A stretch of DNA of 64,000 nucleotides, taken from NCBI GenBank assembly GCA_949130485.1, contig OX422187.1, forward strand, positions 8,582,205 through 8,646,204. Reading direction: 5' to 3'. Under the pieces are notes generated by a model, which had not been told where the DNA came from, did no database searches, and was given only the letters and a program-made list of their open reading frames with translations. Position 1 is the stretch's first letter, and each line of letters begins with the position of its first letter. The DNA comes from Agelas oroides. Lineage: Eukaryota > Porifera > Demospongiae > Agelasida > Agelasidae. The translations under genes were made by a program, and so were the position numbers. This document shows positions 1 through 64,000 of the stretch, piece after piece.

Positions 1-868
1 CAATGTCATTGGTCACTTCTACATAGCTCTCTCCGACCAGTTTGAAGATCCAAATGCAAGTACGTATGAGAACAGCCTCATTCCAAGTATCTTACCTGTA
101 CAAAGAGGTGCATCGCAATTAGTGGCTAAGACTAGCCTCATTCCCAGGCCTTCCCAAGTCCCAATTAGTGACAACTTGCAATAAGCTCCAGTTTTTAAAT
201 GCTTGCAGTATTAATTGCAAGCTATCACAAATTGGAGGCGGGGAAGGCCTGAGAAGAGGCTAGCTAACTGACAACTTGAGCCTACAGTGCTTCTGCAGAA
301 AATTGATCTGGGAGAGAGCTGAAATGCACTTGTAGTGAATCGGTCACAGTTAGTGTAATGAATGCTGAGATTAGTGACAAAGTTGTACACATTGTACAAA
401 ACAAATAAACAGCAGATGGCACTATCTGAACATCCAAGTCTAAAAATATTTACTCACAGTCTACACCACAGTAAAAGCTTTTGCTAGAACCAACTTCAGC
501 CCACAATCCTTCAGATCTCAACCACAGAACATCTGTTAGGGTGTCATCTGCTGCCATGGCTACTGAATGCAGTTGTAGTGAATCCCTGATGTTCAGCTTC
601 CTCTCAGGTTGTTTTATGCAATTAGTCTCTACTATCAAAGTAAACCTCAAGATAATACTGTCTCTTCAGCTTGCTTTTTTTTTTGTTTCTCCACTCGTAT
701 ACACACTGAGAATCGTATTGAGAGGGGTACAAAGATACGGGTACATAGAATTATGAAGACACAGCAGCTGATACAGTTCCTTCCAGTTCACTGTGGCTGA
801 AATGAGGGATGAAAGTGTGAGTAGAGAGGGATTTCTCTGACTAGGTTACCAATGGCAATGTGATCACA
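1..868. other. Outer left flank, no intact gene; one repeat-R unit
   Basis: Bases 120-260 resemble the CCTCGTTCCCAGGCC / GGCCTGAGAAGAGGC inverted-repeat family. Bases about 450-620 on the minus strand are a unit of repeat R, with the conserved coding-like segment around residues AADDTLTDVLWLRSEGLW. Bases 660-790 include a T-run and a short segment that recurs near 28130-28200, reading ACACACTGAGAATC on one strand. No intact gene is visible. Confidence 0.5.
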
Positions 869-1035
869 TGCATAAGAATAAGACTGACAATGACTAGTGC
901 CATACAAACAGTTGTAGCCGATAGAGTTTGAATTACAGGCACAAGAACTGTCACTAAAAATAGTGCAAATATAAGATGGAGGGTGGGACATGGTAGAAGT
1001 ATATACATAAACTACTGAAAACAGAGCTGTACACA
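788..1035 (-). pseudogene. Cysteine-rich exon-like fragment (unknown protein)
   Basis: On the minus strand an open segment follows a good acceptor (TTTTGTGCAG, ending at about 1036). It contains a cysteine-rich stretch with the pattern C-x8-C-x-C-x9-C-x6-C (ICTIFSDSSCACN, then YNCLYGTSHC). A diverged copy lies in the spacer at 29041-29215 on the plus strand and keeps the words SHP, ICTIF and NCLYGTSHC. The mirror copy begins at 63834 and runs to the window edge. I do not recognise the family. It may be an exon of the same decayed gene as the fragments at 1637-1781 and 2990-3058, or simply part of the repeat-R family. Confidence 0.3.
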
Positions 1036-1636
1036 CTGCACAAAACAAACAAACAAGAGAAGTACGACTAATACAATGTAGGTTCCATATCCTTCCCATG
1101 ACATTGAAAGAAAAAAAAAAGTGAGTTAAGTTTATAGTCTGAGAGCTAAGACACTAATCATGTTTGTTTGTAGCCTACACCGTCTTGTAGTGCTTCAACA
1201 TGAGAGTGTTCTTTGCTATAGTAACACTATGATTAGCACATGCATGGCTGGCAACTTTGCTTTGTTCATAGGTATATGCAATTATATTCTAGGTATAGGC
1301 TAACTATACCAGGTATAGTCTCACAAAGTACACTAAACGTTCAATTCTTCAATCACAAGTTATTGTGTCACAGTGGAGTGCTGGAATAGAACTGAGGGAA
1401 CAGAAGTCAAAAGACCACTATGCCCTCTGATCCAGGAGGGCCTTAAGTGAAACAAACAAGTATATGGTCTGATTGTAGAAAATCAGCATTTGAAGCAAAT
1501 TCCAATTATGAATGGTTCATACAAATTTGAGCAAAAATTAAGAACAAGTGTGATTGCTAATTTTCTTTTTTTTTCTTCTTTGCCTAGACTCGTGCATGGC
1601 TAACTGGCTTCCAGCTAGTACATAATAAATATTCAC

Positions 1637-1781
1637 CGTGAGAAAGTCGCCGCAGTACAGACCCGAATGTCCAGCGAAAGAATCTTCGGTACAAGAACAC
1701 CTACCATCCAAGCACAAGCCTCCCAGACGCCCCACTAAGAACGACAGCGGGAGCCCGTACGTTGACCATTCACCCATCCCT
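1637..1781 (-). pseudogene. EGF-like exon fragment (left arm)
   Basis: The minus strand encodes a segment containing GGLCLDGRCSCTEDSFAG followed by HSGLYCG. The spacing C-x4-C-x-C-x12-C with a Gly-rich end matches the second half of an EGF-like domain. It is bounded by a plausible acceptor (ATTAACTAG) and donor (CACG|GTGAAT), giving a 145-nt exon. No full gene could be assembled around it: neighbouring sequence has stops and repeats. EGF modules mediate extracellular protein contacts; whether this exon is ever transcribed is unknown. The mirror copy is at 63104-63248. Confidence 0.4.
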
Positions 1782-2090
1782 CTAGTTAATATTATGATAA
1801 CTCCACCCATTGAGCCCCACCCCAATTTGTTTAGTATTTTGAATATTCATAGCACTGTGAATGCCAACCAAGAGCTGGACTCCTCAAAGCAAGCCTTAGG
1901 CGGGGAGTTTTCCCGTCCTTTCTGTAGTAGGCCACTGGTCGGGAATTCAAAGGGACTGAAACCCGTGGTCATTCGATGACCGGAAAGGGTACTCCCTTGA
2001 AGACAAGTGTTTTCAAGCATATCTCCCAAAGAACAATAACTCACTTTGCCATAACTGCCCCACCCATTTGAGCCATAACTGCCCCATCCT

Positions 2091-2597
2091 TTACCCATTA
2101 AACCCTATAGTGCACATTTGGTTACATCATACTGCGCACTGCACAGAAAAGATAGTCTCTGCGCGCTGTGCGTGCTGGTTCTGCATCAGCAGAAATGGTG
2201 GGACAGGGGGAGGTGGGTGTGGTCACCCGCAGGGTGACATGCACATGGTGGCTGCTAGGCTTGGCTGTCAAAGCGTCGTGGTTGGGACCGGGTGGGCAAT
2301 TCTTACCCTGGCTGCATGGACAGGCTTAGAAAATGCTACTCTTACCCTGTAGGGGATTCATTTCTGGCAGGGAAGGCTGCTTGGGCTCTGAGCGGGTGTT
2401 TGACAACTGAGAGTGCTGACTATTGCGTGCTCGTTAATGAGTGGGCATGGTTAAGGTCACGAGTCTGCTTGCTAAGGCTGGAAGTGAAGTTGGGTTCAGT
2501 TTTGGAGTCAGAGCTTGGACAGAACTGGAGATACGGTGCGTTAAGTGCATGCATAGGCTAAAACTAGTCTCAAGAAAATTCAGGGTTTAAAGGGCTA
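2091..2597. mobile_element. TTAA-type non-autonomous element 'T', degenerate copy (left arm)
   Basis: One end reads TTACCCATTAAACCCTATAG and the other GGGTTTAAAGGGCTAAG. These are degenerate forms of the TTAACCCTTTAAAC terminus seen in the cleaner spacer copy at 42914-43530. Internal sequence is shared with that copy: a GCGCAGAGACTATCTTTTCT segment, a GGGTGACC block and a CCGTATCTCCA block. TTAA targets with CCC termini are typical of piggyBac-like elements, so a piggyBac-type MITE is likely. No transposase is present. Confidence 0.6.
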
Positions 2598-2989
2598 AGC
2601 CATGAATGCCCCATCCCCATATCCCATTTATGTTTTGACTTTGCACTTTATGTATGTGTTGCACATGATGAGCATCGATGTGCCAGCCGGTGTTAGTGCT
2701 CCCTTTCTCGATACAAAACTGCTAATTTTCTTCTTCTTTTTTTTTTTTTCCGAAATGTCTAGACTCATACATGGCTAACTGGTTTCCAGCTTCTACATAA
2801 TAAAAGTGTCCTTGGCCAGGCTTCCCATGATTGCTGAGGCCATCATTGGTAAAAGAGCTAATTAATGAGTATTACACTCAGACTGTTGATTGTGCTTTTA
2901 GTATTGTATGCTAACATAATTGCTAGCAGTAGTGTATAGTTGTATAGTGTTTACAGTGGTAGCTGATTCAGTCTTTCCTTTGATCTCAC

Positions 2990-3058
2990 CAGGAGCAACA
3001 TTACAGATTGACCTAGTGAACCGGCAGTACATGACACATGGGACCCATTCTGCAATAC
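2990..3058 (-). pseudogene. 69-nt symmetric phase-1 cysteine exon (left arm)
   Basis: A 23-codon segment on the minus strand reads (G)IAEWVPCVMYCRF, then TRSICNVAP(G). It is bounded by an acceptor (TATTGTATTATAG) and a donor (CCTG|GTGAGATC). Both boundaries split a Gly codon after its first base, so the exon is symmetric phase 1-1, the class that can be duplicated or shuffled without shifting the frame. A degenerate copy containing WVPCVMHCC lies on the opposite strand at about 4640-4720, where it has stops. The protein family is not recognised. The mirror copy is at 61829-61897. Confidence 0.35.
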
Positions 3059-3367
3059 CTATAATACAATAACACAAAAACAAAAACAAAACTAACTCGT
3101 GTAACTGGCGCTGCTCTGTCTAGGTTGAGCTACTTAGTGTATCTCTAGGGCTGTTATCGCAACACAGAAGTTTTATGAACAAGTATGGCATTGGCCACCG
3201 TCATGCTTCTATATCCAAGCATGCATCGTACCATTACTGGCTCATCATCAGATGCTTTGTTATTACAGTCTTGCAAAGACAGACTCTCGAATGAAAAGCA
3301 AGAGTCTGGTTTCGTGAGACTATAGTTATGGAATTGCCTTCATGGACAAAAATGTGATGGTAGAAAT

Positions 3368-3658
3368 TTAGTAGTGCTCAATCCTCAGTCTCTTCACTTC
3401 GGTCTTTGTCTGTGCATCTTCGTCTGTGCACCTCAATCCTTGGTCACTCCTAGGTATCAAATTAAGCCTCCTTCCAGTAGTAAGTGTGGCCCCCATGCGT
3501 GATACAGTAGCTAGTCTCCGGGGACCCCGAGTTCTGACCGTGACATCATGATACCAAACAAGGAAGAATGTGGCAACACTGGACTTGCCCGTATAGACTC
3601 TGCGGTGAGAAAAGAGCCCTAGGCACATAGTGGCTAGCTCAACCTTGAAGAACCACAC
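3368..3658 (-). other. 96-codon open frame of unknown status (mirror 61229-61519, plus)
   Basis: An open frame on the minus strand is rich in Arg and Thr and has no signal peptide or motif that I recognise. The right arm carries the same frame with one visible amino-acid change (an L/I difference after GAT). An acceptor-like TTAGCTCAACC and a DNA segment shared with the region near 3110-3140 (ACTCGTG..ACTGG.G.. and GGTTGAGCTA) suggest it is part of a local duplication. It could be an exon fragment or chance; I favour non-functional. Confidence 0.2.
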
Positions 3659-3695
3659 CAGTCACACGAGTTAGCTATAATTGTGTACATTCACC

Positions 3696-3730
3696 GTTCC
3701 ATTCCATTCCATTCCACCATTCCATTCCAT
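3696..3730. repeat. ATTCC short tandem repeat
   Basis: Several copies of the pentanucleotide ATTCC, interrupted by ACC, are mirrored near 61160-61190. No gene lies in the surrounding stretch 3060-5097. It holds a plus-strand repeat-R unit (about 3840-4060) and a degenerate inverted copy (4640-4720) of the 69-nt cysteine exon. Confidence 0.7.
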
Positions 3731-5060
3731 ATTCCAGTCCAGCGATTAGAGACACCCAAGGACACTACCACCACTACAAACAAACGTGAGTAGTGTCTTG
3801 TTTAGGTTAGTTCTCAAAGGAACAGCATTTGTTGAGAACATCTGTGAGAGATTCACTACAACTGCATTTCAGTAGCCATGGCAGCAAATGACTCCAGATG
3901 TTCTGTGGTTGAGATCTGAAGGATTGTGAGCTCAAGTTGGATTTTTTTTAGATAACCAAAGCACTGTCAACAGAAGCACTACAAACAAAAGCCTTTATTG
4001 TGTTGGCCTGTGAGTAAATACCTTTAGACTTGTATGTTCAGACTGTGCCTTCTGCTGTTTGGTGCATGAGTCCTTTGTTGTGTGTACAGCTATGATGGCT
4101 TACTAGTCACTAATACTTTAATTGTAAACACTTAGCAATATAGTCTAGCGAGATGCACATCCCACACAGAAATGCTGCTCACAATAGATTGTGCCACAAC
4201 GAACAAAACGGGAAAGGGGGAGGTGAAATTCTGGTGAACTGCCCATTTATAACAGTGTGCTAATGAATGGAAAGGATGACAAACTTTTTTTCACACAGTT
4301 TGAATAGCCTTGACCAAGTTGACTGCACTGTGTGTTTGTCCAAAACACACACAAGTTAGCATTAGACCTGACAGTACCCATTGTTCATAGAATGCAGTGA
4401 TAATCACAGCGGCAGCTGTGGATTTGATAAATCTTCCTCCTCTTCTTCTCTACAGACCACATGCAAAATTATGCATTCCTTTTTTGTGTTACTTGAGCAC
4501 CAGAATACCCAGGGACAGCGCATAGGTAGGTGCTAAGTATAGAGTGGGCCAGGCAATAATGCAGTGCTTCACACCATGGTCATTGGTGTGGGAGAGAGAA
4601 GTTTAGACTTACATGTTAGCTACAAGGGAAACTATACAATTGCAAACTGGGTCCCATGTGTCATGCACTGCTGCTTCTCTAGATCTAGGGTCATACTATA
4701 ATTTACGTTACCCCTGGTGAGAAGAAATTAGAGACTGAAAGTGAGTGCACTACAGCTAGTAAAGTTGATTATCATATCACAGAAATTATAGGTGAAAGAG
4801 CTAGCTAGTCTTTGTGTATTACACTCAGACTGTGCTTCAGAGCAGAAATCAGCAATCGCCTCCGTTGTTGAGCTCATTGGTAGTTGGCCAAATTTAGCCG
4901 AATTTGTATCAACCATTCACAATTGCAATGTGATTATTCAAAACCTTACAATTAGATCATACTGTTTTGTTTTTCTCAGAGACCTTCTGATGCAGTCATC
5001 ATTTGCCTACCAATATGTTAGCCATGAGTCTTTAAAGGGGCTGGACCATGGCCATATATT

Positions 5061-5097
5061 GTAACATTTAACCCATTAAAATATAATGGATTAACTA
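5061..5097. other. Insertion flank used to define the foldback element
   Basis: GTAACATTTAACCCATTAAA and the following ATATAATGGATTAACTA are shared with the right arm at 59797-59832, fixing the left boundary of the 463-bp element to one base. Confidence 0.8.
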
Positions 5098-5560
5098 CAC
5101 TGTAAAAACATTTGGGTTAGTTCAACCATATTTTGGTCATCTCAGTTGCATGCCTGTACGTTGTGTACGTGACACGTTACAAACTTCAAGGGATGCTTCC
5201 AATTTGATTGAAAGCTTTTAAGTGTAGTTGAGACACTTCTCCTTTTTGTTAACTTAGGATCTTCTTGCAGGAAGCCTAGCTATTTGGTTCCTGGCATTTC
5301 TACCAAAACCATACAACCAAGGAACTCCTCCAGGGGCAGACATGTATAGGATCAAAGAAACACCAAACTCACCAGAAATGCTGATTTATAGGCCTTCTGC
5401 AAGATGATCATAATTTAACAAAAGGGAGAAGCTTCTCAACAGCACTTTGAATCAAATTGTAAGCATCCCTTGATGAAGTTCATAATGTTTCACTTACACA
5501 GCAGGCATGCAACTGAGATGAGCAAAATATGGTTGAAGTAACCCAAATGTTTTTACAGTG
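5098..5560. mobile_element. 463-bp foldback (hairpin) transposon, left arm only
   Basis: The element starts CACTGTAAAAACATTTGGG and ends with the reverse complement of that sequence. The two halves pair almost throughout. For example, TCATCTCAGTTGCATGCCTG near the left end is matched by CAGGCATGCAACTGAGATGA near the right, and CTTCTCC..TTTGTTAA pairs further in. The whole element is therefore an imperfect hairpin. It is flanked by TA on both sides and is absent at the matching right-arm site (59793-59796). The coordinate-sum jump between arms here is exactly 463. It has no coding capacity. TA targets and a CACTGTAAA end suggest a Tc1/mariner-type MITE. Confidence 0.9.
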
Positions 5561-6628
5561 TAGATAACTAGATAACTATAAGAAAGCAAAATTGTTTCAC
5601 ACAAACTATTCTTAATGTGAAAAGTCCCGATCTTCAGTACATGCAGGCTCATGGTTAACTATATAACAGATCGATGATCATGGTTAACTTAGTCTTTAGC
5701 AGCAGTGGAAGCCTGGAAAGGAGGCTATGGTGTTATAGCAACCCAAGAGTGTGTGGTATCCCAGCAACCAATACACAGGTTTGTGGTATCCTAGCAACCA
5801 ATACACAGGTTTGTGGTATCCTATAGTTTCCAAGTCAGGCCCTAAATAGGATAATAAGCACTAGTGTCTACTATCAAGTGGCCTTGGCTACAAGTTGGAT
5901 TTTTATCTCATCTCATGTTGATGGCTTGCTTGCAATCAGACAAACTACTAGTAAAAATTAGCCGTTACATTCAAATCAGCAATTCACTACCATTTGTGTG
6001 GTAATGGTACCTTTGTTTTGAGGGCTGCCTAGCTATGTGAGTGTAGGTGCTTACAAACAAGATGAAGTTGTTGTAATCCAAATAGGTTCCACCATAAAAT
6101 CTTCTGACCATAATTATTCCTTAGATCTTCTGATATAACAACAAAAAGTTATATCACCCCCACAACCAGCCGAGAGGATGTTATGAGGGTTTTCAGTGTA
6201 TTGTGGTTGTAAGATGAACTGGGAAGCTGTCCCTTGGGTTGCTTTATGCAATTACTCTTCAATACCAAAGTAAAGTTCTCATAACCACTTTTTGTCTGCA
6301 ACCAGGGTAACCACTCTGTGGTTAAAACTGTTTTTGATATGATATATATATATACACCACTGTGGTTTGGTTAATTTGTAACAGATATAAGGTTGCCCAA
6401 TGCTAGTTTAATTTGTTGCATAGCAACCATGGTGACTGAATAAGTTGCCATGGTGGCACTTTTATTGCTCCTTGCAACCACAGAAACCACAACAGCAGGA
6501 AACAGATTCCGCAACAATAAACATAGAACTATTACAGCTGGTAACACAAGTATCCAGTGCAAAAGTGGTTAACTGAAGCGCAAGAAACATCAGTGAATAA
6601 GCTCTGCAAGAAAACGTGGCAGCCAAAG
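5561..6628. other. Non-coding stretch upstream of the secreted-protein gene
   Basis: It contains two 34-bp tandem units (GGTATCC(C/T)AGCAACCAATACACAGGTTTGT, about 5755-5820), an AT-rich run (TATATATATA near 6343), and likely promoter and 5' exon sequence just before 6629. A short open frame on the minus strand at 6371-6562 is present in both arms but has no recognisable features. Confidence 0.5.
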
Positions 6629-6723
6629 GTGAATATTACCTGCAACTAAGTCTGCTTTATCATCACTGAGTATGCATGTCACCATGTACACAGTGAATAA
6701 TTATTTTCTTCATCCATTTTCAG
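6629..6723 (+). other. Putative 5'UTR intron of the 6724-7461 gene
   Basis: A donor-like CAAAG|GTGAAT at 6629 and an acceptor CATCCATTTTCAG ending at 6723 bound a 95-nt intron. Its last base is directly followed by the ATG. The spacer paralogue has the same arrangement and shares internal intron sequence (TCTGCTTTAT..ATCAC.GAG). That supports a real, conserved intron. Transcript data would confirm it. Confidence 0.6.
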
Positions 6724-7461
6724 ATGTCGTCCGCAACATGGATCTGTGTGGCCTTCCTTGGCCTTCTTATGCTGCACACTTCTAGGGCCCAATCATGTGA
6801 GGAACGACTGCAAGCTGTGATCCCAATTGTCAGCACCATAGACCTTCCCAGGTCAGTTCTGGGACAGCTAGCTGATCCTGAAATGAACTTCTACCGACAG
6901 AATTTGCGCTTCACAGATGAAGAAATCCAACAGGAAATGCAGAATGCCATGAATCATTACAACACACGATTTGGTCTTAATTTTTCTTCTGTACAGCCTA
7001 ATGACCGGGGACAACGAATCATTGGAAATGCAACATTCTATTTTCTAGCATTCCCATTCAACATCACAGCTCCTTACAACCGCTGGATGGTGAATGGAAA
7101 AACAACTACTAGATGCTTTCCGGTGGGAATTGGTGGCTTTCAGGTGGATTTCACTGGAGATATGATGATACATGGGACATATGGCGGCGAGGATGGGATC
7201 CTTGTTGTACTGCGTGATAGCTTTTTCTATGGCTATGACCTACTTTATGATGCATGTGCCCAACAACCAATATCGATCCTAGCTTACACAGATTTCCCCA
7301 TTCGCACGGTGCCAAACGAAGGCTGGATGGCAACAGATTTCGTTCTCTCCCACCGTCAGCTGGGCAGAGGTTTTGCGAGAGGGGTTACTCGTTTTTTCTT
7401 CCCTCCAGATCGTCCAGATCGAGTCATCAGTGAAACTCATGAAGTTTACTCTTTTAATTAG
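6724..7461 (+). CDS. Secreted protein of unrecognised family, 245 aa (left-arm copy)
   Basis: An uninterrupted 245-codon frame begins at the ATG directly after a splice acceptor. Residues 1-22 are a clear signal peptide: short N-region, hydrophobic core VAFLGLLML, and a cleavage-like SRA|Q. The mature part has three cysteines (25, 131, 178) and three N-glycosylation sequons (N86, N102, N113). The spacer paralogue at 30306-31031 conserves all three cysteines. It also conserves the blocks FT-x-(D/E)-DE/EEI, GQR-x2-GNATF, GGFQ-x2-F-x-G, G-x-YGG-x2-G, DACAQQ and RQLG-x-G, so the family is under constraint. There is no membrane anchor and no catalytic signature that I recognise, so I assign no function beyond extracellular or luminal. 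The right-arm copy encodes an identical protein. The neighbours are transposons, with no operon-like context. Confidence 0.9.
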   Translation: MSSATWICVAFLGLLMLHTSRAQSCEERLQAVIPIVSTIDLPRSVLGQLADPEMNFYRQNLRFTDEEIQQEMQNAMNHYNTRFGLNFSSVQPNDRGQRIIGNATFYFLAFPFNITAPYNRWMVNGKTTTRCFPVGIGGFQVDFTGDMMIHGTYGGEDGILVVLRDSFFYGYDLLYDACAQQPISILAYTDFPIRTVPNEGWMATDFVLSHRQLGRGFARGVTRFFFPPDRPDRVISETHEVYSFN

Positions 7462-8568
7462 TTCCCACCTAAGTGTTTTACTGATTTAGTTGCCTTATGT
7501 ACTTTTTAGATTCATGTACCAAATTTGATGTTAGGTGTTTTCAACTTTGTTATAACATGAGTTATCTCATTCTGTACCATAGATAATGACAAAGCATAAT
7601 TGGTAGCTGTAGGCAGAAGAGGTCATAAGAATCATCAAATTAAGGTGGCGGCGGAAGTCACTCGGCGGAGGTTAACGAAAACATAAACCTGGGTTACAGT
7701 CAGGACCAGTGTCACTCCTAGTTTCAGGGTTAGGGTTTGGTTTAGGGCAATCTTGCTTTGTCTAATTTAAAAAGGGGTTTTAGTAGCTTATTAATATATT
7801 CATGAGCCAAAATTGCCACTCGATGGACGCATCTACATGCTCACTGTAGGTAGCGTGACCAATGTATCTCAAATCATTCTGTGCCAGCTTTTGTTCAGAG
7901 CTACTCCCAAAGTCAGGCTAGACTCATGCTTGTCACTACTCTTGGAATGGACAACTTTGACCGCACCAAAATGAATGCACATTTCAAAAAATTCACAGCT
8001 TGTCTACGGAAGGGGCTCATTCACGAGTGCAAGCAAGCATTACTAGCCCCACCTCTCCCCCTTACGTCGCTAAACAACTCACGGCTCTGTTCCACACACA
8101 ACCACTCTTCAGCTTTCTTGTCAATGGCAACGTAGTACCAACGATATATTGCGCATTCTAGTTAAAGCCCAGCCCAGCACTCGAAGCACCGGGCCACGAT
8201 CACCTACTAGGCTTGGCATACGATCGCAAGACCTGGGCCTGCCCAATGAGTACAGTCTTGGCCACTGTAGCCTTTCTACTGCTTCTAGACACAAGCTTGC
8301 TTTCTAGTCTCGTCCCCAGACCCTCCGCGCCACGCCCCGTCGGAAAATTGGAGAGGGGAAAAAGGAAGGAGGGTCTGGTAAACGTAGTCTCGGATCCAGA
8401 CCCTCGAAAAATCGAAAAGGAGGGTCTGGTATTTCGGATGGGGTGGAAGTGTACACTGCGCCCGGTATGCAGGCGCACTTCCGATTGGCCTTTGATTAGC
8501 ATTCTGATGTGCGTTAATTAGAAATGCTAATCGCACGGGAGCTGTCTTCGCGTTTTGCTTCGTTTTAG

Positions 8569-8681
8569 AAAGCTGTGAACACTCAGCGGGAAAGATTAGA
8601 ACGTTTGTGCGAGTTTCTGGTTCATCAGAAAGTTCTACTGGCTACGGAAGGTCCCGCAATTAATAAAATTCCTAACATTCC
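8569..8681 (+). pseudogene. Exon-like fragment within the nested transposon (left; mirror 56674-56786, minus)
   Basis: After an acceptor-like TTCGTTTTAG ending at 8568, an open segment encodes VNTQRERLERLCEFLVHQ followed by KVLLATEGPAINKIPN. Its composition is that of an amphipathic helical protein. It runs into the inner inverted repeat of the transposon at 8682. I do not recognise the source gene. It may be a second captured host exon, on the strand opposite to the helicase fragment. Confidence 0.35.
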
Positions 8682-8844
8682 GCAGTGTACACTTCCACCC
8701 CGCCCTGTTTACCAGACCCTCCTTTTCGATTTATCGAGGGTCTGGTTCCGAGACTATGGTAAACGGGCATTGCAGCGGACGTAGCGGAAGAATGTGGGGA
8801 ATCCATAATATTTGCATTAATTAACCGCACGCGCGACGTTAAGT

Positions 8845-9256
8845 AAACAAACTGCCACGAATCCACTCAGATTATCCCGGTAGACTGCAGTGCGAAGCAT
8901 GTCTCGCCAGCTGGGATTCGACAAAAGCGACTCTGGGCTTATGAATAACTGCGCCTTGCCTTCACGAACGCTTTCCACGGCCTGGGGATCGCACCGCGCT
9001 TCACCTACAAACTGTGCTGACATTCCTCTTGGGACAAACATGGCTTTCTGATCGACCATCAACGACGTTAGGGGTGATACACATATAACAATCGATCGTT
9101 CTTTTCCTCTCATGTTGTCAGCAAACAAGCGTAACACAACGATTTGCCGCTTAAAAACTCCCGAACTACTGTTTCTTGCTCGGGCTTCAGGCTTTCATAG
9201 CCCAGTCTGTCGACAGAAAACTTGAGAGCTCGTTGTACACTGGTGTTCGCCGCCAT
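8845..9256 (-). pseudogene. RecQ-like DNA helicase fragment (left arm)
   Basis: The minus strand starts with an ATG (9256) and encodes an N-terminus ending GYESLKPEQETVVREFLSG, a Q-motif-like LKPEQ as in RecQ/BLM-type helicases. A remnant GKSLCYACL follows. After a frameshift comes RSIVICVSPLTSLMVDQ (helicase motif Ia region) and FISPESLLSNPSWRDML. It stops just before the expected DEAH motif II. Most of the Walker A region (about a dozen residues between FLSG and GKS) is missing, apparently deleted between short SGK-type repeats. It lies wholly inside a MITE and cannot encode a working helicase. RecQ enzymes unwind DNA in recombination and repair; this copy is a relic. Confidence 0.75.
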
Positions 9257-9405
9257 TTCTCACTGTTTCCCACAAATATGCAATCAGCTTTGATAATTAC
9301 GTTTTAATTAGCTCCGCTAACATTCCAGCGGAGTTGCACGAAGTAGTCTGCCCGTTTACCAGACCATGGACCCTCCTTCCTTTTTTCCCTCTCTAATTTT
9401 CCGAT

Positions 9406-9995
9406 GGGGCGTGGCGCGGAGGGTCTGGGGACGAGACTACTAGCTTTCACAAGCAGGCACTACGAACTACTCACACTACAGCACTCTACTAAAACTCCTT
9501 GTTTTGTTTTTTTAAGTCGATCTAAGCTTATCTTCAAAGTTCCGACCACCACATTAGGGGTTCCGCCAGCCCACATCTTAACTAACTTAATTATAAACTG
9601 ATTATTGGATGCCAATGCCGGCAGGAAATGGGGAAAATCCCCAATTTTACGGACAGTGAACGGATGAAGACTCCCAAAACTGACTGTGCACTAAAAGTTT
9701 GGGGCGTGGCGCGGAGGGTCTGGGGACGAGACTACTAGCTTTCACAAGCAGGCACTACGAACTACTCACACTACAGCACTCTACTAAAACTCCTTGTTTT
9801 GTTTTTTTAAGTCGATCTAAGCTTATCTTCAAAGTTCCGACCACCACATTAGGGGTTCCGCCAGCCCACATCTTAACTAACTTAATTATAAACTGATTAT
9901 TGGATGCCAATGCCGGCAGGAAATGGGGAAAATCCCCAATTTTACGGACAGTGAACGGATGAAGACTCCCAAAACTGACTGTGCACTAAAAGTTT
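9406..9995. repeat. 295-bp tandem duplication, left arm only
   Basis: Segment 9406-9700 is repeated at 9701-9995 with an offset of exactly 295. The unit begins GGGGCGTGGCGCGGAGGGTC inside the TIR of the nested transposon, crosses the transposon/X junction and ends CTAAAAGTTT in X. The right arm has one copy. Because it spans a transposon boundary, it arose after the nested insertion. The copies look identical. Confidence 0.95.
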
Positions 9996-10070
9996 AACAA
10001 GACAGAGAGAAGTCTATCAGCTTGGATTCCAGGTTTGTCGACCTTGAAAGTAACATGGTTCTCTGCCACC

Positions 10071-10848
10071 TTACATTCTTGGTGGACCGTGTGTGGAATG
10101 GTACAACAAAAGCGACTGTTTTTCTGTACTGCAATCGAATGGAACTAGGTTTGTAGTCTGATCTGTATGCATGGTAAAATGTGCACAAGGCAGCTGGAAC
10201 AATACTGACTAAAGCCAGTAATGTGTATTTGCTCACAAAAGCACAATGCAATTATCTGTAAGGTGGAACACTCTTGGATGCACCAAGTTTGACTTCTTGT
10301 CCTATTCTGCAGCAAAAATTAGATTTTAGCAACCCACTAAATGAGGCTGGCTTGGGATTGGGTTCTAGCTGAAATTGAATGAATGAATGAATGAGATTTT
10401 AATAACAATCACGGCCAGGGTGGCCCATTAGTCAGAGAATACCCAATATATTGTGTTTCAACAGACATGAATAAACAAATTTACTGACACTCATTACTCA
10501 GGAGGGGTTCCTAGAACTTGATAACAATATCATCTGTTGTTCCACATCGAGAAATTGAAACTGAACCACGAACAGCCTCTGAGGACATATCGCAAAGCTG
10601 TGGTAAACATTAGCAAGCTTTCCCTCAGGCTCTACACCACCATAAGTCTCATGCAGCATCTGCTGCCCAGTGAATGAAAGCTGAATCCACCAACACAAAT
10701 TGCGCAACATAATTATGGACCTTGTATTGCCATTCTCTAACCAATAATTGAGAATGGTTGTGAATGTTGAGGACTTTCAAGATCTGTTTTGATTTCCTTG
10801 AGTATGAAGTTTGTGACACCTCTAGCTATATTAGCTGTATTAGCTAGG
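10071..10848. other. Stretch without a recognisable gene
   Basis: Includes a short GAAT repeat (10377-10393). An open frame of about 70 codons on the minus strand (10498-10710) is identical in the right arm but has no start context, signal or motif to support it. I see nothing else here. Confidence 0.4.
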
Positions 10849-11474
10849 TCAAAAATGTGGCAGGAAATGATGTGATAGAACATGGGATTTGTACCCTTTG
10901 TGCATGTTCTCCCGACATGGGATTTGTACCCTTTGTGCATGTTCTCCCGACATGGGATTTGTACCCTTTGTGCAGTTTTATGTTCTCCCGACATGGGATT
11001 TGTACCCTTTGTGCAGTTTTATGTTCTCCCGACATGGGATTTGTACCCTTTGTGCAGTTTTATGTTCTCCCGACATGGGATTTGTACCCTTTGTGCAGTT
11101 TTATGTTCTCCCGACATGGGATTTGTACCCTTTGTGCAGTTTTATGTTCTCCCGACATGGGATTTGTACCCTTTGTGCAGTTTTATGTTCTCCCGACATG
11201 GGATTTGTACCCTTTGTGCAGTTTTATGTTCTCCCGACATGGGATTTGTACCCTTTGTGCAGTTTTATGTTCTCCCGACATGGGATTTGTACCCTTTGTG
11301 CAGTTTTATGTTCTCCCGACATGGGATTTGTACCCTTTGTGCAGTTTTATGTTCTCCCGACATGGGATTTGTACCCTTCGTGCAGTTTTATGTATTCCCT
11401 CAGGAATACATAAAACTGCACGAAGGGTACAAATCCCATGTTCTAACACAACGTTTCCAGCCACACATTTTTGA
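10849..11474. repeat. 41-bp minisatellite inside an inverted-repeat element (left arm)
   Basis: The unit contains CATGGGATTTGTACCC, TTTGTGCAGTTTTATG and TTCTCCCGA. About twelve units follow the first partial one; the first two are 34 bp because they lack AGTTTTA. The array ends in a near-perfect hairpin centred at about 11400, where the unit meets its own reverse complement (TTTTATGTATTCC / GGAATACATAAAA). The whole is framed by imperfect inverted repeats starting TCAAAAATGTGG (10849) and ending CCACACATTTTTGA (11474). The unit has no stop codon in any forward frame, and 41 is not a multiple of 3, so all three forward frames are open for 170-206 codons. I regard these as spurious. Confidence 0.9.
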
Positions 11475-11900
11475 TGTTTTAGGAATACATAAAACTGCAT
11501 GAAGGGTACAAACCACACACCCACAGAAGCCCGGGCACATGGAAAAGCAGGAAATGGTAATGAAATGGAAACTGAAAATGGAAATTGGAAACGAAAATGG
11601 GAGCAAATAATGCACCAATCACTGATGCAATGTTTTCTTCACTGACTCCAAGTAGTGTGCTTTGTCATTCCTCTTGTATCAGAGAGTCGGTAGACTCTCT
11701 ATGTAGGGATGGCGCCGACGCGCAATATATGCAATACTTAAGCAAAAGCCTTATAACTTTACCACAAACACGCTAAAAGCTTATTTAAGCGCCCAGGCTT
11801 CCTCTTTGAGTGCCTTTGTGATCAGCAAGACTCATACAAGTGGCCAAAAGCCACACGGAAGACAACTAAACACAAGTGTGCACTAGCAAAAGTGCCATTT
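11475..11900. other. Low-complexity MITE-like stretch, no gene
   Basis: It contains a further inverted piece of the 41-bp unit (about 11482-11512). A block reading GGAAAAGCAGGAAATGG with repeated GAAATGG motifs follows (11538-11600); its inverted relative lies at 19968-20060. A short inverted pair GAGAGTCGGTAGACTCTC is at 11682-11699. No gene is visible. Confidence 0.5.
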
Positions 11901-12006
<106 letters not shown>

Positions 12007-12229
12007 GTTACGACTTTTGTTCAAAGAACAATAACTCAAAAACGGTTCAAGCACTCACCGTAATTTTAGCACGAAACTGATGCTTATCACAGCGCGGAGC
12101 TCTACGACCACTCAGCGTCTTCATAGCTTCAAATTCACCCTGGTCAACAAAAGCCATTCACAACACTCTGAGGCTGCTGTGCGTTGCTTAGGACGCCATC
12201 TTCTAAATTGTGTACGCATGCGCACACGA

Positions 12230-12280
12230 AGTCTCGTTCCCAGACCTAAGACCAAGGTCATTGGTCTGGAAGCGAGACTA
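12230..12280. mobile_element. Miniature hairpin of the AGTCTCGT family (mirror 53410-53460)
   Basis: AGTCTCGTTCCCAGACC pairs with GGTCTGGAAGCGAGACT across a short loop that itself pairs (AAGACCAAGG / TCATTGGTCT). It is a reduced member of the TIR family that bounds 8305-9443. It overlaps a stretch (12006-12530) with no gene. Confidence 0.6.
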
Positions 12281-12530
12281 GTACACAAGCGAAATTGCAC
12301 TAGCGGCTAGAGACAGGACCCATTAGTGAACTTTGACCTTTTACGCCGCGGTTCCAAACCCATGAGAAAACCTCGTTCCATGCAGACCCAGGTGAGGCCA
12401 GTGCCACGTGGCATTTTCCGTGTGTAAAAGGCGAGGAAGATTGATAATATTGAGGTGAGTATTGTAGCTACGTAGATCTAGGGTAGCAACATAGATGACA
12501 CTAGCTATAGTAAATTTATTTCATGAAAGT

Positions 12531-13547
12531 AAGTGACCTTTTTATTGAAAATCTACAGAGTTGGTAAAACCAGTTCCCCACTGGCCAGTTCTGATGTCAA
12601 GTTTTATACACATGGCCTAAAGCGGAGAGAAAGTTCATTTCTAACAGTAAGGGGGCAGTTTACAAACTATTTTTTTCCTGAAAATAACATTCTGACGTTA
12701 AGAGTGAGGGAGGTAGACTCATAGTCTGGCGAAGCGTGTGAGGGTCTGGTCTAACACCTATATACCTGACCTGTCCCCACTGCAAATATATTGCAGCTCC
12801 AATCAAATCGCGGAACGCCACGGGAATGTATATAGAACAATACATGTAGCAACTTTAGGCTACCATAGTTTGGAGGAAGAACAGCTAAAGTTATTAGTAA
12901 ACTACCTTCCTGCAAGAGCGTGATTGCATCGATGTTCTTCCCACGGGCTAAGGGATGTATCTCTGCCTGGCTTCCTTCCCCTTCCGTTTGGTAAGCTCAG
13001 CCCTGGTAGTTCACTGCCTGTATTCAGTACACGGCCAAGATAACATTGTACTGCTTGTCAATCACGTTTCAGACGCAGGCAGAAAGAATGTACATCGAAT
13101 CCCGCGTTATAATGACATTCATATCATGAATAAGCTTATAACTAGTGTAGATGCAAGGCATCTTGGGGCGAGCCTGAGCGAGCGGTACAATACCACATGG
13201 ATGCCATATCGGTAATAGTATAGTCAGTACACATTACATCACAACTCTGAAAGTGTTGTTGTGCAATGCTGTTGTTTCGTCTCTGGTATGCAGGTGTGCA
13301 AGTATGGATGACTCATTGATGGTTGAACTGTGTTGTTAAAAAGAGGCGCCTTGTTAAATCACTGGGACAATACACCTTTCCATGCAGTTAGAGTAAAGAC
13401 ATGGTTTTAATAAGTGGGGGTGTGTACTGCTTGATACAGTGGTGTAGCAGAGGTTTGTAGTGTATATACAATGTTACTTCAAGGACGGTTTGTGCATACT
13501 GGTAGTAGTAGTATGTTGCGTAGGTTAGGTGAGTTTGCTATAATATA
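12531..13547. other. Inverted-repeat element debris, no intact gene
   Basis: Segment 12725-13180 begins near GTCTGGCGAAGCGTGTGAGGG and ends near CTTGGGGCGAGCCTGAGCGAGC. Both ends recur at 16505-16640 in opposite order, so they are probably termini of one MITE family. Small open frames here are present in both arms but carry no recognisable domain. Confidence 0.45.
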
Positions 13548-14206
13548 TTAATTTACTTGCTGGAAAGGAAATAGAGGGTTGAAAAGCAGATCAGTCAGTT
13601 TGTGAACACGAGAGCAGGCAACAAATGTCAGTCCACATGCGGACTCTTTCCAACGTTGATCACCACTTTGTCTAGGGTAAGGCCCTGTGCCTTGTGGATA
13701 GTGACAGCCCATGCTAGCTTTAGTGGCAGTTGCAATCGTGACCACTGGGCACTTGATGCAGACCAGGTGTGGCGGATGGGGACAATGTTCCGTAAGGAAG
13801 TGTGGGACTTGGGTAGGAATCAAACCGTAGCATAACAGAAACTGGCAGGTTGGGTGGTGCTTGACCACTTTTGTAGCAAATGGCTATTACTGTTCTCATG
13901 GCTCCGTTGACCAGTCCAAAGGTTGGAAGTGAGCATCACCCGAGCACCATGTGCTATGCAAATAACTGGGTCCAGTCCAGCTGCATCATCAGACGAAGCC
14001 TTGGATGCTATTGGCCCTGTGTGAATGGCTTTTGAGCAGCGTGCCTAACACGACCTCTCTCCCTTCGCTTTCTCGCTCCTTTGTTCCGCTGTCTCTGCAG
14101 CACGTCGAGCTCTGTCTCTCTTGTTTCTGGGCCGTCTCCAATCTTCGGCGACTTCTTGCTCCTGTGGTGGCTTGAGAGCTCTTCTAGAACTGCTCTGGGT
14201 ATCCAT
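13548..14206 (-). pseudogene. PIF1/Helitron-type helicase remnant (left arm)
   Basis: On the minus strand an ATG at 14206 opens a charged N-terminus (MDTQSSSRRALKPPQEQ, then an Arg/Glu-rich RDRARRAAETAEQR). This resembles the start of Helitron-encoded proteins I know from sponges and corals. After a stop and a jump, the C-terminal end of a PIF1-type helicase follows: GARVMLTSNL, then LPLKLAWAVTIHKAQGLTLD (motif V region), then GLTFVACSRVHKLTDLLFNP (motif VI region), ending near 13548. At least two frameshifts are visible. The Rep/HUH domain and helicase motifs I-IV are absent. It is an internally deleted, non-autonomous Helitron-type relic; termini were not defined. Confidence 0.7.
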
Positions 14207-15390
14207 GTTCAACAAAACTTATAGTCTAAAACGATGAACGTGGATCAAAACTCAGAAGTAGGGCTCTAGATTAGAGTACCGTAGAGTACTTACTTTGACC
14301 AAGTGTTCTTTTCGATATTCCGTCCGCACTTGAACTCGGCGTGCGCAATTTTTCGGGTTAAAAGAGTCAACTTGCATTTACGGAACGACGTACGACAGAT
14401 AATATAATAATAATAATAATATCATGGCGTACCGTAGTACGCCATATGTAGGGATGACCCCCCAAAAAAATGGCGGCCACATTAAAAGTGCACAAATGAC
14501 ACGCTCGAAATGTCTGCGTTAGATTAGTCAACGGCCTCCATGAGCCATATCAGGCATTATCGAGTACTTCCATGGGCAACAGGACCGTTAAATTTGCTGG
14601 AGAGCATCGCTGAAGTACCAGACCGGCAAGTCGCTAAAACGGGCAAATCATCTATCTTCTGACTTTCTTTCTTCTGTCAGTGTAACTGTCAGCCAGGCTA
14701 GCACAATAACCGCTGTAGCTATTACAACGATTCAAACGCGAACAAACGACATAAATCACTGGGTATTGCACTCACTACTTATCGTTATCGTAGAACTCGA
14801 ACTATTCCTCAGTGATTCTCAAGCACTCCGATGTTAATGCTTAGTGCAAATACGCCATTTTGCCAGAATAAGATTATTCATAGCAAGTACGCCCCCCCGG
14901 AAGCTCAACTGAGCACGTGTTTAGATCCAGCTTACCGTTAAAGATGGGCAACAGCCAAAGTCAGGTATATAGTATAACGCAAAACATAGAGAGGGGATGT
15001 GCATGTTTCCAGGAGAACTTGAAGGTATATGTATTGCTAGAGCTGCTGTAAATGAAAGTGTATGTGTCATAATGTGAGGACTCCTGCAAGTGCAGCAGTT
15101 TCTACTTCCATTCAATTTTTATTTTCAACTTTAACATTTCAAATTTGCTTTACGACAAAAATGCATATAGTACACATACAATGTTTAGTTAAAGGTATAG
15201 CATTTTGGCTGGTGTCTTCTTAACATCCTCCTTTTGTGTTGTGCCTGAGTCCTCATATTCCTCCAACGCAGCAATTAGCAGCCTATTGGTAGCTTGGTCC
15301 TCGAATTGCTCTATTGCAGCTAGTACTTGAAGTCGGGCACCACCCCCCCTACGTCCACATCGCGTCCACCTGACGTCATTCACGTGATAG
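14207..15390. other. Promoter-like and unassigned sequence, no gene
   Basis: It contains the ATGGCGTAC..GTACGCCAT hairpin and ATA/ATT repeats (14401-14450), a poly-A stretch near 14461, and a poly-C run at 14888-14896. I see no gene. A minus-strand frame of about 80 codons at 15189-15434 has no recognised motif and overlaps the MITE at 15391. Confidence 0.4.
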
Positions 15391-15492
15391 GTGTTCCCAG
15401 GCCTTCCCCGTTTTTCGCGCTCTTCCGCTGCCATGTATTATACTGAATGCAAACCGAAGAACGAAAACGGGGGAGGCCTGGGAACAAGGCTA
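15391..15492. mobile_element. Hairpin MITE of the GTTCCCAGGCC family (mirror 50203-50303)
   Basis: GTTCCCAGGCCTTCCCCGTTTT pairs with AAAACGGGGGAGGCCTGGGAAC across an inner stem TTTGC..TTCGG-type segment. It has no coding capacity. Relatives in the arms are near 19035, 19205, 19790-19860 and 20547. Confidence 0.65.
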
Positions 15493-15877
15493 CGAAAAAC
15501 TCTCTGCAGACTTTGTCCCCACAGAGCTCACATACATGTAGTATTGAGTCGTAAGACACCATTACAGCAACAGTTTTACAGTGAGTATCTATTGGTTTGA
15601 CACCACAGCGTTAGGATCTATGGAATTTATAAGCATCTCATGTGCTTTGCACTTGGGTTTTATGAGGCTTTGCTTGGGCTTCTAAACACCATAAATAAAT
15701 TTACAATTTCACTTGGAAGCATTTGAATTTATGATTGTTTGTTCTTTGTGAACACCACAGTTCTATGCTTTCATACTTTACAGACCATGCATCTTCCCCT
15801 CGCCTTCCTTTCCCATCTCTCTTCTCTCTTATCCTATTTCAAAAAAACAATAAAAAAAAAACACAACAGGAACAAGT

Positions 15878-16476
15878 CACAAAAAAGTTTTCTGAATGAA
15901 AACAAGCGCATGTAGGGATGGAACCCTCATAAACCAGCCAAACAAGATGGGAATGACACCGCAACACATTCACACCATCCCTACATCTTGTGCCATTTTG
16001 CCAACTATGCACAACACAAAACTCTCTACACACTCACTAAATGAACACCGTACTTTCACTCCACACCCTTCCACATAAAGGACAATCCATATCTGCCACA
16101 TTCAGCAGCAATAAAATTTAACAACATAACTTAAAACTCCCAACATACCATACAGACCCAGCACTGCTCACAGTTTCTGCATACAAGACGGACTATACCT
16201 GCCGTGCTCAGTAGCAACTACATTGCACCCACCCACAACATAACACACCCTCCATGCACATCAACATGCACTACACACCCAGCAATACCTTCCCCACTGC
16301 CTTCCACAACCCTCCTATGCACACAACTAACAAACACAAAACATAGTTGGCAAAACGGCACAAGATGTAGGGATGGTGTGAATGTGTTACGGTGTCATTC
16401 CCATCTTGTTTGGCTGGTTTTTGAAGGTTCCATCCCTACATGCGCTTGTTTTCATTCAGAAAACTTTTTTGTGACT
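15878..16476. mobile_element. Foldback of two ~115-bp inverted GATGTAGGGATGG elements (mirror 49219-49821)
   Basis: The left half begins GTCACAAAAAAGTTTTCTGAATG and includes CATGTAGGGATGGAACC and CCATCCCTACATCTTGTGCC. The right half is its reverse complement. Each half is itself a MITE with (A)TGTAGGGATGG termini. The roughly 350 bp between them is AC-rich (many CACA and CACCC words) and holds no gene. Confidence 0.65.
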
Positions 16477-16504
16477 TCATATATGAAAATTGCACCGCTC
16501 AACT

Positions 16505-18400
16505 CGCTAGTGTGGGGCTCGCTCAGGCTCGCCCCAATAACCAGTTAATACACATTCCATGATGCACCAGTCAGGTATAGACATTAGACCAGATCCTTGT
16601 GCTGTGCGCTTGGGTCCGGCTTCGCCAGACTAGTAGACTCATTAAAATAAGCCTGTTACATGCAAACAATTACGAAATGGAATATCCCACAGTAGCTATA
16701 GCTAGATGACCATCTGTTTGATACACTGGCCATGGCTACTATATTCAAGGACGTTTTACTTCCAATTGTGCAGCTGGTATTTGAGGGCAGTGTCTGATCA
16801 GCATTTGACGGTAGGCATGACATTATGAGGATAGGGGAGGGGGATCACAAATTAATGTCACAGTTACATTATTTGGAAAAATGGTTTGTATATAGATGCC
16901 ACCTAAATATGTACACAGTGAGTCAATCCATGCATAGCTCAGAGCAGAATTTGATTGGTATACTTTGCCTGACACTTGTAATGCTTTTTATCTTACATTT
17001 CAGGACTTCGTGCAGCTGGGTTGGAGCTACAGAGGGATATCACTCACACTGGAGTACAAATGTGCTCAGCAGGCAGAACGTCCTTTTGCTTGTGTAACCT
17101 GTCAACTTCATTCGCAAATTGTAATAATAACATGCTCCTTGTCCTAAACTCAGTGTTTCTAGTAATAGTTATATCCCTCCCTGGGGGGTGGTCATTTTAC
17201 ACATTTGTGTCAGGCGTAGCCTGACACCAATATGCAAGACCACACCCCATGGATAGATATAACTATTATATAACTCGTTACATAGGCAACATCACTGCAG
17301 AAGAGAGATATGAGCAACATTCTTATATGTTGCCTAGGTAACAGGTTATATTGTTAATTGAGCCATGATATAATACTTCTTGGTAATGGAGTTACAGGTT
17401 GTACAGGATAGGGTGGAAGAAAATTGCTGTGGGAGCTATTAGAACAGTGGCATAAGAACCAGTTTGTGGGGAGATGGGCTGGAAAAAGAAGAAGAGAGAT
17501 GTATGGACAGAGATTCTGGAAGTTTTGGTTAAGAGAGATTGGTGAAACCAGATAATGAAAGAGCGAGGTGTAGGTTGGAGGGAGGATTACGATATACTAC
17601 TGAGAAAGGCTAAGAGTCAGGGTCGGCAGCAGTTCAGAAAAGGAAGATAGGAACAAAAAGAACAAAACTGAGCAAACTGTCTAGAACAGGTAGACATGGA
17701 AAGTAGTTAAAGAACAGCAGGGGCCAGAGAGGTACATGGGCTCATGGGAAAGACATCTGGCCACGTTAGGTTGAGGTTCTGATTGAAGTCAGGTCCTGCA
17801 GGGTTGTTTGAAGATGAGATGTGGATTGGCAGAGGTGGGCAGATGTGTGCTTTGTAGCTAGTGGAGGATAATTTCACAGATTCTGCACCAGCCATTTCTT
17901 CAGTCACAGGCAGTCATTAAAGTAACTTCGAAACCAGTCGCATTGCACAGACTGGGAACGAGAAAAGTAGCTCAATCGCGGTGCGCGCGCGTTCAGATAC
18001 ACAATTATGCACTAGAGGTCAAAGTTCACTAATGGGTTTTATTCCTGTCTCTAGCCGCAATCGCCAGCGGACAGTACGCGTGGCTGTTACGGTCTTTTCC
18101 TCCCGCTGGCATTGGGAAAGGCTTATGAACACTACGTAAGTAAGGCGCTGCATTCAGCTGCTTACTTGTAGCTACACTGAAAATAGCCTACTCACAGCTT
18201 TATTGAACTGTAAAGCTAGGATGGTCAGTTGTCAGTATGATAGTAGTTTCTTCATGTGATTGACAACTGAAATTGGTTTCACAAAGTTTGGTAGGAAGAG
18301 TGGTTGGCCCTTCATCAGGTTCTAGCTGGCTACATTACACATAATACATGCCTGGCTAAACTGTCAACGCCGTTTCAAGTTCTAGTGTTGTGATTACACT
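16505..18400. other. Region without intact genes
   Basis: Segment 16505-16640 carries the GGGCTCGCTCAGGCTCGCCCC and GGCTTCGCCAGACTAG termini also seen near 12725 and 13180. About 17150-17370 holds an inverted pair around GTTATATC / GATATAAC. Bases 17995-18065 repeat, inverted, a segment of 12290-12345 (CTCTAGCCGC and TTCACTAATGGG). No gene is recognised; the frames present in both arms lack motifs. Confidence 0.45.
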
Positions 18401-18477
18401 TGAAATAGGCTTAGGTCTGAGATTAACATCAAAAAAGTGCAGAAACAAGACTTAAAAACATAAAAAATGTAAAACAG

Positions 18478-19445
18478 ATGTCAGGATGGCATGCCAAAAA
18501 GTAGGCAAACAAGGTAGGGATAATCGCATGAAAGCAAAGGTCAACATATTGGCAAAGCCCCATCCCTACATCTTTTTCACACTACAGCTGATGCTAGTCT
18601 CGTGCCCAGCCCCTCCCCGCACGTGCGAGAAAGAGGGTCTGGTGTTCTGAACAACTTTTCTTGTCACATGGGGCGGGGTAGCTCCCCGATCTGAGAGCTC
18701 GAATCAGATTCTAGAACGCATAATTATATGTGCATGACGTAAGCGATCATATTTTGAACCGAATTGTAGGTACAAAAAACTTACCTCGCAGCTCGTTCTC
18801 AGCTTTCCAAGAAACTTTGCGGCCTTATCAAGCTTTTGTAAACCATACCGTGCAGCAGTCTAAGTTGTCAGATAACTCGAGTCCCGGATGTAAAATGTAA
18901 ATATGACATTCTTTACGCCATAGGCCCCGCCCCATGTGACAAGAAGTGTCGCTCAGAACACCAGACCCTCTTTCCACTTTTCGGTGGAGGGGTCTGGGCA
19001 CGAGACTAAGCTGATGCAATGCTGCTAGATCATATCAGCCTCGTTCCTGAGCCAACATGTGGGAGAAGGAATGTGGCCTGGGGACAAGGTTAAAACCATG
19101 CCATGTACTTTAACGACACTATCATAAGTCTGCAGTCTACTCCAACTCACTGCTTAAGTTGTTGAGGAGGTTCCGTATAACATAATGCTACCAAGAGGGT
19201 CATACTAGCCTCATTACCAGGACATGTGGGAGGAGGAGGTGGCCTGAGAATGAGGCTACAGCCATGAACTGCCAGTAATAAAGGTTGTGAACTTGTGGTA
19301 TGTTTTAGGAAGACCCCCATGCACTAACTGTAGTGTGAAAAAGATGTAGGGATGGGGCTTTGCCAATATGTTGACCTTTGATTTCATGCGTTATCCCTAC
19401 CTTATTTGCCTACTTTTTGGCATGCCATCCCTACATCTTTTTACG
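18478..19445. mobile_element. Nested inverted MITEs: GATGTAGGGATGG pair enclosing AGTCTCGTGCCCAG pair (mirror 46240-47210)
   Basis: Outer inverted copies at about 18478-18585 and 19336-19445 share GGCATGCCAAAAAGTAGGCAAA and CCCATCCCTACATCTTTTTC. Between them are two inverted copies of an AGTCTCGTGCCCAG...GAGGGTCTGGTGTTCTGA element (18596-18690 and 18895-19012), around the shared word CATGGGGCGGGG. This is a foldback within a foldback. It contains no gene. Confidence 0.65.
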
Positions 19446-22133
19446 TTTTTAAGGCTTGTTGTAGACTACTTGTAGTTAGCATTGGTTATATGACTGGCTT
19501 TATGAGTAGTGTGCTTTGCCTTTACTGTTGTACTGTGCTTTGCGATTATTTATTTAGTGTGATTAACTAGTGCTATGTGGCATCTGATTCACGTGTGAGA
19601 GCGTCTGGGCACAAGACTAGTTGCAATCTGACCATGAAAGTAACCTAGGCCAGCATTCCTTTTCTCACAGCCTCGTTTCTAAACCTCCCCCCACTTCCAG
19701 TTTTGATTGCTTGCAGTATGCAAAGAAAATGATAGCTTCATATCCAGGCCCTATTTTATAAGCGCCTGGGTAACAAAAGCCTCGGTCCCAACCATTGCCA
19801 CCCCCAATATTTGCCGATACAGAAATACTGAGGGCGGAAAAGGCCTGGGAATGAGGCTAGATTAGCAAAGCAAGCGATCAAAAACTGGAGGTGGGGAAAG
19901 CTCTGGAATGCCTAGGAACAAACGCCAACTATACGTGAATCTTGCTAGGACTACAACAGCTAAGAGGTTGCGTTTTCATTTCTTTTTCCATTTCTGTTTC
20001 CAGTTTCCAGTTTCCATTTCACTTCAATTTCCATTTCCTGCTTTTCCATATACCCCAGAAGCCCCGCCCCGTAGTACAGCTGACTTGTACCATGGTAACG
20101 CTATAATTGACCACAATGACGTCAAACGCACCAATAGCTTGTTATTCATTTTACTGCTGTTGAAGGTTAGTTCACATATTTCACAACGACTCATGACCCC
20201 TACCACGTGATTATCACGAGTTGACACATTATTTGTATTATCAGTGAGAAGTGTGGTACATTGTTAAAAAGCCAGTGGCATGCACTGACATCAAAAGTTC
20301 CTGCATGTCAGTATAACCAAGCCCTGGAAATATTTGGACCACTTGGCTACTATTAAAAGACTTATCAATAAATAGATGATGCTCAAGTAGATTGGTGATC
20401 ACATATAAGACTCTGTAGTCCAGAATCAAGGAGTGATATCCAGGGGTGTTGCTACTCGTTCTTCCTTTTCAGCTGTTGTGAGGGTCAGCGTCTCCAAAGC
20501 TTAGGCCTGTATAATCATGCAGGTTGTTTGGTCCTTACATGTACAGGGGCTAGCCTTGTTACCAGGCCTGAAGAGGAGTAAAGGCTAGGTTTCAGCCATT
20601 TGCTCATGCAGTTAATCGCCATAGAATTCCATGCCCTCCGCACACTATCGATATACTTCCATACATTTGTGACATCAAATTTAATATTGAAAGTTATACT
20701 GTCTGTAGGTTTTTATCATGGTAACATATATAGTCATGTGGCATGCAAAGTACTCACTCAGTCACGTGCATCCAGTGGCAACTACTCCTGACTTACAGCT
20801 TTAAACGAAAGCCACAAGCTCTCATTGAGTATAGGACTCAGTTGACCAGATGGAGAGACTATCTACCAGTGAAACCATCCCAAGAAATAATTTGGGCTTC
20901 CATTGTATTCCTGTCTGCCCTTAAACTTTGTATAATTTGCCAAACAGCACAAGGCTACTTGCTAAGGTGTTGAGGGCTACTCAGGCTAGGTGCAGGTCCG
21001 AATGGGCCCTTTCTTCTCTTCCTCTTCAGGAATGGGAACAATGCTAGTAAAGGGACATTCATGTGTGTCCATTATGGATGGTTCAACCCACTTTCTGATT
21101 GTACAATAGAAGTTTGGAGTGGAAAAGCACACTATTATCTCCATGGAATCAGAATTGATCTCAGAGTATCTACACTTTCATAAAGTAAAAGGGGAAAGCA
21201 GCACGCTGTCAATCTCTCCCACCCCCTCCTCACATTACAACAGTACCCACACTCTGGAGCGTCTTCCAGTGACTAGCCACCCTAGCTCCTCATATAATTT
21301 CTGCATTAGCTAAGGTGAATTGTCCAGTTCTGGGGCGAAGTGTTTTTGTTGTATTAAGTGGGGGTGTATTTTGTGAATGCGTTAATTGAATTTATACCAT
21401 ATTTTCTATGTATCTTGCAGGTATATGAAGGAAGCTGGCAACTCTGCATGTGTTCCTTGTGCTGGCTGTACTTATCACTAATGGGAAATGAATGTTAATC
21501 AACCAGCATGTGCCGGTGCTCTCGCATTGTACCTCCGGAATAGTCTAGGGATTCTCTCATACCTTGATGATAAATGTATGGTGTTTCTCATCAAAAAAAT
21601 AATTCAATATCAAACTTTTGCCCCATTGTCACACTCTATATCCAAGCTTTTGTATTTGTGCTTTGTTGTTTCTCTATTCTTTCTCTCCTATTCATGGGCA
21701 GATGGTACTAAAGAACATTTTTTTGAGCTTTCACCAAAAATTTTCGTTGATTATCCAAGTCCAGTGATGATAGTGGGTAATTATTATCAAAAATGGATAG
21801 CACAATCACAAAGAGATAGTTGCTGAAAACAGTGTGTTATGCACATGCAGCATAGGAGCATATTTATACATGCATGTTTGTACACTGCATGAATTATGCT
21901 CAGATTTACGCTGCATTATATTGCTGACACAATTCTCCAAGGCCTATAGTAAGTGTTCTGTACTGGGCCTGGCTTGTGAGAGTACTTTCTGTCTCTGCCT
22001 CAGTGTTTGTCCTGGCTCTGCATGTTGTCTGTGTTGTCCTCTAATCTTGTGAAGACTCTTCTTTGAGCCCCAAAAGCCTCATAATAACAGCACTCATGGT
22101 AACAGAACTCTCCATCAAGTTTGCGAAGTAATA
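19446..22133. other. Inner arm segment without recognisable genes (mirror 43542-46230)
   Basis: It contains GTTCCCAGGCC-family pieces (19770-19900, 20547-20590) and a TTTCCATTTC low-complexity block (19978-20050) related in inverse to 11538-11600. Several small open frames, the longest about 112 codons at 21488-21826, are present in both arms but show no domain or convincing start. The arm ends at 22133, in TTGCGAAGTAATA. Confidence 0.45.
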
Positions 22134-22707
22134 TTATAAGATTGAGTATGAATATGGATTAGATCCCGTGGGGGGGGGGGGGGGGGGCACCAGGCGTTGT
22201 GAAAGTAACGAATCCCAAGTTCATATAACTCCAGAGCACAGCAGTAGACATGGTAGTTCCCAAGAGTTTCCCAGGCTTGTGCACTCCACATGTACAAGTA
22301 CGGCCTAGTGCACCAGCCTTAGAAATGCACAGTACACAAGTCTTGGAAATGCTTGTACAGATACAGTATCCAAGGAGTGTCCAAGTCTTGCAAGAAATGC
22401 TTCACATCCAAGAGTGTGTTACAGAACAGTTATGTAATATAATGGTGTCCAAGAAGTGTCCATGCAAGTTCTGCAGTATCCAAATTTCAAAAGGCCAAAT
22501 CGTACGCATGCGCAGATACTGACCTTGCATGGTTGCGGTTTAGACAGTAGAAAAGATGGCGTGCTCTCGTGGCTTGGAAGAAGTCCCGCTACACGACTCT
22601 CTTCTCTGTGTAGGGACCTGAACGAACTACGTAATCGTTCGTTAGTCTCGCAAGCCACACTCTGCGAAGGGTGTGGCTTGCGAGACTAATCGTTCGTCTT
22701 ACCTACC
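22134..22707. other. Left edge of the spacer, no gene
   Basis: Includes a G-run of about 18 (22171-22188) and a run of small direct repeats around AAATGC and CAAG(A/T)(C/G) words (22316-22440). A hairpin, AGTCTCGCAAGCCACAC / GTGTGGCTTGCGAGACT, is at 22643-22687. I see no gene. Confidence 0.5.
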
Positions 22708-23372
22708 CAGTGGCGGATTTAGGGGGGGTAAGGGGGGTGCAAATGCACCCCCCTTTGGCGGCTAGCAATGTATTTTTGCGTACATAACTGCACGAGACCA
22801 TCAAATGATTATGCAGCAGTGGCATGCAGCAACAACAACCAGGCACAGTTACACACTCAAGTATCAGTTCCTTACTGATCTCCAGACGTTTGACTAGGCC
22901 TAGAGTTGCTTCGAGATATTCAGTTCGGCCCAAGGGGTTCGCCACGGCGCGCCTCGGCATACGAGATTTCGAAATCCACTGGATTTCACGTGGATTTCGG
23001 ATTTCAGAGTGGATTTCTGGATTTCAGTTTGGATTTCTGGATTTCAGCCGACAGGTTTCTTCTTGTATGTTCTTGGATATTTTAGTTATAGTTCCCAGCT
23101 TAGCAATAGTTAGTTGTAATTTTGGTTAACTAAATTTTAAAAAGGCCATACTAAAATGTATTTAGTTAAAGTTATGGTTAACTAAAACAACACTGTCCGA
23201 CAGTGTACGAGATTTCTTTTGTGACAGACCTCTCGGTTCGGCCTTCCAGCTATATTTTATTATGAATGCGTTCGCGTGACCGAAAGTGGGCGTGGCAACC
23301 CCAAAAATTTTCCGGCGCGCTTCGCGCGCCAGTGACTGAACCTCCCTTTCTAAATTTCTAGATCCGCCACTG
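22708..23372. mobile_element. 665-bp CAGTGGCGGAT element with 5-bp target duplication
   Basis: It begins CAGTGGCGGATTTAG and ends CTAGATCCGCCACTG, inverted 15-bp termini. The flanks are CTACC at 22703-22707 and 23373-23377. CAGTGGCGGA-type ends are widespread among hAT-like and related MITEs in animals; the 5-bp duplication is shorter than the usual 8 for hAT. Internally, GGATTTC(T/G)GGATTTCAG repeats (22970-23050) and G/C-rich runs are visible. No transposase. Confidence 0.75.
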
Positions 23373-23377
23373 CTACC

Positions 23378-24188
23378 GAACGAGTGTCCAACCCACAGGG
23401 GTACTTGAAAGTCGGGTTCAGCTTTCCGATTATGCCTTGGATTCTTTTTATTAACCAGTGAGTAGGGAGCGATTTGTAAGCCCGAGATTGATCGCCGGAG
23501 CCCGTATATACCCATAGGCATAGGAAGCAAATTTGAAGTGTAGAGGCCATGCTGAGCCGCGCGAAGCGCCGCTAGAAAACGGAAAGTAATTTCGCCGCGC
23601 GTAGCGCGGCTGCGACATTTTTCAAAGTGTGCACCCTTAGACTGCAAAATAAAGCCCTTTTTTTCCAACGGTGTATAATATTCTAGCCTCGTTCACAGAC
23701 CTTACCAACCCTCCAGTACAATATTCAATTTATGTGGAAAACAGATTATTGACTTCGTCGTCGTTCCAAGCAGACCACCGCCAGGCTAGCTTTCGTTTGT
23801 AGTAGTCTCTTTGAAAAATCTGCATTAGCTTCGTGCCGAGCCATCTCACTGCCAAGATTTCGATCACCTTATAATCGGAAATGTACGCATGTAACTGCAT
23901 ATGACACTGATGCAACGAAGAGGCTGCTTGACCTTATAGCCTCGCTCCCAGAGAACGAGGCTACGTTATGAATATTAATTTACGGCCTAAAAAGTGTAGC
24001 GGCCAAAGCCGCTACGGCCGCTACGGTTCCTACGCCACTGATACCGTACAGCGGTGGCTCACAGACAATGTCGTCTGCTACTGTTGGAAGTGACTCGAGA
24101 AAAGTATAGTGAGTCATGTTCTTCATCAGGAGAGGAAAAAGGATCTGTGGCAGAGAATCTCACAGTAAGTAGCTAGCTCCCGTTATTG
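23378..24188. other. Element debris, no gene
   Basis: It contains an inverted GCGCGAAGCGC / CGCGCGTAGCGCGGC patch (23565-23625). A terminus-like CCTACGCCACTG at 24038-24049, preceded by GCCGCTACGGCCGCTACGG, could be one end of another CAGTGGCG-type element. An open frame on the minus strand (23162-23668) crosses the boundary of the 665-bp element, so I do not accept it as a gene. Confidence 0.4.
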
Positions 24189-24525
24189 TTGACACTCCTT
24201 GGTTTGTCTGACCACTCCTTGGTTTGTCTGACCACTCCTTGGTTTGTCTGACCACTCCTTGGTTTGTCTGACCACTCCTTGGTTTGTCTGACCACTCCTT
24301 GGTTTGTCTGACCACTCCTTGGTTTGTCTGGCCACTCCTTGTTTGTTTGACCACTCCTTGGTTTGTCTGACCACTCCTTGGTTTGTCTGGCCACTCCTTG
24401 GTTTGTCTGACCACTCCTTGGTTTGTCTGACCACTCCTTGGTTTGTCTAACCGCTCCTTGGTTTGTCTAACCACTCCTTGGTTTGTCTGACCACTCCTTG
24501 GTTTGTCTAACCATTCTTTTTTTAT
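24189..24525. repeat. 20-bp tandem array
   Basis: About 17 copies of a 20-bp unit, CCACTCCTTGGTTTGTCTGA, with single-base variants and one or two short units. Long open frames on the reverse strand are a by-product of the repeat. It lies upstream of the transposase at 25108 and may be internal to that element. Confidence 0.95.
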
Positions 24526-24639
24526 CTGACCGTTCTATTCAGGATAAACTTGTGGCAATTTATAGTGCTTTGGATGAAGATTGAATCCAGAAGGTGAGCT
24601 TGTACTATATACACACTTTGAGTGTGGTCTAGTCAGCAG

Positions 24640-24960
24640 GGTTGGTCACATGTATGCGTTGTGGCTCCTCCCTGACCAGCGACCTGGCGAGTGCGGTCTG
24701 GCCGGCAGGGTTGGTTGCACATGTTCGTGTGTTGCAGCTCCTCCCTGACCGGCGACCTGCCAAGTGCGATCTGGCCAGCAGGGTTGGTCGTATGTGTTTG
24801 TGTGTTGCGGCTCCTCCCTGACAGGCAACCTGCCGAGTGTGGTCTGGCCGGCAGGGTTGGTAGCATGTGTTCGTGTGTTGCGGCTCCTCCCTGACCGGCG
24901 ACCTGCCGAGTGCGGTCTGGCCGGCCTGCATGTGTTTGTGTGTTGTGGCTCCTCCCTGAC
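24640..24960. repeat. ~73-bp minisatellite
   Basis: About four and a half copies of a unit containing GGCTCCTCCCTGACC, GGCGACCTGCCGAG and CTGGCCGGCAGGGTTGG. Spacing between GCAGGGTTGG words is 73-74 bp. It is open on the reverse strand and joins in frame to the short fragment at 24961-25118. Confidence 0.85.
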
Positions 24961-25118
24961 CCTTTAGGGCAAACTTCATGGTGTTGGATGGTAGGGCCTG
25001 GACAGCCTTTGCCCACACGGTTTCTCCAAACAATGTCCGGGCGAAGATCTGTAGGAACAATGTGCGTGGGAAATTCATATCCATCACCAAGGTCGGCAGT
25101 TAGTTGAAAAACCAACAC
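24961..25118 (-). pseudogene. Short retroelement-associated protein fragment
   Basis: The minus strand encodes a piece with YEFPTHIVPTDLRPDIV. It recalls a conserved segment (LRPDIV followed by an ELTVPWE-type motif) that I associate with repeat-encoded proteins downstream of reverse transcriptases in sponges and cnidarians. The expected continuation is absent. It abuts the truncated start of the transposase on the other strand. Assignment is from memory of similar sequences and uncertain. Confidence 0.3.
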
Positions 25119-26211
25119 AGTTGTTTACATAGACGAAACTGCCATGCCACTCGACCCTACTCCTACTAAGGTGGTTGTACTAAAAGGAACCAAGCATCCT
25201 ACCAGTGTCATCAGTGGCAACAAGGCTCAAATAACTGTGGTAGCTTGTTGCAATGCAGCCGGTTATGTAATGCCACCTATGGTTGTGTTTGACCGTAAGA
25301 CTCTAAAACCTGAAATGGCATTCGGCGAGGTACCAGGAACGATTTATGGTTTGTCTAAGAATGGTTGGATGGACAGTGAACTTTTTCAGTTGTGGTTCAC
25401 ACAACACTTCCTTGTACATGCTCCTCCCACTCGTCCCCTTCTACTGATGGATGGTCACTCTACCCACTTTGAGCCAAGTGTTATCCGTAAAGCAGCAGAA
25501 GAGAGAGTGATACTGTTTTGTCTACCACCCAATACAACCCATCTCTCGCAACCTCTGGACAAGGGGTGCTTTGGCCCTCTAAAAGTATGTTGGAGGAGAG
25601 AGTGCCAAGCATACCTTCGTAGGAACCCTGGTAAAGTGATGACTCGATTTGAGTTTTCTAGAGTTTTTTCTCAGGCTTGGTTCCAGGGAATGTCGATGTC
25701 AAGCGTAATTGCGGGGTTCAGGACAACTGGAGTCTATCCATTCAATCGACATGCTCTCCAGCCAGCCACGGACACCCCAACAAGTTTCAACCCAGCATCT
25801 TTATGCGACAGAACTGGCCTGAAGTTCATCCCACTCTACAGCCCAGCTCGCCAACGTGCATGTGGTGTGACATCCAGTCCTTGCACCAATGATGCACAAT
25901 CTACAGAATATCAGCTTTTTCTGGACAATGATGAATCCCGTCCTGCTACACCTTCCAGTGTTAACCTCCCACTCTCATCTCCAAGTTCTCTGAGGGACAG
26001 ACAGCATGAGCACTTGCCTCAGTTAAAACATATGACAATGCTTTCAAAGTCATTTTCATCCCTCCCCACTGTGAGTGCACTCAAGTATTGTGAAATTGAG
26101 CCAAAGTCCTCAGCTCGTGTGCTGACTAGCACTGAAAACCTCAGGAATATGGAAGAAAAACAAAGGAAGAAAGAAGAGGAAGAACGTAAAAAGAAAGAAC
26201 GACAAGTATAA
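25108..26211 (+). pseudogene. pogo/Tigger-like DDE transposase, N-terminally truncated
   Basis: The frame is open from 25108 (in-frame stop at 25105-25107) to 26211, with the first Met at 25144. It encodes a DDE_1-type core. The first Asp is in TVVYIDETAMPLDP (codon at 25132), the second in LLLMDGHSTHFEP (D103 from Met), and the third in TTHLSQPLDKGCFGPLK (D139). The 35-residue spacing between the last two fits the pogo/Tigger/CENP-B-like branch of Tc1/mariner. The ILFCLPPN.TH motif and the FR-x-TGVYPFNR motif are also typical. The N-terminal DNA-binding (CENP-B/HTH) region is missing. The C-terminus is Lys/Glu-rich and may stop early, since a similar KRAEKEKLEA composition continues after the stop. 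The enzyme would cut and paste DNA at TA sites; this copy is probably inactive. Confidence 0.85.
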
Positions 26212-27279
26212 CGAATGGTGAAGCGTGCAGAGAAGGAGAAACTAGAGGCAAGTAACAACAGGAGTTTTGCATGGCAGCCAAAGGCCAACTGGTTAGTAAA
26301 CATGTATTACACAGTAAGCATGTGGTGCATGTGTACATACCTGTATATATGTGCATTTGTTATGTGTGTATGGTAACAGTTGGCACTGTATAAGTTTTCG
26401 AGTTTTGGCTGCTTTTGCCGGGGCACTACTACACATACATGTAACTTCAAACCTTTGTCCCCCTGCTATTGGATTGCAGAACCTTGGTTAGCTGCCCATG
26501 TGATTGCGCATGCATACTAGTAGTGCTGATGCAGCAGCGCAGACTTGTGACTGAGGCCAGGCACCTCATAGGAATGACTATATTGTTCATATATTCTGGT
26601 GAGCCAGAAAGAGTTGTATGTGCACATGTATATAAAGAGACCATGTCTTGTACTGAGATGTCTGCTGGTCGTTGGCTCTATTGACTGCTGGTTGTACAAT
26701 TGTTAGCAATTGCAACAGTAATAGTATTATGCATGAATTGTGTAACACTACAGCTGCTGGTCGAGGCAAGCGAGGGCAGGCTGGAGGGACACATGCTGGG
26801 ACTAGTCCCTAAGGCGTCAGACAGCAGGACGTCAGTTACTTTCACCATTGCATATGCATGTTGGTAGTGCTAGTATTGTTACGTATGGAATTTGTAACAC
26901 TGCTGCTGCTGGTCGGGGCAAGCGAGGGCAGGCTGGAGGGACACTTATGGAGTCCAGCCTGGTCTTCTGGTTGAGATGCGTTGCACATGGGCTTACACGT
27001 GTATGCATTTGATGACTAGTGTATTTTCAGGCTTGTTTAACTATGAGGCTGGCTACCGTTGCAGCAGAAGCATGGGTTCTTACTCGTTTGAGTCCCCGTG
27101 TCTTACTGCAGGTTTCATGGTTTTACCACCCTACACTTTTGTTACAATTGTTATCACTGGTAAACTGATAGTACTACAGCAGCTAATGATAGAGGTGTAC
27201 TTATGTACCTTCTCTCTTGGAAGAATGGTCCCTCTGCTGGATTATGACCTAGCTTTCTTTTTCTTACTGGCAATTATGA
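26212..27279. other. Region without recognisable genes
   Basis: Two diverged copies of a block containing GGCAAGCGAGGGCAGGCTGG start at about 26765 and 26917. The rest is unique-looking sequence. A frame of 104 codons at 26976-27290 lacks motifs and I do not support it. Confidence 0.45.
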
Positions 27280-27552
27280 CATCTTTCTAGTGCAGCTGGC
27301 TTAAATTAGTCGGGTGTATATGAATGATCTTTCTAGTGCAGCTGGCTTAAATTAGTCGGGTGTATATGAATGATCTTTCTAGTGCAGCTGGCTTAAATTA
27401 GTCGGGTGTATATGAATGATCTTTCTAGTGCAGCTGGCTTAAATTAGTCAGGTGTATATGACTGATCTTTCTAGTGCAGCTGGCTTAAATTAGTTGGATG
27501 TATATGACTGATCTTTCTAGTGCAGCTGGCTTAAATTAGTTGGATGTTATGA
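27280..27552. repeat. 46-bp tandem array
   Basis: Six copies of a 46-bp unit, GATCTTTCTAGTGCAGCTGG followed by CTTAAATTAGTCGGGTGTAT and ATGAAT. The first three are identical and later ones diverge (CAGG, TTGG variants; ATGACT). Confidence 0.95.
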
Positions 27553-27680
27553 ACCCTAAGTGATGGACACAGGCTGTGATGATTCGTAATTGTGTTAGGT
27601 GGCATGAACAGACTATTAGACTATTTTATCAGGACAGGTCTAATTGGGGTTTTATTAACTTATAGGAATTTACATACAAA

Positions 27681-28122
27681 ATGTGTGTGTGTGTGCTGCT
27701 GCATGTGAATGTGTGTGTGTACTTGTATATGTAGATGTGTATATGCGTGTGTGCGTGTGCATGCGTGTATGTGTGTGAATGTGTGTGTATGCATGTGTGT
27801 GTGCGCGCATGTGTGTGTGCGTGTGTTTGTGTGTGCATGTGCGTGTGTGTGCGTGTGTGCATGTGTGCATATGCGTGTGTGCATGTATGTGCATGCGTGT
27901 GTGCAGGTGTGTGTGTGTGCATGTGCATGTGTGTGTGTGTGTGTGTGTACGTGCATGTGTGTGCGTGTGTGTACGTGCGTGTGTGTGTGTGTGTGTGTGC
28001 GTGTGCGTGCTGTGCATGTCTGTGTGTGTGTGTGCGCGTGCGTGCATGTGTACGTGTGTGTGTGGGCATGTACATGCATGCATGTGTGTGTGTGTGTCTG
28101 CATGTGTGTGTGTGTGTGTGTA
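27681..28122. repeat. (GT)n-rich tract
   Basis: About 440 bp of GTGTGT interspersed with GCATGT, GCGTGC and TATGTG words. Long open frames in several phases (Cys/Val-rich one way, His/Thr-rich the other) are artefacts of the repeat. It could form Z-DNA. Confidence 0.95.
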
Positions 28123-29644
28123 CTGGAAGCGATTGTATCAGCTGCTGTATCTTTATAACTCTATGAACCTGTATCTTTGCACCCCTCACCGTGTGTATGC
28201 GTACCATTAAAAATAAGCAATTAGGTTGAAGACAGTATTTTCTTGAGGTTTAGTAGAGATTGCATAAACCAACCTGGCAGGAAGCTGAACATCTGTTTGG
28301 GATTCACTACAACTGCATTTCAGTAACCATGGCAACAGATGACACCATAACAGGTGTTCTGTGGTTGAGATCTGAAGGATTGTGGGCTTAAGTTAGTCTT
28401 TTAGTGAACTCACTGTTAACAAACACTTTTAGGTATTGCTGTAGCCAACATCTTTACACTGGAATGTTCAGATCATGCCATCTGCTGTTTACATGCATGA
28501 ATCCCCTGCTATGTGTAGTGTATGCCACATGCTTGGTATTCATTTACACTATCTGTGAGAGATTCACTACAACTGCATTTTAACACCCTAACAGATGTTC
28601 TGTGGTCAAGATCTGAAGGACTGTGGGCTCAAGTTAGTCTTTTGGTGAGCTCACCATTAACAACAGGCTTTAGCTGCTATGGTGTAGCTACCCTCGTTCC
28701 CAGGCGCGGAACGAGGCTATGGTGTAGCCAACATCTTCAGACTGAGATGTTCAGATCATTCCATCTGCTGTTTGCATGCATGAATCGTGTATTCCAGTAT
28801 TCTATACCCATTCATTACACACTACTCTAGTGGACACCTCTTTGTACAGGTGAGATACTTGAAATGAGACTCTTCTCATATGTACTTGCATTTGGATCTG
28901 CAAACTGGTTGGAAAGAGCTATATATATATGTGGAAGCAGAGAACTGACCTGTGACATCACAGATGAACTGGATGAATGGCTGATACCCAATGCTCTGTT
29001 GTCAGTATCTTATTGTCTATAGTAGGTTTAGTAGTTTAGTTACTTCTACCATGTCCCATCCTGTATCTCTTATTTGCACTATCTTTGTGACAGTTCTCAT
29101 ATTCAGGCAAACAGTTTTCTACAGTCACAACTGTTTGTATGGCACTAGTCATTGTCCTGTGATAACATTGCCATTTAGTCAGAGAAATCCCACTCTCCTC
29201 ACACTTTCATCCTCTAAGGTTTTTTATGCAATTAGTCTCTCAGTAGCCATGGCAGCAGATGACACCCTAACAGATGTTCTGTGGTTGATGTGTGAAGGAT
29301 TGTGGCTCAAGTAAGTCTAACAAAAGCCTTTCAGAGGTACTGTGGTGTTGCCAACATTTTCAGCCTGGGATGTTCACATCATGCTATCTGCTGTTTGCAT
29401 ACATGGATTCTCTGCTGTGTTTACGGCAGTATTCTGTACCCTTGGCATTTACTTGCTCTGTGAGAGATCCCCTACAACTGCATTTTGACACCCCAAAAGA
29501 TGTTCTGTGGTTGAGATCTGAAGGATTATGGACTGAAGTTGGTTTTATTTAACAAAAGCACTGTTAACATAATCTTTACTGTGATGTAGCCTGTACATGC
29601 ATGTGAGTAAAGACTTGGATGTTCAGATCTTGCCATCTGCTGTT

Positions 29645-29904
29645 TATTAACCCTCAGCCCGCATCGCCGCGAGGGTTACAGTACTTCGTTTGTCTGTCTC
29701 TGTCTGTCTGTCTGTTACAACTAGCTTGGCTCACCTGGCGGCTAAATCTCTGAAGTTTGGACACAGATAGGCTTCAAACCGAACGAGGATGTGTTTAAAT
29801 TGAGCCGATTTCGCCAAGAACGTTTTGTTCAAGAGTTATGTTGCGATTCGTTTGCCACGGCGAGCGCTATTCGGCCATATTCTAGTCTGAGAACGAGTTC
29901 ACAC
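29645..29904. mobile_element. Repeat with GAGGGTTACAGTACTT end and TCTG microsatellite
   Basis: It starts TTAACCCTCAGCCCGC, then GCGAGGGTTACAGTACTTCG, then (TCTG)n at about 29690-29714. The same end appears reversed at 42180-42270 (CACAGACACACAGACC, AAGTACTGTAACCCTCGC). The shared terminus marks a dispersed family, probably non-autonomous. Confidence 0.5.
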
Positions 29905-29972
29905 CCCCTGGTCTGGGATCCCGGGAGTGCAGCGGAGCGCCGCAGTACTCCCGGGATCCCAGACTAGACCAG
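29905..29972. repeat. Perfect short palindrome
   Basis: GTCTGGGATCCCGGGAGT pairs with ACTCCCGGGATCCCAGAC around GCAGCGGAGCGCCGCAGT, which itself is largely palindromic. It is a strong cruciform-forming hairpin related to the AGTCT...AGACT MITE family. Confidence 0.7.
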
Positions 29973-30305
29973 GTTCTGTGGTTGAGATCTGAAGGATTGT
30001 GGGCTCAAGTTACATAGTCTTTTAGTGAACTCACTGTTAACAAAACCTTTTTGGTACTGTGGTGTTCCACCCCTTCATATCTATGTGTTTCTCGTAGTGC
30101 TCTTGCTGCTTATTCACCACCTGGAAGTGTATTCCTGATGTAATGATTATGGGGAGGATAAAATGGTCTGTCCACCTGTAGCTATTCAATCCAACTATCA
30201 TCTTTCCATTTGAGTAAATCAAAGACATAATCACAATCATGCAATAACTTACAAACTGCAAATTCTGGGAAACTTGGCACAAAAGTTCTTCTAAATTTCA
30301 TGAGT

Positions 30306-31031
30306 TCAGAAAGCATAAACTTGACGACTTTCATATCGTATGGTTGTTGGGCTGATACGAGTCACTCGGCTGATTCCCCAAGTCATTCCTTCTCCAAGCT
30401 GGCGATTCCGAATCCGGAATGCAAGTGCAATCCACCCATCTGTTGGTTCCACACGAATTGGAGTAAGTGACTCAGTCTGGAACACTATTCCCTGTTGGGC
30501 ACATGCATCAAACAGGTAGTCACGTCCATAAAGAATGCTTTCACCAGCGAAAGCAACTTTTCCTTCAGCTCCACCATATTCTCCAAACAGCCTCACCTCA
30601 CCGCGAAAAACTGCCTGGAAACCACCATCTCCCAATGGGTAGCATCTTGACCTTGACCTTCCATTTGCTAGCCAACTGTTGTAAACCAATGTGCCATTAT
30701 AGGGGAACATGACTGGTCGAAAGGTTGCATTTCCCAAGACACGCTGTCCCTGTTCATCAGGTTCTATGTTGGAAAAGTCGATTCCATAGTATTGATTAAA
30801 ATAGTTAATTGCATTTTCTCTCTCCCGATCAATTTCATCTTCTGTGAACTTCAGAATCTGTCTGTAGTAGGTAAGATCAGCATCCAACTGCGTGCTGGTA
30901 GCAGAAAATGTCGTGTTTGTTATTTGCATAAATGCAGCTTGAAACGGCTTCTCACACATCTGTGAAGAGGCACTTTGCAGCATAAGGATGCTCACGAAGG
31001 CAGCAGGAATCCACACATGAGTAATTGCCAT
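30306..31031 (-). CDS. Secreted protein of unrecognised family, 241 aa (spacer paralogue)
   Basis: An intact 241-codon frame on the minus strand. Residues 1-23 form a signal peptide (core AAFVSILML, cleavage-like SASS|Q). It is a diverged paralogue of the arm gene, with the same length, the same three mature cysteines (26, 130, 177), and conserved blocks GQRVLGNATF, GDGGFQAVF, GEYGGAEG, DACAQQG, PIRVEPTDGW and RQLGEG. Sequons at N39, N101 and N112 suggest N-glycosylation; the last two align with those of the arm gene. The start was chosen because the ATG lies directly after a putative acceptor, as in the arm copies. Retention of cysteines and motifs despite wide divergence elsewhere argues for a functional extracellular protein. 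I do not recognise a function. Confidence 0.9.
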   Translation of the reverse strand: MAITHVWIPAAFVSILMLQSASSQMCEKPFQAAFMQITNTTFSATSTQLDADLTYYRQILKFTEDEIDRERENAINYFNQYYGIDFSNIEPDEQGQRVLGNATFRPVMFPYNGTLVYNSWLANGRSRSRCYPLGDGGFQAVFRGEVRLFGEYGGAEGKVAFAGESILYGRDYLFDACAQQGIVFQTESLTPIRVEPTDGWIALAFRIRNRQLGEGMTWGISRVTRISPTTIRYESRQVYAF

Positions 31032-31164
31032 CTGAAATTGATTTAGAGCAACATGCAGTAACTACAATTGCAGCAATTTAGCAAGGCATACATTTTCTAA
31101 AGTGAAAAAATAAATAAATACTTCGAGCTCGTGATCACATAAAGCAGATTTAATGAATGTGAAC
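31032..31164 (-). other. Putative 5'UTR intron of the 30306-31031 gene
   Basis: On the minus strand the acceptor AATCAATTTCAG ends directly before the ATG, and a donor-like CAAAG|GTTCAC lies 133 nt upstream. The exon edge CAAAG and the intron words TCTGCTTTAT and GATCACGAG correspond to the 95-nt intron of the arm gene, so the intron predates the gene duplication. Confidence 0.55.
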
Positions 31165-34100
31165 CTTTGTTTTTCAAAAATTTACCGTTTAGTTCTGGGT
31201 TGCCAACCACTGTATTATGAACATTTCATCAGATTTTCTCCATAACTTTTATCTGTAGTATGTTGTTCCGTATTTTTTTAGCACTATAATCAGTACACCA
31301 GAGCCAAGTGCTCCTTACAGACAGTAGTTAGAATTTTCACTCTGCTACTATCGTGATGCAGTCTAGAAGTTGAGCATTTCTGCATGAGTGCACGAAAAGA
31401 GTTTCAACAGTAGCTGCCTAGCCAAGGCAGTAAGTAGCATGGCTCCATCAAACATTGCGGTATCTCTACACAGTGACAGATGTAGGATTTTGAAAAGGGG
31501 GGTTCCAGTGTGCACTTGATCGCTATACTTGGTGAAGCGTAATAATGCGCGCGAAGCTAGGGGGGTCTGGGGGCATGATCCCCAGGAAATTTTTCGATTT
31601 CAGACCTTCTGAGATCGTTTCTGGCGCCGTTTTGGGGTGAAATAGCTAGTTGGACGACCTACTGCCAAATCTAGTCATTGTGTTTGAAGCCATTAAACTC
31701 TCGCAGAATTTAAAGGCGTGGCTCCGCTCTTCACTCCCCAGAGGCTGCAGAGGCTGCAAAGCAGCCGTGAGGAGCGGGAAAAATTTTAGCTACCAGAAAG
31801 CGCTCTCATACTGATAGCATCTCGCCATCCATGAATAAAACTAAAACGAGATTGACGTGTGGACCGTAGTGTACGTAGTTACGTTTGCGCAAACTTATGT
31901 ACGCAAAAATACACTACTACATGGCAAGCTAATCTATGCATTCATGGCAATTGTCACATGTAAGCACTTGAACATGAGTTGCTCATGGACAGTAGAGAGT
32001 GAGAGTTCCTGCTAGTTACAGACATGCATGCATGATTTGTATGCTGTAATCTGGACTGGTGCAACCTTTGCTAGCCAAACGATGCTACTCTGCATTGTTC
32101 ACTCAGGCTTACCCCCACTTTATTTAAGTACCTTGGACTTCTCCTGCGTGCGTGTCTTGATATCTCAGGTGATTGACAACCTCTTAGCAGTGGATCTCAA
32201 ATGGTCCTCTCACAACATAGCAATTTATACCAGTGGTGCCTAATGACCTCATAAAGACTTGGATGGCCTCTCTTCTGCAACTTAACCACAACAAATTGAC
32301 CAGCTGGCTGCATGATAACTGTGACAACTTGTGTGATTGTGTGATTGCCATATTAGGGTATATACCATATATAGCCTTGTGTTCAGACCTCTCCACATCT
32401 TCCATTTGTTTTCACTTACAAAAGATGAATCATATGTACTCAACTGGTAAAGCTATTAGTGTGGTACAGCCTGAGAGTTACATGTAAACTATATACAAAT
32501 TTCACTCATTTAAGACCATTCATTTTGATTCTCCTCTTTGTGTGCACAGTGTATACAGCTCTGTCTCAACAGTGATAGCAAATGTTCTGTGGTTAGTACT
32601 GCAGTATTATGGTTTCAGGTTGTCTTAGATACTCTGAGCAAAGGCTTTTACTTTGAAACAGCCTGTATGTATAGATTTTCAGATCATGTCATCTGCTGCT
32701 TGAATGATCCACTAGTTTTGTGTGATGTGTACAACTATGCCAATATTCCAGTTAAACGCAGCACCTTTTAAAGTGAATGTGAGGGATGAAATCTGGAAGC
32801 AAAAGTTAGTAATGCCACCATAGTGAGCTTGTACAGAGCATGAGTGGTCTAAACAAAACCTTTTAGCCTGAGTCTGCAAGCCTCAAATATTGCCATCTGT
32901 GTTTGCATGATCCATGTGAAGTGTGGGTAGAACGATCTTTGATCACAGCATCTTACCATCAAAGAAGATCCCCCTTTTTGTTCTGAAAGAGAAGTAAATA
33001 GACAGCATTCTTGTGGTGAGTTTGTTTTGCTAGAGACTAATTGGATGAACCGACCTGAGAGGAATCATGAGAATTCACAATGACTGCATTTCTAACTTAT
33101 CATGGCATTAGGTGACTTGACAGATGTTCTGTGGTTATAACAAAGTTGTTGTTTTAACCACAGAGTGGGTAGGCAGCTAGTGGTTAATACAGAAGTGTTG
33201 AGGGAATCCTAGCTGCTCAATCAGCATGCATGCATAATTCAATAATGGCAAGTACTGTGTTTGCCACTAAGCAGCCATTCTCTCAACAGCCTGTAAACGT
33301 CTGTACATGTAAACAGCTAGTAATCAGATAAGAACTTGAATGTAGAAACTGGCAAAATCACCTTACAACCATATTTTTCTCATCTAAACTACTTGACAGC
33401 AGATTGCAAAAGTCTTGCAACAAGCAATCTGAACAGTGAAAAGCCAAAATTGATTTGCCACATATGAATCTCATCATCTTTCCCACCCTTCCTCTTGGTT
33501 CATACACAGTTAAATTAATAGTGTGTTTTTCCACTAGTCAGCTATGCTTGTTACAAGACTTCTGCAATCTGCTGACCATCATTGAAGACTCTATAAATTT
33601 CATCATAGTTATTGCAACATTGAAATCAACAGTTATAGATGTTTCAGTTTGTGGTGACAAGATGAAAACAGGAGTCACCATAACTTGCAGTGGGTAATCA
33701 TGATGGACTTTTCAGGGTCATGCAACACAAACGCCCACTCTGGTGTGTGTAAAAAATTTTAACAGGGTGAAATATTTTGTTTGTCAATCTGTTCATGCAG
33801 GGATACTACACAGGCCCACATGTGTGCCCATGCAGTGATTACCTATTGCACACTTCTTGTTCTTAAGCGGTTTTTGTAGTATATGTTGTATACCACTGGT
33901 GAAGACTGCTGCATAGCATGTCAAAAGGATTGGTGAGAATTTTATTAAAACTTGGTTGGTGTTTTGTGATAGAACTCTGATGATGACAGCAAAATATTGT
34001 ATGTATGTAGAATCATATTGCAGGATCCTCCTTTGTGGATTAGTAGTCATCGGACTTCTATTGAGAGGTGAGACATCATAGTAGCTAGATTGAACACTTA

Positions 34101-34212
34101 GCCACGAGTCTATACAGGTTAGCTGCATGTGAGCCTATAGTTTAACTATGCTGCAATTGATCCTATACCTGTAACCGAATTGAGCCAGTACCTACAAGCA
34201 AAGCCATAAAGT
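31165..34212. other. Region without intact genes
   Basis: A G-rich element fragment containing GGGGGGTCTGGGGGCATGAT lies at 31480-31640. Diverged repeat-R pieces are at about 32560-32730 and 33060-33140. Several frames of 70-110 codons lack motifs and I do not support them. Confidence 0.4.
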
Positions 34213-34477
34213 TAAGGTGGCAGAGAACCCTGTACTTTCAAGGTCGACAAACCTGGAATCCAAGCTGATAGACTTCTTTGTCTTGTTAAAATTGTAACGA
34301 ATAGTCAGTTTTGGGTGTCTTCATCCATTCACTGTCCGTAAAATTGGGGATTTTCTCCATTTCCTGTCGGCAATGGCATCCAATAATCAGTTTATAATTA
34401 AGTTAGTTAAGATGTGGCCTGGCGGAATCCTTCATGTGGTGGTCGGAACTTTGAAGATAAGCTTAGATCGACTTTAA

Positions 34478-34733
34478 GGTGGCACGGTACCCTGTATTTT
34501 CAAGGTCAACAAACCTGGAATCCAAGTTGATAGTCTTCTTTGTCTTGTTAAAATTTTAGCGCACAGTCCGTTTTGGGAGTCTCAAACCGTTCACGGTCCG
34601 TAAAATTGGGGATTTTCCCCATTTCCTGTCGGCATTGCCATCCAATAATCAGTTTATAATTAAGTTAGTTAAGATGTGGCCTGGCGGCACCCTTCATGTG
34701 GTGCTCGGAACTTTGAAGATAAGCTTAGATCGA

Positions 34734-34771
<38 letters not shown>

Positions 34772-35497
34772 GGAGTTTAGTAGAGTGCTGTAGTGTCAGT
34801 AGCTGTGAGTAGTGCGTGATGCCTGCTTGTGAAAGCAAGCTTGTGTCTAGAAGCAGCAGAAAGGCCACAGTGGCCAAGACTGTATTTGTTGAGTAGGCCC
34901 AGGTCTCGCGGCCGTATGCCTAGTCTAGTTGGTGACCGTGGCCAGGTGCTTCGAGTGCTGGGCTGGGCTTTAACTAGAATACGCAATTTATCGTTTGTGC
35001 TACAGTCTGACAGACAAGGGAGCTGAACGGTGGCTGTGTGTGGAACAGAGCCGTGAGTTGTTTAGCGACATAAGGGGGAGAGGTGGGGCTAGTAATGCTT
35101 GCTTCCACTCGTGAATGAGCCCCTCCCGTAGACAAGCTGTGAATTTTTCGAAATGTGCATTCATTTTGGTGCAGTCAAAGTTGTCCATTCCAAGAGTAGT
35201 GACAAACATGAGTCTAGCCTGACTTTGAGAGTAGCTTTGAACAAAAGCTGGCATAGATTGATTTGAGATACATTGGTGGTTGGGACGCTACCTACAGTGA
35301 GCGTGTAGATGCGTCCATCGAGTGGCAATTTTGGGTTCATGAATATATTAATGAGCTACTAAAACCCTTTTTAAAATTAGGCAAAGCAAGATTGCCCTAA
35401 ACCAAACCCTAACCCTGAAACTAGGAGTAACCCTGGTCCTGACTGTAACCCAAGTTTATGTTTTCGTTAACCTCCGCCGAGGGACGACCGTGCCACC
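34478..35497 (+). mobile_element. Element X copy 1 (1020 bp)
   Basis: It begins GGTGGCACGGTACCC and ends GACGACCGTGCCACC, inverted termini of about 11 bp, with TTAA on each side (34474-34477, 35498-35501). It contains an A-run of 30 bases near 34738-34766 and CCCTAAACCAAACCCTAACC near its end. Frames of 65-84 codons recur in all X copies, but substitutions between copies change amino acids freely, so I do not call genes. It appears identical to copy 2. Confidence 0.9.
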
Positions 35498-35501
35498 TTA
35501 A

Positions 35502-36181
35502 AACCCTAAGCCTAGCCCTAGCCCTAACCCTAGTTTGCCTTAACCCTAAAATCCCTAACCCTAATCTCATTAACCCGAACCCCCCTAACCCTAATTGAGC
35601 CTATGAATCTAATTAAAGCCCGACAGAGCTCTACAATCTGGGATGTTTCTGTCCACCTCATGAATATTAATGAGTTGGCTTTAACTAGACCTCAGCATTA
35701 CCCATGAACAACCCTGGGTTCAGTCAACTGTCCAATGGGAGGGTTAGAGTATGTTGACTCTCATGAACCTCATTATTGAACTTCTGTTGAAGCATTGGCA
35801 GCTTGGCTTGGGGTTGAAAGGAATGGGTAAATGATGTTGAATATTCATGATATGACCTAAGCCTTTCGTGGACCCAAACCCGAACAGAACAGGGCTATGA
35901 ATCTCATTAACCCTCTGTGGATACTTGTGGATGTTGTTAATGTCCGAATTGAGATCAATGAATCTCATTAAAGGCATGTAATTCCGGGTGGAAGTCAGGC
36001 AATCTCTCCCCTCATGCATATTAATAGGTTGAATTTAGCTAGCTCTGTGTGGCACCCCTAGGCAACATTCCGTTCATTGGTCCTCAAGAATATGATTAGT
36101 GGTGTCGTGTTTGTTCTGTGGTAGCACTGGATTGGGTTGACTTGACAAATGTGACATGTTGAATAAGTTATGTGTAGCATC
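35502..36181. other. 680-bp segment between the two X copies, with telomere-like repeats
   Basis: It is bounded by TTAA at both ends (35498-35501 and 36182-36185). Its first 100 bp are degenerate CCCTAA-type repeats (CCCTAACCCTAG, CCCTAACCCTAA). The rest has recurrent words around ATGAATCTCATTAA and CATGAATATTAATG. No gene is recognised. It is absent from the other X copies I can see. Confidence 0.75.
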
Positions 36182-36185
36182 TTAA

Positions 36186-36441
36186 GGTGGCACGGTACCC
36201 TGTATTTTCAAGGTCAACAAACCTGGAATCCAAGTTGATAGTCTTCTTTGTCTTGTTAAAATTTTAGCGCACAGTCCGTTTTGGGAGTCTCAAACCGTTC
36301 ACGGTCCGTAAAATTGGGGATTTTCCCCATTTCCTGTCGGCATTGCCATCCAATAATCAGTTTATAATTAAGTTAGTTAAGATGTGGCCTGGCGGCACCC
36401 TTCATGTGGTGCTCGGAACTTTGAAGATAAGCTTAGATCGA

Positions 36442-36479
<38 letters not shown>

Positions 36480-37205
36480 GGAGTTTAGTAGAGTGCTGTA
36501 GTGTCAGTAGCTGTGAGTAGTGCGTGATGCCTGCTTGTGAAAGCAAGCTTGTGTCTAGAAGCAGCAGAAAGGCCACAGTGGCCAAGACTGTATTTGTTGA
36601 GTAGGCCCAGGTCTCGCGGCCGTATGCCTAGTCTAGTTGGTGACCGTGGCCAGGTGCTTCGAGTGCTGGGCTGGGCTTTAACTAGAATACGCAATTTATC
36701 GTTTGTGCTACAGTCTGACAGACAAGGGAGCTGAACGGTGGCTGTGTGTGGAACAGAGCCGTGAGTTGTTTAGCGACATAAGGGGGAGAGGTGGGGCTAG
36801 TAATGCTTGCTTCCACTCGTGAATGAGCCCCTCCCGTAGACAAGCTGTGAATTTTTCGAAATGTGCATTCATTTTGGTGCAGTCAAAGTTGTCCATTCCA
36901 AGAGTAGTGACAAACATGAGTCTAGCCTGACTTTGAGAGTAGCTTTGAACAAAAGCTGGCATAGATTGATTTGAGATACATTGGTGGTTGGGACGCTACC
37001 TACAGTGAGCGTGTAGATGCGTCCATCGAGTGGCAATTTTGGGTTCATGAATATATTAATGAGCTACTAAAACCCTTTTTAAAATTAGGCAAAGCAAGAT
37101 TGCCCTAAACCAAACCCTAACCCTGAAACTAGGAGTAACCCTGGTCCTGACTGTAACCCAAGTTTATGTTTTCGTTAACCTCCGCCGAGGGACGACCGTG
37201 CCACC
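36186..37205 (+). mobile_element. Element X copy 2 (1020 bp)
   Basis: It lies exactly 1708 bp downstream of copy 1 and looks identical over its full length, including the 30-base A-run. It is flanked by TTAA at 36182-36185 and 37206-37209. Confidence 0.9.
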
Positions 37206-37935
37206 TTAAAAAAAAATGTTTAGTAGAGTGCTGTAGTGTCGTGGCTGTGAGTAATGCGTAATGCCTGCTTGTGAAAGCAAACTTGTGTCTAGAAGCAGCA
37301 GAAAGGCCACAGTGGCCAAGACTGTATTCAGTGTTGAGTAGGCCCAGGTCTCGCGGCCGTATGCCTAGCCTAGTTGGTGACCATGGCCAGGTGCTTCGAG
37401 TGCTGGGTTGGGCTTTAACTAGAATATGCAATTTATCGTTGGTGCTACACTCTGGTACCCAAGGGAGCTGAACGGTGGCTGTGTGTGGAACAGAGCCGTG
37501 AGTTGTTTAGCGACATAAGGGGGAGAGGTGGGGCTAGTAATGCTTGCTTCCACTCGTGAATGAGCCCCTCCCGTAGACAAGCTGTGAATTTTTTGAAATG
37601 TGCATTCATTTTGGTGCAGTCAAAGTTGTCCATTCCAAGAGTAGTGACAAACATGAGTCTAGCCTGACTTTGAGAGTAGCTCTGAACAAATGTTGGCATA
37701 GATTGATTTGAGCTACATTGTTGGTTAGGACGCTACCTACAGTGAGTACGTAGATGCGTCCATCGAGTGGCAATTTTGGGTTCATGAATATATTAATGAA
37801 CACTAAAACCTTAGGCAAAGCAAGATTGCCCTAAAGCAAACCCTACCCCTGAAACTAGGAGTAACCCTGGTCCTGACTGTAACCCAAGTTTATGTTTTCG
37901 TTAACCTATGCTGAAAGACTTCACCACCACCTTAA

Positions 37936-38952
37936 GGTCATGTTATTAGCACAGTGTTACTATGGCAAAGGACACTATGGCAGCAAACAACATTATGGCC
38001 ACTCAAGATGATTGATCTGAGCCACAAAGCAAACATGATTAGTGTCTTCTTTGATCTCAAATTAGCTCTCAGACTGCACAGATTAAAGAAGACTGAAAAG
38101 TCTTTTTGACTGAACATCTGTGGAAGTTCCACAACAATATGTGTTTGCCTTAGCAGCAGATGACACCTTCACAGATGTTCGTGGTTAAAGATCTGAAGGA
38201 TTGTGGTTCCAAGTTTAAGTCTTGTGATGTTCTACTTAACAAAAGCATTAGGGACTGTCTATATTGTGAGCAAGGAAACCTGGAAGCAAAAGTTCAGCAG
38301 GCTAGGGCTGAACTGAGTTCCAACCCGGAGTCACATGAGTGTCCTCCTAGGGTATGAATATCCCTATGGCTATACTTAGTGCAATCAGATGAGCCATGAA
38401 TCACCAATTTGGTAGGGCAGTCTAAAGCCATTAAACTCTGCGTAAGTTCTGGTTTTCCACTAAAACATATGGAAAGCCAGCATGGGATACAAGGCTACTA
38501 AAAGTTGTAACTAAAGTGTCTGAAACATCATATGAAATAATCAGTAGGGAAGATATCGGTGATAATTCTTCATCATTTCAATGAAAGGCACTGAAGTGCC
38601 AAACCCTGCCAGTGCATGTCATTGTACTTGTGTGTTAACTAGAATTGATCACTCTAGTGATTCACGAGACGTGAACAATAGTATCATGCCGTTTTCTCTC
38701 GAGTTGATATGGCATGATATCAATTCATTCCTAACTGTCTGTCCTCGAATCTGTTCTGACAGCTAGGCACTTGGGTCTAATATTAACACAGTGCAGACTC
38801 TCTCATGCTTGCCATTAGTCTCGTGCCCCGCCTGCGCGCGCCTCCCGGCGAGAAACGGTCTGGTGACGAATTTCTTGGGCTTATTCCCCAAAAGTGGTAA
38901 TGACCAATGAGGTTGCGAGATCGGTAATTATTATGTTGTACTGAGCAAATGG
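37936..38952. other. Region without intact genes
   Basis: A repeat-R-like unit lies at about 38110-38260 (GATGTTCGTGGTTAAAGATC, GAAGGATTGTGG). An AGTCTCGTGCCCCGC...GGTCTGGTGACG MITE fragment is at 38817-38875, just before the LINE. No supported gene. Confidence 0.45.
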
Positions 38953-40164
38953 ATGGAGTGCTTTAATACATTACTTAATAGAGATACCAGTAAATCGAGT
39001 TTTCACCCCAGTCCTGAAGCTAGGATAGATGTCATACCTGACTCTGAACAACTCAATGAACCTATCACTAGGGACGAAGTCATCCAAGCACTCAAAACGG
39101 CACCAACCAACAAAGCTGTAGGAATTGATAGCATTGATCCAAGTTACTTACAGCATGAATCAGTTATTAACTTCCTTGTTTACCTGTTTAACTATTGTTT
39201 TGAGAATGGTGTATGTCCCTCAGCATGGAAGAAAGCTGTTATTTTCCCAATACCCAAGTCAGGCATGAGTAATAAACACATCCCAGGCAGCTACAGAGGT
39301 ATCAGCTTACAAAGTGCTGTATTAAAGCTTTATACCTCCATCCTAAATAGACGCCTAATGTTCCTACTAGAGACCCATGAGGTTATTTCAGATCTTCAAA
39401 ATGGCTTTAGGCCACATAGAACATGCCAAGACCACATTCTTACTCTTCACAACATTGTACTTAATCGTAAACTGAAGGGCAATGACACATACGCTTGTTT
39501 TATGGACTTTAAAAAAGCCTTTGACTCTATAAATAGGGATCTATTGTGGAGAAAACTTTCATTATATGGAATAAGAGGACTATTTCTAGACACTCTTAAG
39601 AGCATGTACCAAGATTTTGAATGCTCAGTGGAAGTTCGTAAGGAATATACCCCATGGTTTAATGTAAATTCTGGAGTGAAGCAAGGTTGCTTACTATCCC
39701 CAACATTGTTTAGTTTATTTGTAAATGACTTACTTAAGGACTATGAAGCTTGTGAACTTGGAGTTAGATGTGATGATTTTTCAGTACCTGCTCTGGCCTA
39801 TGCAGACGATATTGTACTTCTGGCTTCAGATCCCAAGCACTTACAAAAACTAATCAACAAAACTACTGCATGGTGCTCGGAGAATGATGTACTCATTAAT
39901 GCTGAAAAGACAAAAATAATGCACTTCAGGCATAAAAGACGTAAACAGCATTTGTACCACTTTTATTATAATGACCAAGTATTGGATTATTGCAGTGAGT
40001 ATAAATACCTAGGTTATTGGATTAATGAGCATCTTGATCATAAAACAGTAGTAGATAAGGTTGCATTAGCAGCTAGGAGGTCATTAGGAAGTCTTATAGC
40101 CAAGTCAAAGGAAAATGGTGGATTCTCAGCGCAAACATACTCATACCTTTACACTAAGATCTAA
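38953..40164 (+). pseudogene. Non-LTR (LINE) reverse transcriptase, 5' truncated
   Basis: A 403-codon open frame contains an RVT_1 reverse transcriptase domain. Visible motifs, in order: EVIQALKTAPTNKAVGIDSI near residue 40; GSYRGISLQSAVLKLY; DLQNGFRPHRTCQDHI; motif A CFMDFKKAFDSINRDLLW; motif B GVKQGCLLSPTLFSLFVNDL; catalytic motif C ALAYADDIVLLA; and KTKIMHFRHKR. The order and spacing fit a non-LTR retrotransposon. It would prime reverse transcription of its own RNA at a genomic nick. The endonuclease domain that should precede it is absent, and a MITE fragment lies immediately upstream. The frame ends at LYTKI, earlier than expected. The downstream part continues at 40165-40779 in other frames, so the copy is inactive. 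Confidence 0.9.
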
Positions 40165-40895
40165 TAGAATTGCAAAATAATGCAGTTTTCCAATGGTCTA
40201 TGACTATGGCTGAATCAGGATGTAAGAATTGGTGCTGGCAAGTTAAACAACTACTAGTTAATACTATTGAAGTTCCTACACTTTTCTCAGTAGACATACC
40301 AAATGGGTTTTCTGTAACCACAACTCTATCTTTCATAAAAAATTGATCTAGCAGAAAGAGTTTGGTTAGACGATCTGCATAGACCAGTTAGAAACTCAGA
40401 AAGTGGAGGTAAACTGTATAACTACAAACTAATTAAAAGCTGTGCTGATACTGCCGGTTTTGTGTTGGCCCCACTCGGCCCTGGCCAGAGATGGACGATG
40501 GCTTCGCTGCGTGCTGGGTGCCTTCTGCTGGCAGTGGAGACTGGTAGATATCGGATTCCTAAGGTGCCACTAGGGGAAAGGGTGTGTAAGTTATGTAATA
40601 ATGATAAAGTTGAGACTGAATTTCATTTTGTGATGGAATATAGTAAACTACAAAACTTGCGAAATGAGCTGTTCTTTATTATAACCGAACGAGACCATAC
40701 TTTTATGCACCTCAATATAACTGACAAGTTTTTATATATTCTTAACTCTGAAATTAATACTTGTACAATTGCTTTATAAAATGTATAAATTACGTTGTAG
40801 TTTTTTATATCACACTTAATCTCACCTTTTGTCATTTTGTCATGGCTGGGCATTTTCAATGCGTGTCACTTAAATGATTGATTGATTGATTGATA
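40165..40895 (+). pseudogene. 3' part of the LINE: C-terminal zinc-knuckle region and GATT tail
   Basis: After the RT frame ends, a different frame encodes ELQNNAVFQWSMTMAESGC, and then another encodes the C-terminal region with RAGCLLLAVETGRYRIPK, ERVCKLCNNDKVETEFHF. This is the CxxC..H type segment common at the ends of LINE proteins. It stops near 40779. A short GATT repeat at about 40874-40895 is the likely 3' tail. Internal deletion and frameshifts separate the pieces. Confidence 0.75.
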
Positions 40896-41044
40896 TTACG
40901 TAGCACTTCCCTTACAACAGTAAAATTTGTTCATCTCCATTCGAGTATCCGTACCTTTTTTGAGCGGGTTGGCCGTAAAATGTTTTGATCGTTGCTAGGT
41001 TACATTGTTGCAAAAGTGTGCGCTAGCCCAAGAAATTCGACTTG

Positions 41045-41098
41045 GTTCACCAGACCGTTTCTCCTCGTGAGAGGGTGGGGTCTGGGGACGAGACTAGC
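41045..41098. mobile_element. AGTCTCGT-family MITE fragment cutting a zinc-ribbon ORF
   Basis: TTCACCAGACCGTTTCTCC and GAGAGGGTGGGGTCTGGGGACGAGACTAG form an imperfect hairpin of the family bounding 8305-9443. It replaces the C-terminal end of the ORF at 41099-41367. Confidence 0.55.
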
Positions 41099-41367
41099 TT
41101 GCCATGTGCATTGTTTTGTTCCTGCCTATGCAAAGTTCGCTCACGAGTTTCTGACGCTCTTTCACAGGCCTTGTGCAACTTATCTTTAGCTTTCCTAGCT
41201 AATTTCACACTATCTGATTCTACTGCTCTCATATGTTTCATAGCTTTCTCTCGCAAATTACACTCTGCTTTTCGTTTGGATCGAAAGACATGATCACAGC
41301 GTTCACATGTCTTCCGTCTTACAGGTACAGCAGCTTTACAGTGCGGGCATACCTTTGTTGGAGGCAT
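41099..41367 (-). pseudogene. Zinc-ribbon repeat protein, truncated at both ends by elements
   Basis: From ATG 41367 the minus strand encodes MPPTKVCPHCKAAVPVRRK followed by TCERCDHVFRSKRKAE. The paired CxxC motifs are zinc-ribbon-like. A long Lys/Arg/Glu-rich helical stretch follows, with an ASETRERTLHRQEQN unit. Proteins with this N-terminus and tandem HRQEQN repeats are, to my recollection, multicopy in sponges and corals and travel with transposons. The C-terminal repeats are lost at the MITE at 41045-41098, and a LINE tail inserts 10 bp upstream of the ATG. Function unknown; nucleic-acid binding is a reasonable inference. Confidence 0.55.
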
Positions 41368-41377
41368 ACTTACTGCC

Positions 41378-41941
41378 AATGACTACGCATGTGTGGTTTG
41401 GGACCCACATTTGAAGAAAGATCAGTATTTGTTGGAGTCCGTCCAGACATTTGCACTGAGGATGGCCTCTCGATCATGGAGAGTCAATGCAGAGGAGCTC
41501 AATAGCCAATTCCAACTCCCCACACTTACCAGCAGACGCTCATATCTCAAGCTTCTAATGACCTTTAAGTTTTTAAATGGTCTATTGTACTGCCCCCCAG
41601 ATCTTTTTGTTTTTAATGCCTCCCCCAATACTAGAGTTTCCCATTCTAGTCAACTTGTTGTACCTTTCGCCAAAACAGCAGCTTATTTTAATTCATTTTT
41701 TGTTAGTACTACTAGACTGTGGAACAGTTTACCAGCAAATTATGTACATCATGACTCTGTTGGACAATTTAAAAAGTGTATACAAAATGGACTTAAGTTA
41801 TTGTTATTGCACTTGTCTTAGTCCTTTTCTGCTTTTTATTTCGTGACCCCTCAGTATTAGCTTTCAGCTATTGGGGCCTGCTGTACCACTCCTTTCCTTC
41901 ATGGTCAGTTTCAACATAAAATAAAATAAAATAAAAAATAA
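41378..41941 (+). mobile_element. 5'-truncated LINE tail (second family)
   Basis: From about 41378 a frame encodes NDYACVVWDPHLKKDQYLLE, with the ESVQTFALRMASR and TTRLWNSLPANYV motifs that characterise the extreme C-terminus of CR1/L2-like LINE proteins. It stops at 41821. A 3'UTR and an (AAAAT)n tail (41918-41940) follow. The 5' truncation and A-rich repeat tail are the signature of an aborted target-primed insertion. Confidence 0.8.
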
Positions 41942-42711
41942 TCGAACTCGCAAAGAACGTCTCTAAGTGAGAACAAAATGGCCGCCAGCCACGCGGTCCA
42001 TATTCATACGCATGCGCGTTTTCCGCGGACTAAAAAATGGCCGACTTATCACGTAGCCGTACCAACAGGAAACGCTCTAGCTTCGCAACGAAGCATTTTC
42101 AGAGAAAATCGCTTAAAATTTCGACCTTCATCCGCCGCTGAGAAGGTTAGTATCGTTTGTGGCACGAATAATCACGTGAAAAGTGAGATGTTGAGTAACA
42201 GACACACAGACACACAGACACACAGACCAAGTACTGTAACCCTCGCTGCGCATGCGCGCCGAAGGTTAATAATACACTGCCTGATAGTGTGCTCTCTTCT
42301 TACTCTACTAGTCTAAAATCTTTTTTCATAAAAATAGTGAACCTATAACCTTTTGGTGCTGGTATAACAATGTCCATTGCCATGTATGAAATGCATGTAC
42401 AGACTAACTGTTCATAGAACACAGAGTACAGCAAAACATTCTCTCTAGTATGACAGATAGATAAGCTGATGTGCTCAAAGATAGCATCAGATTCTTCTAT
42501 TATACTGTCTATAGATTTATCCACGATCGCCACCACTGCGCTAATAATCTTGAACCCAGACCCCCCTCCAAAGGGTTGCAGGGGGGTCTGGGTCCGAGAC
42601 TATTGTGCTAATTGAATGGTCAGTGCAGACAATGAATAGCTTGCTAGGCTGTGTGCACACAGAGAGTAGAGATTCTCATCCTATAGCTTCTTGATCATGT
42701 GTCATCATATA
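41942..42711. other. Dispersed repeat (41945-42270) and unassigned sequence
   Basis: The first part holds ACAAAATGGCCGCCAGCC, an ACACAGAC microsatellite (42200-42227) and the terminus GTACTGTAACCCTCGCTGCG, which matches the end of 29645-29904 in reverse. A hairpin ACCCAGACCCCCCT / AGGGGGGTCTGGGT lies at 42553-42592. No gene. Confidence 0.5.
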
Positions 42712-42712
42712 T

Positions 42713-42913
42713 GGGCATGTAGCTCTGTTAAGGACTGTGGGCATGTAGCTCTGTTAAGGACGGTGGGCATGTAGTTCTGGTAAGGACTGTGGGCATGTAG
42801 CTCTGGTAAGGACGGTGGGCATATAGCTCTGGTGAGGACTGTGGGCATGTAGCTCTGGTAAGGACTGTGGGCATGTAGCTCTGGTAAGGACTGTGGACAT
42901 GTAGCTCTGTTAA
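42713..42913. repeat. 26-bp tandem array interrupted by a TTAA element
   Basis: Eight copies of GGGCATGTAGCTCTGGTAAG followed by GACTGT, with G/T variants. Several units contain CTCTGTTAAGG, which includes TTAA. The last unit breaks at that TTAA, where element T begins. Confidence 0.95.
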
Positions 42914-43530
42914 CCCTTTAAACACTGAATTTTTTTCACTGGAGATTAGTTTTAGCCTAAACATGCCTTTAACGCACCGTATCTCCATTTGTGTCAAAGC
43001 TCTGACTCCAAAACTGAGCCCAACTCCACTTCCAGCCTTAGCAAGCAGACACGTGACCTTTACCACGCCCCCTCATTAACGAGCATGCAATGGTCAGCAC
43101 TCTCGATTGGCAAACACCCGCTTAGAGCCCAAGAAGCCTTCCCTGCCAGAAATGAACCCCCTGAAAGGTGAGAGAAGCATTTTCTAAGCCTGCTCATGCA
43201 GCCAGGCCAAGAGTTGGCCCACCCGGTGCCAACCACGGTCCTTTTGCAGCCAAGCCTAGCAGCTGCCATGTGCAACCCCCTGAAAGGTGAGAGAAGCATT
43301 TTCTAAGCCTGCTCATGCAGCCAGGCCAAGAGTTGGCCCACCCGGTGCCAACCACGGTCCTTTTGCAGCCAAGCCTAGCAGCTGCCATGTGCACAGCACC
43401 CTGCGGGTGACCCCACCCACCTCCCCCCCTTTCTGCTGACGCAGAACCTGCGCGCCAGCGCGCAGAGACTATCTTTTCTGCGCAGTGCGCAGTATGACGT
43501 TATCAAAAGTGTACTATAGGGTTTAAAGGG
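42914..43530. mobile_element. TTAA-type non-autonomous element 'T' (spacer copy)
   Basis: It is flanked by TTAA (42910-42913 and 43531-43534), starts CCCTTTAAACACTGAA and ends CTATAGGGTTTAAAGGG. TTAA targets with CCC-initial termini point to piggyBac-type transposition. It contains a 119-bp tandem duplication (43161 and 43280) and shares its interior with the arm copies at 2091-2597 and 62288-62794. No transposase is present. Its 3' end lies 7 bp from the start of the right arm. Confidence 0.8.
43161..43398. repeat. 119-bp tandem duplication inside element T
   Basis: CTGAAAGGTGAGAGAAGC recurs 119 bp later, followed by the same sequence through GCAGCTGCCATGTGCA. The arm copies of T have a single unit. 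Confidence 0.9.
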
Positions 43531-46500
43531 TTAATAGCCAGTATTACTTCGCGAACTTGATGGAGAGTTCTGTTACCATGAGTGCTGTTATTATGAGGCT
43601 TTTGAGGCTCAAAAAAGAGTCTTCACAAGATTAGAGGACAACACAGACAACATGCAGAGCCAGGACAAACACTGAGGCATGCAGAGACAGAAAGTACTCT
43701 CACAAGCCAGGCCCAGTACAGAACACCTACTATATGCCTTGGAGAATTGTGTCAGCAATATAATGCAGCATAAATCTGAGCATAATTCATGCAGTGTACA
43801 AACATGCATGTATAAATATGCTCCTATGCTGCATGTGCATAACACACTGTTTTCAGCAACTATCTCTTTGTGATTGTGCTATCCATTTTTGATAATAATT
43901 ACCACTATCATCACTGGACTTGGATAATCAACGAAAATTTTTGGTGAAAGCTCAAAAAAATGTTCTTTAGTACCATCTGCCCATGAATAGGAGAGAAAGA
44001 ATAGAGAAACAACAAAGCACAAATACAAAAGCTTGGATATAGAGTGTGACAATGGGGCAACAGTTTGATATTGAATTATTAATTTGATGAGAAACACCAT
44101 ACATTTATCATCAAGGTATGAGAGAATCCCTAGACTATTCCGGAGGTACAATGCGAGAGCACCGGCACGTCGGTTAATTAACATTCATTTCCCATTAGTG
44201 ATAAGTACAGCCAGCACAAGGAACACATGCAGAGTTGCCAGCTTCCTTCATATACCTGCAAGATACATAGAAAATATGGTATAAATTCAATTAACGCATT
44301 CACAAAATACACCCCCACTCAATACAACAAAAACACTTCGCCCCAGAACTGGACAATTCACCTTAGCTAATGCAGAAATTATATGAGGAGCTAGGGTGGC
44401 TAGTCACTGGAAGACACTCCAGAGTGTGGGTACTGTTGTAATGTGAGGAGGGGGTAGGAGAGATTGACAGCGTGCTGCTTTCCCCTTTACTTTATGAAAG
44501 TGTAGATACTCTGAGATCAATTCTGATTCCATGGAGATAATAGTGTGCTTTTCCACTCCAAACTTCTATTGTACAATCAGAAAGTGGGTTGAACCATCCA
44601 TAATGGACACACATGAATGTCCCTTTACTAGCATTGTTCCCATTCCTGAAGAGGAAGAGAAGAAAGGGCCCATTCGGACCTGCACCTAGCCTGAGTAGCC
44701 CTCAACACCTTAGCAAGTAGCCTTGTGCTGTTTGGCAAATTATACAAAGTTTAAGGGCAGACAGGAATACAATGGAAGCCCAAATTATTTCTTGGGATGG
44801 TTTCACTGGTAGATAGTCTCTCCATCTGGTCAACTGAGTCCTATACTCAATGAGAGCTTGCGGCTTTCGTTTAAAGCTGTAAGTCAGGAGTAGTTGCCAC
44901 TGGATGCACGTGACTGAGTGAGTACTTTGCATGCCACATGACTATATATGTTACCATGATAAAAACCTACAGACAGTATAACTTTCAATATTAAATTTGA
45001 TGTCACAAATGTATGGAAGTATATCGATAGTGTGCGGAGGGCATGGAATTCTATGGCGATTAACTGCATGAGCAAATGGCTGAAACCTAGCCTTTACTCC
45101 TCTTCAGGCCTGGTAACAAGGCTAGCCCCTGTACATGTAAGGACCAAACAACCTGCATGATTATACAGGCCTAAGCTTTGGAGACGCTGACCCTCACAAC
45201 AGCTGAAAAGGAAGAACGAGTAGCAACACCCCTGGATATCACTCCTTGATTCTGGACTACAGAGTCTTATATGTGATCACCAATCTACTTGAGCATCATC
45301 TATTTATTGATAAGTCTTTTAATAGTAGCCAAGTGGTCCAAATATTTCCAGGGCTTGGTTATACTGACATGCAGGAACTTTTGATGTCAGTGCATGCCAC
45401 TGGCTTTTTAACAATGTACCACACTTCTCACTGATAATACAAATAATGTGTCAACTCGTGATAATCACGTGGTAGGGGTCATGAGTCGTTGTGAAATATG
45501 TGAACTAACCTTCAACAGCAGTAAAATGAATAACAAGCTATTGGTGCGTTTGACGTCATTGTGGTCAATTATAGCGTTACCATGGTACAAGTCAGCTGTA
45601 CTACGGGGCTTCTGGGGCATATGGAAAAGCAGGAAATGGAAATTGAAGTGAAATGGAAACTGGAAACAGAAATGGAAAAAGAAATGAAAACGCAACCTCT
45701 TAGCTGTTGTAGTCCTAGCAAGATTCACGTATAGTTGGCTTTTGTTCCTAGGCATTCCAGAGCTTTCCCCACCTCCAGTTTTTGATTGCTTGCTTTGCTA
45801 ATCTAGCCTCGTTCCCAGGCTTTTTCCGCCCTCAGTATTTCTGTATCGGCAAATATTGGGGGTGGCAATGGTTGGGACCGAGGCTTTTGTACCCAGGCGC
45901 TTATAAAATAGGGCCTGGGTATGAAGCCATCATTTGCTTTGCATACTGCAAGCAATCAAAACTGGAAGTGGGGGGAGGTTTAGAAACGAGGCTGTGAGAA
46001 AAGGAATGCTGGCCTCATTCCAGGACCAAGTAGGTTACTTTCATGGTCAGATTGCAACTAGTCTTGTGCCCAGACGCTCTCACACGTGAATCAGATGCCA
46101 CATAGCACTAGTTAATCACACTAAATAAATAATCGCAAATCACAGTACAACAGTAAAGGCAAAGCACACGACTCATAAAGCCAGTCATATAACCAATGCT
46201 ATCTACAAGTAGTCTACAACAAGACTTAAAAACATTGAAAATGTAAAAAGATGTAGGGATGGCATGCCAAAAAGTAGGCAAATAAGGTAGGGATAACGCA
46301 TGAAATCAAAGGTCAACATATTGGCAAAGCCCCATCCCTACATCTTTTTCACACTACAGTTAGTGCATGGGGGTCTTCCTAAAACATACCACAAGTTCAC
46401 AACCTTTATTACTGGCAGTTCATGGCTGTAGCCTCATTCTCAGGCCACCTCCTCCTCCCACATGTCCTGGTAATGAGGCTAGTATGACCCTCTTGGTAGC

Positions 46501-49500
46501 ATTATGTTATACGGAACCTCCTCAACAACTTAAGCAGTGAGTTGGAGTAGACTGCAGACTTATGATAGTGTCGTTAAAGTACATGGCATGGTTTTAACCT
46601 TGTCCCCAGGCCACATTCCTTCTCCCACATGTTGGCTCAGGAACGAGGCTAATATGATCTAGCAGCATTGCATCAGCTTAGTCTCGTGCCCAGACCCCTC
46701 CCCCGAAAAGTGGAAAGAGGGTCTGGTGTTCTGAGCGACACTTCTTGTCACATGGGGCGGGGCCTACGGCGTAAAGAATGTCATATTTACATTTTACATC
46801 TGGGACTCGAGTTATCTGATGACTTAGACTGCTGCACGGTATGGTTTACAAAAGCTTGATAAGGCCGCAAATTTTCTTGGGAAAGCTGAGAACGAGCTGC
46901 AAGGTAAGTTTTTTGTACCTCCAATTCGGTTCAAAATACGATCGCTTACGTCATGCACATATAATTATGCGTTCTAGAATCTGATTCGAGCTCTCAGATC
47001 GGGGAGCTACCCCGCCCCATGTGACAAGAAAAGTTGTTCAGAACACCAGACCCTCTTTCTCGCACGTGCGGGGAGGGGCTGGGCACGAGACTAGCATCAG
47101 CTGTAGTGTGAAAAAGATGTAGGGATGGGGCTTTGCCAATATGTTGACCTTTGCTTTCATGCGATTATCCCTACCTTGTTTGCCTACTTTTTGGCATGCC
47201 ATCCCTACATCTTTTTACATTTTTAATGTTTTTAAGTCTTGTTTCTGCACTTTTTTGATGTTAATCTCAGACCTAAGCCTATTTCAAGTGTAATCACAAC
47301 ACTAGAACTTGAAACGGCGTTGACAGTTTAGCCAGGCATGTATTATGTGTAATGTAGCCAGCTAGAACCTGATGAAGGGCCAACCACTCTTCCTACCAAA
47401 CTTTGTGAAACCAATTTCAGTTGTCAATCACATGAAGAAACTACTATCATACTGACAACTGACCATCCTAGCTTTACAGTTCAATAAAGCTGTGAGTAGG
47501 CTATTTTTAGTGTAGCTACAAGTAAGCAGCTGAATGCAGCGCCTTACTTACGTAGTGTTCATAAGCCTTGCCCAATGCCGGCGGGAGGAAAAGACCGTGA
47601 CAGCCATGCGTACTGTCCGCTGGCAATTTCACTAGCGGCTAGAGACAGGAATAAAACCCATTAGTGAACTTTGACCTCTAGTGCATAACTGTGTATCTGA
47701 ACGCGCGCGCACCTTTCTCGTTCCCAGTCTGTGCAATGCGACTGGTTTCGAAGTTACTTTAATGACTGCCTGTGCAATCGTTGACTGAAGAAATGGCTGG
47801 TGCAGAATTTGTGAAATTATCCTCCACTAGCTACAAAGCACACATCTGTCCACCTCTGCCAATCCACATCTCATCTTCAAACAACCCTGCAGGACCTGAC
47901 TTCAATCAGAACCTCAACCTAACGTGGCCAGATGTCTTTCCCATGAGCCCATGTACCTCTCTGGCCCCTGCTGTTCTTTAACTACTTTCCATGTCTACCT
48001 GTTCTAGACAGTTTGCTCAGTTTTGTTCTTTTAGTTCCTATCTTCCTTTTCTGAACTGCTGCATGTGCTGCCGACCCTGACTCTTAGCCTTTCTCAGTAG
48101 TATATCGTAATCCTCCCTCCAACCTACACCTCGCTCTTTCATTATCTGGTTTCACCAATCTCTCTTAACCAAAACTTCCAGAATCTCTGTCCATACATCT
48201 CTCTTCTTCTTTTTCCAGCCCATCTCCCCACAAACTGGTTCTTATGCCACTGTTCTAATAGCTCCCACAGCAATTTTCTTCCACCCTATCCTGTACAACC
48301 TGTAACTCCATTACCAAGAAGTATTATATCATGGCTCAATTAACAATATAACCTGTTACCTAGGCAACATATAAGAATGTTGCTCATATCTCTCTTCTGC
48401 AGTGATGTTGCCTAGGTAACGGGTTATATAATAGTTATATCTATCCATGGGGTGTGGTCTTGCATATTGGTGTCAGGCTACGCCCGACACAAATGTGTAA
48501 AACGACCACCCCCCAGGGAGGGATATAACTATTACTAGAAACACTGAGTTTAGGACAAGGAGCATGTTATTATTACAATTTGTGAATGAAGTTGACAGGT
48601 TACACAAGCAAAAGGACGTTCTGCCTGCTGAGCACATTTGTACTCCAGTGTGAGTGATATCCCTCTGTAGCTCCAACCCAGCTGCACGAAGTCCTGAAAT
48701 GAAAGATACAAAGCATTACAAGTGTCAGGCAAAGTATACCAATCAAATTCTGCTCTGAGCTATGCATGGATTGACTCACTGTGTACATATTTAGGTGGCA
48801 TCTATATACAAACCATTTTTCCAAATAATGTAACTGTGACATTAATTTGTGATCCCCCTCCCCAATCCTCATAATGTCATGCCTACCGTCAAATGCTGAT
48901 CAGACACTGCCCTCAAATAGCAGCTGCACAATTGGAAGTAAAACGTCCTTGAATATAGTAGCCATGGCCAGTGTATGAAACAGATGGTCATCTAGCTATA
49001 GCTACTGTGGGATATTCCATTTCATAATTGTTTGCATGTAACAGGCTTATTTTAATGAGTCTACTAGTCTGGTGAAGCCGGACCCAAGCGCACAGCACAA
49101 GGATCTGGTCTAATGTCTATACCTGACTGGTGCATCATGGAATGTGTATTAACTGGTTATTGGGGCGAGCCTGAGCGAGCCCCACACTAGCGAGTTGAGC
49201 GGTGCAATTTTCATATATAAAGTCACAAAAAAGTTTTCTGAATGAAAACAAGCGCATGTAGGGATGGAACCTTCAAAAACCAGCCAAACAAGATGGGAAT
49301 GACACCGCAACACATTCACACCATCCCTACATATTGTGCCGTTTTGCCAACTATGTTTTGTGTTTGTTAGTTGTGTGCATAGGAGGGTTGTGGAAGGCAG
49401 TGGGGAAGGTATTGCTGGGTGTGTAGTGCATGTTGATGTGCATGGAGGGTGTGTTATGTTGTGGGTGGGTGCAATGTAGTTGCTACTGAGCACGGCAGGT

Positions 49501-51480
49501 ATAGTCCGTCTTGTATGCAGAAACTGTGAGCAGTGCTGGGTCTGTATGGTATGTTGGGAGTTTTAAGTTATGTTGTGAAATTTTATTGCTGCTGAATGTG
49601 GCAGATATGGATTGTCTTTTATGTGGAAGGCTGTGGAGTGAAAGTACGGTGTTCATTTAGTGAGTGTGTAGAGAGTTTTGTGTTGTGCATAGTTGGCAAA
49701 ATGGCACAAGATGTAGGGATGGTGTGAATGTGTTGCGGTGTCATTCCCATCTTCTTTGGCTGGTTTTTGAGGGTTCCATCCCTACATGCGCTTGTTTTCA
49801 TTCAGAAAACTTTTTTGTGACTTGTTCCTGTTGTGTTTTTTTTTATTGTTTTTTTGAAATAGGATAAGAGAGAAGAGAGATGGGAAAGGAAGGTGAGGGG
49901 AAGATGCATGGTCTGTAAAGTATGAAAGCATAGAACTGTGGTGTTCACAAAGAACAAACAATCATAAATTCAAATGCTTCCAAGTGAAATTGTAAATTTA
50001 TTTATGGTGTTTAGAAGCCCAAGCAAAGCCTCATAAAACCCAAGTGCAAAGCACATGAGATGCTTATAAATTCCATAGATCCTAATGCTGTGGTGTCAAA
50101 CCAATAGATACTCACTGTAAAACTGTTGCTGTAATGGTGTCTTACGACTCAATACTACATGTATGTGAGCTCTGTGGGGACAAAGTCTGCAGAGAGTTTT
50201 TCGTAGCCTTGTTCCCAGGCCTCCCCCGTTTTTGTTCTTCGGTTTGCATTCAGTATAATACACGGCAGCGGAAGAGCGCGAAAAACGGGGAAGGCCTGGG
50301 AACACCTATCACGTGAATGACGTCAGGTGGACGCAATGTGGACGTAGGGGGGGCCGTGCCCGACTTCAAGTACTAGCTGCAATAGAGTAATTCGAGGACC
50401 AAGCTACCAATAGGCTGCTAATTGCTGCGTTGGAGGAATATGAGGACTCAGGCACAACACAAAAGGAGGATGTTAAGAAGACACCAGCCAAAATGCTATA
50501 CCTTTAACTAAACATTGTATGTGTACTATATGCATTTTTGTCGTAAAGCAAATTTTAAAGTTGAAAATAAAAATTGAATGGAAGTAGAAACTGCTGCACT
50601 TGCAGGAGTCCTCACATTATGACACATACACTTTCATTTACAGCAGCTCTAGCAATACATATACCTTCAAGTTCTCCTGGAAACATGCACATCCCCTCTC
50701 TATGTTTTGCATTATACTATATACCTGACTTTGGCTGTTGCCCATCTTTCACGGTAAGCTGGATCTAAACACGTGCTCAGTTGAGCTTCCGGGGGGGCGT
50801 ACTTGCTATGAATAATCTTATTCTAGCAAAATGGCGTATTTGCACTAAGCATTAACATCGGAGTGCTTGAGAATCACTGAGGAATAGTTCGAGTTCTACG
50901 ATAACGATAAGTAGTGAGTTGCAATACCCAGTGATTTATGTCGTTTGTTCACGTTTGAATCGTTGTAATAGCTACAGCGGTTATTGTGCTAGCCTGGCTG
51001 ACAGTTACACTGACAGAAGAAAGAAAGTCAGAAGATAGATGATTTGCCCGTTTTAGCGACTTGCCGGTCTGGTACTTCAGCGATGCTCTCCAGCAAATTT
51101 AACGGTCCTGTTGCCCATGGAAGTACTCGATAATGCCTGATATGGCTCATGGAGGCCGTTGACTAATCTAACGCAGACATTTCGAGCGTGTCATTTGTGC
51201 ACTTTTAATGTGGCCGCCATTTTTTTTCGGGGTCATCCCTACATATGGCGTACTACCGTACGCCATGATATTATTATTATTATATTATCTGTCGTATGTT
51301 GTTCCGTAAATGCAAGTTGACTCTTTTAACCCGAAAAATTGTGCACGCCGAGTTCAAGTGCGGACGGAATATCGAAAAGAACACTTGGTCAAAGTAAGTA
51401 CTCTACGGTACTCTAATCTAGAGCCCTACTTCTGAGTTTTGATCCACGTTCATCGTTTTAGACTATAAGTTTTGTTGAAC

Positions 51481-52142
51481 ATGGATACCCAGAGCAGTTC
51501 TAGAAGAGCTCTCAAGCCACCACAGGAGCAAGAAGTCGCCGAAGATTGGAGACGGCCCAGAAACAAGAGAGACAGAGCTCGACGTGCTGCAGAGACAGCG
51601 GAACAAAGGAGCGAGAAAGCGAAGGGAGAGAGGTCGTGTTAGGCACGCTGCTCAAAAGCCATTCACACAGGGCCAATAGCATCCAAGGCTTCGTCTGATG
51701 ATGCAGCTGGACTGGACCCAGTTATTTGCATAGCACATGGTGCTCGGGTGATGCTCACTTCCAACCTTTGAACTGGTCAACGGAGCCATGGGAACAGTAA
51801 TAGCCATTCGCTACAAAAGTGGTCAAGCACCACCCAACCTGCCAGTTTCTGTTGTAGGTTTGATTCCTACCCAAGCCCCACACTTCCTGACGGAACAGTC
51901 CCTATTGTCCCCATCCGCCACACCTGGTCTGCATCAAGTGCCCAGTGGTCACGATTGCAACTGCCACTAAAGCTAGCATGGGCTGTCACTATCCACAAGG
52001 CACAGGGCCTTACCCTAGACAAAGTGGTGATCAACGTTGGAAAGAGTCCGCATGTGGACTGACATTTGTTGCCTGCTCTCGTGTTCACAAACTGACTGAT
52101 CTGCTTTTCAACCCTCCATTTCCTTTCCAGCAAGTAAATTAA
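51481..52142 (+). pseudogene. PIF1/Helitron-type helicase remnant (right arm)
   Basis: Mirror of 13548-14206 from ATG 51481 to TAA 52142. The same N-terminal and C-terminal pieces are joined, with the central helicase and Rep regions missing and the frames broken. Upstream, at about 51247-51268, is a palindrome (ATGGCGTACTACCGTACGCC) followed by an ATT-repeat tract, which may belong to the element's 5' end. Confidence 0.7.
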
Positions 52143-53682
52143 TATATTATAGCAAACTCACCTAACCTACGCAACATACTACTACTACCAGTATGCACAA
52201 ACCGTCCTTGAAGTAACATTGTATATACACTAGAAACCTCTGCTACACCACTGTATCAAGCAGTACACACCCCCACTTATTAAAACCATGTCTTTACTCT
52301 AACTGCATGGAAAGGTGTATTGTCCCAGTGATTTAACAAGGCGCCTCTTTTTAACAACACAGTTCAACCATCAATGAGTCATCCATACTTGCACACCTGC
52401 ATACCAGAGACGAAACAACAGCATTGCACAACAACACTTTCAGAGTTGTGATGTAATGTGTACTGACTATACTATTACCGATATGGCATCCATGTGGTAT
52501 TGTACCGCTCGCTCAGGCTCGCCCCAAGATGCCTTGCATCTACACTAGTTATAAGCTTATTCATGATATGAATGTCATTATAACGCGGGATTCGATGTAC
52601 ATTCTTTCTGCCTGCGTCTGAAACGTGATTGACAAGCAGTACAATGTTATCTTGGCCGTGTACTGAATACAGGCAGTGAACTACCAGGGCTGAGCTTACC
52701 AAACGGAAGGGGAAGGAAGCCAGGCAGAGATACATCCCTTAGCCCGTGGGAAGAACATCGATGCAATCACGCTCTTGCAGGAAGGTAGTTTACTAATAAC
52801 TTTAGCTGTTCTTCCTCCAAACTATGGTAGCCTAAAGTTGCTACATGTATTGTTCTATATACATTCCCGTGGCGTTCCGCGATTTGATTGGAGCTGCAAT
52901 ATATTTGCAGTGGGGACAGGTCAGGTATATAGGTGTTAGACCAGACCCTCACACGCTTCGCCAGACTATGAGTCTACCTCCCTCACTCTTAACGTCAGAA
53001 TGTTATTTTCAGGAAAAAAATAGTTTGTAAACTGCCCCCTTACTGTTAGAAATGAACTTTCTCTCCGCTTTAGGCCATGTGTATAAAACTTGACATCAGA
53101 ACTGGCCAGTGGGGAACTGGTTTTACCAACTCTGTAGATTTTCAATAAAAAGGTCACTTACTTTCATGAAATAAATTTACTATAGCTAGTGTCATCTATG
53201 TTGCTACCCTAGATCTACTTAGCTACAATACTCACCTCAATATTATCAATCTTCCTCGCCTTTTACACACGGAAAATGCCACGTGGCACTGGCCTCACCT
53301 GGGTCTGCATGGAACGAGGTTTTCTCATGGGTTTGGAACCGCGGCGTAAAAGGTCAAAGTTCACTAATGGGTCCTGTCTCTAGCCGCTAGTGCGATTTCG
53401 CTTGTGTACTAGTCTCGCTTCCAGACCAATGACCTTGGTCTTAGGTCTGGGAACGAGACTTCGTGTGCGCATGCGTACACAATTTAGAAGATGGCGTCCT
53501 AAGCAACGCACAGCAGCCTCAGAGTGTTGTGAATGGCTTTTGTTGACCAGGGTGAATTTGAAGCTATGAAGACGCTGAGTGGTCGTAGAGCTCCGCGCTG
53601 TGATAAGCATCAGTTTCGTGCTAAAATTACGGTGAGTGCTTGAACCGTTTTTGAGTTATTGTTCTTTGAACAAAAGTCGTAA

Positions 53683-53683
53683 C

Positions 53684-53772
<89 letters not shown>

Positions 53773-53810
53773 AAAAAGAAAGAAAGAAAGAAAGAAGAAG
53801 AAAAATGGCA
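53683..53810. repeat. GAAA microsatellite (right arm)
   Basis: Mirror of 11901-12005, longer and interrupted by AAAAAGA and AGAAG variants. Confidence 0.97.
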
Positions 53811-54228
53811 CTTTTGCTAGTGCACACTTGTGTTTAGTTGTCTTCCGTGTGGCTTTTGGCCACTTGTATGAGTCTTGCTGATCACAAAGGCACTCAAAGA
53901 GGAAGCCTGGGCGCTTAAATAAGCTTTTAGCGTGTTTGTGGTAAAGTTATAAGGCTTTTGCTTAAGTATTGCATATATTGCGCGTCGGCGCCATCCCTAC
54001 ATAGAGAGTCTACCGACTCTCTGATACAAGAGGAATGACAAAGCACACTACTTGGAGTCAGTGAAGAAAACATTGCATCAGTGATTGGTGCATTATTTGC
54101 TCCCATTTTCGTTTCCAATTTCCATTTTCAGTTTCCATTTCATTACCATTTCCTGCTTTTCCATGTGCCCGGGCTTCTGTGGGTGTGTGGTTTGTACCCT
54201 TCATGCAGTTTTATGTATTCCTAAAACA

Positions 54229-54813
54229 TCAAAAATGTGTGGCTGGAAACGTTGTGTTAGAACATGGGATTTGTACCCTTCGTGCAGTTTTATGTATTCC
54301 TGAGGGAATACATAAAACTGCACGAAGGGTACAAATCCCATGTCGGGAGAACATAAAACTGCACAAAGGGTACAAATCCCATGTCGGGAGAACATAAAAC
54401 TGCACAAAGGGTACAAATCCCATGTCGGGAGAACATAAAACTGCACAAAGGGTACAAATCCCATGTCGGGAGAACATAAAACTGCACAAAGGGTACAAAT
54501 CCCATGTCGGGAGAACATAAAACTGCACAAAGGGTACAAATCCCATGTCGGGAGAACATAAAACTGCACAAAGGGTACAAATCCCATGTCGGGAGAACAT
54601 AAAACTGCACAAAGGGTACAAATCCCATGTCGGGAGAACATAAAACTGCACAAAGGGTACAAATCCCATGTCGGGAGAACATAAAACTGCACAAAGGGTA
54701 CAAATCCCATGTCGGGAGAACATGCACAAAGGGTACAAATCCCATGTCGGGAGAACATGCACAAAGGGTACAAATCCCATGTTCTATCACATCATTTCCT
54801 GCCACATTTTTGA
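54229..54813. repeat. 41-bp minisatellite inside an inverted-repeat element (right arm)
   Basis: Mirror of 10849-11474 with exactly one 41-bp unit fewer: the coordinate sum changes from 65662 to 65703 across the array. It has the same terminal inverted repeats and the same hairpin end. Confidence 0.9.
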
Positions 54814-55923
54814 CCTAGCTAATACAGCTAATATAGCTAGAGGTGTCACAAACTTCATACTCAAGGAAATCAAAACAGATCTTGAAAGTCCTCAACATTC
54901 ACAACCATTCTCAATTATTGGTTAGAGAATGGCAATACAAGGTCCATAATTATGTTGCGCAATTTGTGCTGGTGGATTCAGCTTTCATTCACTGGGCAGC
55001 AGATGCTGCATGAGACTTATGGTGGTGTAGAGCCTGAGGGAAAGCTTGCTAATGTTTACCACAGCTTTGCGATATGTCCTCAGAGGCTGTTCGTGGTTCA
55101 GTTTCAATTTCTCGATGTGGAACAACAGATGATATTGTTATCAAGTTCTAGGAACCCCTCCTGAGTAATGAGTGTCAGTAAATTTGTTTATTCATGTCTG
55201 TTGAAACACAATATATTGGGTATTCTCTGACTAATGGGCCACCCTGGCCGTGATTGTTATTAAAATCTCATTCATTCATTCATTCAATTTCAGCTAGAAC
55301 CCAATCCCAAGCCAGCCTCATTTAGTGGGTTGCTAAAATCTAATTTTTGCTGCAGAATAGGACAAGAAGTCAAACTTGGTGCATCCAAGAGTGTTCCACC
55401 TTACAGATAATTGCATTGTGCTTTTGTGAGCAAATACACATTACTGGCTTTAGTCAGTATTGTTCCAGCTGCCTTGTGCACATTTTACCATGCATACAGA
55501 TCAGACTACAAACCTAGTTCCATTCGATTGCAGTACAGAAAAACAGTCGCTTTTGTTGTACCATTCCACACACGGTCCACCAAGAATGTAAGGTGGCAGA
55601 GAACCATGTTACTTTCAAGGTCGACAAACCTGGAATCCAAGCTGATAGACTTCTCTCTGTCTTGTTAAACTTTTAGTGCACAGTCAGTTTTGGGAGTCTT
55701 CATCCGTTCACTGTCCGTAAAATTGGGGATTTTCCCCATTTCCTGCCGGCATTGGCATCCAATAATCAGTTTATAATTAAGTTAGTTAAGATGTGGGCTG
55801 GCGGAACCCCTAATGTGGTGGTCGGAACTTTGAAGATAAGCTTAGATCGACTTAAAAAAACAAAACAAGGAGTTTTAGTAGAGTGCTGTAGTGTGAGTAG
55901 TTCGTAGTGCCTGCTTGTGAAAG

Positions 55924-57050
55924 CTAGTAGTCTCGTCCCCAGACCCTCCGCGCCACGCCCCGTCGGAAAATTAGAGAGGGAAAAAAGGAAGGAGGGTCCA
56001 TGGTCTGGTAAACGGGCAGACTACTTCGTGCAACTCCGCTGGAATGTTAGCGGAGCTAATTAAAACGTAATTATCAAAGCTGATTGCATATTTGTGGGAA
56101 ACAGTGAGAAATGGCGGCGAACACCAGTGTACAACGAGCTCTCAAGTTTTCTGTCGACAGACTGGGCTATGAAAGCCTGAAGCCCGAGCAAGAAACAGTA
56201 GTTCGGGAGTTTTTAAGCGGTTACGCTTGTTTGCTGACAACATGAGAGGAAAAGAACGATCGATTGTTATATGTGTATCACCCCTAACGTCGTTGATGGT
56301 CGATCAGAAAGCCATGTTTGTCCCAAGAGGAATGTCAGCACAGTTTGTAGGTGAAGCGCGGTGCGATCCCCAGGCCGTGGAAAGCGTTCGTGAAGGCAAG
56401 GCGCAGTTATTCATAAGCCCAGAGTCGCTTTTGTCGAATCCCAGCTGGCGAGACATGCTTCGCACTGCAGTCTACCGGGATAATCTGAGTGGATTCGTGG
56501 CAGTTTGTTTACTTAACGCCGCGCGTGCGGTTAATTAATGCAAATATTATGGATTCCCCACATTCTTCCGCTACGTCCGCTGCAATGCCCGTTTACCATA
56601 GTCTCGGAACCAGACCCTCGAAAAATCGAAATGGAGGGTCTGGTAAACAGGGCGGGGTGGAAGTGTACACTGCGGAATGTTAGGAATTTTATTAATTGCG
56701 GGACCTTCCGTAGCCAGTAGAACTTTCTGATGAACCAGAAACTCGCACAAACGTTCTAATCTTTCCCGCTGAGTGTTCACAGCTTTCTAAAACGAAGCAA
56801 AACGCGAAGACAGCTCCCGTGCGATTAGCATTTCTAATTAACGCACATCAGAATGCTAATCAAAGGCCAATCGGAAGTGCGCCTGCATACCGGGCGCAGT
56901 GTACACTTCCACCCCATCCGAAATACCAGACCCTCCTTTTCGATTTTTCGAGGGTCTGGATCCGAGACTACGTTTACCAGACCCTCCTTCCTTTTTCCCC
57001 TCTCCAATTTTCCGACGGGGCGTGGCGCGGAGGGTCTGGGGACGAGACTA
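55924..57050. mobile_element. Non-autonomous transposon carrying gene fragments (right)
   Basis: Mirror of 8305-9443, bounded by GAAAG at 55919-55923 and 57051-57055. It is 12 bp shorter than the left copy, which equals the 12-bp difference inside the helicase fragment. Confidence 0.75.
56111..56510 (+). pseudogene. RecQ-like DNA helicase fragment (right arm)
   Basis: Mirror of 8845-9256, starting at ATG 56111. It has lost an additional 12 bp, including the codons of the GKS remnant that survives in the left arm, so no part of Walker A is left. The downstream piece with VSPLTSLMVDQ is preserved in another frame. Confidence 0.75.
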
Positions 57051-57893
57051 GAAAGCAAGCTTGTGTCTAGAAGCAGTAGAAAGGCTACAGTGGCCAATAC
57101 TGTACTCATTGGGCAGGCCCAGGTCTTGCGATCGTATGCCAAGCCTAGTAGGTGATCGTGGCCCGGTGCTTCGAGTGCTGGGCTGGGCTTTAACTAGAAT
57201 GCGCAATATATCGTTGGTACTACGTTGCCATTGACAAGAAAGCTGAAGAGTGGTTGTGTGTGGAACAGAGCCGTGAGTTGTTTAGCGACGTAAGGGGGAG
57301 AGGTGGGGCTAGTAATGCTTGCTTGCACTCGTGAATGAGCCCCTTCCGTAGACAAGCTGTGAATTTTTTGAAATGTGCATTCATTTTGGTGCGGTCAAAG
57401 TTGTCCATTCCAAGAGTAGTGACAAGCATGAGTCTAGCCTGACTTTGGGAGTAGCTCTGAACAAAAGCTGGCACAGAATGATTTGAGATACATTGGTCAC
57501 GCTACCTACAGTGAGCATGTAGATGCGTCCATCGAGTGGCAATTTTGGCTCATGAATATATTAATAAGCTACTAAAACCCCTTTTTAAATTAGACAAAGC
57601 AAGATTGCCCTAAACCAAACCCTAACCCTGAAACTAGGAGTGACACTGGTCCTGACTGTAACCCAGGTTTATGTTTTCGTTAACCTCCGCCGAGTGACTT
57701 CCGCCGCCACCTTAATTTGATGATTCTTATGACCTCTTCTGCCTACAGCTACCAATTATGCTTTGTCATTATCTATGGTACAGAATGAGATAACTCATGT
57801 TATAACAAAGTTGAAAACACCTAACATCAAATTTGGTACATGAATCTAAAAAGTACATAAGGCAACTAAATCAGTAAAACACTTAGGTGGGAA

Positions 57894-58631
57894 CTAATTG
57901 AAAGAGTAAACTTCATGAGTTTCACTGATGACTCGATCTGGACGATCTGGAGGGAAGAAAAAACGAGTAACCCCTCTCGCAAAACCTCTGCCCAGCTGAC
58001 GGTGGGAGAGAACGAAATCTGTTGCCATCCAGCCTTCGTTTGGCACCGTGCGAATGGGGAAATCTGTGTAAGCTAGGATCGATATTGGTTGTTGGGCACA
58101 TGCATCATAAAGTAGGTCATAGCCATAGAAAAAGCTATCACGCAGTACAACAAGGATCCCATCCTCGCCGCCATATGTCCCATGTATCATCATATCTCCA
58201 GTGAAATCCACCTGAAAGCCACCAATTCCCACCGGAAAGCATCTAGTAGTTGTTTTTCCATTCACCATCCAGCGGTTGTAAGGAGCTGTGATGTTGAATG
58301 GGAATGCTAGAAAATAGAATGTTGCATTTCCAATGATTCGTTGTCCCCGGTCATTAGGCTGTACAGAAGAAAAATTAAGACCAAATCGTGTGTTGTAATG
58401 ATTCATGGCATTCTGCATTTCCTGTTGGATTTCTTCATCTGTGAAGCGCAAATTCTGTCGGTAGAAGTTCATTTCAGGATCAGCTAGCTGTCCCAGAACT
58501 GACCTGGGAAGGTCTATGGTGCTGACAATTGGGATCACAGCTTGCAGTCGTTCCTCACATGATTGGGCCCTAGAAGTGTGCAGCATAAGAAGGCCAAGGA
58601 AGGCCACACAGATCCATGTTGCGGACGACAT
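57894..58631 (-). CDS. Secreted protein of unrecognised family, 245 aa (right-arm copy)
   Basis: Mirror copy of 6724-7461 encoding an identical 245-residue protein, with the same signal peptide, three cysteines and three sequons. The two arm copies face inward, towards the spacer. Complete protein identity, while surrounding arm DNA carries indels and substitutions, is compatible with recent duplication, gene conversion between arms, purifying selection, or the arms being two haplotypes. The putative 5'UTR intron lies at 58632-58726, with its acceptor directly before the ATG. Confidence 0.9.
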   Translation of the reverse strand: MSSATWICVAFLGLLMLHTSRAQSCEERLQAVIPIVSTIDLPRSVLGQLADPEMNFYRQNLRFTDEEIQQEMQNAMNHYNTRFGLNFSSVQPNDRGQRIIGNATFYFLAFPFNITAPYNRWMVNGKTTTRCFPVGIGGFQVDFTGDMMIHGTYGGEDGILVVLRDSFFYGYDLLYDACAQQPISILAYTDFPIRTVPNEGWMATDFVLSHRQLGRGFARGVTRFFFPPDRPDRVISETHEVYSFN

Positions 58632-58726
58632 CTGAAAATGGATGAAGAAAATAATTATTCACTGTGTACATGGTGACATGCATACTCAGTGATGATAAAG
58701 CAGACTTAGTTGCAGGTAATATTCAC
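58632..58726 (-). other. Putative 5'UTR intron of the 57894-58631 gene
   Basis: Mirror of 6629-6723. On the minus strand the acceptor CATCCATTTTCAG ends immediately before the ATG, and the donor CAAAG|GTGAAT lies 95 nt upstream. Confidence 0.6.
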
Positions 58727-59792
58727 CTTTGGCTGCCACGTTTTCTTGCAGAGCTTATTCACTGATGTTTCTTGCGCTTCAGTTAACCACTTTTGCACTG
58801 GATACTTGTGTTACCAGCTGTAATAGTTCTATGTTTATTGTTGCGGAATCTGTTTCCTGCTGTTGTGGTTTCTGTGGTTGCAAGGAGCAATAAAAGTGCC
58901 ACCATGGCAACTTATTCAGTCACCATGGTTGCTATGCAACAAATTAAACTAGCATTGGGCAACCTTATATCTGTTACAAATTAACCAAACCACAGTGGTG
59001 TATATATATATATCATATCAAAAACAGTTTTAACCACAGAGTGGTTACCCTGGTTGCAGACAAAAAGTGGTTATGAGAACTTTACTTTGGTATTGAAGAG
59101 TAATTGCATAAAGCAACCCAAGGGACAGCTTCCCAGTTCATCTTACAACCACAATACACTGAAAACCCTCATAACATCCTCTCGGCTGGTTGTGGGGGTG
59201 ATATAACTTTTTGTTGTTATATCAGAAGATCTAAGGAATAATTATGGTCAGAAGATTTTATGGTGGAACCTATTTGGATTACAACAACTTCATCTTGTTT
59301 GTAAGCACCTACACTCACATAGCTAGGCAGCCCTCAAAACAAAGGTACCATTACCACACAAATGGTAGTGAATTGCTGATTTGAATGTAACGGCTAATTT
59401 TTACTAGTAGTTTGTCTGATTGCAAGCAAGCCATCAACATGAGATGAGATAAAAATCCAACTTGTAGCCAAGGCCACTTGATAGTAGACACTAGTGCTTA
59501 TTATCCTATTTAGGGCCTGACTTGGAAACTATAGGATACCACAAACCTGTGTATTGGTTGCTAGGATACCACAAACCTGTGTATTGGTTGCTGGGATACC
59601 ACACACTCTTGGGTTGCTATAACACCATAGCCTCCTTTCCAGGCTTCCACTGCTGCTAAAGACTAAGTTAACCATGATCATCGATCTGTTATATAGTTAA
59701 CCATGAGCCTGCATGTACTGAAGATCGGGACTTTTCACATTAAGAATAGTTTGTGTGAAACAATTTTGCTTTCTTATAGTTATCTAGTTATC

Positions 59793-59796
59793 TATA
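59793..59796. other. Empty site of the 463-bp foldback element (TATA)
   Basis: The right arm reads GTTAATCC-to-CTAGTTATC continuously across this point, with TA-TA where the left arm has TA-[element]-TA. Both flanking TA copies remain. That fits excision retaining both target copies, or insertion between pre-existing TA repeats without duplication. Confidence 0.75.
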
Positions 59797-61828
59797 GTTA
59801 ATCCATTATATTTTAATGGGTTAAATGTTACAATATATGGCCATGGTCCAGCCCCTTTAAAGACTCATGGCTAACATATTGGTAGGCAAATGATGACTGC
59901 ATCAGAAGGTCTCTGAGAAAAACAAAACAGTATGATCTAATTGTAAGGTTTTGAATAATCACATTGCAATTGTGAATGGTTGATACAAATTCGGCTAAAT
60001 TTGGCCAACTACCAATGAGCTCAACAACGGAGGCGATTGCTGATTTCTGCTCTGAAGCACAGTCTGAGTGTAATACACAAAGACTAGCTAGCTCTTTCAC
60101 CTATAATTTCTGTGATATGATAATCAACTTTACTAGCTGTAGTGCACTCACTTTCAGTCTCTAATTTCTTCTCACCAGGGGTAACATTATAGTATGACCC
60201 TAGATCTAGAGAAGCAGCAGTGCATGACACATGGGACCCAGTTTGCAATTGTATAGTTTCCCTTGTAGCTAACATGTAAGTCTAAACTTCTCTCTCCCAC
60301 ACCAATGACCATGGTGTGAAGCACTGCATTATTGCCTGGCCCACTCTATACTTAGCACCTACCTATGCGCTGTCCCTGGGTATTCTGGTGCTCAAGTAAC
60401 ACAAAAAATGAATGCATAATTTTGCATGTGGTCTGTAGAGAAGAAGAGGAGGAAGATTTATCAAATCCACAGCTGCCGCTGTGATTATCACTGCATTCTA
60501 TGAACAATGGGTACTGTCAGGTCTAATGCTAACTTGTGTGTGTTTTGGACAAACACACGGTGCAGTCAACTTGGTCAAGGCTATTCAAACTGTGTGAAAA
60601 AAAGTTTGTCATCCTTTCCATTCATTAGCACACTGTTATAAATGGGCAGTTCACCAGAATTTCACCTCCCCCTTTCCCGTTTTGTTCGTTGTGGCACAAT
60701 CCATTGTGAGCAGCATTTCTGTGTGGGATGTGCATCTCGCTAGACTATATTGCTAAGTGTTTACAATTAAAGTATTAGTGACTAGTAAGCCATCATAGCT
60801 GTACACACAACAAAGGACTCATGCACCAAACAGCAGAAGGCACAGTCTGAACATACAAGTCTAAAGGTATTTACTCACAGGCCAACACAATAAAGGCTTT
60901 TGTTTGTAGTGCTTCTGTTGACAGTGCTTTGGTTATCTAAAAAAATCCAACTTGAGCTCACAATCCTTCAGATCTCAACCACAGAACATCTGGAGTCATT
61001 TGCTGCCATGGCTACTGAAATGCAGTTGTAGTGAATCTCTCACAGATGTTCTCAACAAATGCTGTTCCTTTGAGAACTAACCTAAACAAGACACTACTCA
61101 CGTTTGTTTGTAGTGGTGGTGGTGTCCTTGGGTGTCTCTAATCGCTGGACTGGAATATGGAATGGAATGGTGGAATGGAATGGAATGGAACGGTGAATGT
61201 ACACAATTATAGCTAACTCGTGTGACTGGTGTGGTTCTTCAAGGTTGAGCTAGCCACTATGTGCCTAGGGCTCTTTTCTCACCGCAGAGTCTATACGGGC
61301 AAGTCCAGTGTTGCCACATTCTTCCTTGTTTGGTATCATGATGTCACGGTCAGAACTCGGGGTCCCCGGAGACTAGCTACTGTATCACGCATGGGGGCAA
61401 CAATTACTACTGGAAGGAGGCTTAATTTGATACCTAGGAGTGACCAAGGATTGAGGTGCACAGACGAAGATGCACAGACAAAGACCGAAGTGAAGAGACT
61501 GAGGATTGAGCACTACTAAATTTCTACCATCACATTTTTGTCCATGAAGGCAATTCCATAACTATAGTCTCACGAAACCAGACTCTTGCTTTTCATTCGA
61601 GAGTCTGTCTTTGCAAGACTGTAATAACAAAGCATCTGATGATGAGCCAGTAATGGTACGATGCATGCTTGGATATAGAAGCATGACGGTGGCCAATGCC
61701 ATACTTGTTCATAAAACTTCTGCGTTGCGATAACAGCCCTAGAGATACACTAAGTAGCTCAACCTAGATAGAGCAGCGCCAGTTACACGAGTTAGTTTTG
61801 TTTTTGTTTTTGTGTTATTGTATTATAG

Positions 61829-61897
61829 GTATTGCAGAATGGGTCCCATGTGTCATGTACTGCCGGTTCACTAGGTCAATCTGTAATGTTGCTCCTG
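61829..61897 (+). pseudogene. 69-nt symmetric phase-1 cysteine exon (right arm)
   Basis: Mirror of 2990-3058 with identical coding content and splice signals. The pattern C-x3-C-x6-C within 23 residues suggests a fragment of a secreted, disulphide-bonded protein. The downstream neighbour on this strand is the EGF-like exon at 63104. Confidence 0.35.
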
Positions 61898-62287
61898 GTG
61901 AGATCAAAGGAAAGACTGAATCAGCTACCACTGTAAACACTATACAACTATACACTACTGCTAGCAATTATGTTAGCATACAATACTAAAAGCACAATCA
62001 ACAGTCTGAGTTTAATACTCATTAATTAGCTCTTTTACCAATGATGGCCTCAGCAATCATGGGAAGCCTGGCCAAGGACACTTTTATTATGTAGAAGCTG
62101 GAAACCAGTTAGCCATGTATGAGTCTAGACATTTCGGAAAAAAAAAAAAAAAGAAGAAAATTAGCAGTTTTGTATCGAGAAAGGGAGCACTAACACCGGC
62201 TGGCACATCGATGCTCATCATGTGCAACACATACATAAAGTGCAAAGTCAAAACATAATGGGATATGGGGATGGGGCATTCATGGCT

Positions 62288-62794
62288 TAGCCCTTTAAAC
62301 CCTGAATTTTCTTGAGACTAGTTTTAGCCTATGCATGCACTTAACGCACCGTATCTCCAGTTCTGTCCAAGCTCTGACTCCAAAACTGAACCCAACTTCA
62401 CTTCCAGCCTTAGCAAGCAGACTCGTGACCTTAACCATGCCCACTCATTAACGAGCACGCAATAGTCAGCACTCTCGGTTGTCAAACACCCGCTCAGAGC
62501 CCAAGCAGCCTTCCCTGCCAGAAATGAATCCCCTACAAGGTAAGAGTAGCATTTTCTAAGCCTGTCCATGCAGCCAGGGTAAGAATTGCCCACCCGGTCC
62601 CAACCACGGCGCTTTGAGAGCCAAGCCTAGCAGCCACCATGTGCATGTCACCCTGCGGGTGACCACACCCACCTCCCCTTGTCCCACCATTTCTGCTGAT
62701 GCAGAACCAGCACGCACAGCGCGCAGAGACTATCTTTTCTGCACAGTGCGCAGTATGATGTACCAAATGTGCACTATAGGGTTTAATGGGTAAA
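62288..62794. mobile_element. TTAA-type non-autonomous element 'T' (right arm)
   Basis: Mirror of 2091-2597, with the same degenerate termini and internal blocks. It has no coding capacity that I can support. Confidence 0.6.
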
Positions 62795-63103
62795 GGATGG
62801 GGCAGTTATGGCTCAAATGGGTGGGGCAGTTATGGCAAAGTGAGTTATTGTTCTTTGGGAGATATGCTTGAAAACACTTGTCTTCAAGGGAGTACCCTTT
62901 CCGGTCATCGCATGACCACGGGTTTCAGTCCCTTTGAATTCCCGACCAGTGGCCTACTACAGAAAGGACGGGAAAACTCCCCGCCTAAGGCTTGCTTTGA
63001 GGAGTCCAGCTCTTGGTTGGCATTCACAGTGCTATGAATATTCAAAATACTAAACAAATTGGGGGTGGGGCTCAATGGGTGGAGTTATCATAATATTAAC
63101 TAG

Positions 63104-63248
63104 AGGGATGGGCGAATGGTCAACGTACGGGCTCCCGCTGTCGTTCTTAGTGGGGCGTCTGGGAGGCTTGTGCTTGGATGGTAGGTGTTCTTGTACCGAA
63201 GATTCTTTCGCTGGACATTCGGGTCTGTACTGCGGCGACTTTCTCACG
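63104..63248 (+). pseudogene. EGF-like exon fragment (right arm)
   Basis: Mirror of 1637-1781, with the same acceptor, donor and cysteine pattern. On this strand the order of coding-like pieces is 61829-61897 (short cysteine exon), this EGF-like piece, then the cysteine-rich segment from 63834. If they are exons of one gene, transcription would run outward past the window edge at 64000. Confidence 0.4.
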
Positions 63249-64000
63249 GTGAATATTTATTATGTACTAGCTGGAAGCCAGTTAGCCATGCACGAGTCTA
63301 GGCAAAGAAGAAAAAAAAGAAAATTAGCAATCACACTTGTTCTTAATTTTTGCTCAAATTCGTACGAACCATTCATAATTGGAATTTGCTTCAAATGCTG
63401 ATTTCTACAATCAGACCATATACTTGTTTGTTTCACTTAGGGCCCTCCTGGATCAGAGGGCATAGTGGTCTTTTGACTTCTGCTCCCTCAGTTCTATTCC
63501 AGCACTCCTCTGTGGCACAATAACTTGTGACTGAAGAATTGAACATTTAGTGTACCTTGTGAGACTATACCTGGTATAGTTAGCCTATACCTAGAATATA
63601 ATTGCATATACCTATGAACAAAGCAAAGTTGCCAGCCATGCATGTGCTAATACTATAGCAAAGAACACTCTCATGTTGAAGCACTACAAGACGGTGTAGG
63701 CTACAAACAAACATGATTAGTGTCTTAGCTCTCAGACTATAAACTTAACTCACTTAGACTAGTAATGTCATGGGAAGGATATGGAACCTACATTGTATTA
63801 GTCGTACTTCTCTTGTTTGTTTGTTTTGTGCAGTGTGTACAGCTCTGTTTTCAGTAGTTTATGTATATACTTCTACCATGTCCCACCCTCCATCTTATAT
63901 TTGCACTATTTTTAGTGACAGTTCTTGTGCCTGTAATTCAAACTCTATCGGCTACAACTGTTTGTATGGCACTAGTCATTGTCAGTCTTATTCTTATGCA

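Follow-up and report, generated by a model that had tools for sequence, protein, structure and literature searches.

A giant inverted repeat with a TTAA-flanked element at one inner breakpoint lies in a secreted-type gene cluster of the sponge Agelas oroides

Long, near-identical inverted arms that carry genes, and in which stretches of very high identity lie amid less similar sequence, are described for the palindromes of sex chromosomes in mammals and on the willow W chromosome, where two consecutive palindromes over 200 kb were reported (PMC7023750). In the invertebrate C. elegans, long near-perfect inverted repeats hold homologous gene pairs together with the intervening sequence (PMC1803023), while the inverted duplications of the Atlantic herring measure 8 to 60 kb, with a core identity of 95-99%, and were proposed to recombine (PMC11499932). 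Widespread segmental duplication and replicated gene clusters are reported for the genome of the freshwater sponge Ephydatia muelleri (PMC7385117). In the passages of these four sources drawn on here, each system shares these features with the locus presented below. Among the open-access papers listed, no title concerned a nuclear palindrome of a sponge, and a report elsewhere is possible; one of these papers, on the mitochondrial genomes of demosponges, uses the word once (PMC6052604).

The window, i.e., the whole stretch of 64,000 nucleotides that was analysed, lies on the contig referred to below as C5. It was described preliminarily as a giant inverted repeat whose arms extend beyond it, and both statements hold. 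Comparison of the window with itself by blastn returns the mirror in four main blocks, 10915-22133/54782-43542 (98.0% identity), 9701-11358/55961-54304 (99.8%), 5561-9700/59794-55667 (99.6%) and 869-5097/64000-59795 (98.6%), an arrangement that cannot be due to chance. The parts are as follows:

1-22133, plus strand: in-window part of the left arm, which extends leftward as far as window coordinate -49,999 (C5:8532205) or beyond
22134-43530, no strand: spacer between the arms, 21.4 kb
43531-64000, minus strand: in-window part of the right arm, which extends rightward as far as window coordinate 107,337 (C5:8689541) or beyond

The arms are collinear over fetched spans of 72 kb on the left and 64 kb on the right, so that the mirror, whose arms on either side of the spacer exceed 60 kb, is larger than first claimed; these spans are lower bounds, the outer ends lying beyond the fetched letters. 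Weaker mirrored matches further out, judged by position only, are found at C5:8529182-8532084 (minus strand, 96%), C5:8511277-8512073 (minus strand, 97%) and C5:8505118-8509267 (minus strand, 82-91%). When the arms are compared in order along the fetched C5 sequence, they differ by 507 mismatches in 59,964 aligned columns (0.85%). Divergence is 0.1-1.5% across most of the arms and ranges from 0 to 48 mismatches per kb. A simple decay of identity with distance from the centre was rejected, as patches of low and high divergence alternate inside -37 kb and only the outermost part of the arms is clearly more diverged. Aligned blocks, the longest with 16,962 columns at 98.5% and others reaching 99.6%, place the repeat among segmental duplications (at least 1 kb at 90% identity or more), and its size is that of a large palindrome, with near-identical inverted arms longer than 10 kb around a spacer.

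The palindrome is not isolated but is part of a nested cluster in which segmental duplications occur in direct and in inverted orientation. A third, partial copy in direct orientation lies at window coordinates 113200-177067, about 6 kb past the fetched end of the right arm. In a three-way comparison over 29,889 sites, the third copy alone differs at 339, the left arm alone at 149 and the right arm alone at 41, with a single site at which all three differ. Below about 84.5 kb it is mostly the third copy that stands apart from the other two, and from 84.5 to 100.2 kb mostly the left arm. In addition, much of the spacer (28122-29648, and 29954-42487 in pieces) has a second copy at window coordinates 126021-141804, and older copies of the 10.4-25 kb region, 85-91% identical, are found within the outer arms.

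This cluster is also one in which a family of single-exon genes for secreted-type proteins of about 245 amino acids is copied. Its members in the window, and two further open frames of the spacer, are:

6724-7461, plus strand: single-exon gene for a secreted-type protein of 245 amino acids, mirrored by 57894-58631
57894-58631, minus strand: mirror copy of that gene, with one synonymous difference and an identical protein
30306-31031, minus strand: gene of the same family in the spacer, 241 amino acids, with a second copy at window coordinates 126351-127076
25144-26211, plus strand: open frame of a DDE_1 transposase, in the spacer
38953-40164, plus strand: open frame of a reverse transcriptase (RVT_1), in the spacer

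The spacer gene and its second copy differ at 8 of 726 nucleotides. Among the best 150 of 182 candidates, family members occur in clusters on several contigs, and the four close matches of the 245 amino acid gene (100, 100, 96 and 82%) are all on C5. A search for homologues of the 245 amino acid protein retained 13 proteins among 184 candidates. Neither this protein nor that of 241 amino acids has a Pfam domain at an E-value of 0.1, and a search of the PDB by sequence gave no match up to an E-value of 10; a dirigent or allene-oxide-cyclase-like barrel is a candidate fold for the 245 amino acid protein. No Rfam family reaches its gathering score in the window, the GC content of which is 43.4%.

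The preliminary description had also likened the structure to palindromes whose identity is maintained by gene conversion between arms. The near-identity stands, and two mismatch-free tracts, which at 3189 and 2508 bp exceed the 1425 bp of the longest tract in 500 randomisations, fit such conversion; the structure is, however, one part of a nested, multi-copy cluster. Together with the three-copy mosaic, the long identical tracts are consistent with exchange between the arms, even if allelic genealogy or selection could also give an uneven identity. A preferential location of genes in converted tracts was considered and found no support: the four gene pairs of the arms show 10 differences in 3240 bases, a number as low as or lower than which is reached by 19% of 20,000 random placements, and their similarity does not significantly exceed that of random stretches of the arms.

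The inner boundaries of the two arms differ in structure:

22112-22145, plus strand: left inner boundary, the same site as the right breakpoint, with no element and with 7 bp lost at the TTAA when compared with the third copy
42712-42913, plus strand: 26-bp minisatellite flanking the element towards the spacer; TTAA occurs in two of its units
42910-43534, plus strand: complete TTAA-flanked high-copy element of 0.6 kb with ends TTAACCCTTTAAAC and GGGTTTAAAGGGTTAA, at the right inner breakpoint
43155-43393, plus strand: 119-bp unit inside the element, present twice at 100% identity

The right inner boundary had been placed at 43542. The arm itself was correctly recognised, whereas comparison with the third copy puts the end of the homology at the TTAA at 43531-43534, about 10 bp further in, where the breakpoint coincides exactly with the TTAA end of the element. 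The third copy represents the uninterrupted site, TACTGGCTA-TTAA-AAGATTGAG, while the right arm reads TACTGGCTA-TTAA-element-TTAA-minisatellite. The sequences just inside the arms are indeed unrelated, as first noted: on the left lies the sequence that adjoins the arm in the third copy too, and on the right the end of a transposable element followed by the minisatellite. Non-autonomous elements of the piggyBac type are bounded by TTAA on either side, have terminal inverted repeats that begin with CCC and move by means of a piggyBac transposase. The element at the breakpoint has TTAA at either end and terminal inverted repeats, with TTAACCCTTTAAAC at 42910 and its inverse ending at 43534, and we take it to be of the piggyBac type from its TTAA target and CCCTTT-like ends. 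Most of the best 40 of its 978 candidate copies are 98-99% identical over the first 365 bp and 95-97% over the remainder.

The explanation that we prefer, with a probability of roughly 0.7, is a genuine inverted segmental duplication in a rearranging gene-family cluster, folded back at or through the TTAA element, the copies of which later exchanged sequence. An ancestral block made of an outer part, an inner part and the spacer would have suffered a break at a TTAA site, after which the chromosome would have turned back on itself by copying or by fusion. The TTAA-flanked mobile element would thereby have come to lie in the join, between the minisatellite that ends the spacer and the inverted copy's inner end; an aberrant transposition could bring this about, as could recombination of two element copies in opposite orientation. 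The product would be the left arm, the spacer and the left arm again in inverted orientation. Part of this array would then have been copied in direct orientation (113-177 kb), and subsequent exchange among the copies could have left the mosaic. Such events would provide extra copies, some of them near-identical, of a lineage-expanded secreted-type family, from which a gene-dosage benefit might follow.

An assembly artefact, in which the arms would be the two haplotypes of one locus, unpurged and placed head-to-head, appears improbable. The arm divergence of 0.85% is within a plausible allelic range, a high-copy element sits at the join and haplotypic duplications do need removal in sponge assemblies, 160 of them in Spongilla lacustris according to the part of that report drawn on here (PMC12141999). 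However, there are three copies and the closest pair switches near 84.5 kb, hence a single head-to-head join is insufficient to explain them all. The joined 314 kb contain no N, and the repeat at the join, at just 0.6 kb, is short for long reads. Moreover, among the best 150 of 182 candidates, none of the close matches of the 245 amino acid gene falls on one of the small unplaced contigs. Three RNA polymerases, hence three largest-subunit loci, are expected in a haploid representation of the genome; accordingly, the largest-subunit family has one locus each on C7, C19 and C5, with all eight candidates scored, and these single loci also argue against unpurged haplotypes. The search with outer-arm DNA gave no match on a small contig but says little, as it missed the query's own locus: the whole-assembly DNA searches score the best candidates, and three of them omitted the query's own place, which five others listed, so that those three say nothing on a lack of further arm copies in the assembly. 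The unrelated sequences inside the arms had been taken as an argument against a simple join of haplotypes; the three-copy mosaic, the structured breakpoint and the lack of N strengthen that argument without settling it.

Two other routes would leave the inverted duplication real but deprive the element of its role. Template switching or end joining could have used a 4-bp TTAA microhomology, with the TTAA-targeting element inserted later at the join, as both the arm site and the minisatellite units contain TTAA and such an element needs only TTAA for insertion. This order of events is doubtful, because the spacer alone offers 123 TTAA sites, which would make a later, unrelated insertion precisely at the join a coincidence, and because the 7-bp loss of the left arm at the very same site suggests breakage there. 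Alternatively, the mirror could stem from recombination between older, already inverted copies of the cluster, in the ordinary turnover of segmental duplications, with the element as a bystander. The 85-91% copies within the outer arms imply that related copies in both orientations pre-existed; nevertheless, the homology of the arms ends exactly at the TTAA end of the element and not inside a longer, older repeat, and we regard this origin as unlikely.

A cluster of the same gene family on another contig, C3 (10.93-10.98 Mb), hints at a second mirror, as the positions of three gene pairs there are mirrored. Against a null built from all 21 family matches on C3 and 26 on C5 (two C5 matches being excluded, at 4242757 and the second piece at 8496133), label shuffles reached the C3 mirror in 9, 40 and 169 of 2000 cases, and random placements in 0, 0 and 6 of 2000, when the tolerance was set to 100, 1200 and 3000 bases, respectively. 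In a separate null at 3000 bases, based on 126 of the 150 family matches with those on other contigs and some isolated ones excluded, 34 of 500 shuffles reached it. The positions of family matches on C4, C8, C17, C2 and C7 show no excess of mirrored pairs. This possible mirror would be a first hint of recurrent palindromic folding. It is a tentative and rather speculative proposal that TTAA-targeting elements recurrently fold chromosomes into large palindromes, in which arm exchange then maintains duplicated secreted-type genes; were it true, gene families would have a way to expand by palindromic amplification on chromosomes other than sex chromosomes, and an animal outside the Bilateria would already possess it.

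If confirmed by reads, the inverted duplication would provide a palindrome whose arms exceed 60 kb, on a chromosome that is not known as a sex chromosome and in what is probably an early-branching animal; one of its breakpoints would be traced to a mobile element. As a test case, it could show whether palindromes can originate, and persist through conversion between their arms, outside the context of a sex chromosome, and it would bear on how sponge genomes reach high gene numbers. In contrast to the sex-chromosome palindromes (PMC7023750, as far as the part drawn on here describes them), C5 is not known as a sex chromosome, the sponge arms are less uniform, with their 0 to 48 mismatches per kb, and they carry an animal secreted-type protein family. 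Compared with the inverted repeats described in the cited part of the C. elegans account (PMC1803023), the sponge arms exceed 60 kb, lie in a multi-copy cluster and are known from one assembly. The herring duplications, similar in their proposed recombination, flank megabase inversions in the portion of that report cited here (PMC11499932), whereas the sponge arms flank a spacer of 21 kb. Finally, replicated gene clusters are common to Ephydatia muelleri and to this locus, but the word "inverted" is absent from the main text of that paper (PMC7385117).

Comparing the window (C5:8582205-8646204; GC content 43.4% by base counts) with itself reproduced the mirror coordinates of the preliminary description, and its suggestion that the arms continue outside was borne out when the comparison was widened by 200 kb on the right flank and 50 kb on the left. 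In window coordinates, which are negative to the left, -49,999..22,133 pairs with 107,337..43,542 collinearly in 12 blocks, with 507 mismatches in 59,964 aligned columns (0.85%), or 283 in 50,759 (0.56%) inward of -36,662. Both arms carry unshared insertions, for example:

Left only, near -36.6 to -30.3 kb: 6,356 bases
Left only, near -7 kb: 634 bases
Left only, 5098-5560: 463 bases
Right side, near 89.5-90.5 kb: about 1.0 kb

The left arm also carries, at 9405-9995, two exact tandem copies of a unit of about 295 bases that the right arm has once. The searches covered the assembly of 259.3 Mb in 141 contigs, C5 being 11.68 Mb long, and their matches lie on contigs C1-C23, with C67 and C82 the only exceptions. 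Past the fetched left edge, mirrored matches of 96-97% are known by position alone at C5:8529182-8532084(-) and 8511277-8512073(-), with others of 82-91%, likewise by position alone, still further left at C5:8505118-8509267(-); the minus strand is the orientation that the mirror demands. The outer arm end lies beyond the span compared, the left arm reaching at least -49,999 and the right arm at least 107,337.

Divergence along the arms is uneven, from 0 to 48 mismatches per kb. Near-identical blocks (7 mismatches in 7 kb at 4.6-12.1 kb, 1 in 3 kb at -20.1 to -17.1 kb) alternate with blocks reaching 1.8%, the outermost part reaching 4.8%. Among the stretches free of mismatches, the two longest measure 3189 and 2508 bp, against a maximum of 1425 in 500 random scatterings, a null made generous by the strongly diverged outer part. 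Such runs fit arm-to-arm conversion but also an uneven allelic genealogy. The four arm gene pairs (10 differences in 3240 bases) are not significantly below random arm stretches.

The palindrome is not isolated but part of a duplication cluster, in which a third, partial copy lies to the right:

113,200-123,767: inner left arm, copied in direct orientation
126,021-135,398: copy of much of the spacer
142,447-177,067: outer right arm, copied in direct orientation

Parts of the 10.4-25 kb region furthermore recur inside the outer arms as older copies (85-91%). In a three-way comparison of 29,889 sites, the odd one out was the third copy at 339, the left arm at 149 and the right arm at 41, all three differing at 1. 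Summed over windows, the third copy accounts for 328 of the 392 odd sites between 63.3 and about 84.5 kb, and the left arm for 113 of the 137 between that point and 100.2 kb; the copy most similar to the right arm therefore changes near 84.5 kb. The inner part (8,692 sites) has 48 odd sites for the left arm, 35 for the right and 85 for the third copy, with 1 where all differ. Such a mosaic requires exchange among the copies or multiple duplication steps.

Several repeats and open frames were observed in the window and in the DNA to its right. A 1030-base repeat occurs twice in the spacer at 100% identity (34474-35503 and 36182-37211), each copy enclosing a run of 30 A, with relatives at many genomic places. 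A 298 aa arginine-rich open frame, of a type known from helicase-bearing elements, lies in the right arm (97260-98156) and the third copy (174140-175036). At 201522-205179, in the DNA fetched to the right (L022-L023), a long tandem array has a period of about 180 bases, shifted copies being 86-90% alike. The cluster border may carry a receptor family, in the form of three mutually related open frames, each about 310 aa long and containing hydrophobic segments (241052-241990, 253131-254054 and 263003-263932).

At its inner end the left arm reads GAAGTAATATTATAAGATTGAG and the third copy, at the same site, GAAGTAATACTGGCTATTAAAAGATTGAG, while the right arm reads GAAGTAATACTGGCTATTAA and passes directly into a mobile element:

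42910-43534: element with TTAA at each end

Most of its listed genomic copies begin or finish within a few bases of these ends; among the 40 scored of 978 candidates, identity is mostly 98-99% in the first 365 bp and 95-97% in the final 261 bp. A 119-bp unit occurs twice within the element, and a diverged relative (83-87%) is found in both arms (2090-2597 and 62288-62794). On the far side, a 26-bp minisatellite, two units of which contain CTCTGTTAAGG, stands in place of the continuation AAGATTGAG. The flanks thus derive from two different TTAA sites, which places the inverted-duplication breakpoint in or at the element. The left arm has lost 7 bp at the same TTAA, which hints at breakage there. 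The breakpoint would be explained most simply if two copies of the element had recombined or if transposition had been aberrant. Given a true palindrome, the chances that the element took part in the mechanism appear about even, its rival being a join at TTAA microhomology followed by insertion of the element.

The arms may instead be two haplotypes of one locus joined head to head, and their divergence does fall inside the allelic range. However, a single join of this kind does not give a mosaic of three copies with switching affinity, the breakpoint is structured, the repeat at the join is only 0.6 kb long, and no N occurs across the 314 kb of assembled sequence. Also against it, the 245 aa gene, a single-exon member of a secreted-type family (6724-7461(+), mirrored at 57894-58631(-)), has its close matches on C5 alone among the 150 scored of 182 candidates, and the RNA polymerase subunit family has single loci. 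A search with outer-arm DNA returned no copy on a small contig, which carries little weight since the query's own place was unlisted too. Judged from the sequence, the palindrome is probably true rather than an assembly artefact (probability roughly 0.75-0.8).

The family of the 245 aa gene also forms three opposite-strand pairs about a common axis near 10,956.8 kb on another contig of the same genome (G000; C3:10936871-10976693), an arrangement that is a possible second mirror.

Among the literature matches listed, within one library, no title concerned a structure of this kind in the nuclear genome of a sponge. Large palindromes with exchange are already described for mammal and willow sex chromosomes (PMC7023750), long inverted gene pairs for C. 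elegans (PMC1803023), inverted duplications at herring inversions (PMC11499932) and segmentally duplicated gene clusters for Ephydatia (PMC7385117). The type of structure is documented in other organisms and the probable palindrome of A. oroides adds a further case, of a known class but with an unusually clear breakpoint.
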